From contig NZ_CP095061.1 in NCBI RefSeq assembly GCF_022921055.1, forward strand, positions 3,263,501 to 3,327,500: a stretch of 64,000 nucleotides of DNA. The letters run 5' to 3'. The stretch comes from Hymenobacter volaticus. Its GTDB lineage: Bacteria > Bacteroidota > Bacteroidia > Cytophagales > Hymenobacteraceae. Under the pieces are notes generated by a model. It saw only the letters and a program-made list of their open reading frames with translations. It was not told where the DNA came from and did no database searches. This document shows, piece after piece, positions 1 through 64,000 of the stretch (position 1 is the first letter of the stretch; the number at the start of each line of letters is the position of its first letter). The position numbers and the translations under genes are program-made.

Positions 1-2103
1 GTTGTTGGGTCCGTTGTAGCGCGCTACCCATAGTTGCTGCCCGGTGTCACCAGCGTACTTGAGGGTGAAGTAGTCATAATCACCGGTTAGTGTAGACTGA
101 AAGCCTGTCACGAACACATTACCACTCGCATCCAAGGCTAATTCAGCTACCCCCGTTCCCCGGGTAGAAGTCTCAAATTGATAATTTTGGCTCCATAGTA
201 GTTGACCATTACTAGAGTATTTAATGACGAGGTAAGTATTGTTGGTATTACCAGCTACATACACACTGCCCATCGCATCCACGGCGATATGAGGATTAGA
301 TGCATACGTACTCTGTTGAGTGCGCTGACGGACTTCCCACAATTGTTGGCCGCTAGGTGAATATTTGATAGTAGCATAGCTACTCACGGAAAGGTTATTG
401 GCCTCGTAAGAGCTGCCAGTCACATATACATTGCCGGCTGCGTCTACCGCTATATCGTTTGGGACATCATCAGTATTATCTACAATCCAGATGTTATAAC
501 GTACATCCCATAGCATTTGGCCAGTACTGGCGGCGTATTTAAGAGTCGCATAATCACGGCTGGTGCTGTCGCTGCCGTTGAAGGAGTCACCCGTTACGTA
601 CACATTACCTGTAGCATCCACAGCCACGGCCACGGCCACATCATTACCCACATCTGACCTTGTGTAGCGAGCTTGCCAGATTTGCTGACCACTTGAGCCG
701 GCATACTTCACGGTGGCATAGTCGCTCTGAACGCCCTTATAGGAGCGCCCGGTTACGGCTACATTACCTTGGCGGTCTATTACCACGTCTTTAGCTTCAT
801 CATAGCCATTGTCGGGCCCATTGTATTCGGCTTGCCACAATTGCTGACCACTGGCAGCCGCATACTGGAACGTGAGGTAGTTCCAATTACTGTTGCCGCT
901 ATCGGAGTAGCCAGTCACCACCACGTTGCCCGTTGAACTCAGGGCTACAGCCGTTGCCTCATCATAGTTGTTACCCGCACCATTATAGCGTACTGCCCAC
1001 GTCTGCTGACCGCTAGGGGAATATTTGGCCGTAGCGTAGTCGTAGTTGCCGGTGCCGTCGTCACTGGTACCGGTTACGGCCACGTTGCCGTTGGCGTCTA
1101 CGGCCAGGTCACGCACCAGGTCGTAGCCATTGGCCGGGCCATTGTAGTGGGCTTCCCACATCTGCTGGCCGCTGCCACTGGCATACTTGATGGTTGTGTA
1201 GTCACTCTGATTATCCAGGTAGGTAGTGCCGGTCACAACCACATTACCACTCCCGTCCAGGGCCAGATCTGTGGGCAGATCATCACTAGTACTAGATCTA
1301 CTGTAAGGAGCCGCCCATAACTGCTGACCACTAGGCGAATACTTGACCGTTACGTAGTCGTAACTTGCACTGCCGTTGTAGGAAGTACCCGTCACGTACA
1401 CGTTGCCGGCCGCATCCACCGCTATGTCGGTAGCTAGATCATCACCACTAGCAGATCCATTGTAGCGAACGGCCCACAGTTGCTGGCCGCCAGAAGAATA
1501 TTTAACAGTAGCATAATCATAGCCGTTGCTACCGCGGCCAACCGATGTACCCGTCACGTATACATTACCAGCCGCATCTACCGCTATGCCCGCTGCCAAA
1601 TCAACGTTAGCTCCCGGTCCATTATAGCGGGCTTCCCATAAGAGCACACTACTGGCCGAGTACTTAACAGTTGCAAAATCATAGTTGCTGCCGCTACCAA
1701 ACGAATTGCCAGTCACGTAGACGCTACCGGCCGCGTCCGTCACCACTTCGGTACCTCCTCCAAAGGTGGTACCGTACCGAGTGTAGCGAGTAGCCCACTC
1801 TTCACTCACGGACTCGGATGTGATGGCCGTTGTTGCAGTCGTCTCGATGGCTTGCCGTTTATTGAACTTGGTCACGGAACGCGAAGGCATGGATTTCTTT
1901 TCACCAGCTACCTTGCTCCTAGAGGCAGGCAATGCGTGGCGCAGGGCCGGCGCGCCATCTGGCAGCGAGAACTGAGGCAGCGTGGGCAAACCTTTTGGCG
2001 CTTTGCTAGTCGAGATTGAAGGTGCCACTTGAGCCTGACTGACAGGCACACACAGGAGCAAGCTTGCTGCCAGTGGCAGCAAACGAGTAAAAGTTTGTTT
2101 CAT
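1..2103 (-). CDS. Secreted SBBP-repeat beta-propeller protein (partial, 3' end outside window)
   Basis: An open frame runs from ATG at 2103 to the left edge with no stop, so the C-terminus is missing (701 codons visible). A signal peptide (MKQTFTRLLPLAASLLL, ending near SQA/Q) is followed by a low-complexity linker of about 100 residues and then at least eleven tandem units of about 53 residues. Each unit contains a DAAGNVYVTG-like strand, an YDFATVKYS-like strand and QLWEARYNG, which is the SBBP (seven-bladed propeller) signature. By analogy with the next gene it is probably a type IX secretion cargo, but its sorting domain would lie outside the window. Substrate and role are unknown. The 160 bp DNA periodicity and the homologous neighbour make this stretch prone to recombination or assembly collapse. 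Confidence 0.9.
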   Translation of the reverse strand, partial: MKQTFTRLLPLAASLLLCVPVSQAQVAPSISTSKAPKGLPTLPQFSLPDGAPALRHALPASRSKVAGEKKSMPSRSVTKFNKRQAIETTATTAITSESVSEEWATRYTRYGTTFGGGTEVVTDAAGSVYVTGNSFGSGSNYDFATVKYSASSVLLWEARYNGPGANVDLAAGIAVDAAGNVYVTGTSVGRGSNGYDYATVKYSSGGQQLWAVRYNGSASGDDLATDIAVDAAGNVYVTGTSYNGSASYDYVTVKYSPSGQQLWAAPYSRSSTSDDLPTDLALDGSGNVVVTGTTYLDNQSDYTTIKYASGSGQQMWEAHYNGPANGYDLVRDLAVDANGNVAVTGTSDDGTGNYDYATAKYSPSGQQTWAVRYNGAGNNYDEATAVALSSTGNVVVTGYSDSGNSNWNYLTFQYAAASGQQLWQAEYNGPDNGYDEAKDVVIDRQGNVAVTGRSYKGVQSDYATVKYAGSSGQQIWQARYTRSDVGNDVAVAVAVDATGNVYVTGDSFNGSDSTSRDYATLKYAASTGQMLWDVRYNIWIVDNTDDVPNDIAVDAAGNVYVTGSSYEANNLSVSSYATIKYSPSGQQLWEVRQRTQQSTYASNPHIAVDAMGSVYVAGNTNNTYLVIKYSSNGQLLWSQNYQFETSTRGTGVAELALDASGNVFVTGFQSTLTGDYDYFTLKYAGDTGQQLWVARYNGPNN

Positions 2104-2463
2104 AGAAAGGAAAGGTTGTAAATAAAGCGTGTGGAACTAGCCTGCTAATCAGCCAAATAGATATAATAGAAAAACAAGAAAGCACGAGGCTACTACCTCG
2201 TCTTTTCCTAAAGCTTTGCAGTGCCTGCAATTACCGAACAAACGCGCAGATTTTAGCATTGAATTCTGTAAAAAAGTAAAATCATACATGAATTAATAAT
2301 AAAATAATCTCGGCCTTATACAGGTGATTACCAGATATAGTTACAGGACTTTTAGTTGAATTTACTGCATTAAGATTGAAGCCCTAGCAACCTGCTTACT
2401 CACCTAATGCAATACAATAGTTAAATTATACAACACCATTATTTCAGTCGCTGCTCAGCACAC
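2104..2463. other. AT-rich intergenic region upstream of the first SBBP gene
   Basis: The gap between the two SBBP genes is strongly AT-rich compared with the flanking genes and has no convincing ORF. It should hold the promoter of the leftward gene that starts at 2103. I could not pick a clear TAnnTTTG element. Confidence 0.5.
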
Positions 2464-2502
2464 AAAAAAAGGCGCCCCCAAACTCATGTTTAGGGGCGCC
2501 TT
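2464..2502 (-). terminator. Rho-independent terminator after the second SBBP gene
   Basis: A 10 bp perfect stem (AAGGCGCCCC pairing with GGGGCGCCTT) continues inward with AAAC/GTTT. On the minus strand it is followed by a run of seven T. It sits about 20 bp past the stop codon of the leftward gene that ends at 2525. Confidence 0.92.
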
Positions 2503-2524
2503 AGTGCTTAAGCAACTACTCTGT

Positions 2525-4180
2525 TTAATGTGCGACGTGCAGACGGACGGATTCGCGCTGACCGTTAACAAGCAACGAGCAAGTGTAGAGGCCCGAAGCT
2601 AGGTTCTGGCTATTGAGCGGCAAGGTGTAGCGCTGGCCTCGACTTACCGTGCCCTCGTATAAGGTGGCAACCTGCTGACCCAACTGGTTATAGACTTGCA
2701 CCTGCGCCGACCCGTTCGCCAGCGCGCGGAAACTCACGGTGGCTTGCGTTGCAGCCGGATTGGGGTACACGGCCAATTCCTCTAGATTCTGCTGCGCCGA
2801 AGCTGCCGACAGCGGAGACGAGCCCGTCTGGGCGTATTTGAGGGTGATATAGTCGGAGTTGGTGCCGCTGCTCACGGAGTAGCCGGTTACGTACACGTTG
2901 CCAGCGGCATCAACCACAATGCTATTCGCTTGGTCTACGCCGTTGCTGTCGCCGTTGTAGCGAACGGTCCAGAGTTGTTGGCCGCTGGTGGCAGCGTATT
3001 TGAGAGTAGCATAGTCGTAGCTTTCGTCGCCGGTGCTGCTGTCGGAGTAGCCGGTTACGTAGGCGTTGCCCGCCGCGTCTACGGTTAGGTCGGTGGCTAC
3101 ATCGGCACCGTTGCCACTGCCGTTGTAGCGGGCTTCCCAGAGCTGCTGCCCAGTAGCCGAGTACTTAAGCGTGGCGTAGTCGGAGGTGCTGAGGCTGGCG
3201 CCGCTATAGGAGCGGCCCGTCACGAATACGTTGCCGGTGGCGTCTAAGGCGAGGTTGGTAGCCCAATCATTGCGGCTGTTGGTTCCATTGTAGCGGCTAG
3301 CCCACTGCTGTTCGCCGGTAGCCGAGTACTTCACAGTAGCATAATCGTAGCCGGTGCTGCTGCCGAAGGAATAGCCAGTCACGTACACGTTACCCGTGGC
3401 GTCTACGGCCACATCGGCCGCCGAGCCCCCACCGTTGCTAATGCCGTTGTAGCGGGCTTCCCAGAGTTGTTGACCACTAGGCGAGTACTTGAGCGTAACA
3501 TAATCGGACCGGCCGTAGGAAGAGCCGCTCACGTACACGTTGCCCGTGGCGTCGAGTACTAGGGCGCTGGCTTGATCTTCGCTGCGGCCGGCACCGTTGT
3601 AGCGCGTAACCCAGAGTTGCTGGCCGCTGACGCCGTCGTACTTGAGGGTAGCGTAGTCGCTGCCGCTGCCAGCTCCCACCGAGGTACCCGTTACGTACAC
3701 ATTGCCGGCCCCATCTAGGACTAGGTCAATGGGCTCATCGGTACCGTTGCCAGGACCGTTGTAGCGGGCCATCCAAAGCTGCTGGCCACTAGTGGAGTAT
3801 TTGATGGTAACGTAGTCGGTGTGGCTGGTACCGGTTACGTACACATTGCCGGCAGCATCTACTACCACGCTAGTTGCCTTATCAAAATTGCTGCCGGGCT
3901 CGTTGTAACGGGCTTCCCACAACTGCTGGCCACTGGCCGAGTACTTGGTGGTGATAAAGTCGTACAGATTGTCGCTGCCAAGCGAGTAGCCGGTCACGTA
4001 CACGTTGCCCGCGGCATCTACGGCTACATCTTTGGCCACATCGTTGTTGTCGCCTGATTTGCTATTGGTATAAGGAGTAGCCCAAACCTGCTGAATTCCA
4101 TTGGACTGAGCTTGCGAGGTTGCTACAGAAACCAACAAGCTAACTGCTAATGATAAAAAGTGGGTAGAGAAGTGCTTCAT
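2525..4180 (-). CDS. SBBP-repeat protein with type IX secretion C-terminal sorting domain
   Basis: The ATG at 4180 (MKHFSTHFLSLAVSLLV, then SQA/Q) gives a clean signal peptide and a 551-residue protein. The open frame extends 80 codons further upstream, but that part is AT-rich and reads as non-coding. Eight SBBP propeller units of about 53 residues follow, each with DAAGNVYVTGYS and DYATLKYS/QQLWEARYNG. The last 80 residues form a Por secretion tail: LAVYPNPAA, then VQVYNQLGQQV, then a terminal LASGLYTCSLLVNGQ segment. It should therefore be exported by Sec, moved across the outer membrane by T9SS and possibly anchored on the surface. The upstream paralogue has the same repeats. Ligand or substrate unknown. 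Confidence 0.93.
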   Translation of the reverse strand: MKHFSTHFLSLAVSLLVSVATSQAQSNGIQQVWATPYTNSKSGDNNDVAKDVAVDAAGNVYVTGYSLGSDNLYDFITTKYSASGQQLWEARYNEPGSNFDKATSVVVDAAGNVYVTGTSHTDYVTIKYSTSGQQLWMARYNGPGNGTDEPIDLVLDGAGNVYVTGTSVGAGSGSDYATLKYDGVSGQQLWVTRYNGAGRSEDQASALVLDATGNVYVSGSSYGRSDYVTLKYSPSGQQLWEARYNGISNGGGSAADVAVDATGNVYVTGYSFGSSTGYDYATVKYSATGEQQWASRYNGTNSRNDWATNLALDATGNVFVTGRSYSGASLSTSDYATLKYSATGQQLWEARYNGSGNGADVATDLTVDAAGNAYVTGYSDSSTGDESYDYATLKYAATSGQQLWTVRYNGDSNGVDQANSIVVDAAGNVYVTGYSVSSGTNSDYITLKYAQTGSSPLSAASAQQNLEELAVYPNPAATQATVSFRALANGSAQVQVYNQLGQQVATLYEGTVSRGQRYTLPLNSQNLASGLYTCSLLVNGQRESVRLHVAH

Positions 4181-4570
4181 ATAATAAGGTCTAGAAAAAT
4201 AATATCGTCTGAGGGCGTATACGGAATGCAAAAAGAAAGTTGCATTAAGTCCAATCTTCCTACATAAGTACAATATAATAGTGTGATATACTAGGATCAA
4301 ATTAAGAATAAAAAATTTATTAGGATAAAACCATGACCCAATAGCTTCTCGTTGAACCCAACAGTAAATCGTATTAATACAAAAAATATCCTCTATAAAG
4401 CCATTCAACAGGCTTTGCACCTTACAGAGTTAAATCCACTATTTTCTCACACTATACTTTGGATTTTGTTCACATAGCTCATTATATGTAACAAACAGAA
4501 TAGGGGAACAGCCCTGCAAAACACCGGAAACCCAGAGTCACCCGAAATACTACGCTACACTATCCCGGGT
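4181..4570. other. AT-rich intergenic region, no gene seen
   Basis: The stretch is low in GC, with no credible ORF and no strong hairpin. It should contain the promoter of the SBBP gene that starts at 4180. Confidence 0.5.
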
Positions 4571-5344
4571 CTACTGCACAATGCGCACCTCTAGTTCCTG
4601 TAAAGGTGCTTGCCGAAAGCAGTCCGCTAGTTTCTCTGCGGTAAGGTGCTCTTTCGGCAGCTCCTTGTAGCGAAGCTTAATGCTGAAGGAATCTTCGAAG
4701 GGGAAGGGCTGCACCCGTACTTGGTTTTCACTTAGCCAGTGCGCCTGCACAAGCTGGTGCTGCGTGAAAGCAAAAAAGTCGGAAAACGGGATACCGTCGC
4801 GGTACCAAGGATGCTCATGGGTTTTATCGGCGCCGGGCTCGTTCAGGCAGAAGTACAGTGACAACCGATCCGCGAACTTCAAAAGCTGCAAATGAAAGTC
4901 GAAGATGTGCTGCTGCGCGTTTGTGTTAAGGCCAAGTTGCTGCTGCAAGCGTTGTTGGCGCTGCTCTTCAGTTGCCAGAAAGTGCTGCCCTATTTCAGTT
5001 TTGGCCAAATCAGGAAAGCCGGTGTAGTGAAGGCTGCAAAGCAAACCGGCGTAGGACGCCATATCCTCGACTTCCGCTATGCCCTGCTGGTAGTGGCGAA
5101 CCTTGGGTTCAGCCGGAAAATCGAGAAAGGAATGGGGAGCGTGGGTTTGTTCGTTCCAAGTTGGCGTGGCGTCCAGCGGAATCCAGCCCCGGTCATGCTG
5201 CTGCACCGCCAGTTCCACCTCGGGCCGCAACGCAGTGCCCTTGAAGTGGGCGGGTTGCCAATGCTCGATGAGCACACCGGCCACCCGCGCATGATCGTGC
5301 TGTTTTATGCAGTGAAAGCTGGAAGGAGTTTCCCGTACAATCAT
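4571..5344 (-). CDS. DUF3891 family protein
   Basis: The protein of about 257 residues begins MIVRETPSSFHCIKQHDHARVAG. The MIVRE start and the QHDHAR-x-AG-x-L-x-x-HW block near residues 15-30 are typical of DUF3891. A second conserved stretch, VQQHDRGW near residue 50, has a His-Asp pair, and the many histidines suggest a helical metal-binding (HD-like) fold, though that is inference. An ATG three codons upstream (5353) is also possible; I prefer the second because the family normally starts MIVR. No signal peptide. It follows the small membrane protein ending at 5399, possibly in one transcript. Function unknown. Confidence 0.8.
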   Translation of the reverse strand: MIVRETPSSFHCIKQHDHARVAGVLIEHWQPAHFKGTALRPEVELAVQQHDRGWIPLDATPTWNEQTHAPHSFLDFPAEPKVRHYQQGIAEVEDMASYAGLLCSLHYTGFPDLAKTEIGQHFLATEEQRQQRLQQQLGLNTNAQQHIFDFHLQLLKFADRLSLYFCLNEPGADKTHEHPWYRDGIPFSDFFAFTQHQLVQAHWLSENQVRVQPFPFEDSFSIKLRYKELPKEHLTAEKLADCFRQAPLQELEVRIVQ

Positions 5345-5374
5345 AACGAACATTGAGGGCAGAATCAGGTATGG

Positions 5375-5399
5375 AAAGCCTGCCAGTTGCCCAGGCTTT
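5375..5399 (-). terminator. Weak intercistronic hairpin
   Basis: AAAGCCTG and CAGGCTTT form an 8 bp stem overlapping the stop codon of the upstream gene, with only three T afterwards. It may attenuate rather than end transcription into the DUF3891 gene. Confidence 0.35.
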
Positions 5400-5890
5400 T
5401 AGGCCTTCTCTCCTATCGTCCAGCCTTCGCGGGGCACGGGCGTCTGGTCAGGGCCGGGAATAAGCTTGTCGAGGATGGCACCGGTGGTGAAGGCGTAGAT
5501 ACCTTTATGGAGCAGGTCGATGGCTTGCTCGTCGCGGGGCCAGGTCCAGGGCAGCGCACCTACGCCGGTGGCATTCTCCAGGGTTTGGTCGTTGAGCAGG
5601 CGCAAATTCATAAACAGAAAAGAGCCTACTGGCCCGCGTAGACCCTGCTTGGCCATCATGGCCCGGGCAATACCCATCAGAATGCCTTGGCCCCAGTGCA
5701 TGGTCCAGTTCAATCCTAACCGTTCTTCGTCGGGCTTGTGTTGCAACCCGAGTAGCTTTTCCAGTACATGGGCGGGCACGTACGAGTCGGGCCGCTTGGT
5801 GAATTGCTGCTCGATTTTTTCGGCCAGTGTCATGGCGGCCACGCCGGCAGCGCCGGCGGCCAGCCCGTAAAGTATGGTTTTACCTGTCAT
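5399..5890 (-). CDS. Small conserved membrane-associated protein, unknown function
   Basis: The 163-residue protein starts with a hydrophobic segment (ILYGLAAGAAGVAAMTLAEK, residues 6-25) that could be a transmembrane helix. A cytosolic-looking helix (EQQFTKRPDSYVPAHVLEKLLG) follows, then two more mildly hydrophobic stretches around WGQGILMGIARAMM and GIYAFTTGAILDKL. The layout resembles small DUF1440-like membrane proteins, but I cannot assign a family with confidence. It lies between the methyltransferase gene and the DUF3891 gene on the same strand. The start ATG is at 5890. Confidence 0.75.
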   Translation of the reverse strand: MTGKTILYGLAAGAAGVAAMTLAEKIEQQFTKRPDSYVPAHVLEKLLGLQHKPDEERLGLNWTMHWGQGILMGIARAMMAKQGLRGPVGSFLFMNLRLLNDQTLENATGVGALPWTWPRDEQAIDLLHKGIYAFTTGAILDKLIPGPDQTPVPREGWTIGEKA

Positions 5891-6146
5891 ATACTACGTT
5901 GTTCTCGCCGGGCTTTCGCCTAACGCTGTGCATGAATAAGAGGCTTCTAGAAACCTCAACTATAATGGTTGTGCTCGACGCTGATCTAAGACTACGCCTG
6001 CTATTCTCTACGGCGACAACCCCCGGTAGTTTGAATAAAACCGAGGCTAACCCACTAGCGTTCAGCTTGCAGTACCTTCACTAGCACACCTAGTGTTTAG
6101 CTTCAATCAAGCAGCACCACGACCTTAAGAAGCTGGCGTTAGCTTT

Positions 6147-6776
6147 CTACTGACCGGCGTTACTACTCACCAACTTTTCTTCTTCTGCTCGGGCAGACGC
6201 GGCTGGCACTTCAGGAGTTGGCTCGTAGACCAGCACGTAAGCCGGGGGCAGATTGAGTAGTACATGCGCTTCATCTAGTTGGCGGAAGAACCTACCGAAC
6301 AGCTTTTTATTCTGGAGAGAATATTGGAAAAGGATGAGCTTACCGGCGGGCAGCAAGATCTGGCGAGTGTGCTCGAGAATGCGCCAACCTAGGCGCCGGG
6401 GCAGCGAAGAAAAAGGTAGGCCGCACAACACGTAGTCTACCTGGTCGACGCCTATTTTTTGCAGATACTGCCCCGTTTGGTGAGCCGATCCGTGAATGAC
6501 GTGCAGATTAGGCTGGCCAGAATACCGCTCCCGGAGCAGTTGCGCAAACCGACGGTTCACTTCCACCAGCACCAGTACCGTTTCCGCTTTGCGGCGCTGC
6601 ATCAGAATGTCGGTGAATACCCCCGTGCCGGGGCCGTACTCGACAATGCAGCTAGCAGTAGCAAAGTCGATGGGCTCTATCACTTTATTGGTTAGCTCGC
6701 GGGAGCTAGGTATCAGGGAGCCGACCGTGGCGGGATTACGAAAAAATTCGCCTACAAAGGAAGGAATGGGTAGCAT
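6147..6776 (-). CDS. Class I SAM-dependent methyltransferase (PmtA-like)
   Basis: The 209-residue protein opens with FVGEFFRNPATVGSLIPSSR, which is characteristic of the phospholipid N-methyltransferase/rRNA-dimethylase-like group. SAM motif I is seen as VEYGPGTGVFT around residues 45-55, with the acidic post-motif-I VLVEVNRRF. DYVLCGLPFSSLP takes the place of motif IV, and LPAGKLILFQYS follows. Family knowledge suggests methylation of phosphatidylethanolamine or another lipid, but the substrate cannot be read from sequence. The C-terminal 25 residues are low-complexity and probably disordered. No signal peptide. Confidence 0.82.
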   Translation of the reverse strand: MLPIPSFVGEFFRNPATVGSLIPSSRELTNKVIEPIDFATASCIVEYGPGTGVFTDILMQRRKAETVLVLVEVNRRFAQLLRERYSGQPNLHVIHGSAHQTGQYLQKIGVDQVDYVLCGLPFSSLPRRLGWRILEHTRQILLPAGKLILFQYSLQNKKLFGRFFRQLDEAHVLLNLPPAYVLVYEPTPEVPAASARAEEEKLVSSNAGQ

Positions 6777-7008
6777 GGGTAGTAGCTAAGGTGGATAAGC
6801 ACCAGCGAAGTGGCCTCAGCTGCTTGTACGGCCTATTTTCCTTGAAGGTATAGGGTTCAGCTTGCCGTACGCACCACGCATAGGAGCAACTGTCCAGCTA
6901 GAGTACCAGCCACAGTTCTGCTCAAAAAAGTCTTCCGTCACGGGCATAACCCGTTACAAGAAGCGGTTTTCGTGCAATAGGAAACTTGCTTGGGCTTACA
7001 GTACTCTG

Positions 7009-7081
7009 CAAGCAGGGCAGCAACACACAAGCAAAGGGCACCAGATGGCGCATCCTTGCTCGTGTGTTGCTGCCCTGCTTG
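7009..7081. repeat. Long intergenic inverted repeat (26 bp arms)
   Basis: Arms at 7009-7034 and 7056-7081 (CAAGCAGGGCAGCAACACAC... and its complement) pair over 26 bp with one mismatch around a 21-base loop. GGGCTTA/TAAAGCCC outside the arms extends the pairing imperfectly. It lies just past the 3' end of the amine oxidase gene and has no T-run, so it may be a stabilising hairpin, a factor-dependent terminator or a relic of a mobile repeat. The rest of the 6777-7102 gap shows nothing recognisable. Confidence 0.75.
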
Positions 7082-7102
7082 TAAAGCCCAACTACTCTGT
7101 TA

Positions 7103-8800
7103 TTATGCTAATGCCGCCTCTCGCTGCCGCAGACGACGCTGCAGGGCGGTACGCTTGCCACGCAACGCGGCTTGCACCTCATCGGCGGCCATGCGGCCGG
7201 TTTCGGCGGCGCCGTTCATGTAGCCCTGATACCAGGCGCTGCAATGCTCGCCGGCAAAAAACAAATTGCCCACTGGTTTGCGCTCAGCCCCGGCAATGGT
7301 GCTGAACTGCCCCGGCCGGTAGCAAGCATAACTAGCCAGCGTATATGGGTGCGTAGGCCAGTGCATACGCGCCACGCGCTCATTGTGCTGCCCTTTCGCA
7401 GCTGGCCACGCAGCTTCCAGTGCTGGCAAGTAGCGGCTCACTTGCGACTCTGGAGTGCCCCGGCCTACCTGCAGCCCTTCTTGCCCACCCAAGTACACCG
7501 TATAGGCTGATTGCGTAGTGGGTTGGAGCTGCCCCGAGTCCCAACCGGTTTGCACTGGAGTATCGGAGAAGAGGTAGCCCGTGTACCCATTTTTGCGCCA
7601 AGGACGGCCGTTGAAACCCAGAATCAGCTTGGCATTGGTGCCGTAGCCAAGGTGTTGGATGGCGTTGGTTTTCCAGCTAGGCAGCGGCACCTGCAGGTTC
7701 ACTTGCCGGAGCACCGTAAACGGGATGGTAAGCACCACATAATCGGCTACCACCTCCAGAGTTTGGGCGGGCGCTGATTGGAAAGTCAGCACGTATTCCT
7801 TGGCCGCGTTTTGAGTGATTTGCAGCAGCTTGCGGTTGAGCTGGATTTGGCCAGGAAGCTGCTGCGTTAGGGCATCGGTGAGGCGCTGGTTGCCGCCCTG
7901 TATTTTGTACCGCTCGTCGCTTTCTCCGAAGATGTCGAAAGTACCCTTGTGGGTGTCAGATGAGAACAGCCACAGAAAGTTGATGGCTGACTGCTCACTT
8001 ATTTCCAGACCGTATTCGGTGAGGTAGGCCACGTCCAACAGCTCCCGAATCAAGCCGGTCATCTTCAATGAATCGAAGTACGTAGCAATAGAGAGCTGGT
8101 CGAAGCGGGCTGCGGCGGGCGTCAGCTTATCGTAGGTGATGGTGTTGGGCAGGGCGCGAATATCGGCCGTTATCTGGCGGGCATACGGCTGGAACGCCTG
8201 AATCACCTGCGCTGCGGTGTACTGCCGCCCCTCGAAGAAGTAGGCATCTTTTTGAAGCACGGTTTCGCTCGGGGCCTCCACGTCGTAGAGCGGCAAGTTG
8301 AACTCCCGGACCAGTTGCAGCATGTCGCGGTGGCCGCTGTCGATGAACTCACCGCCTAGCTCGGTGGTGAGGCCAGGGGCCAATAGGTCGGTTTGGGTGA
8401 AGATGCGCCCACCGGTGCGGTTGCTGGCCTCGTAAATCTCGGCGCGCAAACCTGCTTTGCGCAACTGGTATGCACAGTTCAGCCCGGCCATACCGGCGCC
8501 TACTATCAAAATGCGCGGTTGTGGTCCTTTGGCCTCGAAGGTGGCTTGCGTGTCAAGTCTGGTGGGTTCTATTACCTCGGCCTCGCAGGCGGCCAACAGT
8601 CCCCCGGCCCCTACCAGCAGCCCTAGTTTGGCAGTATTGGCCAGAAAGTCGCGTCGGCTTTGGCTGGTGGCCATATCGGCCAGCTCTTCGGCCGTGGGGG
8701 CGCCTGGTTCGTTGGCAGCCACCGCCAGCCCGAAGGCCCGTTGCAGGGCTCGTAGCAAGGGGGTACGGGCTTTGAAATTGGGAGTAGAAGGTTGGTTCAT
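7103..8800 (-). CDS. Flavin monoamine oxidase, Tat-exported, probable lipoprotein
   Basis: The protein has 565 residues from ATG 8800; the frame extends to 8935, but the upstream 45 codons look non-coding. Residues 47-72 form a twin-arginine signal (QSRRDFLANTAKLGLL) ending in a lipobox-like LLAAC with Cys72. The FAD-binding GAGMAG is at 101-106, the acidic residue ending the ADP-binding fold is in YEAS near 123, and a GGRIFTQ block follows at once. The C-terminal FFAGEHCSAWYQGYMNGAAETG is the second FAD motif of amine oxidases. It should oxidise primary or secondary amines to aldehydes, ammonia and peroxide outside the cytoplasm after folding with FAD inside. Amine substrate unknown. A second, unrelated-sized amine oxidase lies at 49472. 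Confidence 0.93.
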   Translation of the reverse strand: MNQPSTPNFKARTPLLRALQRAFGLAVAANEPGAPTAEELADMATSQSRRDFLANTAKLGLLVGAGGLLAACEAEVIEPTRLDTQATFEAKGPQPRILIVGAGMAGLNCAYQLRKAGLRAEIYEASNRTGGRIFTQTDLLAPGLTTELGGEFIDSGHRDMLQLVREFNLPLYDVEAPSETVLQKDAYFFEGRQYTAAQVIQAFQPYARQITADIRALPNTITYDKLTPAAARFDQLSIATYFDSLKMTGLIRELLDVAYLTEYGLEISEQSAINFLWLFSSDTHKGTFDIFGESDERYKIQGGNQRLTDALTQQLPGQIQLNRKLLQITQNAAKEYVLTFQSAPAQTLEVVADYVVLTIPFTVLRQVNLQVPLPSWKTNAIQHLGYGTNAKLILGFNGRPWRKNGYTGYLFSDTPVQTGWDSGQLQPTTQSAYTVYLGGQEGLQVGRGTPESQVSRYLPALEAAWPAAKGQHNERVARMHWPTHPYTLASYACYRPGQFSTIAGAERKPVGNLFFAGEHCSAWYQGYMNGAAETGRMAADEVQAALRGKRTALQRRLRQREAALA

Positions 8801-9003
8801 AGAGTTCGGAGTTAGGTTGGAAATCAATAGAATGAAAGTAAATAAACCTTGAAATAATAGACCTAAAGAAAGACACAAATTATTGCCTGTTTCATCATTG
8901 CTCGTTGCCTTTCGCTTCCCTAAAGCTGGTAGCAAGGCTTGTTTAAGAGCAATAAATGGGCAAGCAGTAACCGCGGCACAGCAGGGCTTTAAGCGAGGCT
9001 TTG

Positions 9004-9011
9004 TATTTTTG
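9004..9011 (+). promoter_or_regulatory. Possible -7 element (TATTTTTG) of the SulP gene
   Basis: TATTTTTG matches the Bacteroidota -7 consensus TAnnTTTG and lies about 130 bp before the ATG of the SulP gene, in the divergent gap. No good -33 TTTG is seen at the expected 19-21 bp, so this is tentative. Confidence 0.4.
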
Positions 9012-9141
9012 CGCTCTGTCTGACGGGTATTGCCCCACTCCTATTTCCAAGCTCGCTCCTACCTGAGTGGCGAGCTTATGCGTCTGTGCCGCCGCTTTCT
9101 GCTGGAAGCGTGCGGCTTTTCTTTTGCTTCCACTCCCCTTT

Positions 9142-10680
9142 ATGATTGACGTTCTGCCTTATTTCGCGCAGTATAAAACCAATGCGAAAGATGAAATTCT
9201 AGCTGGTCTTACTACGGCGCTGGCGTTGGTGCCCGAGGTAGTAGCTTTTGCGCTGCTGGCTCACATCAGCCCCTTGGTAGGCATAAGCTCGGCCTTTATT
9301 ATTTGCTTTATCACGAGTGCCTTGGGTGGGCGGCCGGGCATGATTTCCGGCGCGGCCGGCTCTGTGGCGGTAGTGGTTGTGAGCTTGGTGGTGCAGCAAG
9401 GCATCGAATACTTGTTTGCGGCGGTGGTGCTGATGGGCATTATCCAGATACTAATTGGGCTGCTCCGGTTCGGCAAGTTCATTCGGCTGGTACCGCAGCC
9501 GGTGGTGTATGGCTTTGTCAATGGCTTGGCTATCATCATTTTCATGGCCCAGCTAGAGCAGTTCAAAGTATCGGATGCCACGGGCTCGGCGCACTGGCTG
9601 ACGGGTGCGCCGCTACTGCTTATGCTCGGGCTCGTGGCCCTCACCATGACTATTGTGTACCTGCTGCCTAAGCTAACGAAGGCGGTGCCGGCTTCGCTCA
9701 CGGCCATTGTAGTGGTGTCGGCGCTGGTGATTTTGGGCGGGCTCGATACCAAGTCGGTGGGCGACATTGCCTCTATTGCCGGCGGGCTGCCGCAGTTTCA
9801 TTTGCCGCAGGTGCCTGTGGCGTGGTCTACGCTCGGGGTGGTGCTTCCTTATTCCATTATTATGGCCCTGGTGGGGCTCACGGAAAGCTTGCTGACCCTC
9901 ACGGTGGTGGATGAAATGACGGGCACCCGTGGCCGGGGCAACAAAGACTGCGTGGCGCAGGGCCTGGCCAACATCACCTCCGGGCTATTGGGCGGCATGG
10001 GCGGCTGCGCCATGATCGGCCAAACAATGGTAAACCTAGAATCGAGGGGGCGCGGCCGGCTGTCGGGCGTGGTAGCGGCGGCGGCGCTGGCGCTGTTTGT
10101 GTTGGAAGGCTCCGGCCTGATTGAGCGGTTGCCGCTGGCCGCCCTGGTAGGCGTGATGTTTATGGTGGTGATTAACACCTTCGAGTGGGCCAGTTTGCGC
10201 ATCCTGCGCCGCATGCCCCGCACCGACGTGCTTGTGATGTTGCTCGTAACGCTGGTAACCGCTATTTCCCGCAACTTAGCATTGGCGGTGTTGCTCGGCG
10301 TGGTGGTATCAGCGCTGGCTTTTGCCTGGGAAAACGCCAAGCGCATCCGGGCCCGCAAATACTTGGATGAAGCGGGCACCAAGTACTACGAAATTTATGG
10401 GCCGCTTTTCTTTGGCTCGGTGCAGGCCTTCACCGAGAAGTTCGACGTTCAAGCCGACCCCGCCAATGTGGTGGTTGACTTCGGCGAGAGCCGCGTGGCC
10501 GACATGTCCGGTATTGACGCTCTGCACAAGCTCACCGACCGTTATCAGCGCCTCGGCAAAACGCTGCGCCTACGCCACCTCAGCCCCGATTGCCGCCAGT
10601 TGCTTCACAATGCAGGCGCGCTCATCGAAGTCAATATTCTGGAAGACCCGGAGTACCGCGTAGCCACCGACGCAGGATAA
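9142..10680 (+). CDS. SulP family inorganic anion transporter with STAS domain
   Basis: The ATG at 9142 (MIDVLPYFAQYKTNAKDEILAG) gives 512 residues; the 25 codons upstream in the same frame do not look coding. About eleven hydrophobic segments fill residues 20-395, starting with the SulP pattern LTTALALVPEVVAFALLAHISPLVG. The VGLTESLLTLTVVDEMTG stretch and QGLANITSGLLGGMGGCAMIGQT are conserved SulP signatures. The last 100 residues (IYGPLFFGSVQAFTEKF ... VVVDFGESRVADMSGIDAL) form a STAS domain. The family moves sulfate, bicarbonate or related anions across the inner membrane; which one is not evident. Transcribed away from the amine oxidase and toward the histidine kinase. Confidence 0.94.
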   Translation: MIDVLPYFAQYKTNAKDEILAGLTTALALVPEVVAFALLAHISPLVGISSAFIICFITSALGGRPGMISGAAGSVAVVVVSLVVQQGIEYLFAAVVLMGIIQILIGLLRFGKFIRLVPQPVVYGFVNGLAIIIFMAQLEQFKVSDATGSAHWLTGAPLLLMLGLVALTMTIVYLLPKLTKAVPASLTAIVVVSALVILGGLDTKSVGDIASIAGGLPQFHLPQVPVAWSTLGVVLPYSIIMALVGLTESLLTLTVVDEMTGTRGRGNKDCVAQGLANITSGLLGGMGGCAMIGQTMVNLESRGRGRLSGVVAAAALALFVLEGSGLIERLPLAALVGVMFMVVINTFEWASLRILRRMPRTDVLVMLLVTLVTAISRNLALAVLLGVVVSALAFAWENAKRIRARKYLDEAGTKYYEIYGPLFFGSVQAFTEKFDVQADPANVVVDFGESRVADMSGIDALHKLTDRYQRLGKTLRLRHLSPDCRQLLHNAGALIEVNILEDPEYRVATDAG

Positions 10681-10700
10681 CCCCACCTGCGTGGGAAGCA

Positions 10701-10740
10701 AACACGAGGTTCAAATAAAGCAATTTGCTTCGCTCGTGTT
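10701..10740. terminator. Weak hairpin between convergent genes
   Basis: AACACGAG at 10701 and CTCGTGTT at 10733 can pair between the ends of the SulP and kinase genes. There is no long T-run. It is only a candidate bidirectional terminator. Confidence 0.35.
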
Positions 10741-10777
10741 CCTACTGTAGGCTCAGCAACGCGGCACTTCCAGCCAG

Positions 10778-11986
10778 CTAGCGGGGCAGGTAGATGCGGA
10801 ACGTGCTGCCCTGCCCCAGCGTGCTATCGACCTCCACACGCCCGCCGGCCTGGTTGACCAAACGGTTGACTAGATACAAGCCCATGCCGGCCCCCGCCAC
10901 CTCGGGGTGAAACCGACGGAACAACTGAAACAGCTCCGAACCGTGGCGCTTCAGGTCGATGCCGCGGCCGTTGTCTTGCACGCTAAGCACCGAAACCCCG
11001 TCGGCCAGGGCCGTGCTTACTTGAATGCTTGGGGGGCGGCTAGGCTCGGCATACTTAAGGGCATTGCTGAGCAAGTTGTAGAGCATGCTGTGCAAACTAG
11101 GCCGGGCCAAACGTAGCGTGGGCGCCGCCGTGAAGTTCAACGTGAAAGCCGCATTTTGCACTTGGGGTTGCAGGATGCGCACAATCTCTTCGGTGAGAGG
11201 CTGCACGGCCACCGCCTCTTCGGGTATCTGCTCTAGCTGCCGCTGCTGCTGCACCACGGCCGTCAGCCCCTCAATTGTGCTCAGAATCTGTTGTAGAGCG
11301 TCTTCAAACATGTTCATCATGCTTGCAGCGTCTGCGTCGGGGATGGTGGCACTGCGCTTGAACTCGGCAAAAAGCCCCGCCATGTTGTCGATGGGTTGCT
11401 TGAGGTCGTGCGAGGCCGTGTACACGAAGCTGTCGAGGTCAGCGTTGATGCGGGTGAGCTGCTCGTTTTTAACCAGCAATTGCTCGTTGGCGTTGGCCAA
11501 TTGTTCGTTGGCGCGGGCTAGTTGCTCCCGTTGTTCCTCGGCCTGCATTTTGGCTCGCAGCAGCTCCTGCTCGTACTTGCGCCGGTCGGTGATGTCGAAC
11601 AAGGTGACGCGCACGACTAGTGGCTGGTCGTTGGTATCGCGCAGCAGCACCGAATTCATAAGCACGGGCAACGTGGTGCCGTTTTTGCGCCGCAGCATGT
11701 AGCTGAGTTCTCGCACTTGGCCCTGCAACAGCAACAAGGGCACGCAGTGCGTTTCGTAGTGTAGGCGCCCACCGATAGTCAGCAACTCTTGTAGACACTG
11801 GCGAGCTATCAACTCCTGACGTGTATAGCCAAGCCAATCGAGCAAGGTTTGGTTGACCTTTACGAGCGTGCCGTCGGGCAGGCACGAGCAGTAGCCGCAG
11901 GGCGCGTGCTCATAGAAATCATTTAGGTTTTCCTCCGTTAGGCGCAAGTCCAGTTCGGGTAGCCGCCCATCGTCAGCATCACTCAT
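10778..11986 (-). CDS. PAS-domain sensor histidine kinase coupled to the RsbQ-like hydrolase
   Basis: The protein has 402 residues and no membrane segment, so it is a cytosolic sensor. A PAS domain spans about 20-135 (HAPCGYCSCLPDGTLVKVNQTLLDWLGY ... VTLFDITDRR). A heptad-like coiled coil rich in NEQL repeats runs 140-182. The H-box TASHDLKQP has phosphoacceptor His193. The HATPase domain has LYNLLSNALKY (Asn308), DNGRGID (338-344) and GAGMGLYLVN (365-374). Its ATG overlaps the stop of the upstream hydrolase gene by four bases (ATGA), so translation is probably coupled. The C-terminal half is closely similar to the kinase at 36093. No response regulator is adjacent. Homology to RsbP is limited to the PAS input; the output is a kinase, not a PP2C phosphatase. 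Confidence 0.93.
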   Translation of the reverse strand: MSDADDGRLPELDLRLTEENLNDFYEHAPCGYCSCLPDGTLVKVNQTLLDWLGYTRQELIARQCLQELLTIGGRLHYETHCVPLLLLQGQVRELSYMLRRKNGTTLPVLMNSVLLRDTNDQPLVVRVTLFDITDRRKYEQELLRAKMQAEEQREQLARANEQLANANEQLLVKNEQLTRINADLDSFVYTASHDLKQPIDNMAGLFAEFKRSATIPDADAASMMNMFEDALQQILSTIEGLTAVVQQQRQLEQIPEEAVAVQPLTEEIVRILQPQVQNAAFTLNFTAAPTLRLARPSLHSMLYNLLSNALKYAEPSRPPSIQVSTALADGVSVLSVQDNGRGIDLKRHGSELFQLFRRFHPEVAGAGMGLYLVNRLVNQAGGRVEVDSTLGQGSTFRIYLPR

Positions 11987-12795
11987 AGATATTGAATACG
12001 CATGAAACCTATAAAACGACTAACTGCCGAGATGGTAGCCTCCGGCGCAGTCAGGTGCGGGCAGTGCCCGGAGGTATCAATTACAATCAATTCACTATCG
12101 GGCATTTGCTGATGCATATACGTACCCACCGTCAAAGGCGCTAGCGCATCATCGGCGCATTGCAAAATCAAGCTCGGCGTGCGTACCAGCGGCAAATCGG
12201 CGCGGTTGTCGGACAGAAACGTGAGGCGAGCGAAATGCCGGGCAATGGTAGGGTCGGTGTTGCAAAAGCTGTTGTTGAGCTCGGCAGCCAGCTCGGGCCG
12301 ATCGGGGTGGCCCATGATAACCGGGGTTATGGCACTCGACCAACCCAGGTAATTGTCGTTCATAGCGGCCAGCAACTCCTCGATGTCGGTCCGCTCGAAC
12401 CCGCCGGTGTAGCCAACATCGTTGATGAAGCGCGGCGAAGGCGCCACCAGCACCAGTTGGCGGAAGCGCCTCGGTTCCTCAACAGCCGCCAGCAAGGCGA
12501 TTGTGGCCCCAACGGAATGCCCCACCAGTATCACCTCACGCAGATCAAGCTCGCGTAGCACGGCCAATACGTCCTCGGCATGGGCAGTCAGCGAGCTATA
12601 TCGCTCCACATCGTAAGCCGCTAAATCCGACTGGCCTGCCCCCAGTAAATCGAGCAGTACCACTTGGTAGTTGGACTCGAAAGCCGGCGCTACCCGCCGC
12701 CACATGCGCTGGTCGCAGCCGAAGCCGTGCACAAACACCATAGTCTGTGCTCCCGCCCCGGAAACGGTAACATGATGACGCTTCAGAATGTCCAT
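11983..12795 (-). CDS. Alpha/beta hydrolase of the RsbQ type
   Basis: From ATG 12795 the protein has 270 residues and is strongly RsbQ-like: HHVTVSGAG, FVHGFGCDQRMW, LLDLLGAGQSDLAAYD, CNTDPTIARHFA, LQCADDALAPLTVGTYMH and GHCPHL. The catalytic triad is Ser94 (GHSVG, 92-96), Asp215 or 216 and His244. In Bacillus subtilis RsbQ works with the PAS protein RsbP to sense energy stress, and the plant strigolactone and karrikin receptors belong to the same group. Here the gene overlaps a PAS histidine kinase by four bases, so I infer that the hydrolase makes or delivers a hydrophobic ligand for that PAS domain. An alternative TTG start at 12849 has a strong AAAGGAGG ten bases upstream and would add 18 residues. 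Confidence 0.92.
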   Translation of the reverse strand: MDILKRHHVTVSGAGAQTMVFVHGFGCDQRMWRRVAPAFESNYQVVLLDLLGAGQSDLAAYDVERYSSLTAHAEDVLAVLRELDLREVILVGHSVGATIALLAAVEEPRRFRQLVLVAPSPRFINDVGYTGGFERTDIEELLAAMNDNYLGWSSAITPVIMGHPDRPELAAELNNSFCNTDPTIARHFARLTFLSDNRADLPLVRTPSLILQCADDALAPLTVGTYMHQQMPDSELIVIDTSGHCPHLTAPEATISAVSRFIGFMRIQYL

Positions 12796-12831
12796 ACTTC
12801 CTTGATCCACATAAATAAGTATTCTGAGCGC

Positions 12832-12870
12832 GAAGGCACTACTACCCAAGTTGGCGGCACCTCCTTTCTC
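12832..12870 (-). promoter_or_regulatory. Strong Shine-Dalgarno before an alternative TTG start
   Basis: On the minus strand AAAGGAGGTG precedes TTG (12849) by about ten bases. Such a perfect ribosome site is unusual in this window, so the TTG start of the RsbQ-like gene deserves consideration even though homology favours ATG 12795. Confidence 0.45.
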
Positions 12871-13085
12871 TACGCCCTAAGGTAGCACTTAGCGCTAGTT
12901 ACGAAGCCCTGCACCCAGGCACAATCTTGAAAGACCACCGCAATGATTCTGCGCGGCGGGTGCCACTTACGTGAATTGCTACTTCCACTACGATTAAATG
13001 GGAAGTTAGTGCAGCCATGCTCATCTATAACTTGGACCGTATGCAGGCGGTATACAGTTGACGTCTCACTTGGCTTTCTCTGTGT

Positions 13086-14108
13086 ATGAAAAACAACTCT
13101 TTGCACCATACCACCGTGGTTATCACCGGCGCCTCTAGTGGCATTGGCCGGGCAACTGCACTGACATTTGCCCGCCACGGGGCCCGTTTGGTTTTGGCGG
13201 CCCGGCGCGCCGCCGTTCTGGCCGAGGTGGTAGCGGAATGTGAAGAGCTAGGCGCCGAAGCCCTGGCCGTCCCGACCGATGTAACGGATGCCAACGCGGT
13301 GCAGCGCCTCGCCGAAGCGGCCGTCGCGTTTGGGGGCCGGGTTGATGTGTGGGTCAACAACGCAGGTAGTGGCGCCATTGGGCCGTTTGAAGCTATTCCG
13401 CTGGCTACCCACGAGCAGGTGCTGCGCATCAACTTGTTTGGCTACTTATATGGGGCCTACGCCGTGCTGCCCATCTTTCGGCGGCAGCGCCAGGGCACAC
13501 TCATCAACGTTATATCCTTGGGTGCTTGGTTGCCCGAGCCGTACACCGTCGCCTACAGCGCCAGCAAATACGGCTTGCGCGGCCTCATGGACACTTTACG
13601 CACCGAGCTGAGTACGGAGCCGCACATCCACGTGTGCGACGTGCACCCCGCTTACATCGATACGCCCGGTTTTCAGCACGGCGCCAACTACACGGGCCGC
13701 GTCATTAAGCCCGCACCGCCCGTGTTTCCAGCGCAAAAAGTAGCCGACACCATTGTGAGGCTGGCTCGCCACCCCCGCTCGACTACCATGGTTGGTTGGA
13801 CGGCCCCTGCATTTCGGCTGCTTTACAATCTTGCCCCTGCCGCCACCCGCTGGAGCGGTATGCGCCTGCTCAAGCTATACTTGCAGCAAGCTGAACGCGC
13901 ACCCATTTCCGACGGCAGCCTCTTCACGCCCACGCCCGCCCGCCACGGCACCGACATATCAGGCGGCTGGCGACGCCCCACTTCCTCTTCCGGTGGTTCT
14001 GGCTCTAAGTGGCTAGGCGCCGTCGTGGCCGTAGCCGCTGCTGCTGCGGGATTCTACGCCTTGCAGCGCCCAACTCCCCCTCAGCAAGTAGCGCCCAATG
14101 CTGAGTGA
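13086..14108 (+). CDS. SDR family oxidoreductase with C-terminal membrane anchor
   Basis: The 340-residue protein has a Rossmann fold with TGASSGIG (14-21), NNAG (91-94), a catalytic Ser near 144, and Tyr157/Lys161 in YSASK, so the active site of a classical NAD(P)H short-chain dehydrogenase is complete. HPAYIDTPGF follows the catalytic region as usual. Beyond residue 250 the protein is atypical: a Ser/Gly/Pro-rich linker and a single predicted transmembrane helix (WLGAVVAVAAAAAGFYAL) near the C-terminus suggest tethering to the inner membrane. Substrate unknown. It is divergent from the RsbQ-like operon. Confidence 0.9.
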   Translation: MKNNSLHHTTVVITGASSGIGRATALTFARHGARLVLAARRAAVLAEVVAECEELGAEALAVPTDVTDANAVQRLAEAAVAFGGRVDVWVNNAGSGAIGPFEAIPLATHEQVLRINLFGYLYGAYAVLPIFRRQRQGTLINVISLGAWLPEPYTVAYSASKYGLRGLMDTLRTELSTEPHIHVCDVHPAYIDTPGFQHGANYTGRVIKPAPPVFPAQKVADTIVRLARHPRSTTMVGWTAPAFRLLYNLAPAATRWSGMRLLKLYLQQAERAPISDGSLFTPTPARHGTDISGGWRRPTSSSGGSGSKWLGAVVAVAAAAAGFYALQRPTPPQQVAPNAE

Positions 14109-14243
14109 GAGCAGTAAGCATTTAACCGCGTAGCGGCTGCCATCAGCCTGAGTTGGGCTGTGTGTAGGTAGTAAGCAAAACAATACACCATCATGTCCAC
14201 CTAGCGCCTTCGCAGTGGAGCCGCTATCGTTGCCAAAGTAACT

Positions 14244-14338
14244 GTCATGCTGAGCGTAGCCGAAGCATCTCGCGTGCTGATGTGAGATTGGTACTCTTGC
14301 GTCAGCACACGAGATGCTTCGACTTCGCTCAGCATGAC
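14244..14338. repeat. Palindromic intergenic repeat, copy 1
   Basis: One arm reads GTCATGCTGAGC-GTAGC-CGAAGCATCTCGC and the other its near-complement (GAGATGCTTCG ... GCTCAGCATGAC), separated by about 35 variable bases. It sits between two genes that end toward each other (SDR and UvrA). The remainder of the 14109-14501 gap has no recognisable feature. Confidence 0.9.
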
Positions 14339-14501
14339 GATAGTGTTACAGCGGCAACATAGGAGGTACTGCGCTTTCGGCTCCGCTGTGAGGATGCTAG
14401 ATGAACATGGCGGTCAAGAAGAAGTGAAAACGGCTAAGTTCTTACTGTCTATACAGTCGTATTCTAAGGACGGCTACCCTCTAGAATTTTAGTGGAACAC
14501 T

Positions 14502-17054
14502 CTAACTCTTGCTTCCTTGGAAACGTGCTAGATACGGGGCCGTACGGCTGCCTTTGGTGTTGATGACTTGCTCGGGCGTGCCAGCGGCTACCACTTGGCC
14601 GCCTTCGTCGCCGGCTCCAGGGCCCATATCCAGTACGTAGTCGCTGCCGGCTACTACGCGCATGTCGTGCTCCACCACAATGACGGTGTTGCCGGCTTCT
14701 ACCAAACCGTTGAGTTGAACGAGCAGCTTTTCCACGTCGGCGGGGTGCAGGCCGGTGGTGGGTTCGTCGAGGACGTAGAGCGAGTTGCCGCGCTGAGCGC
14801 GCTGTAGTTCGGTGGCTAGTTTGATGCGCTGCGCCTCGCCGCCCGATAGCTCGGTGGCGGGCTGACCAAGGCGCAAGTATCCTAGCCCGACTTCGCGCAG
14901 CACCGTGAGGGCCCGGTGTACCGGCGGCTCGTCGGCGAAGAACTCCCAAGAGGCATCCACCGTCATGGCCAGCACTTCCGCAATGTTTTTGTCGCGGTAC
15001 GTGACTTCCAGCGTTTTGGCGTTGTAGCGCGCGCCATGGCAAACCGGGCACGGGGCGTACACGCTGGGCAGAAACAGCAGCTCCACCATCACGAAGCCTT
15101 CGCCCTGGCAGTTTTCGCAGCGGCCTTTCACTACGTTGAACGAGAAACGGCCGGCATCGTAGCGGCGCTTGCGGGCGGCGGGCGTGGCCGCAAACAGCTT
15201 GCGTACGTGGTCGAAAAGACCGGTATAAGTAGCCATGTTGGAGCGCGGCGTGCGACCAATCGGCTTCTGGTCGACGCGCACCAGCCGCTTGATGTGCTCC
15301 ATGCCAGCTACAATGTGGCCACCGGTTTCGGTGGGGGCGGCGCGCTCCAGCGGATCGGCTTCCTCTTCCTCCCCGGCTGTCACATCGAGGCCCAAGTGCT
15401 CAGCCACCAACTCCACCAAAACTTGGCTTACTAAGCTTGATTTGCCAGAGCCCGATACGCCCGTAACGGTAGTGAATACGCCCAACGGGAAGGCCACGTC
15501 CAACTTATCGAGGTTGTTGCGCGTGACGCCTTCCAGCTTCAGCCAGCTAGTAGGCGTACGCGGCGCACGAGCCCCTTGCGTGGTGGCAGTGGTGAATAGG
15601 TAGCGGCGTGTCTGCGAGGTTTTTACTTCGGCTAACCCCGTAGGTGGGCCGCTGTAGAGCACTTCCCCACCTTGCTCGCCGGCGGCTGGCCCTACGTCTA
15701 CTAGCCAGTCGGCTTGCCGGACCACATCGAGGTTGTGCTCGACCACAAACAACGAGTTGCCCGCCCGTTTCAGTGCTGCTAAGGCCGCTAATAAGGCCTC
15801 GGTATCAGAGGGGTGCAGGCCGGCCGAGGGTTCGTCGAGCACATACACCACCCCAAACAGATTGGAGTAGAGTTGCGTGGCCAGCCGCAGCCGCTGCAAT
15901 TCGCCCGGCGACAACGTAGGCGTGCTGCGCTCCAACGACAAATACCCCAATCCTAAATTTAGCAATACCGCCAGCCGGGCGCACAAGTCGGCGGCGATGC
16001 GCTGAGCTACAATAACTTGTTCGGGGTGCGCGGCGTCGTGCTTTTTGCGGCCCGCGGCCGTGCCGTCGGCATAAGGCTTAAGCAGGCCTGCCACCCGCTT
16101 TAGCGGCAGGTTCGCCAGTTCGGCAATATCCAGCCCCGCGAAGGTTACCGACAACGACTCGGGCCGCAGCCGCTTGCCGTGGCAAAGCGGGCACTCGGTG
16201 CTGAGCATGTATTGCAAGGCCCGCTTTTTCATGAGCGGGCTTTGCGTGTTGGCGAAGGTGTGCAACACGTGCCGCTTGGCGCTGCTGAAGGTACCCATGT
16301 AGTTCGGCGGCTCCCGGCGCTTGAGGGCTCGTTGCGTTTCAGCGGGCGAGTAGCCGGGGTACACGGGCACCACCGGTTGCTCGTCCGTGAACAGAATCCA
16401 CTCTCGGTCTTTTTGAGGCAAGTCGCGCCAGGGCCGGTCTACGTCGTAGCCAAGCGTGACCAGGATGTCGCGCTGATTTTGGCCGCCCCAGGCTTGCGGC
16501 CAAGCCGCAATGGCTCGCTCCCGAATCGTGAGCGAATCATCGGGCACCATCGATTGCTCGGTTACCTCGTAGGTGCGGCCCAAGCCGTGACAGGTGGGAC
16601 AGGCGCCCTCGGGCGTGTTCGGCGAAAAGGCTTCGGCATAGATGATGCCCTGCCCCGCCGGATAGTCGCCGGCCCGCGAGTAGAGCATGCGCACCAAGTT
16701 GGAAAGCGTGGTCACGCTGCCCACCGATGAGCGGGTGGTGGGCGTACCACGCTGCTGCTGCAAGGCCACGGCCGGCGGCAACCCCTCAATGACATCCACC
16801 TCGGGCACGGCCATTTGGTGAAACAATCGCCGCGCGTACGGCGACACCGATTCTAGGTAGCGTCGCTGCGCTTCGGCATAGAGCGTCCCGAAAGCCAACG
16901 ACGACTTGCCCGAGCCCGACACACCCGTAAACACGACCAGCGCATCGCGGGGAATATCAACGCTGATGTTTTTCAGATTATGCTCGCGCGCCCCTCGGAC
17001 GTGCACGAAGCCGGTAAACTCTTGGGAGGTATTGGGTTGAGTGTTTTTCGCCAT
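14502..17054 (-). CDS. UvrA-like excinuclease ABC subunit lacking the UvrB-binding insert
   Basis: The ATG at 17054 gives 850 residues, against about 940 for housekeeping UvrA; the 24 codons upstream look non-coding. Walker [10 protein letters not shown] is at 44-52 and a second [10 protein letters not shown] opens the C-terminal half. Zinc-type modules CPTCHG (152) and CPLCHG lie in the N-terminal half and CENCQGEGF...CPVCHG in the C-terminal half. ABC signatures [15 protein letters not shown] and [15 protein letters not shown] are both present. Only about twelve residues separate LYSRAGDYP from [15 protein letters not shown], where E. coli UvrA has well over 100; that missing region is the UvrB-binding domain. 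This makes it a class II/UvrA2-type protein, linked in other bacteria to DNA-damage or DNA-binding-drug tolerance. The housekeeping uvrA is presumably elsewhere. Confidence 0.9.
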
Positions 17055-17172
17055 GGAGTGCAGCGCAACTTGTAAGGAGCTACTGCACCTTGGTACGCAA
17101 AAACACACAATGCTGCCGAGACACACCCTACCCGCCCGGCCACTAGTACCTCACCGTGGCTTCCAACTAAGC

Positions 17173-18132
17173 TTATTCGTCGGTGCTTTTGCCGGACCTT
17201 TGGGGACCACCGGCAAACATGATAGCCAACGTTTTGGCTCCTATTTGGGTGATGTCCTTGGCATAATCTAGCACTTGACCAGTGGTTTTGATTTGCAGGT
17301 TTTGCGCCGTGACGGGCTTCAGCTGCACGCTCTCAAATTCGTAGAGTAGCTTGTGCTTGCGCTCCTTATCGAAGTAGACGACCAGTTTGGTGATGCCCTG
17401 CTTTTCCTTGACGTACACCGGGTGAGCGAAATTCAACATTTGCGGTATTTGGGGCGAGGTCCAGACGTCCAGGGCCACCGGCTTCTCCGACATGCCCCCG
17501 AGGGCCGGGTCGGCGGGCGCGGCGGCGTTCGGCTTGAGCGTGTAGGTGGTTTTCGTGCTCGGGTAGCCTGCTACCAGCGCCGTTTCGGCAGTGGTTTTCA
17601 TGGTGTAGTCGGCGTCGGTAACGGATATGCTTTGCCACACATTCTTGACGCTGCCCGCATCGTAAGTGTAAGCCACTTGGTCGGGGCGGCCTTGGGCGGC
17701 CATTAGCAGCAAGCCGGTGTTCTTGGTGCTGTTGAAGTAATTTTCGAGGTGATACGTAAGGGCATCGGTGCTGACGCGGGCTTCCTGGTTGCGGCAGTAG
17801 ATGGTGCCTTTGCGGGGCAGCATCATGGCCCCCATCGTCATGGCCGGCGGACTCTTCTGGGCCGAAGCCTGCATTTGCTGCTGTTCGGCCGGCGACATGG
17901 CGCCAATAATGCGTTGCATCTGCTCTTGTGGGTTACCCTTCGCCGGATCAAGTTGGCTCAGCACTTTGTCGAAGGGGTTGCCGGGCAACGAAACGCGGGT
18001 GGTAATGATACCCTCTGTGAATGCAGCGGGTGCTGGTGCCTTTGTAGGCTTAGCCGGCAGGTAGTTGGCCGCTGTTAGAGAAACCGTGAGAAGAAACAAC
18101 ATGGCAGCAAAAGGGTGTCGGCTGGGGTGCAT
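17173..18132 (-). CDS. Exported protein of unknown function (DUF4412-like)
   Basis: From ATG 18132 the protein has 319 residues and starts with a signal peptide (HPFAAMLFLLTVSLTAANYLPA). The mature part begins FTEGIITTRVS, which resembles the opening strand of DUF4412-type periplasmic proteins, and continues with a Met/Gln-rich helix (MQRIIGAMSPAEQQQMQ). Later strands read GTIYCRNQEARVS and TTYTLKP. DUF4412 is a guess from this pattern. A longer start at 18213 would place the signal peptide internally. It is divergent from the DinB gene and about 120 bp upstream of uvrA on the same strand. Confidence 0.75.
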   Translation of the reverse strand: MHPSRHPFAAMLFLLTVSLTAANYLPAKPTKAPAPAAFTEGIITTRVSLPGNPFDKVLSQLDPAKGNPQEQMQRIIGAMSPAEQQQMQASAQKSPPAMTMGAMMLPRKGTIYCRNQEARVSTDALTYHLENYFNSTKNTGLLLMAAQGRPDQVAYTYDAGSVKNVWQSISVTDADYTMKTTAETALVAGYPSTKTTYTLKPNAAAPADPALGGMSEKPVALDVWTSPQIPQMLNFAHPVYVKEKQGITKLVVYFDKERKHKLLYEFESVQLKPVTAQNLQIKTTGQVLDYAKDITQIGAKTLAIMFAGGPQRSGKSTDE

Positions 18133-18413
18133 AAGCTGTTGGGGAAAGGAAGAGGGTGAATTAGTGGCTTGTACTCCGCTGCCTAGCTCGACAGTGGAGC
18201 AGAACCGGCACAAAGCTATAGCAATATTTATTCTCCTATATATGATACCTCTGGTTGGCTTTTCAACCGCGTGTACAAAAGCGCGAAATGCAGGCTTTGC
18301 GCTACCCCTTCCGATAGATTATGCCTGTTATTCTAAAATAGCTGCACTTTGCGTTGAACAAGCCGCTCTATCCGTCAATTGGCTGAAACTTCATCTTACT
18401 CCCGCAATTTGCC

Positions 18414-18896
18414 ATGGACCAACAAACCCGAAAAAACCTAGTTGAGCAGTTACGAAGCTTACTTGTGGAGGGCAATGCCCACGTTACGTTCGAGGATGCT
18501 TGCGCCAATGTACCGCCGCACCTGCTGAACCAAGCGGTTCCGGGCCTGCCGTACACTGTTTGGCAATTGGCCGAGCACATCCGGATTGCCCAGTGGGATA
18601 TTGTGGAGTTCTCTATTGATCCGAACCATACCTCGCCCAAGTGGCCCGACGACTACTGGCCCGCGCCGGAATCGAAGGGTGATGCCGCTAGCTGGCAGGC
18701 GACACTAACTCAAATTAAGCACGACCGGGACCGGTTTATTGCTGTGCTTGGAGACTCCTCCCAAGACTTGTTTGCGCCTTTCCCGCACGGCACGGGCCAA
18801 ACACTTTTTCGGGAGGCCCTGCTGATTGGTGACCACAACGCCTACCACACCGGCCAGATTATCCTGGTCCGGCGCCTGCTCAACGATTGGGAATAA
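18414..18896 (+). CDS. DinB family protein
   Basis: The 160-residue protein has the four-helix DinB/YfiT fold pattern. Candidate metal ligands are His55 (WQLAEHIR), His141 and His145 (GDHNAYHTGQI), the usual three-histidine site. The family includes thiol-dependent S-transferases (bacillithiol or other cofactors) as well as uncharacterised damage-inducible proteins; the specific reaction is unknown. No signal peptide. The gene is monocistronic, divergent from the DUF4412-like gene and followed by a palindromic repeat. Confidence 0.88.
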   Translation: MDQQTRKNLVEQLRSLLVEGNAHVTFEDACANVPPHLLNQAVPGLPYTVWQLAEHIRIAQWDIVEFSIDPNHTSPKWPDDYWPAPESKGDAASWQATLTQIKHDRDRFIAVLGDSSQDLFAPFPHGTGQTLFREALLIGDHNAYHTGQIILVRRLLNDWE

Positions 18897-18981
18897 GTGG
18901 ACGAAGCAAGCTGTATCAGTCAATCTTAACTCGTCTGCTCAGCGGAGCCGAAGCCTCGCTCGCTGACACTAGAATAGTATT

Positions 18982-19091
18982 GTCATGCTGAGCGCAGCCA
19001 AAGCATCTCGCTAGGGTGGTAAACCCCTTTACTACTCCTGCGTCAGCACGCGAGATGCTTCGACTGCGCCTGCGGCTCCGCTCAGCATGAC
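18982..19091. repeat. Palindromic intergenic repeat, copy 2
   Basis: The same two arms as the other copies (GTCATGCTGAGCGCAGCC ... GCTCAGCATGAC). The right arm carries a duplicated CTGCGCCTGCGGCTCCGC segment that lengthens it. It lies between the DinB gene and the next co-directional gene. Confidence 0.9.
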
Positions 19092-19266
19092 AAATATGGT
19101 TTGGCAACGTCAGCAACAACCAGACGCCAAGTGTCGCGCCAACAGCGCTTAACAGGAGGGTGCAGGATGGAAGGGCGGCGCAAGGTGGCGTCTTTAGATA
19201 GGTGGTAAGCAGGCCATAGCTGTGTCCTCGTGAACCACTAAAAAAGCCCCACTCCAAAATCGCGCT

Positions 19267-20676
19267 ATGAAAACAAACCCTGTACTACTGTTTGCGGCGC
19301 TCGGCACCGCTTTGCTCTTGACGGCACCGGCTTCAGCCCAAATAGGCACCCGGTTTCCGTCGGAGCGCAAAGTGGTGAAAGACCCCGTTACGGGCACTAT
19401 GCTCACCTTCCTGACCAGCACTCCCAAAGGCGACTCCAAAATCTACCAAACCCATAACCAGTGGACCTCTGATGGGCAGTGGCTGATTTTCCGCTCGGGC
19501 CGCGTGCCCAAAGAAGCCATGGCCGTGAATGAGAAGACGGGCGAGATGGTGCAGGTAACGGAAGGCGGCTACACAGGCATGCTCAACATTGCCCGCAAGT
19601 CGATGAAGCTTTACTTCATGCGCAACGTGGGTGCCGAAACAGCGCCCAACGCCGCTTCCGACCCTGCCCGTAGCGTGCAAATCATCGAAGTGGACCTTGC
19701 CAAACTGTTTGCCGACAGCAAAGCCGGTAAGATGCAGCCCGCCAGCGTGTACCAGCGGGTATGCGGCACCACCCCGCCCGAAATTGGCGCCGGTGGCGAC
19801 ATGGCCCTCGATGGCAACGAGGACGTAGTGTACTTCCGAGTGGGCAAGACCGAAGCCGCTAAGCACCTGCCCGCCGACACCAAAATCAGCAGTGCCTTTG
19901 GGCCCCGCAACATGGGTGCGGGTCCGGCGGGGTTGGCCAGCATGAACATCAAGACCGGAGCCATCAAGCACGTAGTGTCGGTACCATTTCAGATTGGGCA
20001 CGTGCAAACCAACCCCTGGGTGCCCGGCGAAATTATCTTCTGCTGGGAAACCGGTGGTAAGTCGCCGCAAAGGACCTGGACGGTGCTGGCCGATGGCACC
20101 GGCTTACGCCCGCTCTACCCCGAAGCCGATTTTGAGTGGGTGACGCACGAGGCCGTTATTGCGCCCGACGAAGTGGCCATTGCCATCATGGGCCACCGCA
20201 AAATCAACTTCAATAAAGAAGCTACGGCCACGGCTAGCACCAGCGCCCAAGCCACCACCCCCGACCAGCGCAACCCCGGCCAGGAAAACGCCTGGGGCCC
20301 CTCCGGCAGCCGCGAAAAGCCGACCGGCCTCGGCATCGTGAATTTGCGCACCCGCGAGATGACCATTGCCGGCCAAACCCCGAGCGGCAGCGGCCTCTGG
20401 CACGTGCACGGCTCGTCGGATGGGCGCTGGGCTGTTGGCGACGACTTTTCGCGCAGCCTCTACCTTATCGACCGACACACCCGCGAAATGATACTGCTGA
20501 CCACCGGCCACAAAGAAACCGCCGCCGACCACCCCCACCCCACGTTCAGCCCCGACGGCACCAAAATTCAAATCCAGTCAGCCATGCTTTCCGCCGACAA
20601 CCGCTCAATGAACATTTGCATTGTGCCCGTGCCAGAAGCCTGGCTTAAACGCAAGTACCCACAACCCGCTAAGTAG
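19267..20676 (+). CDS. Oligogalacturonate lyase-like exported protein (PL22 type)
   Basis: A signal peptide (KTNPVLLFAALGTALLL, cleavage after ASA/Q) precedes a 445-residue mature protein. It begins IGTRFPSERKVVKDPVTGTMLTFLT, then IYQTHNQWTSDGQWLIFRSGR, the opening blades of the seven-bladed oligogalacturonate lyase propeller. Later HVQTNPWVPGEIIFCWETGG, WVTHEA, LWHVHGSSDGRWAVGDD and DHPHPTFSPDGTKI supply the His residues expected around the Mn site. The family cleaves 4,5-unsaturated digalacturonate by beta-elimination in pectin breakdown. It fits the pectin-related genes at 57.5-63.8 kb, though it stands alone here. The Ala/Thr-rich insert near residue 320 is probably a loop. Confidence 0.85.
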   Translation: MKTNPVLLFAALGTALLLTAPASAQIGTRFPSERKVVKDPVTGTMLTFLTSTPKGDSKIYQTHNQWTSDGQWLIFRSGRVPKEAMAVNEKTGEMVQVTEGGYTGMLNIARKSMKLYFMRNVGAETAPNAASDPARSVQIIEVDLAKLFADSKAGKMQPASVYQRVCGTTPPEIGAGGDMALDGNEDVVYFRVGKTEAAKHLPADTKISSAFGPRNMGAGPAGLASMNIKTGAIKHVVSVPFQIGHVQTNPWVPGEIIFCWETGGKSPQRTWTVLADGTGLRPLYPEADFEWVTHEAVIAPDEVAIAIMGHRKINFNKEATATASTSAQATTPDQRNPGQENAWGPSGSREKPTGLGIVNLRTREMTIAGQTPSGSGLWHVHGSSDGRWAVGDDFSRSLYLIDRHTREMILLTTGHKETAADHPHPTFSPDGTKIQIQSAMLSADNRSMNICIVPVPEAWLKRKYPQPAK

Positions 20677-20794
20677 GAACTGCTAGTCCAGGCGTCAGTC
20701 CTAGCTGTCTGGCGGTCGGCTACCTAAGTAGGTTGCCTTGCAACAGGCGAGAAGCATCTAGCTAGAGCACAGAAACACAGCTTTGCAGCAGCAA

Positions 20795-20847
20795 AAGCCC
20801 CACCGGAAGGATGCCTACTAAGTGTAAGCATCCTTCCGGTGGGGCTT
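20795..20847. terminator. Strong bidirectional terminator
   Basis: A perfect 20 bp stem (AAGCCCCACCGGAAGGATGC and its complement) encloses a 13-base loop between two genes that end toward each other. T-runs flank it on both strands (GTTTTT on plus, CTTTTGC on minus). Confidence 0.93.
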
Positions 20848-20868
20848 GTTTTTAACTGAACTCATATC

Positions 20869-21963
20869 CTAGGTCAGCACCTTTTTGCTGTCGTTGTCTT
20901 TAACCTTGCGCGGACGGTCGTCGTCGCCAAGCAGCATGCCCCAGGGCTTGAGGGCTTCAATCCGGTCGAACACAATTTTGAGGATTGCCATGCCGGGTAG
21001 TGCCAGGAACATGCCCGGAATACCGCCAATGGCATTGCCAATTAATACACCCACCACGGCGGCCAGCGCATTCACTTGCACTTTGCCGGCCACAATGCGA
21101 GGCACCAACAGGTTATTATCAATAAACTGAATGACCATGTACACTCCCACCACCCCAAGTGGGTAGAGGTAGCTGTCTTTGGTGATGAACGCCATCAGCA
21201 CGGGCAGCAGAATGGCAATCAGGCCGCCCACATAAGGAATGAAGTTGAGCAGTGCGCCTAGCACCCCTAGCAACAGCGCGTACGGAATGCCTAGTATAAA
21301 CAACCCGGTCACGTTGAGCGCGGCTACAATGGCACCTTCAATTAACAGACCCGTCATGTAGCTCTGGATGGTGCTTTTGCTTTCGTGTAGCACTTCCTCT
21401 ACCTCCGGGTCGTGCCGCCGGCCCGAGAATACTTGGATGAGGAAATTCACGAGTCGTTCCCGATACAAAAGCAGCAGAAATATATACACCGGCACCAACG
21501 TAGACACCACCAGCAGCCCCGATACGGTGGATAGGGCTTGCCCGGCCAGGGCCGTAGCCCGGCTTGTAGCTTGTTGCAGCCAGCCGAGCAGACGCTCGTT
21601 GGTGATGCCAAATCGTGCATCGAGCCACCCCACCAGTTGCCGCTGCGCCTGCAAGAGCTTGGTTTTGAAAAGCGGCATTTGCGTAGCGAGTTCCCCGGCT
21701 TGTAGGTAGATAAAGTAGAGTATACCCAGCAACACCACTACGCCCAAGAGCACCGACAAGGTGATGGCCAAGAGTTCAGGCACTCGGCGCCGCAACAGCC
21801 ACTGCTCGATGGGCAGGAGCAGAATGGCGAAGATGGCGGCGAAGAACAGCGGAAACAGGATGTCACCGGCCAAGTAAATCATCAGCACAAACAACGCCAG
21901 GCCCAGCAGCACCAGCGGTGCTTTGGCGTAAAAGGGCAATTCTATTTTAGGATTCTCATTCAT
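20869..21963 (-). CDS. AI-2E family transporter (permease)
   Basis: The ATG at 21963 (MNENPKIELPFYAKAPLVLLG) gives 364 residues; a GTG two codons earlier is possible. There are about eight transmembrane segments in the family arrangement: a pair at 15-65 (LAGDILFPLFFAAIFAILLLPIEQWLLRR), a soluble helical middle with HESKSTIQSYMTGLLIEGAIVA, and a C-terminal bundle with LGALLNFIPYVGG, IQFIDNNLLVPRIVAGKVQVNALAAVV and GGIPGMFLALP. Some members export AI-2 and others are Na+/H+ antiporters or uncharacterised; the cargo is unknown. A 19 bp palindrome lies about 65 bp upstream of the start. Confidence 0.92.
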   Translation of the reverse strand: MNENPKIELPFYAKAPLVLLGLALFVLMIYLAGDILFPLFFAAIFAILLLPIEQWLLRRRVPELLAITLSVLLGVVVLLGILYFIYLQAGELATQMPLFKTKLLQAQRQLVGWLDARFGITNERLLGWLQQATSRATALAGQALSTVSGLLVVSTLVPVYIFLLLLYRERLVNFLIQVFSGRRHDPEVEEVLHESKSTIQSYMTGLLIEGAIVAALNVTGLFILGIPYALLLGVLGALLNFIPYVGGLIAILLPVLMAFITKDSYLYPLGVVGVYMVIQFIDNNLLVPRIVAGKVQVNALAAVVGVLIGNAIGGIPGMFLALPGMAILKIVFDRIEALKPWGMLLGDDDRPRKVKDNDSKKVLT

Positions 21964-22025
21964 CTGCACAGCCTTCCAATGTAGTTGGCCTTGATACGCA
22001 GTGTTGAGGGGAAAGTATGGGGGTT

Positions 22026-22044
22026 TTACTTCAATTTGAAGTAA
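22026..22044. promoter_or_regulatory. 19 bp palindrome, candidate operator
   Basis: TTACTTCAA-T-TTGAAGTAA is a perfect inverted repeat in the divergent gap between the AI-2E permease and the Bcr/CflA exporter. Its size and symmetry suit a dimeric repressor site. A second looser pair, TCGACCTTA/TAAGGTCGA, follows at about 22072-22111. Which gene is controlled is not known. Confidence 0.5.
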
Positions 22045-22111
22045 GTTTAATTTCGTGATAATCAGCTAGCTCGACCTTAGCACAACATTTACGTGGAGTA
22101 CTTAAGGTCGA

Positions 22112-22478
22112 TAGACGAGCTTTCGATTCAGTAAGGCGGCACGTGTACACTTTTACCTGCCAAGCTTCACACCTAACTTTTGTTCTTGGGCTCTAAGAGT
22201 GTAGCAACTGGCACCCCTATGCCTGCTTAGCTTACGTCTTGGCGCATCCGCGCTTTGGAACTAGGTAATTGCTAGGCACATCGGGCTTTTCTGGCAGAGT
22301 TTTGAAACGACGTAACAGACTTTTAATAAAGTTATTTTCAGACTGCGCAGCCGTTATTTCGTACCCTCACTTCGTCTAGTTCCTAATGGGGCGCCGCTTT
22401 CCATCTGCTTCAGCTTGCCTGTTGGGGTACCTTTGTGGGAAATAAGCAACGGCGCTAAACAAGCTCGCGGTAGAATTC
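22112..22478. other. Divergent intergenic region, nothing further recognised
   Basis: Beyond the palindromes this stretch shows no ORF, RNA or clear promoter match. It should hold the promoter of the rightward exporter gene. Confidence 0.4.
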
Positions 22479-23708
22479 ATGTCCAAGCAAAAATATATTT
22501 CTCTAATCCTAATTTTAGGTAGCCTCACCGCAATCGGTCCTTTTTCCATTGATATGTACTTGCCGGGCTTTCCGGCCATTGCCAAAGACCTAAATACCAC
22601 AGCGGCCCGGGTGGCGCTTTCGCTGTCCAGCTTCTTTATTGGCATTTCGGCGGGCCAACTTTTGTACGGCCCCCTGCTCGACCGATTCGGCCGGAAAAAG
22701 CCGCTCTACATTGGGCTGACCATCTACATTGCCGCCTCCGTTGGGTGCGCGCTTATCCACACCATAGATGGGCTGATTGCCCTCCGCTTAGTGCAAGCCG
22801 TAGGAAGCTGCGCCGCGGGTGTAGCCTCGGTAGCTATGGTGCGGGACTTGTTTCCGGTGAAGGACAGCGCCAAGGTGTTTGCAACCCTGATGCTGATCGT
22901 TGGGCTCTCACCCATGCTCGCTCCTACTATCGGGGGCTACGTTACCGAAGCTTTCGGCTGGCAGGGCGTTTTCATCACCCTCGCTTTCATGGGCGCTGCA
23001 ATGCTCGCGGCCTGCGTGCTGTGGCTGCCCGATACCTACACCCCCGATACCACTCTCTCCCTGAAGCCTCTGCCCATTCTGACCGGCTTCTGGTCGGTGC
23101 TGCGCGAGCCGCAGTTCTACACCTACACCTTTGCGGGGGCCATGGCGTTCTGTGGCCTCTTTGCCTACGTGGCCGATTCGCCGCTGGTATTCATGGATAT
23201 CTTCGGCGTCGATGGCAAGACCTACGGCTGGATCTTCGCCTTCCTCTCGATTGGGCTTATTGGGTCTAGCCAAGTGAACAGTATGCTGCTCCAGCGCTTT
23301 TCCAACGAGCAACTGGTTTATACCTCCCTGATTTGCCAGGTACTGACCAGCCTGGTATTTCTGGTGCTCACCCTCAACGGCTGGATTGGCTTGGGAGGCA
23401 CGATTGCGCTGCTGTTCGTTTTCCTGTGCTGCCTCGGTTTCAACAGCCCCAATACCTCCGCTTTATCGTTGGCCCCATTCGAGAAAAATGCGGGCAGTGC
23501 CTCTGCGCTTCTGGGTGCTATTCGCATGGGCATGGGCGCCTTAGCGTCAGTAGCCGTTAGCGTGTTCAATAACCACACGGCCGTACCGATGGTGGGGGTT
23601 ATGGCGGGAGCTTCCGTATTAGCGCTGCTTATTCTGTTAATTGGCCGCAAGCAAATCACGGCCCCGGTTGCCGTATCCGAAGGACAACTAGCCGAAGCCG
23701 TACACTAA
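22479..23708 (+). CDS. Bcr/CflA family multidrug efflux MFS transporter
   Basis: The 409-residue protein has twelve hydrophobic segments. The first helices contain the Bcr/CflA signature LTAIGPFSIDMYLPGFPAIAKDL. The MFS motif A loop follows helix 2 (GPLLDRFGRKKPLYIG), and VQAVGSCAAGVASVAMVRDLF is the typical helix 4-5 stretch with the conserved RD. The family exports drugs such as bicyclomycin or chloramphenicol by proton antiport; sulfonamide and amino-acid exporters also occur. The ATG at 22479 fits helix 1 starting at once. The gene stands alone. Confidence 0.93.
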   Translation: MSKQKYISLILILGSLTAIGPFSIDMYLPGFPAIAKDLNTTAARVALSLSSFFIGISAGQLLYGPLLDRFGRKKPLYIGLTIYIAASVGCALIHTIDGLIALRLVQAVGSCAAGVASVAMVRDLFPVKDSAKVFATLMLIVGLSPMLAPTIGGYVTEAFGWQGVFITLAFMGAAMLAACVLWLPDTYTPDTTLSLKPLPILTGFWSVLREPQFYTYTFAGAMAFCGLFAYVADSPLVFMDIFGVDGKTYGWIFAFLSIGLIGSSQVNSMLLQRFSNEQLVYTSLICQVLTSLVFLVLTLNGWIGLGGTIALLFVFLCCLGFNSPNTSALSLAPFEKNAGSASALLGAIRMGMGALASVAVSVFNNHTAVPMVGVMAGASVLALLILLIGRKQITAPVAVSEGQLAEAVH

Positions 23709-23790
23709 CACAAACGCAAGCATCGCAAAAGCTAAGCGCCGCCTTTTTAGGTTAAAACTTGAGAGCTACTGCTCTCAAATAAGTCATAGT

Positions 23791-23988
23791 TAGGGGTGGT
23801 TGGCTAATCGCTGAGGAACCAACTAGACCGTCCTGCTGAGCTTGCCGAAGCATCTCACGTGCTGAGTTGCACAAGCGACGTTGTAACACGTACTGTCATG
23901 CTGAGCGCAGCCGAAGCATCTTGCTCGCATCGTTGAATTAGTTTTGCAACCTCAGCACGCGAGATACTTCGGCTGCGCTCAGCATGAC
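23791..23988. repeat. Palindromic intergenic repeat, copy 3 (with partial copy and fragment)
   Basis: A complete unit at 23895-23988 is preceded by a degenerate left arm at 23830-23866 (GTCCTGCTGAGCTTGCC). A short fragment, TTAGGGGTGGTTGG, near 23790-23803 also occurs in the composite element at 56188-56477. The gap separates two genes that end toward each other and contains nothing else recognisable. Confidence 0.88.
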
Positions 23989-24143
23989 GGTCTGATATGG
24001 GTCAGTTGCCCGTTACCTATGCTCGGATGAGCATGGGAGCTAGTTTCTTTGCTCTAGACGCTAAAATTGAAATGAGCTATTGGAATAAAGACTAGGTTAT
24101 TATGAGGTGGACGCGCTGGTTTTATCAACTTGATTAGATTACC

Positions 24144-24839
24144 TCAAGACAGGTAGGCTAGCGCTTCTTTCAGGGACGCAGCTTCCTGAAAAGTAACTTT
24201 GCCTACTTCGTCGGCGGGCACTTGCTCATAGACCCAGGTGGTGTAGAAGGGCACGTAAATGGCTTTTGCTCCTAGTTTGGCCACGGGCAGAATGTCGGAT
24301 TTCAGCGAGTTGCCGATCATCACAAAATTTTCGGGCTGCACTTGGTAGCGGCTCAGAATGCGGCGGTACGTGGCCTCGTTCTTTTCGCTCACGATTTCCA
24401 CGTAATCGAAATAATCGCCGAGGCCCGAGCGGGCCAGCTTGCTTTCCTGGTCGAACAGGTCGCCTTTGGTGATGAGCATCAAGGGCACGCCGCGCTCTTT
24501 CAGCTCACTCAGCACCGCATCTACATGCGGAAGCGGCTCGATGGGGAAGCTAAGCAGCCGCTTGCCGCTGTCGAGAATTTGCTGGATTTCGGTGCCCGTC
24601 ACGCTGCCGTTGGTGAGTTGAATTACGGTTTCGATCATGCAAAGCATAAACGACTTGGCCCCGTAGCCGAACAGATGCACGTTCTGTCGATGCACCTCGT
24701 TGAAACGGTTGGACAGCGTTTCGGCATCGGCGTAGTGGGTAAGCAGAGCGGAAAGGTCGGCCTCGGCCTGATCGAAGTGGGGCTGATTGGGCCACAGCGT
24801 ATCGTCGGCGTCGAAGGCAATAAGTTGAGGAGTAGTCAT
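24144..24839 (-). CDS. HAD family hydrolase (YjjG/nucleotidase-like)
   Basis: The 231-residue protein starts MTTPQLIAFDADDTLWPN; Asp10 and Asp12 of the DxD motif are the nucleophile and acid/base. Motif II is in MLITKGD near residue 130, a conserved Lys lies in the following helix (QESKLARSGL), and motif III is in NFVMIGNSLKSDILPVAKLGAKAIYVP. The helical cap between residues 15 and 100 makes it subfamily I. Family members dephosphorylate nucleotides or small phosphates; the substrate cannot be told. Cytosolic. Confidence 0.88.
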   Translation of the reverse strand: MTTPQLIAFDADDTLWPNQPHFDQAEADLSALLTHYADAETLSNRFNEVHRQNVHLFGYGAKSFMLCMIETVIQLTNGSVTGTEIQQILDSGKRLLSFPIEPLPHVDAVLSELKERGVPLMLITKGDLFDQESKLARSGLGDYFDYVEIVSEKNEATYRRILSRYQVQPENFVMIGNSLKSDILPVAKLGAKAIYVPFYTTWVYEQVPADEVGKVTFQEAASLKEALAYLS

Positions 24840-25117
24840 AAGTAGATTAACGGCGGATAAGCCCCGCGCCTAGTTTCAGTTGCAATAGCCAGCAAACGGC
24901 CGCGAAATTAAGTATCGCCAACCAAACACCCTTGCCATTGCCGCCGCGCGTCTTTTGATTGCGAGCATGGGGCTTCCTTGCCCAAATCGTAGCCGCTGGC
25001 GAACAGGAAATCTGTGGCTAACTAAGCGAATGGTATTTATATAATTACTCGTGAAATAGTCCGTTACCATGAAATCATTAGATTTAGCTTCCATTATTCT
25101 CTAATTCCCTCGCATTC

Positions 25118-26002
25118 ATGAGAACAGTTACCGCGTTAATGCTCGGCGTCACCCTCCTTTTCACCTCTACCTCGTCGAAAGCTCCCGATGCTTGGGTGCC
25201 TTTGCTGGACAAGAACCTAAGTAAGTGGCGGAGCTATGAGAGCTATCGGCACCAAGTCGGCTACAAAGGCAAACAGCCCCTCGACGCCCAAGGCAAACCC
25301 ATAGCCCCTATTGGCTACGACAAAAACGAGGCGAACGTGTTTTCGGTGGTGATGCAAGACGGCGAGCCGGTGCTGCGCATCAGCGGTGAAATCTACGGCT
25401 GCGTGTTCACCAAGCAAGATTTCAGCAACTACGACCTGAAGCTAAAAGTGAAATGGGGTACCAAAAAATGGATTCCTCGCCTCGATGAGCCTCTGGACAG
25501 CGGTATCCTTTACAACAGCCAGGGCGAGTGCGGAGTGGATTACTGGCGTAGCTGGATGCTTAGCCAGGAGTTTCAGGTATCGGAATACGCGGCGGGCAAC
25601 GCCATGGGCGACTACTGGTGCATTGCCAATTCCACGGCCGACATCCGGGCCACCAAAGGCCCTGCCGCCACCGATGTACTGAAGTTCAACCCCACGGCGG
25701 CGCCCGTCACCATGGGCAATGGTAAGCCCGGTTTCTGCCAAGCTGCCGCCAACCACGAAGTAGCCAACGGCCAGTGGAACGACCTAGAACTAATCCACGT
25801 CAATGGCAAGAGCGTGCACATTGTGAACGGCCACGTGGTGCTCGCCGTCGATAATTCGGGGTACGTGGTAAACGGGCAGCGCAAGCCGCTCACCCACGGC
25901 AAAATTCAGCTGCAAAGCGAAGCTGCCGAGGTGTTCTACAAGAACATCATGATCAAGGAAATCGACGCCATGCCTGCTGAGTACGCGCAGTATTTCAAGT
26001 AA
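25118..26002 (+). CDS. DUF1080 (3-keto-disaccharide hydrolase-type) exported protein
   Basis: A signal-like N-terminus (MRTVTALMLGVTLLFTSTSS) leads into a concanavalin-like domain: WVPLLDKNLSKWRSYE, PVLRISGEIYGCVFTKQDFSNYDLKLKVKWG, DSGILYNSQGECGVDYWRSWMLSQEFQV, WNDLELIHVNGKSVHIVNGHVV, and GKIQLQSEAAEVFYKNIMIKEI at the end. This is the DUF1080 arrangement. Family knowledge links it to hydrolysis or binding of modified disaccharides in the periplasm. It stands alone, with a strong hairpin at its 3' end. Confidence 0.9.
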   Translation: MRTVTALMLGVTLLFTSTSSKAPDAWVPLLDKNLSKWRSYESYRHQVGYKGKQPLDAQGKPIAPIGYDKNEANVFSVVMQDGEPVLRISGEIYGCVFTKQDFSNYDLKLKVKWGTKKWIPRLDEPLDSGILYNSQGECGVDYWRSWMLSQEFQVSEYAAGNAMGDYWCIANSTADIRATKGPAATDVLKFNPTAAPVTMGNGKPGFCQAAANHEVANGQWNDLELIHVNGKSVHIVNGHVVLAVDNSGYVVNGQRKPLTHGKIQLQSEAAEVFYKNIMIKEIDAMPAEYAQYFK

Positions 26003-26016
26003 AACTTAGTAAGCCT

Positions 26017-26072
26017 AAAAGCAACAAGCGGCGGCGGGGGTGCACTTACCTCTACCGCCGCTTGCTGCTTTT
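26017..26072. terminator. Bidirectional terminator
   Basis: An 18 bp stem with one mismatch (AAAAGCAACAAGCGGCGG and its partner) encloses a 20-base loop between genes that end toward each other. A/T tails are at both feet. Confidence 0.9.
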
Positions 26073-26086
26073 ATGTTTGGCGAAAA

Positions 26087-27409
26087 CTACCGCAACTCTG
26101 CTAGAATTTGCTGGATTTCCGTGAACAGCGGCCGGGCCGCAACTTCTGGCTGGGCGCATTGCTGCTGCAAATTCCGAAGTGCCTGCATCGTAGTTGAAGT
26201 AGCTGGTTCTGTGCAGTGCATTAGTAAATCGTCGAGGAGGCAGGCGAAGGCCCGCACTTCCAAGCGTTGCAAGGCACGGGCTGTTTGCGGCTGGTCAGAG
26301 GTGAAGAAACAGGCGGCTCCGAAGTCGCCGAGCAGACACTGGCCGGCCTTGGTGGTTAGGATGTTGTGGGCGTATAAGTCGCCGTGCATGATGCCGCGGG
26401 TGTGCAGATGCTGCGTGGCACTGGCAATACTGCGAGCAATGCGCAGCACCACGGCTATAGAGAAGCTGGTGCCGGCCGCGTAGACGTCGCGGGTACAGGA
26501 AGCCAGACTGGGCGGGCCACCGAGGTTGCGAAACTCGGGCGCTATTAGTTGCAGCACGAGCCCGTCGGTGCCCTCCGGGTGGTGGCTGATTTTGCCTTCC
26601 ACCGCAATCAGGTTGGGGTGCGCGCCCGCACTTAGGCAGGCGGCCATTTCGCTGCCGGGCAGTCCGTCGCTGGTGCGCGCGCCCTTGAACAGCTTGACGG
26701 CAACCGGCTGCGGATCGGCCGCCGGGCGTAGCCATTGTGCCTGATAAATTACGCCCGAGGCGCCCTCCCCCAACTTCTGCTGCACCTCAAGGCTACTCCA
26801 TTCTATGGTGCGGGCAGTGGCGGCGGCTACCGCCGTTGCTTCGGCGGGCGCGCTGAAGGGGTTGCCCGCATACGCCAGCCACGATAGCCGCGGCAGGGCA
26901 AGCAACCACTCGGGCAGATAGGAAAACTGGTTGTCGGCGATGCGCAACAGCTCCAAATTGGTGCAAGCCTTCATGGTTTCGGGCAGGTGCCGGAGCTGGT
27001 TGCCAGCCAGCATCAGCTTCTGCATGGCCATGCAGTTGCCGATTTCCTCGGGCAATTCGCGGAGTTGATTATCGGTGAGGATCAGCCAACGCAAAGCTGG
27101 CGTCAGGGCCGCAGCAGGCAGCGTGTGAATCTGGTTGGCTTTGAAGCCTATCATGCTCAGGTGCGGGCATTGGCCGAGCACTTCGGGCACGGAAGTGAAC
27201 TGGTTGTCGGAGCAGAACAGCACGCGCAGCTTGTGCAGCCGGGGCAGGTCGGCGGGCAGGTCCGATAGCGCGTTGCCCGATAAGTTGAGGATTTCCAGAG
27301 AATCGGCCAGGTCGAAAATCTCGGTTGGAAATTCGGTTAGGCCGCAAGACAAATCGAGGCGTTGGACGCCGGCTAATTGGCCGGCGCGGAGCTGTTCAAG
27401 AGTATGCAT
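26087..27409 (-). CDS. Leucine-rich-repeat protein kinase (LRR + Ser/Thr/Tyr kinase fusion)
   Basis: The 440-residue protein has no signal peptide or membrane helix. Residues 15-185 hold about seven 23-residue leucine-rich repeats of the L-x-x-L-x-L-x-x-N-x-L-x-x-LP type (LEILNLSGNALSDLP, LRWLILTDNQLRELP). Residues 205-440 form a protein kinase domain: glycine loop GEGASG (214-219), Lys239 in VAVKLF, a catalytic loop reading HGDLYAHNIL (His342, Asp344, Asn349) and DFG at 362-364. The usual Arg of HRD is Gly, as in RD-minus kinases, which often do not need activation-loop phosphorylation. LRRs probably bind a protein partner. Targets unknown. It is divergent from the DoxX gene. Confidence 0.92.
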   Translation of the reverse strand: MHTLEQLRAGQLAGVQRLDLSCGLTEFPTEIFDLADSLEILNLSGNALSDLPADLPRLHKLRVLFCSDNQFTSVPEVLGQCPHLSMIGFKANQIHTLPAAALTPALRWLILTDNQLRELPEEIGNCMAMQKLMLAGNQLRHLPETMKACTNLELLRIADNQFSYLPEWLLALPRLSWLAYAGNPFSAPAEATAVAAATARTIEWSSLEVQQKLGEGASGVIYQAQWLRPAADPQPVAVKLFKGARTSDGLPGSEMAACLSAGAHPNLIAVEGKISHHPEGTDGLVLQLIAPEFRNLGGPPSLASCTRDVYAAGTSFSIAVVLRIARSIASATQHLHTRGIMHGDLYAHNILTTKAGQCLLGDFGAACFFTSDQPQTARALQRLEVRAFACLLDDLLMHCTEPATSTTMQALRNLQQQCAQPEVAARPLFTEIQQILAELR

Positions 27410-27487
27410 CGAGCAAAGGTAGGACCAGCGGCGGAGCTATGGCAGCAAAATAAAGCCTCACTGATTTGGAGTCGAAACGAGCTAAGC

Positions 27488-27546
27488 AAGCAGCCAGCCG
27501 ATGGCACGATGCCCTTGACTACCCTCAGAAGGGCGTCTGGCTGCTT
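27488..27546. other. Intergenic two-part hairpin in the divergent gap
   Basis: AAGCAGCCAG at 27488 pairs with CTGGCTGCTT at 27537, and inside it GCCCTT pairs with AAGGGC around a 12-base loop. There is no T-run. It lies in the leader of the DoxX gene and may be a structured 5' UTR, but no known RNA class is recognised. Confidence 0.45.
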
Positions 27547-27642
27547 GAGTCCTCAGCACGAAGTGAGGTTCAACGCATCCTGCCGCCAGCAAACTGCGTT
27601 GACGCAAGCACTACGTGCATTCCCCTTTCGCAATCCTATTCC

Positions 27643-28044
27643 ATGAGATTAACTAACTCCGAACTGGCCTTCGTGCTGGGCCGCCTGCTGATGGGCGTGG
27701 CCTTTCTAGCTCATTTCTTGGTACGGCTGCCCAAGTTGGCGGCATTTCAAGCAGGCCTCGTCAAGCAGTTTGCCGCTTCCATACTGCCCGAAGTATTGGT
27801 ACGGCCGTTTGCGGCGGTGCTGCCCTTTGTGGAAGGCGGCATTGGCTTGCTGCTGATTATTGGTTTGTTTACCCGCCCGGCCCTGGCAGCGGCCATGTTA
27901 CTGATGACGGTGCTGGTTTTTGGCAGCAGCTTGCTCGAACAGTGGGACACCGTGGGCACGCAGTTAGTCTATGGCCTTTTTCTTTTCGCTTTGCTTTTGC
28001 ATTGCCAGTACAACCGCCTGTGCCTCGACCGCACCGTCGGGTAG
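27643..28044 (+). CDS. DoxX family membrane protein
   Basis: The ATG at 27643 (MRLTNSELAFVLGRLLMGVAFLAHFLVRLPKL) gives 133 residues; the frame extends upstream through the hairpin, but that part is not protein-like. There are four predicted transmembrane helices with the DoxX pattern: GRLLMG in helix 1, LPFVEGGIGLLLIIGLFTRPALAAAMLLM in helices 2-3, and a C-terminal helix. Related proteins are subunits of quinone-linked oxidoreductases or of detoxification complexes; the partner here is unknown. Confidence 0.86.
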   Translation: MRLTNSELAFVLGRLLMGVAFLAHFLVRLPKLAAFQAGLVKQFAASILPEVLVRPFAAVLPFVEGGIGLLLIIGLFTRPALAAAMLLMTVLVFGSSLLEQWDTVGTQLVYGLFLFALLLHCQYNRLCLDRTVG

Positions 28045-28220
28045 CTTCACATTTCGCCTGAGATACATCAGACTTTGCTAGCCACCGGGCAATGGCGATA
28101 TAGAAGGCAATGAATAGGTGAATCAGCACAGCTACGCGCCAAGATGCAGCTGTACCAAATAGCCGTAGTTATGGAGCCTGGACTATATAGAGCCGGTAAA
28201 GTTCACGAACTTGCGGCCCT

Positions 28221-28850
28221 ATGAAGCAGCTGATCGACCTTACAACGTGGCCCCGCCGCGAGCATTTCACTTTCTTTTCCGCCTTCGACGAGCCCTTTTT
28301 CGGTTTGGTAGCCGATGTAGATTGTACCCGGGCCCATACCGCCGCCAAACAAGCTGGAGTTTCGTTTTTCCTGTATTACCTGCACTGTGCGCTGCAAGCC
28401 GCCAACGAAGTGGAAGAGTTTCGTTGCCGCATCGAACAGGGCCAAGTGTACCGCTACGACCGGATCCATGCCTCCGCTACTCTCGGCCGCCCCGACCACA
28501 CCTTTAGTTTCTCCTTCATCGAGCAGCAGGACAGCCTAACTGACTTCGTGGCCGGCGCCAACGCCGAAATCGACGCCACGCAGAACAGCACCGGCCTGCG
28601 CCTGAGTGAGCAAACCGCCCGGCCCGATGTCATTCATTTCTCGGCTATTCCGTGGGTGCGGTTCACGAGTCTCACCCACGCCCGCAGCTTCCAACACCCC
28701 GACAGCGCCCCCAAAATATCGGTGGGCCAAACGTATCAGGACGGCGCTGTTATGCGGATGCCCGTGTCCGTAAACCTGCACCACGGCTTAGGCGACGGGT
28801 ATCACGTTGGGTTGTTCTTGCAAGCATTCCAGCGGCGGCTTGATGCTTAG
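28221..28850 (+). CDS. Chloramphenicol acetyltransferase (CatA-like) family protein
   Basis: The 209-residue protein has the length of CAT monomers. It opens with WPRREHFTFFSAFDEPFFGLVADVDCT, the CAT N-terminal pattern (R-x-x-F-x-F-F). The active-site motif is HHGLGDG at 187-193, with a catalytic His and the structural Asp192, and SIPWVRF-like SAIPWVRFTSLTH precedes it. Trimeric acetyl-CoA-dependent O-acetylation would be expected. Many environmental homologues do not confer resistance, so the substrate is uncertain. No mobile element lies next to it; context looks chromosomal. Confidence 0.87.
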   Translation: MKQLIDLTTWPRREHFTFFSAFDEPFFGLVADVDCTRAHTAAKQAGVSFFLYYLHCALQAANEVEEFRCRIEQGQVYRYDRIHASATLGRPDHTFSFSFIEQQDSLTDFVAGANAEIDATQNSTGLRLSEQTARPDVIHFSAIPWVRFTSLTHARSFQHPDSAPKISVGQTYQDGAVMRMPVSVNLHHGLGDGYHVGLFLQAFQRRLDA

Positions 28851-28861
28851 GCAAGGAAGAA

Positions 28862-28948
28862 AAAGCCGTGCTACTTCCTTTTGTATCTGCTTGTCGAGTC
28901 AATAAAAATTCATCGGCATGCAGACGCCAAACGAAGTAGTACGGCTTT
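28862..28948. terminator. Convergent hairpin with a long loop
   Basis: AAAGCCGTGCTACTTC (28862) and GAAGTAGTACGGCTTT (28933) pair over 16 bp with one mismatch around about 55 bases, between genes that end toward each other. Confidence 0.5.
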
Positions 28949-28966
28949 AGTTGCGAGGCACCAGCA

Positions 28967-29353
28967 CTAGCAACTAACTAGTTGCGTGTAGAGCCGGGCT
29001 AGGGTGTCGGCGGGGTCTTGGCAAAGGCCGGGGTGTACGGGGGAAGTTTGAACGACGGTGCTGCGGGTAGCGGTGAGCCAACGAAAACGGGAGGCTACCG
29101 GCAATTGCCCGATAACACCGCCCTCCTTGCGGCCCACGCAAATTCGCTCGAAGGCGCGTAGCCGCTCGTGCAGTTCGGCCAGGTCGAGGTCAGCGGCAAA
29201 GGCCAGCAGCCGCGTTTCGTTTAGCTCGAACTTGGTTTGTAGAAATCCTTGCCCGGCACAGTATAGAATGACACCGACGTTTAGAAATTCTTCGCGCTCC
29301 ACCCGGGGCATGACGCGAATCACGGCATACTCAAACAAGTGTTTTTCTGGCAT
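28967..29353 (-). CDS. DUF3037 family protein
   Basis: From ATG 29353 (MPEKHLFEYAVIRVMPRVEREEFLNVGVILYC) the protein has 128 residues; starts at 29365 (ATG) or 29371 (TTG) are possible. The opening block with YAVIRVMP and EEFLNVGVILYC is the DUF3037 signature. R-W-L-T-A-T-R-S-T-V-V-Q-T-S-P near residue 100 and the P-A-D-T-L-x-R-L-Y end are also typical. It overlaps the end of the HipA-like kinase gene by at least 23 bp, so the two are almost certainly co-translated. DUF3037 often neighbours HipA-like kinases. Its activity is unknown. Confidence 0.85.
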   Translation of the reverse strand: MPEKHLFEYAVIRVMPRVEREEFLNVGVILYCAGQGFLQTKFELNETRLLAFAADLDLAELHERLRAFERICVGRKEGGVIGQLPVASRFRWLTATRSTVVQTSPVHPGLCQDPADTLARLYTQLVSC

Positions 29354-30128
29354 GCTGCGCGGCATTAACAAAGATTTCGGACGCCGCGAGGCGGGTCTCT
29401 AAAAACTGAACATAGGCTTGCCGGTGCTCCTCCACCGACTCGAACGGTGAATCACCAGTTAGCCACTCATCCGGAATCAGCGCCACAATAGCCCGAATTC
29501 GCTCCGGCGTCAGCACGGCCCGGTACTCGGCATCGACGGCGGCTAGTTCGGAGGCTTGGGGTAGCAGCACGTGGTCTTTGACTTGAGCGAACGGCCGCCG
29601 GGCTTGTTCTTCCACGTTTTGCCAGGCATGATGGAAATAGAAGGCTGCTCCGTGGTCAATCAGCCACAGTTCCTTGTGCCACATCAGCATATTGGTGTTG
29701 CGCGGCGTGCGGTCAACGTTGGTCACCAGACAATCCAGCCACACAATTTGCGAGGCCAGTTTGGGCTCCACAGTCGTGACCAGCGCATCGAAGGTAATGG
29801 CCCCGGACAAGTAATGCAGGGCCAGGTTGAGGCCTTCGCTGGCGCGCAGCAAATCCTGGATTTCCTCGTCGGGCTCGGTACGGCCGAAGGCTTCGTCGAG
29901 GGTGATAAATACGATTTCCGGCACTCGTAAGCCTAGTGCGCGCGCCAACTCACCGGCCAGGAGTTCGGCAATCAGCGCCTTCGCACCTTGCCCGGCGCCC
30001 CGAAATTTGAGCACGTACAGAAACCCATCTTCGGCCTCTACCAAGCCCGGCAAAGAGCCGCCCTCGCGCAACGGTTTCACATACCGCGTCACCTCCACGG
30101 TTCGCAGTTCAGGTGGACTATACTTCAT
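29331..30128 (-). CDS. HipA-like kinase family protein
   Basis: From ATG 30128 (MKYSPPELRTVEVTRYVKPLREGGSLPGLVE) the protein has 265 residues, shorter than classical HipA (about 440). VLKFRGAGQGAKALIAELLAGELARALGL is the ATP-binding Lys and following helix. NVDRTPRNTNML is the catalytic-loop equivalent (Asp and Asn), and LIDHGAAFYFHH replaces the DFG-type metal loop. Classical HipA toxins phosphorylate glutamyl-tRNA synthetase and pair with a DNA-binding HipB antitoxin; no HipB is seen here. Instead the 3' end overlaps a DUF3037 gene. Whether this is a toxin pair, a regulatory kinase or something else is not established. Confidence 0.87.
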   Translation of the reverse strand: MKYSPPELRTVEVTRYVKPLREGGSLPGLVEAEDGFLYVLKFRGAGQGAKALIAELLAGELARALGLRVPEIVFITLDEAFGRTEPDEEIQDLLRASEGLNLALHYLSGAITFDALVTTVEPKLASQIVWLDCLVTNVDRTPRNTNMLMWHKELWLIDHGAAFYFHHAWQNVEEQARRPFAQVKDHVLLPQASELAAVDAEYRAVLTPERIRAIVALIPDEWLTGDSPFESVEEHRQAYVQFLETRLAASEIFVNAAQHARKTLV

Positions 30129-30185
30129 GGCGCGAAATTCGACATTTATTCTTTGGCTGCTCACAGCCCGGCGATAGGGCGTTGG

Positions 30186-31772
30186 TTACTGCCGACCGGG
30201 GCCATAGAGCACTTGGCCGGCGCGGCGCTTGGTGTGCTGCCCTTCGCGGACGGTGAGTTGACCATTGACCAGCACGTAGCGCATGCCCACGCTGTATTGG
30301 TGCGGCTGCGTGAACGTGGACCGCTCGGCTACTTCTTTGGGGTCGAACACCACCAGGTCGGCGGCTAGGCCGGGGCGCAGAAGGCCTCGGTCGGTGAGGC
30401 CAAAGGTTTGGGCGGGCAGTGAGGTCATGCGGCGCACGGCTTCTTCCAGGCTGATGACGTGTAGTTCGCGCACATAGTGGCCGAGCACTCGGGCGTTGGA
30501 CCCGTAGCCGCGCGGGTGCGGTACGCCCTCCTGCCACACCCGAATGCTGGCGTCGGAGGCTACCATGTTGAAGGGGTAACGCATGATTTGCTGCACATCG
30601 GGCTCCCCCATACCGTGGAAAACCATCCCCGCATCGTGCTGCAACACCAGGTCCAGGATGGTGCTTACCTCGGCGCGGGCTTTGTGAGGCCGGCCCATGC
30701 GCTGGTTGATGGCTTCAATGCTTAGGCCGTTGTAGCTCGGGTTGGGCGGAAAACTGGCTACCACAGCATAGCCGAAGTGACGCAGCTTCTTTTGACGCAG
30801 GCGTGTTAGCATGGCCTCCTCCACGGTTGCCCGCACTTTGGGGCGGGCCAAGCGGGCCTGGAGCGAGTCGCGGCCATCGGCTTGCACGGCGTCGGGGAGC
30901 AGGGTGCTCAGGGAAGTAGAGCTGGCGGTGTAGGGATACTGGTCGATGGTGACTTCCTGGCCGCTTTGGCGGGCGGTTTCCAGGAGTGCCAACAGGTCGG
31001 CAGCGTGGCCCCAATTCTGCTGGCCGCCTAGCTTGAGGTGCGAAATTTCCACGGGCAAGTTGGCTTCCCGCCCGATCAGCAGCGCCTCCTTAATAGCCTG
31101 TTTCACACTGTCGCCTTCATCGCGCATGTGGGTGGCGTAGAGGCCGCGGTAACGGCCGGCCACCTGGGCTAGGCGCACCAGTTCCGGCGTGCGGGTGTAC
31201 GTGCCGGGAATGTAAATCAGCCCCGTCGAGATGCCTACGGCTCCGGCTTGCATGGCCTGTTCTACCAGCCTTTCCATTTGCCCTAGCTCCGTTTCGGTGG
31301 GGGCCCGGTTGGCGCGGCCCATCACGGCCTTGCGTACCGAGCCATGCCCAATCAGCGAGGCCACGTTGACGGAAAGATGCAGGCTGTCGAGGAAGGTAAA
31401 GTAGCGGCGCAAGTCGGGGCGTGAGGAACCGCAGTTGCCGGTGATAACCGTCGTTACGCCATCGTAGATGAAGTTATCGGCGGTAGGCTGACGCACTTCG
31501 TCATCTTCGATGTGGGTGTGTACATCAATGAAGCCGGGCGCCACGATGAGGCCGTGGGCGTCGAGGACGGTATCGGCGGGGTAGTCTTTGGGGAGCCGGC
31601 CCACGGCTTGGATGCGGCCGGCTTGCACGGCGACGTCGGCGTAAAACCAGGCATTGCCAGTACCATCCAACACGCGGCCGTTGCGGATAAGCAGATCGGC
31701 GCGTTGCTGTTGCGCTGTGCTCGACTGCGCCAGCAACACAGTTCCCATCCAAAATAGTACGACACGCCACAT
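30186..31772 (-). CDS. N-acyl-D-amino-acid deacylase (D-aminoacylase) family amidohydrolase, exported
   Basis: The 528-residue protein has a signal peptide (WRVVLFWMGTVLLAQSSTA/Q). The fold starts ADLLIRNGRVLDGTG, with APGFIDVHTHIEDDE carrying the metal ligands His85 and His87. TTVITGNCGSS supplies the Cys that binds zinc in D-aminoacylases. YATHMRDEGDSV and EISHLKLGG are the next His positions, and SDAS near residue 420 gives the catalytic Asp. The composite beta domain closes with GLLRPGLAADLVVFDP. It should cleave N-acyl-D-amino acids or related amides outside the cytoplasm. The HipA-like gene begins 57 bp downstream on the same strand, so one transcript is possible. Confidence 0.92.
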   Translation of the reverse strand: MWRVVLFWMGTVLLAQSSTAQQQRADLLIRNGRVLDGTGNAWFYADVAVQAGRIQAVGRLPKDYPADTVLDAHGLIVAPGFIDVHTHIEDDEVRQPTADNFIYDGVTTVITGNCGSSRPDLRRYFTFLDSLHLSVNVASLIGHGSVRKAVMGRANRAPTETELGQMERLVEQAMQAGAVGISTGLIYIPGTYTRTPELVRLAQVAGRYRGLYATHMRDEGDSVKQAIKEALLIGREANLPVEISHLKLGGQQNWGHAADLLALLETARQSGQEVTIDQYPYTASSTSLSTLLPDAVQADGRDSLQARLARPKVRATVEEAMLTRLRQKKLRHFGYAVVASFPPNPSYNGLSIEAINQRMGRPHKARAEVSTILDLVLQHDAGMVFHGMGEPDVQQIMRYPFNMVASDASIRVWQEGVPHPRGYGSNARVLGHYVRELHVISLEEAVRRMTSLPAQTFGLTDRGLLRPGLAADLVVFDPKEVAERSTFTQPHQYSVGMRYVLVNGQLTVREGQHTKRRAGQVLYGPGRQ

Positions 31773-31956
31773 AGCCAGCTAGAGTTAAGTCTTTAGCCGG
31801 AAGATAAACGTTGCCGGGTTATTCCCCTCTTGACCTTAGCAAGCAGCAAGGCTTCTCCACATTATGAGGTCTTCGGGAAGAGGCAAGCATTCATCAGACT
31901 GCTCCTGCTATGCGTACCACGGCATCTCATGTGGTGACAGACGTTGTAATACTATT

Positions 31957-32051
31957 GTCATGCTGAGCTTGTCGAAGCATCTCGCTCGAATCGTTGCACA
32001 AGCATTAGCGTGTACCGCCCTAGCGAGATGCTTCGACAAGCTCAGCATGAC
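31957..32051. repeat. Palindromic intergenic repeat, copy 4
   Basis: The arms are of the GAGCTTGTCGAAGCATCTCGC subtype and almost perfectly complementary, with about 35 bases between. It lies upstream of the D-aminoacylase and downstream of selO, both leftward. No other feature is seen in 31773-32135. Confidence 0.9.
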
Positions 32052-32135
32052 GTTACTGTGAGAGGAATCAGCAGCCGCATGCTTCCTCCCGCTCAGCAGG
32101 CTTGAACAAGCATGCGTGTTCGGCCAGATCTTGGG

Positions 32136-33736
32136 TTAGGAGCTGCACGAAAGCGTCGCGCTGCCGGGTTTGTCACTGGCCCAGGCGGGACGCTTAGCGG
32201 CGAGGTCGTCGTGTTCGGGTTGTTCGTCGTAAGGGGTTTTGAGCACTTCCATCAACCGATTTAGAAACGACAGGTCGCCGGCTTCTGCGGCTTCAATGGC
32301 TTGCTGCGCGAGGTAGTTGCGTAGCACATACTTGGGGTTTGCGCGCAGCATACCTTCCCGAATAGCTTCCGCCCCAACAGATTCTTGCCGTAGCCGGTTG
32401 CTGTAACGGTGGAGCCAATCGATTAATGGTTGCTGCTGACTGCCTAGTTCGGCATAACCGGCCGCAGCCAGCAAGTCCTGGAACAAACCGTCCTCGTTGC
32501 CCGGATTTGCTACCAAGTCGTAGGCTACGTGGCAAAGGCGCCGGAAAAACAGCGTCATGTCCACCTGCGACTCCGCTAGGGCTTCGTGCAGTCTCTCGAT
32601 GAGGGCGCGGTCTTCTTCCTCCGCTTGCGCGGTCAGGCCGAGCTTGCGCATCATCATTTGGTGCTGCGTGGCGGCGATGGTCGTGCGGTACTGTTCGAGT
32701 CCTTGGTTCAAGCCTTCCACATTTTCAACCATCGGGGCCAGTGCCCGCGCCAGCTGGTAGAGGTTCCAAAGGCCGACGTGGGGTTGCTGGCCGAACGCGT
32801 AGCGCCGGCTACCAAAATCGGTGGTGTTAGGCGTCCAATCGGGGTCATAAGGCTCCAACCAACCGTAAGGACCGTAGTCGATGGTAAGGCCAAGGATGGA
32901 CATGTTGTCGGTGTTCATCACGCCGTGCACAAAGCCCACCGACATCCAGTGCGCAATCATGACGGCGGTACGGCGGCACACTTCCTCGAACCAGCGCAAG
33001 TACACTTCCGGGCTAGGCTCCCCAAGTTCAGGGTAATGGTGGCGAATCACGTAATCGACTATGGCGCGCAGGTTGTCCATTTCGCCGGTGGCCGTCATGA
33101 TCTGGAAATTGCCGAACCGAATAAAGGTTGGGGCAACGCGCGCCACCACGGCGCCGGGCTCGGGGCGGGGATTACCATTATAGAACATGTCGCGCACCAC
33201 AATGTCGCCGGTGGCTACCAAGCTCAACGCGCGGGTGGTGGGCACGCCCAAGTAATGCATGGCTTCGCTGCAAAGAAACTCCCGCAACGAGGAACGCAAC
33301 ACGGCCCGGCCATCGGCCCGACGCGAGTACGGCGTGGGACCGGCGCCTTTCAGCTGGATTTCCCAAGTGGAGTTATCGGTGGCCGTTACTTCGCCCAACG
33401 AAATAGCCCGTCCGTCGCCGAGTTGGCCGGCCCAGCTGCCAAACTGGTGGCCGCCGTACCGGGCCGCAAACGGCTTCATGGTGTCCGTGACGCGGTTGCC
33501 AGCCAGCGCCTCCACGGCCGGGCCGCGCTCCGGCGGACGGTGCAAGCCCAAGTAAGCGCCCAAATCATCGGACCAGGCCAGCAAATGCGGGTCGGGAACG
33601 GGCGTGGGCTCTACGCGGGAATAGTGGTAACCGGGCACTTGGCGCGGACGCTTATCGGGGCTACTTCGCCGCGCAATTCCTCCACGAAAGAGTTGTGAAA
33701 GGTAACTTGCTCTAGAGGTTCAACGTGTGTGGCCAT
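32136..33736 (-). CDS. selO: SelO protein adenylyltransferase (YdiU/UPF0061), frame broken near the N-terminus
   Basis: SelO is a pseudokinase-fold enzyme that transfers AMP from ATP to Ser, Thr or Tyr of target proteins. Almost the whole protein is open from GTG 33638 to 32136: PGYHYSRVEPTPVPDPHLLAWS, ARYGGHQFGSWAGQLGDGRAI, QLKGAGPTPYSRRADGRAVLRSSLREFL, FVHGVMNTDNMSILGLTIDYGPYG and the conserved end LSCSS. The usual first 34 residues are in another frame: ATG 33736 begins MATHVEPLEQVTFHNSFVEELRG, and the +1 frame just after it reads SSPDKRPRQVPGYHYSR. One base missing near 33665 (GAAG where GAAAG would fit) separates them. Either the gene is inactivated or a base is missing from the sequence; starting at the internal GTG would remove conserved N-terminal residues. 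Confidence 0.88.
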
Positions 33737-33875
33737 AACTCGACGGCTAAAAGGGTGCTTGGTGGGAAAGTGAGCAGTTGAGCAATTCAGGTCGCCGCCT
33801 GCTCGGCACGGCAAGTTGGCTAACGCTGATTGGGCGCGCATGTTTCCGGTTCTTCATCTTACCTTCATAAAATCA

Positions 33876-33948
33876 AAAAAGGCCCGGTAGCTATTGCCAA
33901 GGCCTTTTTATTATAGCGTTGAGCTTGTCAATCAGTCAAGCTCAACGC
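33876..33948. terminator. Two consecutive hairpins upstream of selO
   Basis: AAAAAGGCC/GGCCTTTTT (33876-33909) has T-runs on both strands. GCGTTGAGCTTG/CAAGCTCAACGC (33916-33948, 9-base loop) follows. On the minus strand the first could end transcription coming from the gene at 35429 before selO. Confidence 0.7.
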
Positions 33949-34131
33949 TTGAAAACGGTATCTGAAACCGTGGTTATCGAAGCTATCCGCTCTAAGAACA
34001 CATTCGAACATAGCTCGTCACGCTAAATGGAGCCGCAGTATTCTGTGTGCAAATATTGCAGAGGGCATTGTTCTGCGAAGTACCTAGTAGCGCAGCAGAA
34101 GCCTATCACTCGACTTATTACAAGCAGTATG

Positions 34132-34281
34132 GTCATGCTGAGCGGAGTCGAAGCATCTCGCTAGTGTAGTAACCTCAGTTGGCATCACAACGTCAGCACG
34201 CGAGATGCTTCGGCTCCGCTCAGCATGACGAGTACTACTCTAACGTCAGCGCGCGAGGTATTTCGACAAGCTCAGGATGAC
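34132..34281. repeat. Palindromic intergenic repeat, copy 5 plus an extra right arm
   Basis: A complete unit at 34132-34229 is followed by a second, slightly degenerate right arm at 34245-34281 (GTCAGCGCGCGAGG ... CTCAGGATGAC). It sits between two leftward genes; the rest of the gap shows nothing else. Confidence 0.88.
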
Positions 34282-34355
34282 GGGTAGTGTAGCAATGTTA
34301 TCTGTGTAACCGCAGCCGCAGATGCATTGGCAAGCGGGAGCCGAATCAAGTGGGC

Positions 34356-35429
34356 TTATGGCAGCTTCATTTTGTAGAGCCGAAACGGGTATTGCACTCG
34401 GTCTTGGCCATTATTCCATTTGGGGGTGCGCTCGATTTGGGCGGCCGTCACGTAGAGGTAGCCGTCGGGGCCGAGGCCGAACGAATCGGGCCAGAGCAGG
34501 CGTGGGTCGCGGGCTACGGTTTCGAAACGGCCCGCGGGCGTGACGCGGCGTATAGCGTGGTTGGGCGAATCGGTGAGGTAGACGTTGCCAGCGGCGTCGG
34601 CTATCATGCCGTGCGAAATGCCGGTTTCGCCCACTTCCTCTACCCGGGCGGCTACGTCGGCGGGCTTGAGGGTAGCATTGCGCAATACCTCCGTCTCGAT
34701 GCGGTAGAGCTTGGTTTGGTTGATAGCGCGGTAGTAGAGGTACTTATAATCGGGGGTGAGGGCAATGCCGTTGACGTTGCTGCTGAAAGGCTTGTCGGCT
34801 TTGTCGCGCACTTCCTTGCCATCAATGCGCAGCACGAAACCCGGGGCCGCAGCCGTCGATTTGTGGCCTTGGAGTTGGAGGCGGCTCTTGCCGGTGCGCA
34901 GGTCCAGCACCACCAGCGCGGCCAGCTTAGGATCGGAAAGGTAGGCAACTTGGTTGCGGGTGTCCACTTGCACATCGTTGAGGCCGGACCGTTCCCGAGG
35001 CAAGTCCTCGAACCGATAACTCCGCTCCACTTTGTTGGTGGCCAAGTTGATCTTCAGCAGCTTGATGCCCGCTAGTAACGCTGGTTCATCGGCGGGGTTG
35101 GCCGGGTCGAGCACCCACAGCGCGTCAGTTTGGTCGACAAATAAGGCCTGCACGTTCACAAACCGGCTAGTAGCTTGCAATGAGTCCCACTGGTTCCATT
35201 CCGCGTTTGGATAAGGCAGTCGCTTGCCGCCTACTATTTCTGCTAGCCCATAGTCGTAATCGGTTTTGCGCTTCGGAAACGTGACGAAAATGCGGCCCCG
35301 TTGCGAAAGCGCTAGCCCGATGGGCTGGTGGCGCCCAAATTCGGCTACCTCAACTAGAGGCGTTTCGGTGCTTTGCGCAAAAACCGGTTGACCAATTAAA
35401 GCCAGGAGCAGGAAGAAGATGTATTTCAC
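34356..35429 (-). CDS. L-dopachrome tautomerase-related (yellow/MRJP-type) exported protein
   Basis: A GTG start at 35429 gives 357 residues with a signal peptide (KYIFFLLLALIGQPVFA/Q). The mature part is a six-bladed propeller of the major-royal-jelly/yellow family: VAEFGRHQPIGLALSQRGRIFVTFPK, LWVLDPANP, LNDVQVDTRNQVAYLSDPKLAALVVLDLRTG, VNGIALTPDYKYLYYRAINQTKLYRI and ISHGMIADAAGNVYLTDSPNHAIRR. Bacterial members are uncharacterised; the name comes from insect and mammalian relatives. Probably periplasmic. It is divergent from the SMP-30 fragment. Confidence 0.9.
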   Translation of the reverse strand: MKYIFFLLLALIGQPVFAQSTETPLVEVAEFGRHQPIGLALSQRGRIFVTFPKRKTDYDYGLAEIVGGKRLPYPNAEWNQWDSLQATSRFVNVQALFVDQTDALWVLDPANPADEPALLAGIKLLKINLATNKVERSYRFEDLPRERSGLNDVQVDTRNQVAYLSDPKLAALVVLDLRTGKSRLQLQGHKSTAAAPGFVLRIDGKEVRDKADKPFSSNVNGIALTPDYKYLYYRAINQTKLYRIETEVLRNATLKPADVAARVEEVGETGISHGMIADAAGNVYLTDSPNHAIRRVTPAGRFETVARDPRLLWPDSFGLGPDGYLYVTAAQIERTPKWNNGQDRVQYPFRLYKMKLP

Positions 35430-35634
35430 AGAAAACGAAAGTCAACGAATGTGTAAGCACACGGATGCTACTGGAAGCCCGCGTTGCGGCCGGCGCGGAA
35501 CAACGCAAGCCCGGGCACCCCGAAGCAGGAACTTCGCGCTACATCGTACGCTTGAGTTCGCGCTAGGTTAAGGACGGGTCTGCAACCTTCCGGGCGACGT
35601 ATGGCTAGAACTAGCAGCCTTACTTCTGCTGTTC

Positions 35635-35901
35635 ATGTACCTTTCGCTCCTTTTATTGCTATTCTTGCTGAGTACCTTCTCCGTAACGGCGCAAAACCCA
35701 ACGCCGCGGTTTATCACTACGGGCCGCATCGAGATTGTGGCGGCCGGACTTGGCCACACCCAAGACCCGGTATGGGTACCCGAAAGCAGCATGCTGCTTT
35801 TCACCGACGCCCCGACCCGCACGATATACCGCTGTTCGGCGGTAAGCGGGTTAAGCAAGTTTCTGGAACACACCGGCTACACGGGCCGCAGGTATGCGTG
35901 A
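35635..35901 (+). pseudogene. Truncated SMP-30/gluconolactonase-like relic
   Basis: The 88-residue ORF has a signal peptide (MYLSLLLLLFLLSTFSVTA/Q) and one propeller blade: RIEIVAAGLGHTQDPVWVPESSMLLFTDAPTRTIYRC, then LSKFLEHTGYTG. These match the N-terminus of SMP-30/gluconolactonase-type sugar lactonases of about 300 residues. After TGRRYA the frame stops and none of the following 190 bases in any frame resembles the rest of the family. It looks like a deletion remnant rather than a simple frameshift. Confidence 0.78.
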
Positions 35902-36152
35902 AGAGTAGAAACAACCTAAACCGTAGAATGTGTAACCGGCACGTTTCCGAATGGCTCGTATATGCATTGCCGACGCAGTTGCGTTTAGGCTGGAAGCATT
36001 AACCAACACCTCGGCATGTAGCCTTTGGTGCCTTCCGCTGGCTGGCTAGACAATAACCTTTCTGCCAGCAGAGAAGTATTTCGCTGTATCCGATGAGCTT
36101 GCGTTTGCTGCCCAAGCCCTATTGGCCAGTGCTTAAAGTCGCTCACCTGGTT

Positions 36153-39100
36153 ATGTCTATTGTGTCCTCGTCACCGGATTATCAGCTTGTATTTCGCTCC
36201 TTGCCCGGCAACTATTTGCTGTTGAACCCCGATGATACAGTAGTGGAATGTTCGGCTGGTTTTGCTCTGGTAGCGGGACGCCCACCCGCCACGCTGGTTG
36301 GTCAGGGGGTTGCGGCAGTCTGGCCAAATGCGCCCGATTTGGTTAAGCCCTTAGCTGATATGCTGGCGCAGGTGCGCCGTACCAGCCAACCGGACTCCAT
36401 CTTTTTTCCCAGCGCAGGTCCCCCTACCGCCCTTTCCTCCCAGCGCCTCACGGGCACTCCCCTCTTCGATACGCAAGGCCAGCAGCTTTACATTTTGCTC
36501 GCCTTAGAGCCTGCGGCAGCATCCTTTAGTTTGCCCGATGCGCCCACCGACAGCGCTTCTTCTCTGTCGGAACTGCAGCTGCAACTCGACTCCACCAACC
36601 TGACGCTGAAGCAAGCCCTGACCAATGTGGACATACAGCGCAAGCGCCTCCACACCTTATTCATGCAGGCACCGGCTGCTATTGCCAGTTTGCTAGGGCC
36701 CGAGCATGTGCTGGAACTAGTTAATCCAGGCTTTCAACAACTAGTAGGAGCACGGCCTTTGCTTGGCAAAACCATTCGGGAGGGAATACCGGAGTTGCAA
36801 GGCCAAAGTTTCTTCGAGCTGCTCGATACTGTCTACAACACCGGTGAAACCTATTACGGGCGGGAAAAGCAAGCCTATATCGACCGGGACAACACCGGAC
36901 AGCCTGCACCCTATTACTTCAATTTCATTTATCAAGCTATCCGCAACGCCGCGGACCAAGTGGAAGGAGTGCTCGTGTTTGCCTATGATGTAACCGAGCA
37001 GGTATTGGCGCGCGAGCAGCTAAAACAGAGTGAGTTGGAACTGCAAACCGTTAATGAGGAACTAGCCACTACCAACGAGGAACTGGCTACCACCAACGAA
37101 GAACTGTACGCTTCCAACGAAGAGTATCTGGCCAGCAACACCGAGCTTTCCAGCACCCAGCAGGAACTACGCATTCTCAATCAGGAACTGGAGTTGCGGG
37201 TAAAGCAACGAACTCAGGAGTTGGAATTGGCGCAGCAAGAAGCTGAGCGTCAACGAGCGCGGCTGGAACGCTTTTTCATGCAGGCACCGGCCGCCATCTG
37301 CGTGCTGGAAGGCCCCAACTTTGTGTTCGACTTAGTTAATCCGATTTATCAGCAGCTGTTCCCGCACCGGCGGTTGCTGGGCCAGCCCCTGGAAATAGCT
37401 TTGGCTGAATTGGCCGATCATACGGCCATGCACACGCTACGCCAAGTCTACAAAACCGGTATAACCCACGAAGAAAGAGAACTGCCCTTCACGGTATTGC
37501 CTAAGAATGGCGGCCCGCTGAAAACAGTGTACTTCAATTATATCCAGCAGGCCCGCCACAACGTCGAGGGGGTCATCGATGGTATATTGGTGTTTGCTTA
37601 CGAAGTGACCGAGCAGGTGCAAGCCCGGCAGAAAGAAGCGCAAAGCATACGCGCGCTCGAAACCCTAACCAATACCATTCCGCACCTGGTATGGGCGAGT
37701 ACGGCAACGGGCGAAACCGATTATTTCAACCAGCAATGGCATACCTACACGGGTAGCACGCTCGAAGAAGTTAAAGGCACAGGCTGGCAACAATTCATTC
37801 ACCCCGACGACTTGCCCGCTGTGCAAGAGCAATGGGCGTTTGCGCTGCAAAGTGGTAAACCCTACCAGATAGAAGCCCGGCTGCGCAGCGCGGTAGGCAT
37901 CTACCGCTGGTTTCTAATACGCGCTACCCCATCGCGCAACGAACAGGGCGTAATAACCAAGTGGTACGGCGCCGACACCGACATTCACGACCAGAAACGC
38001 CTAGAGCAGGCGCTGTTAGAAAGCGAGCAGTACTTCCGCGTCATGGCCGATCGGGTACCCGTAGTTATCTGGATAACCCGCGCCGATGGCCGCTGCACCT
38101 ATCTCAACCAACAATGGTATGAGTACACTGGCCAAACTGAAGCGCAAGCGTTGGATTTCGGCTGGCTGGACGTTGTTCACCCAGAGGAAGCGGCGCAGGC
38201 TCGCACGGTCTTTAATGACGCAAATGCGCGCCAGGTTCCTTTTAACTTCGTGTATCGGCTCAAAGGCAAGGATGGTAGCTACCGTTGGTTTGCCGACATG
38301 AGCCAACCAAAATTCAACTCCAATGGCGAGTACGAAGGCTTTGTAGGTACTGTAGTTGATATTCATGAGCGCAAAATGGCCGAGCAGGCCCTGCGGCTCG
38401 CCAGCCAAAAACTGGCTACCACCAACAAGGAACTACGCGCGGCCAACCAGCAGAGCGAACAAGTCAACGCCGAACTGGCCCTCACCAACGAGCAACTCAC
38501 TCGCATCAACCAAGACCTCGACAACTTCGTGTACACAGCTTCGCACGACCTGCGGCAGCCCGTCAACAACTTGGCGGGCGTGTTCGAAGAACTGAAGCGC
38601 AGTGCCACCTTCCACGACCCCGAGGCCGAGCAGTTAGTGGCCATGTTTGAAGGAGCCCTCAACCAGATTCACAGCACGATCCAGGGGTTAGCGGAAGTCG
38701 TGCACGTGCAGCGCCGCAACGAGGAAACCCCGCTCGAGCCAGTGGCTCTGCTCCCACTTACCAATGGCGTAATCCAGAGCATGCAAAGCCAAGTAGATGC
38801 GGCAGAAGCCGAATTTGTCTTGGATTTCGAGGCTGTGCCTTCTGTTCGGTTTGCGCAACTAAACTTGCAGAGCATCCTTTATAACTTACTCAGCAACGCC
38901 CTCAAATACGCCCACCCCGACCGCAAGCCCATAGTGCACGTCAGCAGTGAAATGACGGCAGATGGTACGCCCGTGTTAGTGGTGCAAGACAACGGCCTCG
39001 GGCTTGACATGTCGCGCTACGGCGAGGACTTGTTTAAGATGTTTCGTCGCTTCCACGACCACGTGGCCGGTTCCGGCATGGGCCTTTATCTCGTCAACCG

Positions 39101-39191
39101 GATTGTGCAGCAAGCCGGCGGCCATATCGAAGTCGATAGTACTGTTGGGGTCGGCACCACCTTCCGGCTTTATTTGAAAGTACCCGAGTAA
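36153..39191 (+). CDS. Multi-PAS hybrid-length sensor histidine kinase (soluble)
   Basis: From ATG 36153 (MSIVSSSPDYQLVFRSLPGNYLLLNPDD) the protein has 1012 residues; ATG 36093 would add 20 less typical ones. Five PAS modules are visible in order: 10-110; 185-300, beginning MQAPAAIASLLGPEHVLELVN; 385-500, beginning MQAPAAICVLEGPNFVFDLVN; 510-635, ending GADTDIHDQKR; and 635-755, ending GTVVDIHERK. Long Glu/Asn-rich coiled coils (NEELATTNEEL) lie between modules 2 and 3 and before the kinase. The H-box TASHDLRQP has the phospho-His about residue 798, and DNGLGLD and GSGMGLYLVNR belong to the ATPase domain. No membrane helix or receiver is present. The last 230 residues closely match the kinase at 10778. 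No response regulator is adjacent. Confidence 0.93.
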   Translation: MSIVSSSPDYQLVFRSLPGNYLLLNPDDTVVECSAGFALVAGRPPATLVGQGVAAVWPNAPDLVKPLADMLAQVRRTSQPDSIFFPSAGPPTALSSQRLTGTPLFDTQGQQLYILLALEPAAASFSLPDAPTDSASSLSELQLQLDSTNLTLKQALTNVDIQRKRLHTLFMQAPAAIASLLGPEHVLELVNPGFQQLVGARPLLGKTIREGIPELQGQSFFELLDTVYNTGETYYGREKQAYIDRDNTGQPAPYYFNFIYQAIRNAADQVEGVLVFAYDVTEQVLAREQLKQSELELQTVNEELATTNEELATTNEELYASNEEYLASNTELSSTQQELRILNQELELRVKQRTQELELAQQEAERQRARLERFFMQAPAAICVLEGPNFVFDLVNPIYQQLFPHRRLLGQPLEIALAELADHTAMHTLRQVYKTGITHEERELPFTVLPKNGGPLKTVYFNYIQQARHNVEGVIDGILVFAYEVTEQVQARQKEAQSIRALETLTNTIPHLVWASTATGETDYFNQQWHTYTGSTLEEVKGTGWQQFIHPDDLPAVQEQWAFALQSGKPYQIEARLRSAVGIYRWFLIRATPSRNEQGVITKWYGADTDIHDQKRLEQALLESEQYFRVMADRVPVVIWITRADGRCTYLNQQWYEYTGQTEAQALDFGWLDVVHPEEAAQARTVFNDANARQVPFNFVYRLKGKDGSYRWFADMSQPKFNSNGEYEGFVGTVVDIHERKMAEQALRLASQKLATTNKELRAANQQSEQVNAELALTNEQLTRINQDLDNFVYTASHDLRQPVNNLAGVFEELKRSATFHDPEAEQLVAMFEGALNQIHSTIQGLAEVVHVQRRNEETPLEPVALLPLTNGVIQSMQSQVDAAEAEFVLDFEAVPSVRFAQLNLQSILYNLLSNALKYAHPDRKPIVHVSSEMTADGTPVLVVQDNGLGLDMSRYGEDLFKMFRRFHDHVAGSGMGLYLVNRIVQQAGGHIEVDSTVGVGTTFRLYLKVPE

Positions 39192-39755
39192 GGCAGTAGC
39201 ACAAGATCGAGCAATACTGCGAGCCGAGCTTCGCATCCTGGTAGCTTTGTTCATTACTGCCTAGCTCTGTATTCGCTTCAATAGCACTGGTAATTCATTT
39301 AAGCTATTCGGAAGGCTAAAAGCTCACGGAGTGTATTAGCCGCTGGCTTTGGCGTCGGTTCATTGAACTGCTTAGCCCTTGTAGAAGGCTCGTTTAGCAG
39401 GCCTATGGTTAGCATATATAGCCCCCGGCCTCCATTATGGAATGGCCTTTTAGGACTACTGCCGTAAAAGCAAAAACTTCTGTTTTACGCGGCTATGCAG
39501 CATATGTTAAGCCCGAATTTTTTATTTCAGCTAAGAAAGCGAGTTAGCACTTACTCATCATGGAATAATTTAAATTACTTATCGTCGAGTTTAAACAAGT
39601 GAAAAAGGTTCTTACAATACCTTCATGTAAGTTTTAAGCTCAATAATAAGAGTTTAACTATACTTGTTTAATACAGAAATTATTTATTAATCAACAAAAT
39701 TCCCATATAAAATACTTGAAACTCACCATTTGGCTCGGCGTATAGCCTCATCCAA
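39192..39755. other. 564 bp AT-rich gap, no gene seen
   Basis: The stretch is markedly AT-rich, especially 39500-39720, and shows no credible ORF, RNA or repeat. It probably contains the promoter of the DUF2382 operon. TATACTTG near 39658 is only a near-match to the -7 consensus. Confidence 0.5.
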
Positions 39756-40232
39756 ATGGATACCACAACCGACTCTTTATCCGCCGACACCTCTGGTCGG
39801 CTTCCTAATGCTCCTCTAACCACTCCTATAGTGGTGCCCGTAATAGAGGAACAAGCTGTAGTTCACCGCGAAGTGGTGGAAAGCGGCCGGGTGCGCCTAT
39901 CCAAAATTGTGCACGAGCACGAAGAGGCTATTAACCTCGCTTTGCAACACGAAGAAGTGAATGTAGAGCGTGTACCTCTCAACCAATATGTAGCGGATGA
40001 GGCTACCGCTCCTGTTGTTCGCTACGAAGGCGACACCCTGGTCATTCCGGTGGTGCGCGAAGTAGTGGTGAAGCGCTTACTCCTTGTAGAGGAGTTGCGT
40101 GTGACCAAGCACCGGGTTGAAACCCAAGAAACACAAACTGTAACTCTGCGCAGCGAGCAGATACAGGTCGAGCGCATTGCGCCCGATGGTACAACGTCTT
40201 CCCTTCCCAATTCCCTTAACCAAACACTTTAA
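39756..40232 (+). CDS. DUF2382 (YsnF/AvaK) domain protein
   Basis: The 158-residue protein carries one DUF2382 domain. VVPVIEEQAVVHREVVESGRVRLSKIVHEHEEAI opens it, EEVNVERVPLNQYV follows, then RYEGDTLVIPVVREVVVKRLLLVEELRVTKHRV, and it ends in ETQTVTLRSEQIQVERI. This beta-rich stress domain occurs in YsnF and cyanobacterial AvaK; the molecular role is unknown. No signal peptide. The next DUF2382 gene starts 23 bp later, so the two form an operon. Confidence 0.88.
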   Translation: MDTTTDSLSADTSGRLPNAPLTTPIVVPVIEEQAVVHREVVESGRVRLSKIVHEHEEAINLALQHEEVNVERVPLNQYVADEATAPVVRYEGDTLVIPVVREVVVKRLLLVEELRVTKHRVETQETQTVTLRSEQIQVERIAPDGTTSSLPNSLNQTL

Positions 40233-40255
40233 TCGTTCACTAATCTTCCAAAGCA

Positions 40256-41149
40256 ATGAGCCAGACAGTAGTAGGAATTTTCGACACAGCCGCCGAAGCG
40301 CAGAATGCAGCCCAACAACTCCAAGCCGCTGGTTTTAGCCTCGACCACGTAGACGTATCTAACCGCAGCGCCCAATCCACTTCGGGTTCCGACTCAAGCA
40401 ATTACACCAATACGAGCGGTACTGCTACCGAAGGCGTTGCTGATGCAGCAGGCCGCACCGGTGACGGTATTGGCAACTTCTTCAGCAACCTGTTCGGTGG
40501 CGACGAGTACGACGATACGCAGCGCTACTCACACGTAGCTCGCTCGGCGGGTTCTATTGTAACGGTACACGCTCATTCAGCTGAAAATGCACACCAGGCA
40601 GCCGAAATTTTGGACGCCGCTGGTGCCATCGACGTAAACGAGCGCGCCACGCAATCGGGCTACCAGTCTTCGGGCGGTCAGGCGTATGCTGAAACCAACA
40701 GCAACACCGGTACCGAAGGCATGTCGGCCAAGGTTATCGAAGAAAACCTGCAGGTAGGCAAGCGGGTAGAGCAAACGGGCGGTGCTCGTCTGCGTAGCCG
40801 CATCGTAGAGCGCCCTGTAGAAGCTAGCGTTCGTTTGCGCGAAGAGCACGTAACGGTGCAGCGTAACCCAGTAAACCGCCCAGCTACCGAAGCTGACTTC
40901 AATACCTTTAAAGAAGGCGACATTGAAGTAACTGAAAGCGCTGAGCGCGCCGTAGTAGGCAAAGAAGCTCGCGTGGTAGAAGAAGTAACCCTCGGCAAAG
41001 AAGTAACCGAGCGTGAAGAAACCATCCACGACACCGTACGCAAAACCGAAGTAGACGTGGAGCGCATCGAAGGCACCACGGGTACGACCGGTACTACTGG
41101 CACCACCGGTACTGCTTACGACGCCGACGACACGACGACCCGCCGCTAG
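40256..41149 (+). CDS. YsnF/AvaK-type stress protein with N-terminal general-stress (GsiB/YflT-like) domain
   Basis: The 297-residue protein has two parts. Residues 1-130 resemble the 17M general stress domain: VVGIFDTAAEAQNAAQQLQAAGFSLDHVDVSN, a Ser/Thr/Gly-rich insert, FFSNLFGGDEYDDTQRYSHVARSAGSIVTVHA and AEILDAAGAIDVNER. Residues 155-275 form a DUF2382 domain: EENLQVGKRVEQTGGARLRSRIVERPVEASVRLREEHVTVQR, then VEEVTLGKEVTEREETIHDTVRKTEVDVER. The tail is a GTT repeat followed by an acidic DADD end. It pairs with the shorter DUF2382 protein just upstream and is followed by a strong terminator. Expected to be induced by stress, by family analogy. Confidence 0.88.
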   Translation: MSQTVVGIFDTAAEAQNAAQQLQAAGFSLDHVDVSNRSAQSTSGSDSSNYTNTSGTATEGVADAAGRTGDGIGNFFSNLFGGDEYDDTQRYSHVARSAGSIVTVHAHSAENAHQAAEILDAAGAIDVNERATQSGYQSSGGQAYAETNSNTGTEGMSAKVIEENLQVGKRVEQTGGARLRSRIVERPVEASVRLREEHVTVQRNPVNRPATEADFNTFKEGDIEVTESAERAVVGKEARVVEEVTLGKEVTEREETIHDTVRKTEVDVERIEGTTGTTGTTGTTGTAYDADDTTTRR

Positions 41150-41171
41150 TACAAAGAGTTTGATAGAACGC

Positions 41172-41201
41172 AAAAAGGTGACCCACATGGGTCACCTTTT
41201 T
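41172..41201. terminator. Bidirectional terminator
   Basis: AAAAAGGTGACCC-ACAT-GGGTCACCTTTTT forms a perfect 13 bp stem with a four-base loop between genes that end toward each other, with T-runs on both strands. Confidence 0.95.
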
Positions 41202-41228
41202 TGTTGTGTCCTTGCCTTGCGCCGCTCC

Positions 41229-42419
41229 TCACACCACCGCAAGGCGGCTGATGGGCTGGTAGCGCGTAAACTCTATTTCGGGAGCCAAATACCCCGCGCG
41301 CACGGGCTCTTCGCGCAACAAATCGGTGCTCAGGTACTTTTTGTTGCTGTCGCAGAGTAGCGTAACCACGGTAGCATCCGGCCCGAGTTCTGCGGCCAGC
41401 CGAATTGCCCCAATAACGTTGGCCCCCGACGAAATGCCAACCGCTAAGCCGAGCTGCGTGGCTAGTTTTTGCGCCATCAAAATAGCATCGCCATCGTTGG
41501 CTTGCACCACCGCATCAAGCTTGTCGAGGCGCACGAGGGCCGGAATGAACTCGTCGGAGATGCCTTGAATGCGGTGCGAGCCCACTTTGTAGCCCGTAGT
41601 AAGCGTGGGTGACTCAGCGGGCTCTAAGGGATGAATCCGTACTGCCGGGTTCTTGCTTCGCAAATAGCTACCAACCCCCATCACGGTGCCGCCCGTGCCC
41701 ACCCCCGCCACGAAAGCATTGGGGGTGCGCCCCAGGCCGTTAAGCTGCTGCCATATCTCGACGCCCGTGGTGCGGGCATGCGCTTGGGCATTGAGCTTGT
41801 TTTCGAATTGCCGGGGCAGAAACACATCCGTGCGCGAAGCAGCTATTTCTTCGGCCAACTGGATGCTGCCCAAAAAGCCGCCTTGGGCTTTGCTAATCAA
41901 GGTTATTTCGGCGCCCAAGCTCCGAATAATGTTGACTCGTTCGGCGCTCAGCCAGTCGGGCATCAGGATGCGGACTGGGTGGCCAAGGGCCCGGCCAATG
42001 GCGGCAAAGGCAATGCCGGTATTGCCGCTAGTGGCCTCCACTATAGTGTCGCCCGGCTTGATTTCGCCTCTTTTGTACGCTTCCTGCAAGATATGCAACG
42101 CCATCCGATCCTTGAGGCTGCCCGTCAGGTTATAGTGCTCACACTTCACGTAGATGCGGCCGGGCAGGCCCTGGTAATGGTAGTGCAGTTCCAGCATGGG
42201 CGTGTTGCCTACCAAATGCCACAAGTGGTTGAACTTCTCGGCTAGCTCCGGCGACAAACAACAAGCCGTGGCCGGATGCTCTAATTCTTCTGCCCGGACG
42301 GCCTTAGAACTTGGAAGGAACTCTGCTCCTGCCGCAGACGACCACCGGGCAGAAGTAGCGCGGACGCCAGTGAGAAAAGAAACGGGTACAGCTTGAGGAG
42401 CGCAGGTAGCAACGGACAT
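41229..42419 (-). CDS. PLP-dependent cysteine synthase/cystathionine beta-synthase family protein under SAM riboswitch
   Basis: The 396-residue fold-type II PLP enzyme has an atypical 60-residue N-terminal extension. The core begins [13 protein letters not shown]; Lys103 in TGSLKDRMA binds PLP; TSGNTG at 130-135 holds the phosphate; [20 protein letters not shown] and GISSGANV are the other cofactor loops. Members make cysteine from O-acetylserine plus sulfide or cystathionine from homocysteine plus serine. The upstream SAM-I riboswitch puts the gene under control of the methionine/SAM level, favouring a role in sulfur assimilation or homocysteine/cysteine interconversion. No C-terminal CBS domains are present. 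It is transcribed alone and ends at a bidirectional terminator. Confidence 0.92.
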
Positions 42420-42504
42420 AACGGCAAGAGTTAAGTAGTGGACAACACGTAAACCGCCTCTTTTTCCGCAAGCACTCGATCAAGAAAGCTTATCGAAAGA
42501 GCAT

Positions 42505-42535
42505 AAAAAAAGCCCTCCCGACAAGTCAGAAGAGC
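42505..42535 (-). terminator. Riboswitch expression-platform terminator
   Basis: On the minus strand GCTCTTC...GGGAGGGC (with G-U pairs) forms a hairpin followed by seven T. It lies 28 bases past the SAM-I aptamer and before the coding start, as expected for transcriptional attenuation when SAM is bound. Confidence 0.85.
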
Positions 42536-42562
42536 AGCACCTTTTCGATGAGCATCTTTCAA

Positions 42563-42673
42563 CTTATCTTCTCCCAAACCGGCCGCAGCCGCCTCAGAAC
42601 AGGATTTAGCACCTGGTATTTCTACTGGTTGCTAAGGCATCATAGGGCCTGTCCCTCCGCCTTTCTTGATAAG
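42563..42673 (-). ncRNA. SAM-I (S-box) riboswitch
   Basis: The aptamer reads CTTATCAAGAAAGGCGGAGG, then GACAGGCCCTATGATGCCT, then TAGCAACC, ACCAGGTGCTAAATCC and finally AGATAAG. P1 (CTTATC/GATAAG), P2 (AGGC/GCCT with the internal kink-turn), the GCAACC joining strand and the GGTGCTAAATCC P3 strand are all present and match the S-box consensus. It precedes the cysteine-synthase family gene by about 145 bases with a terminator between, so high SAM should switch the gene off. Confidence 0.95.
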
Positions 42674-42696
42674 TGCTCCGGTGAAGGAGCGTGCCG

Positions 42697-42727
42697 TAAA
42701 TATAGGCAAGCACCATTACTGCGCAAG
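42697..42727 (-). promoter_or_regulatory. Promoter of the riboswitch transcript
   Basis: On the minus strand CTTG (42727-42724), a spacer of 19 bases and TATATTTA (42704-42697) fit the Bacteroidota TTTG-N19-21-TAnnTTTG promoter with two mismatches. It is about 24 bases upstream of the aptamer, an ideal distance. Confidence 0.65.
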
Positions 42728-42819
42728 AGGCTGTTGTAAAAAAGCCTTATTTATATACTTCCATCTGCGCAACATTAAGTGCGGCAAGAATGAGGCTACC
42801 GGCCATCCAACCCAACAAC

Positions 42820-42853
42820 AAAAGAGGCTCTAGCATCTGCTAGAGCCTCTTTT
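42820..42853. terminator. Strong hairpin after the SDR gene
   Basis: AAAAGAGGCTCTAGCA and its perfect 16-base complement are separated by two bases and flanked by TTTT on both strands. It separates the leftward SDR gene from the SAM-riboswitch promoter. Confidence 0.88.
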
Positions 42854-42892
42854 ATCTATCAACTAACTCGTAGCAGATGCTGAAGATAAGTG

Positions 42893-43693
42893 CTACTTGC
42901 TTTCGTCTACGGGCTTGCCTTGCTCGTGCATATTAGCGGCCACCATATCGTCGGGCATGAGGTTGCTGCTGTAAACCATGGCCTTGTTTTTCAGGCCCGA
43001 AATGATTTTGTCTTTACCAGCTAGCAGGGCCTCGTAACCGTCTTTGGCCACTTCGGCGGGGTCGGCTTTGCTGCCTTCCGCAACTAGCTTCGACTGGTTC
43101 ATGTCGGCTTTGTTGAAGAAGTCGGTGTCGGTTACGCCGGGCAGTAGGGCCGTGATGGTTACGCCCTTGTCTTTGGTTTCCTCCCGGATGGCTTCCGTAA
43201 ACGACGTCACAAAGGCCTTGGTGCCGTGGTACACTGCTTGCAGCGGGCCTGGCAGCTCACCCCCAATGCTCGATACTTGCAAAATCTTGCCGTCTCCGCG
43301 GGCTACCATTTCTTTCAGGAAGCATTTGGTTAAGACCACATAGGCACCGATGTTGAGTTGAATGATGTCCAGTTCCCGGTAAATATCGGTTTCCACGAAC
43401 TCACCGTATTGGCCTTGGCCAGCGTCATTCACTAGCGCATCAATCTGAATACCTAAGCCTTGTACCTGCTCGTAAACTTGAAATGGCGCTTCGCGCTGAA
43501 ACAAGTCCCGGGCGATAGGCACCACCTCTATTCCGTACTGTTGCCGAAATTCGGTGGCTTTGTTTTCCAGTTCCTGCTCGTTGCGGGCCACCAACACCAG
43601 GTTGTAGTGGTCTTGCGCGAAAAGCTTGGCCAGCTCGTAGCCAATGCCGCTGGTGGCCCCTGTTATGAGGGCGTATTTTTGGTTGTCTGTCAT
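42893..43693 (-). CDS. SDR family oxidoreductase
   Basis: The 266-residue classical short-chain dehydrogenase has TGATSGIG at 11-18, NDAG at 89-92 (instead of NNAG), Ser141/142 and Tyr155/Lys159 in YHGTK. ALLPGVTDTDFF follows the active site. VARNEQ after strand 2 has an Arg where NADP(H) is usually preferred. It resembles DltE/YqjQ-type ketoreductases; the substrate is unknown. The ATG at 43693 fits the family start. Cytosolic, single gene. Confidence 0.9.
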   Translation of the reverse strand: MTDNQKYALITGATSGIGYELAKLFAQDHYNLVLVARNEQELENKATEFRQQYGIEVVPIARDLFQREAPFQVYEQVQGLGIQIDALVNDAGQGQYGEFVETDIYRELDIIQLNIGAYVVLTKCFLKEMVARGDGKILQVSSIGGELPGPLQAVYHGTKAFVTSFTEAIREETKDKGVTITALLPGVTDTDFFNKADMNQSKLVAEGSKADPAEVAKDGYEALLAGKDKIISGLKNKAMVYSSNLMPDDMVAANMHEQGKPVDESK

Positions 43694-44115
43694 AGCGTTT
43701 TGGTTGTTGGATTCGGTCAGGTTTTAGTTTACGACTAGTGGCTAATCCTCGTTCTGCACATCGGAAAGGCATGGAGTAGCGTATAAGAGAGCAAGAGAGG
43801 AACAAGCTGAACTGTGGTTTATTGGGGGCAGCAACTTAGAGGAGTGTCAGCAAGAGTAGGTAATGGGTTTAGCAGCCTAGCAGGGCAGTCCAGGCGTTCT
43901 GCCGCCTTTGTGTTACACCGTATTTTTCACTGAATAAACACGCGCGCCAGCCAAACGAACATCCATTCTACCAAGCAGAAAAATCAGGGTTTGCCTAAGT
44001 GGAAACCCGTAGAAATCCGGGACCTAAACATCCAGCTTCGGTCGTTGATGCTACTGTCTTTGCCCTTCTATTTTGGGGCCTTGTTCGCGTACCACTCTCC
44101 TACCAACCAGACTCC
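43694..44115. other. Divergent gap, nothing certain
   Basis: The gap between the SDR gene and the small-protein genes contains no RNA or palindromic repeat that I can see. An ATG at 43999 in frame with the next gene would add 39 residues of unconvincing sequence. Confidence 0.4.
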
Positions 44116-44412
44116 ATGTTCACACCTATTCAAGGGCCAATCGCCGCTCTGCAACTTCATTTGGTTCCTGCTGGTCGCCGTTTAGATTTTGAAATCGTAC
44201 CCGGTTGCTTTGCTTACGTCTACCGCCGCCAGCATCAGCAAGCGTGGCAGTGCGTAGCTCGCAATGCGTGCAGCCCCTACTTCGACCATACCCCTATCTC
44301 TAGGGATTCGCAACCCGAATACGTAGTTTGCTATTGCGATGCGGCGGGCACTATCAAGGCGGCTACCTCCATTGCGGCGCCGCCTGCAACAACACCTCAG
44401 CATACAGCTTAG
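44116..44412 (+). CDS. Small hypothetical protein
   Basis: The 98-residue ORF from ATG 44116 shows balanced, protein-like composition: MFTPIQGPIAALQLHLVP, then RRLDFEIVPGCFAYVYRRQ, QAWQCVARNACSPYFDHTP and YVVCYCDAAGTI. The alternating hydrophobic strands suggest a small beta sandwich. I do not recognise a family. No signal peptide. The next small gene begins 60 bp downstream on the same strand, so a two-gene unit is likely. Confidence 0.6.
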   Translation: MFTPIQGPIAALQLHLVPAGRRLDFEIVPGCFAYVYRRQHQQAWQCVARNACSPYFDHTPISRDSQPEYVVCYCDAAGTIKAATSIAAPPATTPQHTA

Positions 44413-44472
44413 CACAGGCCACGCCGAAACGCTCCCGTTGCTTTTTCTCTTATCACTCCAAACACCAGCGCT

Positions 44473-44733
44473 ATGACCACTTCTTCCAGCCCCGACATCA
44501 ATCCAACTCAATTGCTACGCTACACCGTGCAGGTAAGTGGTTTGGACACGCCCGAGCGCATCGGTGAGGCGCGCGAGCAGCTCACGAACTTAGGGCTGCT
44601 AGTAGACCGTATCGAACAAGGCGAAATAGAAGTTGCCGTAAGCCAAGGGGTCAATCCAGGGGCGGATGGCATCCAGAATACATTGGAAGCGGCAGGCTTT
44701 TTCGTAACTAATATCCAGGCCGACGCCAGTTAA
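44473..44733 (+). CDS. Small protein with predicted ferredoxin-like (HMA-type) fold
   Basis: The 86-residue protein shows a beta-alpha-beta-beta-alpha-beta pattern: LRYTVQVSGL, then PERIGEAREQLTNLG, LVDRIEQ, EIEVAVSQG, ADGIQNTLEAAG and FFVTNIQA. This resembles metallochaperone (HMA) domains, but the CxxC metal site is absent, so it would not bind copper in the usual way. Start ATG 44473. Function unknown. Confidence 0.65.
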   Translation: MTTSSSPDINPTQLLRYTVQVSGLDTPERIGEAREQLTNLGLLVDRIEQGEIEVAVSQGVNPGADGIQNTLEAAGFFVTNIQADAS

Positions 44734-44832
44734 AACCCGTCTATTAGCCAAAGCAGTGAATCTGCCGAGGCATTCTACTTACTAGCCATTGCTGCCTCTA
44801 AACTGGCTGGCAATGGCTATTTTGCTGGGGCT

Positions 44833-45789
44833 ATGAATCGTTTCGACCGAATAACGGCTATTCTGATACAGCTCCAAGCCCGGCGCATGGTAAAGGGGCA
44901 AGACCTGGCGGAGCGGTTTGGGGTAAGCCTACGCACGATTTACCGCGACCTGCGCACCTTAGAAGAAGCCGGCGTGCCGCTGTGCGGCGAAGCAGGGGTT
45001 GGCTATTCCCTGGCCGAAGGCTACCGACTGCCGCCCGTCATGTTCACGCGCGAAGAAGCCACCGCCCTCGTCACTGCCGAAAAGCTGGTGGTGCAGCTCA
45101 CCGACGCTCATACCGCACAGCTCAGCCGGGGCGCCATGGACAAGCTGCGCGCCGTGCTGCGCCGCACCGACCGGGATTATATCGAAGAAGTAAGCCCGCG
45201 CATCACTATTCTGGCGAGCCGGACGCAGCCAACGGCCATGCCGTTGGCCGCCAACGTTCATCAACTCCTGCTTACGGGCATCGTGAGCCGGCAGGTGGTT
45301 TCGCTGGATTATCGGGCGGGCTACCACGGCGCGCCCACCCAGCGCGAGGTCGAGCCTATTGGCATCTATTTCGGGCAGAACTGGCACGTCGTAGCGTTTT
45401 GCCGCCTGCGCCAAGAATACCGCGACTTCCGCCTCGACCGGATAGCGCAGCTCCGCCTCCTCGACGAGCAGTTTGCGCCCCGCCCCGAAACGCTGCACTC
45501 GTACTGGCAGCAGCTAGCGGAGCGGCGCCAGCAGTACCCGGCCGTCGTGCGCTTCGCGCCGGGAGCCTTGCCTCATTTCGAAGAAAACAAGCATTACTTC
45601 GGTTGGGCACACGAGCAAACCCTACCCGATGGCTGGCTGGAAGTGACCTTCCTGACGGGTCAGTTGCAGAGTTTGGCTTGCTGGCTGTTGCTCTTCACCG
45701 GCCGGGCCAAAGTGGTGTCGCCGCCAACTTTGCAGCAGCAATTGCGCGAACTGGCCGTGGCCGCCTACGAGTGTTTTGGGAAGGAATAG
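44833..45789 (+). CDS. YafY-type HTH/WYL transcriptional regulator
   Basis: The 318-residue protein has an N-terminal winged helix (DRITAILIQLQARRMVKGQDLAERFGVSLRTIYRDLRTLEEAGVPL), the DeoR/HTH_11 type with the RTIYRDL recognition helix. A WYL domain spans about 140-235 (SLDYRAGYHGAPTQREVEPIGIYFGQNWHVVAFCRLRQEYRDFRLDRIAQL); the name-giving WYL is read here as WHV. A C-terminal WCX extension runs to the end. WYL domains sense nucleic acid or small ligands. It lies just upstream of a DinB gene preceded by a palindrome that it may bind. Confidence 0.9.
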   Translation: MNRFDRITAILIQLQARRMVKGQDLAERFGVSLRTIYRDLRTLEEAGVPLCGEAGVGYSLAEGYRLPPVMFTREEATALVTAEKLVVQLTDAHTAQLSRGAMDKLRAVLRRTDRDYIEEVSPRITILASRTQPTAMPLAANVHQLLLTGIVSRQVVSLDYRAGYHGAPTQREVEPIGIYFGQNWHVVAFCRLRQEYRDFRLDRIAQLRLLDEQFAPRPETLHSYWQQLAERRQQYPAVVRFAPGALPHFEENKHYFGWAHEQTLPDGWLEVTFLTGQLQSLACWLLLFTGRAKVVSPPTLQQQLRELAVAAYECFGKE

Positions 45790-45833
45790 CTAATGCAAAA
45801 GAAGGCTTCAAAAAAAGTTGAGTACCCGCATTT

Positions 45834-45859
45834 CCTACTGACATAGGGCTGTCAGTAGG
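45834..45859. promoter_or_regulatory. Palindromic operator upstream of the DinB gene
   Basis: CCTACTGACA-TAGGGC-TGTCAGTAGG is a perfect 10 bp inverted repeat. It lies just after the WYL regulator gene and occupies the place where the -33 element of the DinB promoter would be, so the WYL protein is the natural candidate repressor. Confidence 0.75.
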
Positions 45860-45865
45860 GGCTAG

Positions 45866-45873
45866 TACGTTTG
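45866..45873 (+). promoter_or_regulatory. -7 promoter element of the DinB gene
   Basis: TACGTTTG matches TAnnTTTG exactly, 30 bases before the ATG of the DinB gene and seven bases after the palindrome. Confidence 0.65.
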
Positions 45874-45902
45874 GGGTATCATTCACCAAACCCCATTCAG
45901 CC

Positions 45903-46427
45903 ATGCTTACCGACACGCTAGCCCCCCTCGCCCAGACCCTGGTAGCCGAGCTCGACGACGAGTTGCAAACCACCCGCCGTGTGCTGGCCCGTGCCCCCGA
46001 AGCGCACTTCAGCTGGCAGCCCCACCCCAAGTCCATGACTCTCGGGCACTTGACTTCACACATCACCGACCTGATGGGCGGCATTGCCCACACCCTCCAC
46101 ACCACCGAGGTGGACCTGGCTCATTTTCTGGAACAGGAGGAACATCCTGCCACCACCACTGCCGAGCTACTCTTGCGCCTCGATACCAATGGAGCCGCTG
46201 CCCGCGACGCCCTTAGCATCGCCACCCCCGACGATTTCGAGCAGCTCTGGACCATGCGCCACGGCGACCAAGTATTGATGACCAACACCCGGGCTGAAGT
46301 TGTTCGGCACCTCATTAGCCACATGGCGCACCACCGCGGCCAGCTCAGCGTGTACCTGCGCCTACTGGATGTACCCGTGCCTGCTATCTACGGCCCCTCC
46401 GCCGACGAGCAGATGTTTCAGGGCTAA
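45903..46427 (+). CDS. DinB family protein
   Basis: The 174-residue DinB/YfiT-like four-helix protein has likely metal ligands His53 (LGHLTSHI), His140 and His144 (HLISHMAHHRGQL). The central FEQLWTMRHGD is also typical. It belongs to a different branch from the DinB protein at 18414. Operator, exact -7 element and the neighbouring WYL regulator suggest inducible expression. The reaction is unknown; thiol transfer is a family possibility. Confidence 0.9.
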   Translation: MLTDTLAPLAQTLVAELDDELQTTRRVLARAPEAHFSWQPHPKSMTLGHLTSHITDLMGGIAHTLHTTEVDLAHFLEQEEHPATTTAELLLRLDTNGAAARDALSIATPDDFEQLWTMRHGDQVLMTNTRAEVVRHLISHMAHHRGQLSVYLRLLDVPVPAIYGPSADEQMFQG

Positions 46428-46452
46428 CTATTTAACTACTTGAAATCAGGTT

Positions 46453-46487
46453 CAAGCCCCAGTTACCACGCGTAGCTGGGGCTTGAG
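46453..46487. terminator. Convergent hairpin
   Basis: CAAGCCCCAGTTAC/GTAGCTGGGGCTTG forms a long stem with one mismatch and a CACG-type loop, between genes that end toward each other. There is no proper T-run. Confidence 0.6.
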
Positions 46488-46515
46488 CGTCTGCTTAACT
46501 ATTGATGCCTGCCTA

Positions 46516-47070
46516 TTAAGCTTCGCTGTGCGACATGACGCCCGTGGCAGCCAGATGGACGGGGCGCACGTTGGCGGGTTGCACCTTATAACTAGGGCGT
46601 CGGGCCGTGTAAAGGCGTTGTTTCGGCATGCGGGTCACGCACACACAGTCGCCTTGGTTGCCGCCGAGTACGTGGTAGGCGGTTTCGTCTTCGCCCACAT
46701 ACAGCCCCACGTGCCCGGCGCGGCTACCATTGGCAGTGCGGCGCACAAACACCAGTACGTCGCCGAGCATGGGTGTCTTCGTGAACACACCAAACGTGCC
46801 CCAGTTCAGCGCCCACAGAGGGTCTTTCACCGGCGACTTGGCCGCCCGCTTGGCCACCACGGCCATAAAGAGCCCGCACCACGGAATGCTGTCGGCCACG
46901 TACATCTGCGCGACACTTTTGAGGCCTGTCTCTTGTGCCCAACGGATAATGGTGGGGTTGTTGGCAGCTCCTGCCAACTCGACGGTACCTAACTCGGCCA
47001 ACGCTTCTTTAATCATGCGCGGACCAGTTTCTTCTCTCAACCACTGATATTTTTGGGGAAGCGTTGCCAT
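46516..47070 (-). CDS. TIGR02594 family (CHAP/NlpC-like) protein
   Basis: The 184-residue protein has no signal peptide. MIKEALAELGTVELAGAANNPTIIRWAQETGL is the start of the TIGR02594 domain; the catalytic Cys is in IPWCGLFMAVVAKRA; GHVGLYVGEDETAYHVLGGNQGDCVCVTRMPKQRLYTARRP holds the His and Asn that complete the active site. Such domains hydrolyse peptidoglycan peptides and are common in phages. No phage gene is adjacent, so it may be a domesticated enzyme or a prophage remnant. Confidence 0.85.
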   Translation of the reverse strand: MATLPQKYQWLREETGPRMIKEALAELGTVELAGAANNPTIIRWAQETGLKSVAQMYVADSIPWCGLFMAVVAKRAAKSPVKDPLWALNWGTFGVFTKTPMLGDVLVFVRRTANGSRAGHVGLYVGEDETAYHVLGGNQGDCVCVTRMPKQRLYTARRPSYKVQPANVRPVHLAATGVMSHSEA

Positions 47071-47303
47071 GGCATAAGGCGGTAAATACTAGATATCAAC
47101 ACAACTGGTCAGCAGCATCCAGATTATCCAAAGCCTCTTGCAATCCAGACGATTGTATAATATTAAAAAAAATTAATATTTAAAGCAATATCTGTTTTTC
47201 GTATCACGCTGTGTGGGCACTACAAGTGCAAGGGCTTTACAAAATACCGTCCTGCTAAACGCATTCGAAGCATCTAGCACTAATGCTGCAACACTATCGG
47301 GAC

Positions 47304-47532
47304 GTCATGCTGAGCGGAGCCGCAGGCGCAGTCGAAGCATCTCGCGTGCTGACGCAGGAGTAGTAAATGACTTTACCACCCTAGCGAGATGCTTCGGCTG
47401 CGCTCAGCATGACTTTATATCTGCGAGGTCCCACTGAAAGGTCAGCACGCGAGATGCTTCAACAGGCTTAGTATGACCAGTTAGTGTGGCAACGGCAGCA
47501 TGGCTAGATGGCTCCGGCGGGCTCAGCATGAT
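47304..47532. repeat. Palindromic intergenic repeat, copy 6 with extra degenerate arms
   Basis: A complete unit at 47304-47413 (left arm carries a GCCGCAGGCGCAG duplication) is followed by a right arm at 47441-47477 and a fragment near 47510-47532. The rest of the 47071-47579 gap holds only AT-rich sequence around 47160-47190. Confidence 0.88.
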
Positions 47533-47579
47533 GGTCTTTATGCTTCATATTTCTCCGGCCATACCTAATGTATTATCAA

Positions 47580-48602
47580 TCAGGCAGGCAACGCGCTACG
47601 CTTCTGATAGCCGCCCGGCGTGTGGCCGGTCCAGCGTTTGAAAGCCCTTGAAAAAGCGCTTAACTCGTTGTAGCCAAGCATGTACGACACCTCTTTGAGA
47701 GGATGCGCGCTGGTGTGCAAGTAGTGCAGCGCTAATTCCTTGCGCACGTCGTCGGCTAACTGCTGGTAGGTAAGGTTTTCCTCGCGCAGCTTGCGCTGCA
47801 TGTTACGGACGCTGGTGTTGAAGTTGGCTGCAATGTCTTCCAATGATGGGATGCCCATGTTGGCATTGGCCAGCAGATACCGGGTTATTCTGGTGCCTAT
47901 CGGTTGGCGCTCCGCGAAGGTTGTTTGCGCCGAAGCGGCCTTCTCGAGCAGCAACCGCTGCAACTCGTAATTGGCCGTGAGGATGGGCTCGTGCCAATAA
48001 CGCTCATCGAAAACTAGGGCTATATCGTCGGCCGGGGTTATCGTGTCGCAGCGCAGTACCCGTTGGTACTCGGGTAGTTCGGCGGCGCTGACTTGCAGGC
48101 GTACTTGCCGAGGCTGGATTTTGGCTAGCACTAGCCCGTTGACTTCGTGCAGTAGCAACGCTAGCAGCACATCCCGCAGCTGCCGAGCCACAAACGCGTC
48201 TTCGTGCTCTTGCTTGGGCATGGGTACTAGCTGCACTTCAAACGCGGTAGCCGTGGGGCGCACTTCCATCAGGAACAAGTCGGTGAGCAGGTGAATGTAG
48301 GCGGCCGCATGCGTCAGGGCTTCGCCCACGGTGCGGCTGCTACGCACCAGCTCACCGACGATGCCTAGCGCGGCTACTTGCAGCGCTTCACCTAAGTGTA
48401 GCCCTAGAAGCTCGTCGCGGCTTAGATGCACCGCGTTGCGCCACAAGTCACTCATTTGCTTGGCTGTAGGAGTAGTGCCTTGGCTCTGCTTTAGCGCTTC
48501 AAACTCGATGCCGGCTAGTTGGCACAGCCGGGTTATGGGCACGTCTTTTTGTGCGGCGTAGGCTAGCAATTGCAGGGCCACTCGTTGCTGATTGTCTTGC
48601 AT
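47580..48602 (-). CDS. AraC family transcriptional regulator (OruR/ArgR-like N-terminal domain)
   Basis: From ATG 48602 (MQDNQQRVALQLLAYAAQKDVPITRLCQLAGI) the protein has 340 residues; the frame runs 59 codons further upstream without coding character. Residues 20-200 match the arabinose-binding-like domain of OruR-type regulators (LWRNAVHLSRDELLGLHLGEALQVAALGIVGELV). The C-terminal AraC double helix-turn-helix is clear: GIPSLEDIAANFNTSVRNMQRKLREENLTYQQL and HPLKEVSYMLGYNELSAFSRAFKRWTGHTPGGYQK. It is divergent from the NTF2-like gene, a plausible target. Confidence 0.92.
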   Translation of the reverse strand: MQDNQQRVALQLLAYAAQKDVPITRLCQLAGIEFEALKQSQGTTPTAKQMSDLWRNAVHLSRDELLGLHLGEALQVAALGIVGELVRSSRTVGEALTHAAAYIHLLTDLFLMEVRPTATAFEVQLVPMPKQEHEDAFVARQLRDVLLALLLHEVNGLVLAKIQPRQVRLQVSAAELPEYQRVLRCDTITPADDIALVFDERYWHEPILTANYELQRLLLEKAASAQTTFAERQPIGTRITRYLLANANMGIPSLEDIAANFNTSVRNMQRKLREENLTYQQLADDVRKELALHYLHTSAHPLKEVSYMLGYNELSAFSRAFKRWTGHTPGGYQKRSALPA

Positions 48603-48843
48603 GCTTCGAAGATATCGGTTGGTGCTAGGACGTGCACACGCTTGTCGTAAAATGGTAAGAGGTTGGCGCACAAGGATAAGATGGTCGGTTAGGGGCTGCT
48701 CTACCTTCGCTGTCATGGAAACACTCACTATCGCGCTGCTGGTGGCTGTAAACGGCCTCCTAGCGCCACCATCTCCCAAGGTTGCTTCTCACCAAGCTGC
48801 CTATTCTTCCTTTCTCATTTCTTCACCCCAACCCCTTACCTCC

Positions 48844-49242
48844 ATGGAACAGAAAGCCGAGCAAACCGTCCGCGAATTCCTTACCGCCGTGCAGAAAGGC
48901 GACCAAGCGAAATTCGCCTCCTCGCTCCACGACAACGTTGAGTGGCTACAACCCGGCAACAACAAATTTTCGGGTCCTAAAAAGTCGAAAGCAGAAGTGT
49001 TTCAGATGGTAGGCGGCATGTACGAAATGTCGGCCAATACGCTGGCGCTTACCGCCGTCGATGTGATGGCCGTGAACGGCAACCGGGTGGCTTGCCTGCT
49101 GCACTGGAAAGGCGCCCAGCCTCCCGGCGACGTGCTAGACGTCGATAACATCGATGTATACACCGTGGAAAACGGCCAGATCACCCAAGCCACTGTGTAC
49201 TCCGCCGACTTGGCGCAGGAAGACCGGTTTTGGGGCAAGTAA
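48844..49242 (+). CDS. NTF2-like/SnoaL fold protein
   Basis: From ATG 48844 (MEQKAEQTVREFLTAVQKGDQAKFASSLHDNVEWLQPG) the protein has 132 residues, the normal length. FSGPKKSKAEVFQMVGGMYEM, VDVMAVNGNRVACLLHWKG and NIDVYTVENGQITQATVYSAD are the remaining cone-fold strands. ATG 48715 would add 43 residues including a hydrophobic start (ETLTIALLVAVNGLLAP) that could act as a weak signal peptide, so export cannot be excluded. Function is unassigned; the fold serves isomerases, hydrolases and binding proteins. It may be controlled by the divergent AraC regulator. Confidence 0.8.
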   Translation: MEQKAEQTVREFLTAVQKGDQAKFASSLHDNVEWLQPGNNKFSGPKKSKAEVFQMVGGMYEMSANTLALTAVDVMAVNGNRVACLLHWKGAQPPGDVLDVDNIDVYTVENGQITQATVYSADLAQEDRFWGK

Positions 49243-49471
49243 GTTGTACTAGTTGGTTGTGTTTCGACCCTGGCAGATCCTACCGCGGCGCTTCGTGGGG
49301 TCTGCCAGGGTTTGTGTATGCAAGTTGTTATAAGTATTGATGGGTAAGAACTGCTGCTATTCAATTTTATAGTGGGTTAATCTGCTAGCAGCCAGCACTG
49401 AACCTTGAATTTTGCGCGTAGCCCCAACATTTACCGGCTTGGGGCGGTAGCTAGCGCATAAAACAAGTTGT

Positions 49472-50769
49472 ATGACTGATACAGTGCTTATTATTGGAGC
49501 TGGCGCCGCCGGATTGTATGCCGCTCGTACGCTAGCCCAGGCCGGCCGCCGCGTGGTAGTACTAGAAGCCCGCAACCGCCCCGGCGGCCGGATTCACACC
49601 TTTACCGATGTTGGTTTTTCAGCCCCTACTGAGGCGGGAGCCGAATTTATGCACGGCGCCGTGCCCCTGACACGGGGTTTGCTCGACGAAGCGGACCTAA
49701 CCAACTTCCCCACCACCGGTACCACGTACCAAGTAATTAAGGGGCATCTCCACGAATCAGAAGATTTTATTCAGGAGGTGCCGCAGCTACTCGAACAGTT
49801 GCACGCTCTGCCCCACGATATGCCGCTGGCTGAGTTTCTTACTGAACACTTCGGCGAGGAACAGTACGCCCCATGCGCGAGCAGGTAACGCGCTTTGCCG
49901 AAGGCTACGACGCGGCCGATGCCCAACGGGCTAGCTCGTTTGCGTTGCGCGAAGAACTAAGTGGCGGCGGCTTCGACGATTCGCCTCACCCCGAAGGCAC
50001 TTACGGCAACCTGATTGCGCGGCTGGTAACGGATGTAGAAAAAGCGGGTGGCACGTTCCACTTCGCTACTGCTGTTCGAGAAATTCGGTGGCAGGCCGGC
50101 CACGTTGAGGTTCACACCACCGACGGGCGCAGCTTCCAAGCGGCGCAGGCGCTGCTTACGGTACCGCTCGGCATCTGGCAAGCCCCGGCCGATAGTCCGA
50201 GCTATATTCGGATTGCGCCAGAGTTGCCCAAGCACCGGGCAGCGGCGGCTAGTTTGGGCTACGGAGCCGTTATCAAAGTGCTGCTAGAGTTCAAGGACAC
50301 TTTCTGGCAGCAAGCCTCGCCCCAATTAACGCAACCGATGCCCGATTTGAGCTTTCTGTTTTCGGATGCGCCCTTTCCTACTTGGTGGTCGCAGTTGCCC
50401 GACCCGCGCCCCTTGCTCACGGGCTGGCTGGCGGGCCCCGCCGCCACTCGCCTCCGTGCCACCCCCGACGAAACACTGCTTGCACAGGCACTGGACTCAT
50501 TGGCTAGTCTGCTTGGTACCACGCCTGCGTTTTTGCGCAGTCAGCTTGTGGCACACCGCGTTGTCAATTGGGCTGCTGACCCGTATGCGCTTGGGGCGTA
50601 TGCTTATACCACTGTGGGGGCCAGCGAAGGACGAGCAACGCTGGCTACTCCGGTTGTCAATACGCTTTTCATTGCCGGGGAAGGTGTATATGATGGGCCC
50701 TACATTGGCACTGTGGAAGCCGCTTTTACCAGCGGGGCCGATGCGGCCCACCAAATCCTGAACCCGTAA
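49472..50769 (+). pseudogene. Flavin amine oxidase split by a one-base frameshift
   Basis: Two overlapping ORFs encode one FAD-dependent amine oxidase. The first (49472-49888) gives MTDTVLIIGAGAAGLYAARTLAQAGRRVVVLEARNRPGGRIHTF, the dinucleotide-binding fold and GGR motif. The second (from 49873) continues REQVTRFAEGYDAADAQRASSFALREEL and ends FIAGEGVYDGPYIGTVEAAFTSG, the C-terminal FAD motif. The frame changes in the CCCC run at 49869-49872; five C would read ...QYAPMREQV and restore about 432 residues, a normal length. No signal peptide, unlike the oxidase at 7103. It is either a sequencing indel or a recent mutation. Confidence 0.88.
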
Positions 50770-50802
50770 AAGGCTTGCTGCCTAGTTGCCTGCAAAAAAG
50801 AA

Positions 50803-50966
50803 ACAGGTGGAGAAGTACGGCCGCCGAGCCTGCTTCCCCACCTGCGCTGTTTCGGGTGCACTTGGCTTGCTTTGCAACGAGCTTCGCGCATCCCCCAGCT
50901 GTTTTCTTCAACAACCTTTTTAGGTTGCTTTACTTTTGCGCCTTGCCCTAGAATAGAAGCTAGGGC
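50803..50966. other. Gap with two hairpins after the amine oxidase gene
   Basis: CAGGTGG/CCACCTG (about 50803-50841) and GCCCTAG/CTAGGGC (50945-50966) can each form stems. Neither has a T-run. They may act with the terminator at 50974. Confidence 0.4.
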
Positions 50967-50973
50967 AGCAGGC

Positions 50974-51007
50974 ATAAAAAAAGCCTTCCAGGTGAGTGGA
51001 AGGCTTT
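50974..51007 (-). terminator. Rho-independent terminator of the RecE-like nuclease transcript
   Basis: AAAGCCTTCC/GGAAGGCTTT forms a perfect 10 bp stem with an eight-base loop, followed on the minus strand by seven T. It lies about 230 bp past the stop of the leftward gene; the sequence between (51008-51236) is AT-rich with no gene seen. Confidence 0.85.
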
Positions 51008-51236
51008 CAAAGGAAAATCACTTGATGATTTTATATTTCCAATGGTGCAATAGCCTTCCAAGCTCGAACCGAATTATTGTTCGAGTTATTAATAGGAAGA
51101 TTATTGCAGAAAAGACGCATTGGGCTATTCGTTTTGCTGTTGTCTACGCAAGTATAAATTTCGAGTTAAGCAATTGCAAGCAAAATCTCGAATACTTTAT
51201 CAACAGGGCCCTAAGAGCGTGTCGTTATATATGCTT

Positions 51237-51944
51237 CTATTCGTCTCCTAGCAACGAGTCGCGCACCTCGCGGATGGCCCCGGCAACGGCGCTTGGCACT
51301 AGCGTGTCGGGGTGCAGGAGTTTGAGGAGCCGCAGGTATTTGCTGCGTCCCTCAGCCAGCATATGCGGGGGCACCTCAATCACGAACAAGCTAAACGGCT
51401 CCACTTTCTGCACGCCTACTAGCAAGAAACGGTCGGCGTTCAGCGCATCGGAGTAGAAAGCAGCTTGGCGGTCGTAATCGTAGCCAGTGCACTGCGAGTA
51501 GAAGTGGTCATGGTCGCGGGCCAGGGTGGTTTTGAAATCCACGATGGTGTAGGGTTGGCCGGGCTGGTCGATGATCAGGTCGGCGCGGAGCTTGCAAAGG
51601 GTGCCCGTGGTGGGCTCGGTGAAGATGCAGCTCGGCTCGGGCATACCGATTTCCAGTAGCTTGCTTAGCTCCGGATTGAGTTTCACGCCATCTACCATCC
51701 ACCAAATCAAACTATCGTTGATGCCCGGCAAACCTGGCTCATACAAATCGGGCTCTAGCAGTGCGGTATGGAAAGCCGTGCCCAAGCCTAAAGCGCCCTG
51801 CGAACTACTGGAGCGGGGTGGGCGGCCATGCAGGGCATCGCGCAGCCGCGACAGGTCGGAGTTGGCAATGGCAGGTAGTGCTCGGTAGTCGTCGTAGGGG
51901 ACGCGTAGCAGCTCGGGACGCGGGGTAGGATTTGGTTCAGTCAC
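51237..51944 (-). CDS. PD-(D/E)XK nuclease-like protein (RecE/exonuclease VIII-type)
   Basis: A GTG start at 51944 gives 235 residues. YRALPAIANSDLSRLRDALHG and LGLGTAFHTALLEPD are the typical start of phage RecE-like exonucleases (DUF3799). The catalytic core is LCKLRADLIIDQPGQPYTIVDFKTT, with the metal-binding Asp and the D-x-K pair, and GYDYDRQAAFYSDAL is the conserved Gln-Tyr motif. The family is usually found in prophages beside a RecT-like annealing protein; none is adjacent, so this is an isolated, perhaps domesticated gene. Cytosolic. Confidence 0.82.
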   Translation of the reverse strand: MTEPNPTPRPELLRVPYDDYRALPAIANSDLSRLRDALHGRPPRSSSSQGALGLGTAFHTALLEPDLYEPGLPGINDSLIWWMVDGVKLNPELSKLLEIGMPEPSCIFTEPTTGTLCKLRADLIIDQPGQPYTIVDFKTTLARDHDHFYSQCTGYDYDRQAAFYSDALNADRFLLVGVQKVEPFSLFVIEVPPHMLAEGRSKYLRLLKLLHPDTLVPSAVAGAIREVRDSLLGDE

Positions 51945-52282
51945 GGGGAAGCAACAACGAATGTCCTGAAAAGGCTCCGGTGGAAAGGAGGGTTATAATG
52001 ACGGATGATAAGGCTTTTTCAGGAAAGTGGGGAAACGCACACCGGTTCTACCGTTCAGCTGTGTAGATAAGGGGTTTATGGTCAGTTTATAAATAATACT
52101 TACACGCCTAACTTATTAAGTTAAGAATGTCACCTGTCATGGTTTTACTCCTGCTTTTACCGTGTTATTCTACTTCCTGAATTGATAAAGCAGCCTTTGT
52201 TTCCTTGCCGTAACGTTCATGTCTAACCTAGCTTCCATTTGTTAAGTCATCTAGCGTGCCGCCTTTGTCAACACCACTGAAA
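51945..52282. other. AT-rich gap, nothing recognised
   Basis: This is the first half of the 656 bp gap upstream of the RecE-like gene. No ORF or hairpin of note is seen. It probably carries the promoter of the leftward gene. Confidence 0.4.
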
Positions 52283-52500
52283 GTCATGCTGAAATAATAG
52301 TCCTGCTGAGCTTGCCGAAGCATCTCGCTTGAACCGTTATCAAACTAGCCCGTCATGCTGAGCGGAGTCGAAGCATCTCGCTCGAGTCGTTGAGTTTAGC
52401 ACCACAACGTCAGCACGCGAGATGCTTCGACTCCGCTCAGCATGACCGGTAGTGTTGCAACCTCAGCACGCGAGATGCTTCGGCGGCGCTCAGCAGGATG
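52283..52500. repeat. Palindromic intergenic repeat, copy 7 (cluster of arms)
   Basis: A complete unit at 52352-52446 is flanked by a degenerate left arm from 52300 (GTCCTGCTGAGCTTGCC), a shorter start at 52283 and an extra right arm up to 52500. The cluster shows that arms can multiply locally. Confidence 0.9.
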
Positions 52501-52600
52501 GTTGTTACTTGGTTTTAATGCGGCTTAACCCTCCTTTACTATTAGTCAACTGGAGATGATAACTTACTGTCCAGGCTTTTGTGGAGCGACATTTTCCTTT

Positions 52601-53242
52601 TTAAATAGATACTGCGTCACTGCTTAGCCGGGGCCGGGCGATGACACGGGCGGGGGCGCCATCAGCACCGCTAATTTTTAGGGGTAGGCACACAAGGTCA
52701 TAGAGGCCGGGCTCTACGTGTTGCAGCGCCAAGCCCTCAATGATGCTGATGCCCGCTTTGAGCAAAATATTGTGCGTGTCGGCGGGGCCTACGGACAGAT
52801 AATCGACGCCAACGCACACTACGCCTTGCTCGCGCAGCCACTCGGCCGCATCGGCACGGACGCGCACAAAATCGGGGTTGAAGGGAGCTTGGGCCCACTC
52901 CTGGTCGGAGTTGCGGGTTTTGAAAAGTAGTCGTTCGCCTGGTTGCAACAGCAAGCCTTCTAGTTCTTCACGCGTAATGAAGTGTGGGTCTTGAATGGCT
53001 ACCACGTGCGCCGGTCCGATAAGTGTGTTCAGGTCCAGCGCGGCCACGTCGGCACCATCATCGAGAAAGTGCAGCGCGGCATCGACGTGAGTGGCCGTGT
53101 GCACGCTAAGGCTCATTTCCGTCACGTTGGCGGCATCACCGCGCTGGATGCTCAGCGTCTTTTTGATGTGGACCGGGGCGTTGTCGGGCCAATAGGCCAT
53201 GCCATCGGAAATCGGGGTAGTGAGGTCAAGCCAGCCGGACAT
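52601..53242 (-). CDS. Cyclase family protein (kynurenine formamidase-like)
   Basis: The 213-residue protein begins WLDLTTPISDGMAYWPDNAP and carries the metal motif HTATHVDAALHF (His48, His52, Asp54, His58), a variant of HxGTHxDxPxH. LLFKTRNSD, GVVCVGVDYLSVGPADTHNILLKAGISIIEGLAL and the L-P-L-K-I-S-G-A-D-G-A-P-A-R-V end are family hallmarks. Such enzymes hydrolyse N-formylkynurenine or similar amides and cyclic substrates. No tryptophan-degradation genes are nearby, so the substrate is open. Cytosolic. Confidence 0.9.
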   Translation of the reverse strand: MSGWLDLTTPISDGMAYWPDNAPVHIKKTLSIQRGDAANVTEMSLSVHTATHVDAALHFLDDGADVAALDLNTLIGPAHVVAIQDPHFITREELEGLLLQPGERLLFKTRNSDQEWAQAPFNPDFVRVRADAAEWLREQGVVCVGVDYLSVGPADTHNILLKAGISIIEGLALQHVEPGLYDLVCLPLKISGADGAPARVIARPRLSSDAVSI

Positions 53243-53417
53243 ACGAAGTAGTGTATAGCCCCAACTTCGGGTTGGAGCGTAGGTCAGAAGTAGCGCGAAG
53301 CTTCCGCTGCGCGCGTTGTTGCACGGTATCGGTTACGGACGAGCACGACTGCACGTTCGATAGAAAACGCAGCTAATTTCTTTGATTACCAACAGCGGTA
53401 TGCTCGTTTGACAGGTG

Positions 53418-56059
53418 CTACTCTCCTACCCGCGGTTGCAGCAGCTTGGCAATCAGACCCGTCCAGCCGGTTTGGTGGCTGGCGCCAAGGCCCTTGCCAT
53501 TGTCGCCGTGGAAATACTCGTGGAACAGCAGGTAGTCGCGGAAGTTGGGGTCTTGCTGAAGCTGCTTGTCGTCGGCGTAGATCGGACGGTGGCCGTTGTT
53601 GTCGCGCAAAAACAGCTTGGTAAGGCGGCTGGTGAGAGCCTGCGAGATTTCCAGCAGCGTGCAGTACTGCCCCGAGCCAGTTGGGTATTCCACCTTAAAA
53701 TCGGGACCGTAGTAGTGGTAGAAGCGTTGCAACGACTCCACAATCATGAAATTCATGGGCATCCAGATGGGGCCGCGCCAGTTGCTGTTGCCTCCAAACA
53801 AAGACGTGCTAGATTCGCCCGGCTCGTAGTCAACCCGGTCGTTGCCCCCGTCGGCGTGCTCGAAGATATAGGGGTTTTCCTGATGGAAGCGCGACATGGA
53901 ACGCACGCCGTATTCCGATAAGAATTCGGCCTCGTCGAGCATGCGGCGCAGCAGCTTTTTCATGCGGTGCCCCCGCAGCAACGACAGCAAGTGGGTTTGC
54001 CCCTTACCGGGCTCCTGCCAGCGCGAAACCATGGTGGCCAGCAGCGGCCGGTTTTCCAAAAACCAGTTCATGCGACTCACGAACTGCGGCACGTTTTTCA
54101 GCGCGTCTTCTTCCAGCACTTCCACCGCAAACAGGGGCACCAGCCCTACCATAGACCGCAGGCGCAGCGGGGTGCGCTTGTCGTCGTCGTTGAGCAGCAC
54201 ATCGTAGTAGAACTCGTCTTGGTCGTCCCACAAGTCGAGCTGCAACTCCGCCACGTTGGCCATGGCGTAGGCGATGTAGAGGAAGTGCTCGAAAAACTTG
54301 CTGGCCATATCTTGGTACACCGGGTTGGTTTTGGCCAGCTCCAGCGCAATACGCATCATGTTCAGGGCAAACATGGCCATCCAGCTCGTGCCATCGGCCT
54401 GCTCGATGTGGCCGCCGGTGGGCAGCGGCGCGCTTCTGTCAAACACCCCGATGTTGTCGAGGCCGAGGAAACCGCCTTCAAAAACGTTGCGGCCATTCAA
54501 GTCTTTGCGGTTCACCCACCACGTGAAGTTGAGTAGCAGCCTGTGGAACATGGTTTGCAGAAAGGCGGTATCGGCGGGGCCGTTGTGCTTGCGGTCCATC
54601 TGGTACACGCGCCAGGTGGCGTAGGCATGCACCGGCGGATTCACGTCGCTTAGGTTCCACTCGTAGGCCGGCAGCAGGCCGTTGGGGTGCATGTACCAGT
54701 CGCGGGTGAGCAGCAGAAGCTGGCTTTTGGCAAATTCCACATCCACCAGGGCCAGCGGAATACAGTGAAAAGCGAGGTCCCAAGCAGCATACCAGGGGTA
54801 CTCCCACTTATCGGGCATCGAGATGACGTCGAAGTTGTTGAGCTGCTCCCAATTCGCGTTGCGGCCCTGACGGCGTTGCGTGGGCGGAGTCGGTTGGGCA
54901 GGGTCGCCGTGCAGCCACTGCCACACGTCGTAGTAGTAAAACTGCTTGCTCCAGAGCATGCCGGCTAGCGCTTGCCGCTGCACGTTGCGGGCGTCTATGT
55001 CGTGCAGGTCGGTTTGTAAGTGCTGGTAGAAATCGTCGGCTTCCTCACGGCGCAGCTTCATGATGCGCTCGAAATCGGCGAACGGGTCTTTTAGCGTCGG
55101 GGAAGCCAACCGCAGCCGCAGCACCCGGCTTTGCCCGGCCGGCACATGCAGCACGTAATGAGCAGCAGCTTTGGTACCGCACTTTTCCGGGTTCACGGCT
55201 TGATGCCACCCGTGTACGAGGTAGTCGTTGATGCCGTCTTTGCAGTACGGCTCTTGGTTTGCGCAGCCGTAGAGCCGTTGCAGGTTGTTTTCGTTGTCGC
55301 AAAAAAGTAGCTCCGGCATCTGCCCGTCTAGCGGCTCGCAGTGCAGCATAAGGTCGGGCAGATCATCGTGCTGGATATGCACCTGGCCGGCTTCTGTGGC
55401 GCGGAGTTCGGGCTTGTAACTGTCGTAGCCCCAGCTCCACGTGTTGCGAAACCATAGCTGCGGCAGCACGTGCAACGGCGCATCCTGCTCGCCGCGGTTG
55501 TGCACCGTTATCTGAAGCAGGATGTCGAGGGGGTCGGCCTTGGCGTAGTCGAGGAAGATGTCGAAATAGCGGCTGTTGTGGAATATCTGCGTGTCGCAGA
55601 GCTCGAATTCCGGCTTCAGACGGCCGCGGCGGGCGTTTTCATGCACCAGCCATTCGTACGGAAACGTGTGCTGCGGATACTTGTAAAGCATCCGCATATA
55701 GGAGTGCGTGGGGTGTTGTCGAGGTAGTAATACAGTTCCTTGACGTCCTCGCCGTGGTTGCCTTCGGGCCCGCTGAGTCCGAAGAAACGCTCTTTCAAGA
55801 TAGGGTCGTGGCCGTTCCAGAAGCTGGGCGCCAAACACAGCAGTTGCTTCTGGTCGCAGATGCCGCCGATGCCTTCCTCGCCCCAGCGGTAGGCGCGGCT
55901 GCGGGCTTGGTCGTGGGTGGTGTAGGTCCAGGGTTGCCCGTCGGCGCTATAGTCTTCGCGCACCGTTCCCCACTGCCGGTCACTTACATAGGGGCCGAAT
56001 TGGTGCCAGCGCGCTTTCCCCTTGTGTTCTTCGTGTTGCCGTTCTTGCTCTTTCGTCAT
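53418..56059 (-). pseudogene. GH63-like (MGH1) glucosidase split by a one-base frameshift
   Basis: Two frames together encode about 880 residues. The N-terminal frame starts at ATG 56059 ([38 protein letters not shown]) and reads through [31 protein letters not shown]. The second continues [22 protein letters not shown] to the stop at 53418. The frame changes at the GGGG run 55710-55713 (four C on the coding strand where five give TPTHSYM). The second part contains the (alpha/alpha)6 catalytic barrel: YPWYAAWDLAFHCIPLALVD, EGGFLGLDNIGVFDRS, NSNWRGPIWMPMNFMIVESLQRFY and FHEYFHGDNGKGLGASHQTGWTGLIA. The family cleaves alpha-glucosidic bonds; the substrate is unknown. No signal peptide. Confidence 0.87.
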
Positions 56060-56187
56060 GGACCTCACCCTAAAATTTCCATTCACAAGAAGATAAAAGC
56101 TCGGCGTTAAGTTTTAATGAAGTACCGACAAAGGCTGCTCTTCTTCTCTCAAAGAGAAGCAAAGTACTAGTTCTAAAAGATTAGAAA

Positions 56188-56477
56188 GCTAGTTTTCCTT
56201 CTCATCTGAGAAGGGTTAGGAGTGGTTGATTGGCTGTTGAACAACCTATAGAACAGTCATGCTGAGCGGAGTCGAAGCATCTCGCTAGGGTGGTATACTC
56301 TTTATCACCACAACGTCAGCACGCGAGATGCTTCGGCTCCGCTCAGCATGACAATACCACTATAACGTCAGCAGGCGAGATGCTTCGACAAGCTCAGCAT
56401 GACAGGTAGTTTAGCGACGTTAATATGCAGATGGTCAACCACCCCTTGCCCCTCCTCAGATGAGGAGGGGAACTAGC
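56188..56477. repeat. Composite inverted-repeat element enclosing palindromic repeat copy 8
   Basis: Imperfect outer arms (GCTAGTTTTCCTTCTCATC... at 56188-56230 and the complement CAACCACCCCTTGCCCCTCC... at 56433-56477) each contain their own small palindrome (CTTCTCATCTGAGAAG; CCTCCTCAGATGAGGAGG). Between them lies palindromic repeat copy 8 (56256-56403) with an extra right arm. The whole resembles a MITE into which, or around which, the other repeat has settled. The rest of the gap from 56060 to 56543 has no gene. Confidence 0.75.
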
Positions 56478-56543
56478 CTTCTAGCCTGCTAGCTCGATAG
56501 TTTTTCTAGCAATGGCTGTAAGTGAGAAGCTGCGGCTTTCTAC

Positions 56544-57362
56544 TCAACCGTTGTCGGCGAAGCCGGGGTAGAGAGTCATGCCGCCGTCGGCGAACAGGGT
56601 GATACCGGTGACGTAATCCGATTCATCGGAGGCTAGCCAGACGGCTACGCTGCCAATGTCAGCGGGCTCGCCGATGCGGCCGTAGGGAATGAGGGTGAGC
56701 AGGCTCTTCTCTTCCTCGGGCGTGTCGCGGGCCGACTCGTTGATGGGGGTGGCAATGGCGCCGGGGCCGATGCTGTTCACCCGAATCTTGTGGGGCGCTA
56801 GCTCCTGCGCCATCGTTTTCATAAGCTGCATGATGCCGCCTTTGCTGGTGGCGTAGTTGACGTGGCCGGCCCACGGAATCACTTCGTGCACCGAACTCAT
56901 GCAGATAATCTTGCCGGTAGCCTTGGAAATTTCGGGCTGCGGGCCGCGCTTGACAAACTCGCGCGCGGCCTCGCGGGCGCACAGAAACTGGCCGGTCAAG
57001 TTCACGTCGATTACCTTCTGCCACTGCTCCAGCGTCATTTCCAGTAGGGGCGCATCCACCTGAATACCGGAGTTGTTGACGAGGATGTGCAGCGTTCCAA
57101 ACTCCTTACGGATTTCATCGAACATGGCCAGCACCTCGTCTTCTTTGCTTACGTCGGCTTTGATGGCAATGGCTTTGCCGCCGGCCTTCGTGATTTCGTC
57201 TACCACTTGTTCGGCTCCTTCGGGGCTGTGGGCATAGTTGACAACGACAGAGGCTCCTTCGGCGGCCATGGCTATGGCTACTCCGGCTCCGATGCCGGAG
57301 CTGGCTCCGGTTACTAGGGCTACTTGGTTTTGCAAACGTGGGGTTGCAGCAGGCGAAGACAT
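56544..57362 (-). CDS. SDR family oxidoreductase (glucose 1-dehydrogenase-like)
   Basis: From ATG 57362 (MSSPAATPRLQNQVALVTGASSGIG) the protein has 272 residues. TGASSGIG is at 18-25, NNSG at 96-99, Ser156/157 and Tyr170/Lys174 in YATSK. IRVNSIGPGAIATPIN and the C-terminal SDYVTGITLFADGGMTLYPGF are characteristic of the glucose-1-dehydrogenase/3-oxoacyl-ACP-reductase-like group. The HEVIPWAGHVNYATSKGG wording is typical of the glucose dehydrogenase branch. It should use NAD(P) and a sugar or sugar alcohol, but this is inference. Divergent from the pectin cluster. Confidence 0.92.
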   Translation of the reverse strand: MSSPAATPRLQNQVALVTGASSGIGAGVAIAMAAEGASVVVNYAHSPEGAEQVVDEITKAGGKAIAIKADVSKEDEVLAMFDEIRKEFGTLHILVNNSGIQVDAPLLEMTLEQWQKVIDVNLTGQFLCAREAAREFVKRGPQPEISKATGKIICMSSVHEVIPWAGHVNYATSKGGIMQLMKTMAQELAPHKIRVNSIGPGAIATPINESARDTPEEEKSLLTLIPYGRIGEPADIGSVAVWLASDESDYVTGITLFADGGMTLYPGFADNG

Positions 57363-57558
57363 AGTATTGCGGGTTGATGAATTCCTCAAGACTAGATTAT
57401 CGGGCTGTAGGTTACATGAAGTTTGCGTTTCCTGCTCAGCGGACGAACTGCACTCACCTGTTTTTAGCTCCGAAAAGCCCCTCGCCTAAGCATGACAGTA
57501 CAGGCAGGCGGACTACAGGACGGATAGTACTTTTAGTGACGTCACCTACCACTCTTCC

Positions 57559-58896
57559 ATGAACCGTACTCTTTTCCTGCCGGCCGCTTTCCTTGGCGTG
57601 CTTTTTACTTCGGGCGTCGCGGCGCAGTCGGGCAAGACGAGCTACAAGTTTGATTTTGGCGCCGGTAGCGTAGCGCCCGGTTATCGGCAGGTACTCCCAT
57701 CTGCTACGTACTCCGAGGAGCGCGGCTACGGTTTCGACTTCAACACGACCGTTTCGGCCGTGGACCGCAAGGGTAAGGATGCGCTAAAAGGTGATTTCGT
57801 GACCAGTGACAAACCCTTTTATTTCTCGGTGGATTTGCCGGAAGGCAACTATAATGTCACCGTCACGCTCGGCGACTTAAAGAAGCGGACCTCCACGATG
57901 GTGAAGGCAGAATCGCGCCGCTTGCTGCTAGAAAAGACGGAAACCGCGCCCGGCCAATTCACCACCGAAACCTTCACGATTAACATCAAAAACCGCCGCA
58001 TCAACGACACCCTGACGGTGGGCTTGAAGCCGCGGGAAGTAGGCAAGCTGGATTGGGACAACAAACTCACCCTGGAATTCAACGGCGCGGCCACTTGCCT
58101 CAACGCCCTGGAAATAACGCCGGCGCCCAACGCCATAACGGTTTTTCTGGCCGGCAACTCCACCGTCGTCAACCAGGACGATGAGCCGTGGGCGGCGTGG
58201 GGCCAGATGATTCCGCGCTTCTTCAAGCCAGGCGTAGCCATAGCTAACCACGCCGAATCGGGGCTGAGCTTGGGCAGTTTCCTGGGTTCGCGCCGCCTCG
58301 ACAAGGTGCTGAGCGTGATGAAGCCCGGCGACTATCTATTCGTGGAATTTGGACACAACGACCAGAAGGAAAAAGGTCCCAACGACGGCGCCTACAAATC
58401 CTACACCGAGCGGCTACAATTCTTCGTGCGAGAGGCAAAAAAGAAGGGCGGGATTCCGGTTATCGTGACGTCCACGGCCCGCCGCAACTTCGACGAATCA
58501 ACAGGCAAAAACGTGAACAACCTCGGCGACTACCCCGATGCGGCCCGCAAAGTGGCCCAAGAAGAAGGCGTGGCGCTCATTGATTTGAACGCCATGACCA
58601 CTACGCTCTACGAAGCGCTGGGAGTCCAAGCCTCGATGAAAGCCTTCGTACACTATCCCGCCAACACCTACCCCGGCCAAGAGAAGGCCCTGGCCGACAA
58701 CACCCACTTCAACCCCTACGGCGCCTACGAAATTGCGAAGTGCGTGGTAGAAGGCATCAAAGCTAACAAGCTAGGTTTGACGAAGTACCTCAAATCGGAC
58801 ATCCCGGCCTTCGACCCCGCGCATCCCGATGCCCTCGACAAGCTAGTGTGGGCCGACAGCCCCCGTAATACGGTGATAAAACCCGACGGAAACTAG
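57559..58896 (+). CDS. Rhamnogalacturonan acetylesterase (CE12, SGNH) with N-terminal carbohydrate-binding-like domain
   Basis: The 445-residue exported protein has a signal peptide ending SGVAA/Q. Residues 25-190 form a beta-sandwich like those on CE12 enzymes (YKFDFGAGSVAPGYRQVLP, YFSVDLPEGNYNVTVTLG). The SGNH esterase follows: nucleophile Ser201 in AGNSTVVNQ, GHNDQ at 265-269, and Asp380/His383 in DNTHFNPYGA. It should remove acetyl groups from rhamnogalacturonan I in the periplasm so that lyases and hydrolases can act. It is first of a rightward set with GH105 (57 bp downstream) and the GH43-like gene. A smaller CE12 lies at 63015. Confidence 0.93.
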   Translation: MNRTLFLPAAFLGVLFTSGVAAQSGKTSYKFDFGAGSVAPGYRQVLPSATYSEERGYGFDFNTTVSAVDRKGKDALKGDFVTSDKPFYFSVDLPEGNYNVTVTLGDLKKRTSTMVKAESRRLLLEKTETAPGQFTTETFTINIKNRRINDTLTVGLKPREVGKLDWDNKLTLEFNGAATCLNALEITPAPNAITVFLAGNSTVVNQDDEPWAAWGQMIPRFFKPGVAIANHAESGLSLGSFLGSRRLDKVLSVMKPGDYLFVEFGHNDQKEKGPNDGAYKSYTERLQFFVREAKKKGGIPVIVTSTARRNFDESTGKNVNNLGDYPDAARKVAQEEGVALIDLNAMTTTLYEALGVQASMKAFVHYPANTYPGQEKALADNTHFNPYGAYEIAKCVVEGIKANKLGLTKYLKSDIPAFDPAHPDALDKLVWADSPRNTVIKPDGN

Positions 58897-58953
58897 CGTT
58901 AACCTAAGCAGCACCTGAACCGCAAGCCTCACTACCACCCTACTTTACCTCAT

Positions 58954-60335
58954 ATGAAAAGAACTTCTTCTCAGCACCTGACAGTAGGTTTATTAGGATT
59001 AACTCTGCTGGTTGGCACGCCTTTGCTGGCCCAGAAAGCCCCGGCAAAAACGACCCCAGTAAAAGCCAACGACACCACCACGCCGCTGCACCTGTTGCAG
59101 CCGGATTATCCGGTGCCGTATGGCAAAACCAAAGCCGAGGAAGTGAAGCAGGTACTGGACCGGGTGTACACGTATTTGGATGCCGCCACGCCTGCCCAGC
59201 TTGTTGATAAGCAAACCAATGCCGTTGTTAGCACCAGCGCCAAGTTCAACCCCAACGCCGTTATCAAGCCCGGCGACTTCCGCCTAACCAGCTACGAATG
59301 GGGCGTTACGTACTCGGGCATGCTGTTGGCCGGCGAAGTAACCGGCGACAAAAAGTACACTGCCTATACCTTCGACCGGCTTAAGTTTCTGTCGGAGCTG
59401 GCGCCGTACTATAAGGAGTTCCAAAACGCCAATCCGAAGGCGCCTACGCCCATGCGCGGCTTCATGAACCCGCACGCCCTCGATGATGGCGGGGCCCTAA
59501 CGGCCTCCATGATCAAAGCCCAACGCGCCGGCCTGTCCGCCGATTTGCGCCCCCTGATTGACGGCTTCGTCAATTACATCATGGCCAAGGAGTTCCGGCT
59601 GACGGATGGCACTTTGGCCCGCAACCGTCCGCAGCCGAACACGCTCTGGCTCGACGATATGTACATGGGCATTCCGGCCCTAGCGCAGATGGGTAAACTT
59701 ACCGGTGAGAAGCGTTACTACGATGAAGTAGTGAAGCAGTACACGCAGTTTTCGCAGCGTATGTTTAACCAGCAAAAGGGGTTGTATATGCATGGCTGGG
59801 TGCAGGAAATGAGCGTGCACCCGAGTTCCACTGGGCCCGGGCCAATGGATGGGCCCTCATGACTACCGTTGACATTCTGGACGTGCTACCCGAAGACCAC
59901 CCCGGCCGCCCTGCCATGCTAGCGCAGCTAAAGGCCCACGTAAAAAGCCTAGCGGCGCTGCAAGCCGGCAGTGGCTTCTGGCACCAGCTCCTGGACCGTA
60001 ACGATTCTTATTTGGAAACCTCAGCCACGGCCATTTATGCCTACGCCATTGCGCACGGCATCAACAAAGGCTGGCTCGACACTAAGGCTTACGGTCCCAT
60101 GGCTTTACTTGCCTGGAACGCCGTGAGCACGAAAGTCAACACCAAAGGGCAAGTGGAAGGCACCTGCGTGGGCACTGGCATGGGCTTCGACCCGGCATTC
60201 TACTACTACCGTCCCGTGAATGTGTACGCCGCCCACGGCTACGGCCCGGTTATCTTAGCGGGCGCCGAAATCATCCGTTTGCTGAAAACTCACCCATCCG
60301 AAATCAACGACAGTTCCGTTCAGATAACCAACTAA
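58954..60335 (+). pseudogene. GH105 unsaturated rhamnogalacturonyl hydrolase split by a one-base frameshift
   Basis: The first ORF (58954-59862) has a signal peptide (LTVGLLGLTLLVGTPLLA/Q) and the N-terminal half of a GH88/GH105 (alpha/alpha)6 barrel: YEWGVTYSGMLLAGEVTGD, LDDGGALTASMIKA and TLWLDDMYMGIPALAQMGKLTG. The second ORF from 59859 continues MTTVDILDVLPEDHPGRPAML through DPAFYYYRPVNVYAAHGYGPVILAGAEII. Near 59823 one G is missing: CCGAGTTCCACTGG read as CCGGAGTTCCACTGG gives VHPEFHWARANGWALMTTVD, the expected family sequence. Joined length is about 460 residues. The enzyme would cut the unsaturated galacturonyl residue from rhamnogalacturonan lyase products. Real inactivation or an indel error cannot be told apart here. 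Confidence 0.9.
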
Positions 60336-60393
60336 AAAAGCTTAGCAACCAGCCTGAACAGCCTGTTGCGCATGCTGACGTTGCCAAACTATT

Positions 60394-60487
60394 GTCATGC
60401 TGAGCGCAGCCGAAGCATCTCGCTCGACTCATTAAATTAGTTTTGCAACCTCAGCACGCGAGATGCTTCGGCTGCGCTCAGCATGAC
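60394..60487. repeat. Palindromic intergenic repeat, copy 9
   Basis: A complete unit with almost perfect arms inside the pectin cluster, between GH105 and the GH43-like gene. It may uncouple their expression. Reading through it from ATG 60443 gives HARCFGCAQHD-type peptides seen at other copies, so that upstream start is an artefact. Confidence 0.9.
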
Positions 60488-60535
60488 GTAGCGCCTGACG
60501 TGGCGCTTGCTCGCTCATTCTCTCATTCTATTTCA

Positions 60536-61510
60536 ATGCACAGAAGCACTTATCGAGTTGCCGTACGTATTTGCACCGCGCTAGGTGTTTTTGGGCTTGC
60601 CTTGGCTGCCCTGCCCGCGTTGGCGCAGCAGCCAGTCAAGAAAGGAGAGCCGCTGGTGTTTTCCTACTTCAAAGGCAACGGCGAAGATGGTCTGCACCTC
60701 GCCTACAGCCGCGACGGATACTCTTGGACTTCCCTGAAAAAAGACAGCACCTTCCTGCGCCCCACCGTGTCGAAAGACAAACTCATGCGCGACCCCTGCA
60801 TCATCCGGGGGAAAGATGGTTTGTTTCACATGGTATGGACAGTGAGTTGGAACGACAAAGGCATTGGCTACGCCAGTTCCAAAGACCTAATCACCTGGAG
60901 TGCGCAACAGTTTGTGCCCGTGATGCAAAAAGAAGCGGAAGCTCGCAACTGCTGGGCCCCGGAAATCACCTACGATGCTGCTACCGGCGCCTACGTCATC
61001 TACTGGGCCACAACTATCAAGGGCCGCTTTCCCGAAACCCAAAGCACCGCCGACGCGGCCTACAACCACCGCATCTACTACGTCACGACCAAGGATTTCA
61101 AAACCTACTCCGATACCAAGCTGCTCTACGAACCCGGCTTCAACGTCATCGATGCCACTATTCAGCGCGACGGCAAGCGGTACGTAATGTTCCTGAAAGA
61201 CGAAACCCGCGAGCCGGCCCAAAAGAACCTGCGTGTGGCGTTCAGCAACAGCATTACGGGTCCGTACAGCAAAGCCTCGGCTCCCATCACGGGCAAGTAT
61301 TGGGCGGAAGGTCCCACAGCTGTGAAGCTCGGCAACGAGTGGCTGGTATATTTCGACAAGTACACTGAGCACAAATATGGCGCGGTGCAATCCACTGACC
61401 TCCAAACCTGGACCGACGTATCCGACAAAGTGCAGTTCCCCAAAGGCCTACGCCACGGCACCGTTTTTCCGGTGACCGAGAAAGAACTTAATGTGCTATT
61501 GAAGCAGTAA
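60536..61510 (+). CDS. GH43-like glycoside hydrolase, exported
   Basis: From ATG 60536 (MHRSTYRVAVRICTALGVFGLALAALPALA/Q) the protein has 324 residues with a signal peptide. The five-bladed propeller starts LVFSYFKGNGEDGLHLAYSRDGYSW. LMRDPCIIRGKDGLFHMVWTVSW supplies an Asp at the usual catalytic-base or pKa-modulator position, NCWAPEITYDAATGAYVIYWATT the next, and VIDATIQRDGKRYVMFLKDE and WAEGPTAVKLGNEWLVYFDKYTE the likely acid Glu in AEGP. The family removes arabinose, xylose or galactose side chains, which fits rhamnogalacturonan I breakdown with the neighbouring GH105 and CE12 enzymes. Confidence 0.87.
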   Translation: MHRSTYRVAVRICTALGVFGLALAALPALAQQPVKKGEPLVFSYFKGNGEDGLHLAYSRDGYSWTSLKKDSTFLRPTVSKDKLMRDPCIIRGKDGLFHMVWTVSWNDKGIGYASSKDLITWSAQQFVPVMQKEAEARNCWAPEITYDAATGAYVIYWATTIKGRFPETQSTADAAYNHRIYYVTTKDFKTYSDTKLLYEPGFNVIDATIQRDGKRYVMFLKDETREPAQKNLRVAFSNSITGPYSKASAPITGKYWAEGPTAVKLGNEWLVYFDKYTEHKYGAVQSTDLQTWTDVSDKVQFPKGLRHGTVFPVTEKELNVLLKQ

Positions 61511-61552
61511 AAGGGGTAATTAGACTAACGCTGTTTAAACAGTCGCTCGACC

Positions 61553-61711
61553 GTCATGCTGAGCGGAGTCGAAGCATCTCGCTAGTGTAGTATACTTAAT
61601 GAGCGTCACAATGTCAGCACGCGAGATGCTTCGACAAGCTCAGCATGACGGTAGCACCACAACTTCAGCACACGAAATGCTTCGACTCCGGCTGCGCTCC
61701 TGGCTTGATGC
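61553..61711. repeat. Palindromic intergenic repeat, copy 10 plus a degenerate arm
   Basis: A complete unit at 61553-61649 is followed by a decayed right arm ending in GCTCCTGGCTTGATGCGCC (to 61711); the same ending recurs at the right edge of the window. It sits between genes that end toward each other. Confidence 0.9.
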
Positions 61712-61761
61712 GCCAGTTTCGTAGGATGTTAGCTGACTTCCTAAATCGATATAGCTTTTGC

Positions 61762-62754
61762 TTAGGGCTGCACTGCATTTGCGAGCGGTTTTCCTTGTTC
61801 GAAGTCGGTGATGTTCTGTAGGGTAATGCGTGCGATGTTGTGTAAGGCGTCGGCGGTGAAAAAGGCTTGGTGGCCGGTGACAAGCACATTGTTGAACGAG
61901 AGCAGGCGCATGAACACGTCATCCTGAATGACTTTGCCCGACATATCCTCGAAAGATAAGTCGCCTTCCTCTTCGTACACATCCAACCCCAAGTATTTGA
62001 TCTTTTCGCACTTAAGACCCTCAATCACCGCTCGTCCATCAATAAGGGCGCCGCGGCTGGTGTTGATGAGCATCATGCCCTCTTTCATCTGGTTGATGGA
62101 CTCCTCGTTGATCAGATGATACGTCTGGGGCGTGAGGGGGCAGTGCAACGAAATAATGTCGGATTGAGCGTACAGGTTCGGGAGGTTGGTAAACTCCACG
62201 CCTAGCTCGTTGGAAGCGGCGCTAGGTTGCACATCATACCCGAGCACCCGGCAGCCGAAGCCTTTTAGAATCCGGGCCGTCACCAACCCGATGGCGCCTA
62301 GCCCAATAATACCGACCGTGCGGCCGTGCAAATCGAAGCCCATGAGGCCATTGAGGGCAAAGTTGCCTTCTCGGACTCGGTTGTAGGCGCGGTGCGTTTT
62401 GCGGTTCAGCGCCAAAATCAAGGCCAAGGTATGTTCCGCCACGGCATAGGGTGAATAAGCCGGTACGCGCACCACAGGCAAGTTGAGGGCGACGGCCGTT
62501 TTCAGGTCCACATTGTTGAAGCCCGCGCACCGCAGAGCCAGCAGCTGAACCCCATTTTCCGCTAACTGGTGCAGCACCTGCGCATCAACCACATCATTGA
62601 CAAACACGCATACTACCTCCGTGCCTTGAGCCAGTGGAGCAGTGCTGGCATTGAGCGGCACTTCCAGAAACCGGAGCTGATGGCCGTACTGCTGATTAAC
62701 TTCTTCGAAAAATTGGTGGTCGTAGGGCTTGGTATTGAAGAAGGTGATAGTCAT
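61762..62754 (-). CDS. ldhA: 2-hydroxyacid dehydrogenase, D-lactate dehydrogenase type
   Basis: The 330-residue protein begins MTITFFNTKPYDHQFFEEVN, as fermentative LdhA does. RCAGFNNVDLKTA, VPAYSPYAVAEHTLALILALNRK and the NAD-binding GLGAIG (151-156) follow. Catalytic residues are Arg234 (NTSRGALID), a Glu near 263 (DVYEEEGDLSFED) and His295 (VTGHQAFFT). It reduces pyruvate to D-lactate with NADH in the cytosol. The LdhA assignment rests on these motifs; other D-2-hydroxyacids remain possible. It interrupts the pectin genes and is probably unrelated to them. Confidence 0.93.
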   Translation of the reverse strand: MTITFFNTKPYDHQFFEEVNQQYGHQLRFLEVPLNASTAPLAQGTEVVCVFVNDVVDAQVLHQLAENGVQLLALRCAGFNNVDLKTAVALNLPVVRVPAYSPYAVAEHTLALILALNRKTHRAYNRVREGNFALNGLMGFDLHGRTVGIIGLGAIGLVTARILKGFGCRVLGYDVQPSAASNELGVEFTNLPNLYAQSDIISLHCPLTPQTYHLINEESINQMKEGMMLINTSRGALIDGRAVIEGLKCEKIKYLGLDVYEEEGDLSFEDMSGKVIQDDVFMRLLSFNNVLVTGHQAFFTADALHNIARITLQNITDFEQGKPLANAVQP

Positions 62755-62899
62755 GCAGAGGAAATAAGAAGGAACCCGAGAAAGAACAACTACGCTCCGA
62801 CCCTATTGTGTTGAGAAGTCGGCAGTAAATCAAATAACCACGTTTTCTGTACCACTGAGCGGCCGCGTTGTTGCCAAACAAGCTGTTTGTTCATCACAA

Positions 62900-62948
62900 C
62901 GCCGCGCAACAAATCCAGAAAAGGCAGTTCTGAATCCGTTGCGCGGCG
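62900..62948. terminator. Hairpin in the gap upstream of ldhA
   Basis: CGCCGCGCAAC/GTTGCGCGGCG forms a perfect 11 bp stem with an imperfect inner TCCAGAA/TTCTGAA pairing. It follows the leftward CE12 gene; no T-run on the minus strand beyond TTGTTG, so the terminator call is tentative. Confidence 0.55.
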
Positions 62949-63014
62949 CATTATTATGAACAATACGGGTCTACTACCAAGCGTAAGTTGACAGGCCGTT
63001 ACCTACTAGCCGCC

Positions 63015-63845
63015 TTATGCTTTGACCATGTATTTGAGGAGCGGGTTCTTCTTGATGCTCTTCAGCCCATCAACTACCGATTCGGCGTTTTGGCGGGCGC
63101 CGGCCTCGATGGTGTGGGTGTGGTCGGTGGCGTTGAAGTACGTGCTTTTCACTTTCGCCTCGCCTTCCTTGTCGTATTTGTCGGCAACAATTTTGTTGAG
63201 GTCAATGAAGTAGGCACCGCCTTGCTTGGCGGCTTCGGAGGCCCACAGGCCGTAGTCGGCGGTGGCGCGGTTGGCTTTGCCGGCAGTCCAGGTATTGCGT
63301 GGAATGGGCGAGCAAACATAGACCGTGGCGCCTTTGGCTTTGGCCTCGGCAATGAATTGGCGTAGGTACCAACCGTAGCTGTGCACCACTTCCTGTTGCT
63401 TCTTGATGGGGTTGAAGATTTCTTGGCTTTCGTCGCCGTTGCTTTTGATGGTGCCCCGCGCCCGGGCCGTATCGGCTAGCGGGCCGTTGTCGTTGTGGCC
63501 GAACTGCATGATCACGAAGTCGCCGGGCTTGATATTCGCTTGCACTTTGTCCCAGAGGCCGTTGGTGCGGAACGTTCGGCTGCTGGTGCCGCCGAGGGCG
63601 TTGTTGCGCACCGCAAGGCGGGTGGTATCGAAATGAGCCGGCAGGAAATTGCCCCACCCCCATAGGCCACCGTCGCCCTTGCCTTTGCCATTCTTCACCG
63701 TCGAATCACCAATCAGGAACAGTGTTGGTTTCTTGGAAGCTTGCGGCAAGATGGTGAAAGCAGAAAGGGCAAGTAGCACGAGCAACAAGCTGTAGGTTAA
63801 AACTCCTTTGCTGCGCTGCGTGCTTTCGTGTGGTTGGTGTTTCAT
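63015..63845 (-). CDS. Rhamnogalacturonan acetylesterase (CE12, SGNH hydrolase)
   Basis: The 276-residue protein has an N-terminal hydrophobic signal or anchor (GVLTYSLLLVLLALSAFTIL). Block I is LFLIGDSTVKNG with nucleophile Ser48. Gly/Asn of the oxyanion hole are in NNALGGTSSRTF, block III is QFGHND at 114-119, and the catalytic Asp241/His244 are in DHTHT. It lacks the N-terminal binding domain of the CE12 protein at 57559. It should deacetylate rhamnogalacturonan in the periplasm. The promoter should lie in the short space before repeat copy 11. Confidence 0.93.
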   Translation of the reverse strand: MKHQPHESTQRSKGVLTYSLLLVLLALSAFTILPQASKKPTLFLIGDSTVKNGKGKGDGGLWGWGNFLPAHFDTTRLAVRNNALGGTSSRTFRTNGLWDKVQANIKPGDFVIMQFGHNDNGPLADTARARGTIKSNGDESQEIFNPIKKQQEVVHSYGWYLRQFIAEAKAKGATVYVCSPIPRNTWTAGKANRATADYGLWASEAAKQGGAYFIDLNKIVADKYDKEGEAKVKSTYFNATDHTHTIEAGARQNAESVVDGLKSIKKNPLLKYMVKA

Positions 63846-63882
63846 TCGTTTAATTTTTAGTCTCTATACAAACTATTTATCT

Positions 63883-64000
63883 GTCATGCTGAGCGCAGTG
63901 CAACGAAGCCGAAGCATCTCGCTAGTGTGTTAAATGCCTTACTATCGTAACGAGTCGAGTGAGATGCTTCGATCCCTGGCTTGATGCGCCACATGCTCCG
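63883..64000. repeat. Palindromic intergenic repeat, copy 11 (runs to the window edge)
   Basis: The left arm carries an insertion (GCGCAGTGCAACGAAGCC), then a degenerate right arm (GAGTGAGATGCTTCGATCC) and the TGGCTTGATGCGCC ending also seen at 61711. The neighbouring gene on the right is outside the window. Confidence 0.85.

Follow-up and report, generated by a model that had tools for sequence, protein, structure and literature searches.

Repeat dimers of Hymenobacter volaticus as REP hairpins with a small solitary GIY-YIG nuclease as their probable partner

The window, that is, the whole stretch of 64,000 nucleotides of Hymenobacter volaticus analysed here, contains eleven palindromic-repeat loci, namely ten clusters and one element at the window edge, none of them assigned to a strand. 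Three clusters lie in convergent gaps, seven in tandem gaps and none in the ten divergent gaps. The convergent ones are at 14244–14338, at 23830–23988 (core 23895–23988 with an extra arm at 23830) and at 61553–61649, where the loop types are mixed. The tandem gaps hold the dimers at 18982–19091, with a lengthened loop in the right arm (19055–19091); at 31957–32051, with the loop type GCTTGTCG in both arms; at 34132–34281 (core 34132–34229 and an extra right arm); at 47249–47532 (core 47304–47413, with a lengthened loop in its left arm and degenerate extra arms on both sides); at 52300–52499 (core 52352–52446 and one extra arm on each side); at 56256–56403 (core 56256–56352 and an extra right arm); and at 60394–60487. 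Where a single range is given, the core unit starts with it. The edge element at 63883–64000, in a tandem (- -) gap, consists of a left arm with lengthened loop (63883–63917), which opens its core unit, and a degenerate right part.

A scan of the window with the arm recovered all eleven copies noticed in the preliminary description; it returned 24 rows at 9 or fewer mismatches, of which those at 59317 and 62750, both with 9, are probably chance, and three shuffled controls gave one row in total, also with 9. The extra half-units reported at several loci are seen as arms adjoining the cores, e.g. at 23830 and on both sides of the core at 52352. Concerning the size of the unit, 39 core dimers from this region and YC55 are mostly about 95 bp long, with arms of 30 bases and centres of 31–50 bases.

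Each arm is by itself a short hairpin of the form GTC-AT-NNN-GA…GA-NNN-AT-C, having five Watson-Crick pairs that start with A-T, then GA/GA edges and sometimes two further pairs. The NNN stem covaries, being fully complementary in 147 of the 161 matches found in several phyla by a pattern that left the stem free. The own-genome stem type is ATGCT/AGCAT (GCT), and arm matches in this genome number 237 for GCT, 3 for GCA and 0 for both CCT and TTGC. The GTC foot is preceded by C or T in 60/71 arms of the own region and 31/40 of YC55. In 464 kb around the window, 31 of 35 clusters contain a facing arm pair, and the 29 core pairs comprise 21 GCGNAG/GCGNAG, 3 GCTTGTCG/GCTTGTCG and 5 mixed ones; a mixed dimer lies in the window at 61553, and the claim that an arm subtype always pairs with a compensating partner is not confirmed. 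Centres are common to several dimers in both orientations, and one pair in YC55 is identical. The short hairpin arms, their facing pairs and their genome-wide number support the REP-like nature that had been suspected, and judging by sequence the Hymenobacter repeats fit head-to-head dimers of a genus-wide CGTC-type REP hairpin family. A replication-orientation bias of asymmetric dimers was also considered; a hint in the window weakened in the 464-kb stretch (31:13 = 7:2, 21:12 = 5:3 for the tail pairs).

The placement of the repeats relative to genes was surveyed with gap classes resting on a simple in-house gene caller. The window by itself gives a weak divergent deficit (P 0.07 for gap numbers and 0.016 for bases). 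In the 464 kb, where two clusters scored as convergent really flank a GIY-YIG gene overlooked by the caller, 25 clusters are tandem, 9 convergent and 1 divergent (at 198624 of this stretch), against 6.6 divergent ones expected by gap number and 10.8 by bases (P 0.006 and 4e-5); in 80 kb of YC55, none of 15 clusters is divergent (P 0.038 and 0.023, respectively). Given the one divergent cluster, the word "excluded", which had been used for divergent gaps, was too strong. Among tandem-gap clusters, 28/36 begin 70–150 bp past the upstream stop codon, a number reached by 0 of 10000 random placements. Such a placement bias is known for REPs generally, according to the accessible part of PMC3733652.

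The own genome has one small GIY-YIG gene (G000:C1:3094887-3095177), located about 168 kb from the window and bearing GCT repeat dimers on both sides. Its 96-aa product matches PF01541 with an E of 2.1e-14, and the two further PF01541 matches in this genome belong to frames 608 and 516 aa long. Y4, Y15, R25, H29, E64 and N83, which we take to have catalytic roles in the GIY-YIG motif, are invariant in 16 aligned proteins. When small GIY-YIG genes were collected from 49 genomes of the genus, a CGTC-type hairpin was found within 300 bp of 78/80 among the matches listed, by a general rule drawn up after inspection of the flank repeats. Hairpins are on both sides of 54 of these 80 genes, and the stem is common across the gene in 52/54; the strict arm pattern finds an arm within 600 bp of 30/80. 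Control genes gave 0/20 for large GIY-YIG genes and 0/16 for Y1 genes, other small called genes 3/33 (own genome), 1/20 (G039) and 0/3 (YC55), and random places in the own DNA 5.8% for one side and 0.12% for both. Scores of an ungapped inverted-repeat search across GIY-YIG genes were not used as evidence because controls also reached 49; L273 and L274, the two loci that escaped the general rule, do share sequence between their flanks in this search. In other Bacteroidota, such hairpins are present at 6 of the 30 PF01541 loci fetched, on both sides at 2. That almost every small GIY-YIG gene examined in Hymenobacter has hairpins beside it points to an enzyme that may spread or use them.

The stem type follows the GIY-YIG protein tree, with 13 changes against a shuffled mean of 42 and 0 of 200 shuffles as low, and the nearest protein neighbour has the same stem in 60/70 cases (shuffled mean 13). 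Below 70% identity this falls to only 31/70, and the ATGTT stem (4 rows) is unclustered on the tree. The agreement could reflect joint inheritance, because flanks travel with the gene. Associations of copy number with the gene were calculated with G024 left out and relatedness uncorrected: a gene flanked by the cognate stem predicts copy number for GCA, CCT and TTGC (P 0.019, 0.024 and 0.001) and not for GCT (P 0.54), and a joint permutation gave 1/5000. High GCT arm counts are seen in G019 (633) and G024 (627), with no GCT-flanked gene seen in either and, for G024, no small GIY-YIG gene among the matches listed. Arm copy number correlates weakly with the number of small GIY-YIG genes per genome among the matches listed (rho 0.25, P 0.08).

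A GCT-flanked gene is present in the own genome and in YC55, the two gene products being 90% identical, and the sole match to the protein in G039 is GCA-flanked; GCT arms number 237 in the own genome, 40 in 80 kb of YC55 and 14 in G039. At own loci with matched flanks, arms are present at 10/11 in YC55 and missing at 19/20 in G039. The core centre type differs in 7 of the 10 own/YC55 loci with arms, and the other 3 are unclassifiable. A clean empty site with target duplication was not found; for exact insertion sites, the non-coding DNA of G039 is too diverged.

Several explanations of these repeats can be weighed on the above evidence. A role at mRNA ends is possible, and the location of the clusters after 3' ends, the narrow stop-codon offset and the very stable RNA fold predicted for one element (-68.5 kcal/mol) would suit bidirectional 3'-end structures serving transcription end or mRNA protection. 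That an RNA function is the main reason for their retention is nevertheless improbable: the same placement would result if a spreading element were under purifying selection, G039 does without arms at nearly all comparable loci, and TTTT within 12 nt outside an end occurs in 5/31 dimer clusters (16%), no clear excess over the 9.7% at random intergenic positions, so that the suggested terminator, in its classical form, is not borne out. Mobilisation by RAYT (TnpA_REP, a Y1 transposase), also suggested at the outset, is favoured by the REPIN-like dimer anatomy and by Y1 matches in 53/79 relatives' genomes, but the own genome (97% complete) has no match to Y1_Tnp/RAYT (PF01797), arms are near 0/30 Y1 loci of relatives (flanks up to 1.5 kb), arm copy number does not follow Y1 number (rho 0.07) and the repeats carry a GTC rather than a GTAG foot; we regard it as very improbable. 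Just as remote is the reading as MITEs derived from a DDE-type insertion sequence whose terminal inverted repeats measure about 30 bp. Inverted ends, related centres and a range of 0 to 633 arm matches per genome within the genus are in its favour, but the individual arms are themselves hairpins with covarying stems, and among 324 ORFs near arms at 120 cross-phylum loci, seven families recur at E < 1e-6, and the five identified (GIY-YIG, at three loci, ABC transporter, histidine kinase, DegV and methionine synthase) include no transposase, the two further ones being two-locus families.

A stronger rival, though still an unlikely one, is that the GIY-YIG gene is a guest homing into pre-existing REP dimers and that the spread of the repeats has another cause. 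GIY-YIG domains are found in homing endonucleases (PMC1564403, accessible part), the gene is frequently enclosed by facing arms, as though inserted into a dimer, and GCT copy number does not follow it. Against this, the stem tracks the protein tree and is common across the gene at almost all two-sided loci among the matches listed, and hairpins are kept beside the gene in genomes almost without GCT arms (G020, G036 and G034, with 0, 1 and 2 by pattern).

We therefore prefer, with a probability of roughly 0.7, the reading that the Hymenobacter repeats are REP dimers belonging with the small solitary GIY-YIG nuclease of the same genome, of which cleavage and spread are the parts that we infer. 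The nuclease would recognise a single-stranded hairpin by two fixed features, the GTC foot and the GA/GA edges of the loop, with the variable stem serving as an address, and would nick at the foot while DNA is being replicated, taken up or repaired. Dimer copies could then spread or overwrite each other via repair or strand transfer, and copies in genes or promoters would be lost, leaving survivors about 100 bp past stop codons. We tentatively propose, at somewhat less than even odds, a wider view that solitary GIY-YIG nucleases are the missing enzymes of CGTC-tagged REPs generally, with a lineage-specific stem address on a common foot/loop scaffold, the gene between facing sites, and single-strand cuts driving both spread and in-place replacement of centres. 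The pairing of gene and hairpin makes the question of the CGTC-REP enzyme testable by binding and cutting. If true, it would explain how CGTC hairpins multiply without a transposase, and natural nuclease/hairpin pairs could be used for studying the recognition of folded single-stranded DNA.

The closest known repeats are the CGTC-tagged REPs (Di Nocera et al. 2013), which the accessible part of PMC3733652 describes from five phyla, without a dedicated transposase, as having an unpaired CGTC (often TGTC) foot, a stem of 8–9 bp that starts with A-T pairs and a loop of 4–5. The Hymenobacter repeats are alike in the GTC foot after C or T, the A-T first stem pairs and the short loop, and in being intergenic head-to-head dimers between tandem or convergent genes without an adjoining Y1 gene. 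They differ in their offset from the gene end, about 100 bp past stops as compared with a position close to the 3' end, less than 20 bp for most convergent cases, in PMC3733652, a source whose accessible part names no GIY-YIG gene and no Hymenobacter. In the literature covered, with few subscription papers and with accessible parts of PMC1564403 and PMC12306157, we found no paper joining GIY-YIG nucleases with REPs. GTAG REPs and REPINs have a cognate RAYT (PMC3116915, PMC6006769), and BIMEs of enterobacteria are named in PMC2817692, as far as the accessible parts of these sources go. Hairpin repeats in facing dimers and a cognate gene flanked by repeats, like a REPtron, are features in common with REPINs, whereas Hymenobacter has a GIY-YIG enzyme in place of HuH/Y1 and a GTC foot in place of GTAG. 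BIMEs are mosaic REP clusters of alternating orientation with set linkers; they resemble the Hymenobacter clusters in this mosaic, alternating arrangement and differ in sequences, linkers and associated enzyme. The Ssn proteins of Neisseria are reportedly solitary GIY-YIG nucleases of about 100 aa with NTS sites within the high-copy dRS3 repeats, and this type of pair is said to involve site-specific cleavage of single-stranded DNA only. The dRS3 repeat corresponds to CGTC-1 in the accessible part of PMC3733652. Hymenobacter belongs to another phylum and has several coexisting stem families, and cleavage is here a supposition; by analogy, its solitary GIY-YIG protein, whose motif residues are intact, together with a high-copy CGTC-type site that also lies beside the gene, would be a counterpart of the Ssn/dRS3 pair.

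We scanned the window for the arm GTCATGCTGAGCGNAGNCGAAGCATCTCGC, allowing up to 9 mismatches, and found 24 matches, against one in three shuffled control sequences together; two of the 24, lying at the mismatch limit, are probably due to chance. When the loop form GCTTGTCG and a longer-loop form are added, the arms make up ten clusters plus one at the window edge, and the palindromic two-armed unit of about 95 bp at eleven loci, which the preliminary description had recognized, is borne out: in the core units (dimers) the arms face each other, and the total length is mostly about 95 bp. Three or more arms per cluster are present in 11 of the 35 clusters in the 464 kb around the window (own region), where C or T precedes GTC in 60 of 71 arms. 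Behind each arm lies a tail, which is of type 1 (GTGCTGACG), type 2 (TAGTGTGGT) or type 3 (TCGACTCGT) or is unclassified. Dimer centres have a median identity of 64% over all pairs and of 85 to 100% in the twelve best pairs, some in reverse orientation, and they are not random because tails pair only as 1-1, 1-2, 1-3 and 2-3, with neither 2-2 nor 3-3 among the classified cores (27 in the own region and 12 in 80 kb of the relative Hymenobacter sp. YC55). In YC55, the 37-bp centres of two dimers lying 1.3 kb apart (L178:434 and L178:1700) are identical, which points to recent copying or conversion.

A single arm folds weakly as DNA (-2.1 kcal/mol in one example) and a dimer strongly (-39.4 as DNA and -68.5 as RNA, also in one example). 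The stem covaries. When three of its bases were left free on either side, the pattern matched at least 120 stretches in the contigs scanned, the 80 titled ones including Hymenobacter, Verrucomicrobia, Clostridia, Bacteroidales, Kiritimatiellae, Flavobacteriia and others. Among the matches listed, 161 were checked, and all three free positions were complementary in 41 of 43 matches in 26 Hymenobacter loci and in 106 of 118 matches from the 94 remaining loci, which include L111-L150, some of them probably Hymenobacter; the fully complementary matches span more than 10 stem sequences.

Concerning placement, the clusters are 3 convergent, 7 tandem and 0 divergent in the window, 9, 25 and 1 in the 464 kb, and 4, 11 and 0 in YC55, classes resting on our own gene calls, which overlooked a GIY-YIG gene that two clusters scored as convergent in fact flank. 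The proposed exclusion from divergent gaps therefore holds for the ten such gaps of the window and is not absolute, one divergent case being present in the wider region. In tandem gaps of both genomes, which are not fully independent because some loci are common to them, 28 of 36 clusters begin 70-150 bp past the upstream stop, a number matched by none of 10000 random placements. Among other features of the window, two long minus-strand ORFs at 1-4420 contain many 60-80% identical repeats spaced about 159 bp apart and probably encode a repetitive protein, and a SAM riboswitch (RF00162, 78.3 bits) lies at 42561-42675 on the minus strand, upstream of the ORF at 41229-42419.

When the 324 ORFs lying close to arms in 120 loci were clustered, seven small families recurred, among them a group of GIY-YIG proteins from three loci. 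The own genome matches the GIY-YIG domain PF01541 three times. Two of the matches belong to long frames (608 and 516 aa); the third, at C1:3094887, falls in a 99-aa frame that encodes an intact protein of 96 aa, with dimers lying 189 bp ahead of its domain and 153 bp past it. At least 42 of 49 same-genus genomes have such a small gene, and among the matches listed there are 80 places in frames below 300 aa, weaker ones such as those of genome G024 lying outside this set. With the strict arm pattern, an arm is found within 150 bp of 26 of the 80 and within 600 bp of 30. By comparison, no arm lies within 600 bp of any of the 30 Y1 transposase loci or the 20 large GIY-YIG loci, and 1 of these large loci has one within 1500 bp. 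A general rule for CGTC-type hairpins, framed only after the flanking repeats had been seen, places a hairpin within 300 bp of 78 of the 80 genes and on both sides of 54, with a stem common to both sides in 52 of these. Controls gave 0 of 20 large GIY-YIG and 0 of 16 Y1 loci, random places in the own DNA 5.8% for one side and 0.12% for both, and other small called genes (80-150 aa) 3 of 33 in the own genome, 1 of 20 in genome G039 and 0 of 3 in YC55. The rule is loose: a shuffled own stretch still yields 10 hairpins, and the real one 71.

The stem type also agrees with the protein tree. On a quick tree of 70 GIY-YIG proteins (98 columns, many branches unresolved), stem type requires 13 changes against a shuffled mean of 42, with none of 200 shuffles as low; TTGC, TTCC and GCC each occupy one side of a starred branch, and ATGTT (4 rows) shows no clustering. 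The nearest neighbour has the same stem in 60 of 70 proteins; when only neighbours less than 80% or less than 70% identical are considered, the figures are 50 of 70 and 31 of 70, respectively, all against shuffled means of 13.

The arm pattern has 120 forward and 117 reverse matches in the 7.1-Mb own genome, and the same arms are present in named Hymenobacter records. Matches occur in 48 of the 79 genomes searched: besides the own genome, in 46 of 48 of the same genus (0 to 633 per genome) and in 1 of 30 of other genera (four, at 3 mismatches, in G064). By stem, the own genome, with one GCT-flanked gene, has 237 GCT, 3 GCA, 0 CCT and 0 TTGC copies. Copies are more numerous where a genome has a gene flanked by the same stem for GCA (P 0.019), CCT (P 0.024) and TTGC (P 0.001), and GCT shows no association (P 0.54); a joint permutation excluding G024 gave 1 of 5000, all of these statistics ignoring relatedness among genomes. 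Counts of related families overlap because pattern searches tolerate mismatches, the GTCATTCAGAGC family, for example, turning up in a stem-family search. Among the matches listed, a further family, GTCATTCAGAGCGNAGCGAAGAATCT, has many copies in G008 and G016, and ATTGC-family pairs in G016 and G031 have start-to-start distances of about 126-129 bp, most pairs of other families being about 60-70 bp apart. On contig C1 of G026, all 50 ATCCT-family matches listed are on the plus strand, probably a listing effect, given that the genome has 139 such matches forward and 145 in reverse.

YC55, with 40 arms in 80 kb, has a GCT-flanked GIY-YIG gene 90% identical to the own one; a second relative in YC55 is 55% identical and has ATCCT hairpins in its flanks. 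In G039, whose genome contains 14 GCT arms, the sole match to the own nuclease is a GCA-flanked gene. Where flanks could be matched, arms are present in YC55 at 10 of 11 own loci (10 of 13 in the reverse comparison) and in G039 at 1 of 20. Of the ten loci that YC55 has in common with the own genome, 7 have different core tail pairs in the two, which suggests that repeats were replaced in place; the other 3 are unclassifiable, two of them looking alike by eye. Beyond the genus, 30 PF01541 loci, none from Hymenobacter, were drawn from 148 genomes of the phylum in descending order of score, one per genome, and CGTC-type hairpins occur at 6, on both sides at 2, over a background of 0.056 per kb farther out in the same loci. 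The link thus extends to other Bacteroidota and is not common to all small GIY-YIG proteins.

Going beyond the anatomy, placement, covariation, flanking and tree agreement observed here, we infer that the nuclease may recognize the folded single strand and cut at the hairpin foot, that repeat copies would spread by repair, and that harmful copies would be lost. In Neisseria, the GIY-YIG nuclease Ssn reportedly cuts single strands at a site within dRS3. The preliminary description had proposed a search for RAYT, a Y1 transposase, and this search argues against such a partner: the own genome (97% complete) has no Y1 match, and none of 30 Y1 loci of relatives has an arm beside it (up to 8 mismatches). 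In PMC3733652, CGTC-tagged REPs are said to have no dedicated transposase and REPs in general to favour tandem and convergent gaps; as described there, the CGTC-tagged REPs are the known kind that the anatomy of the Hymenobacter arms fits.
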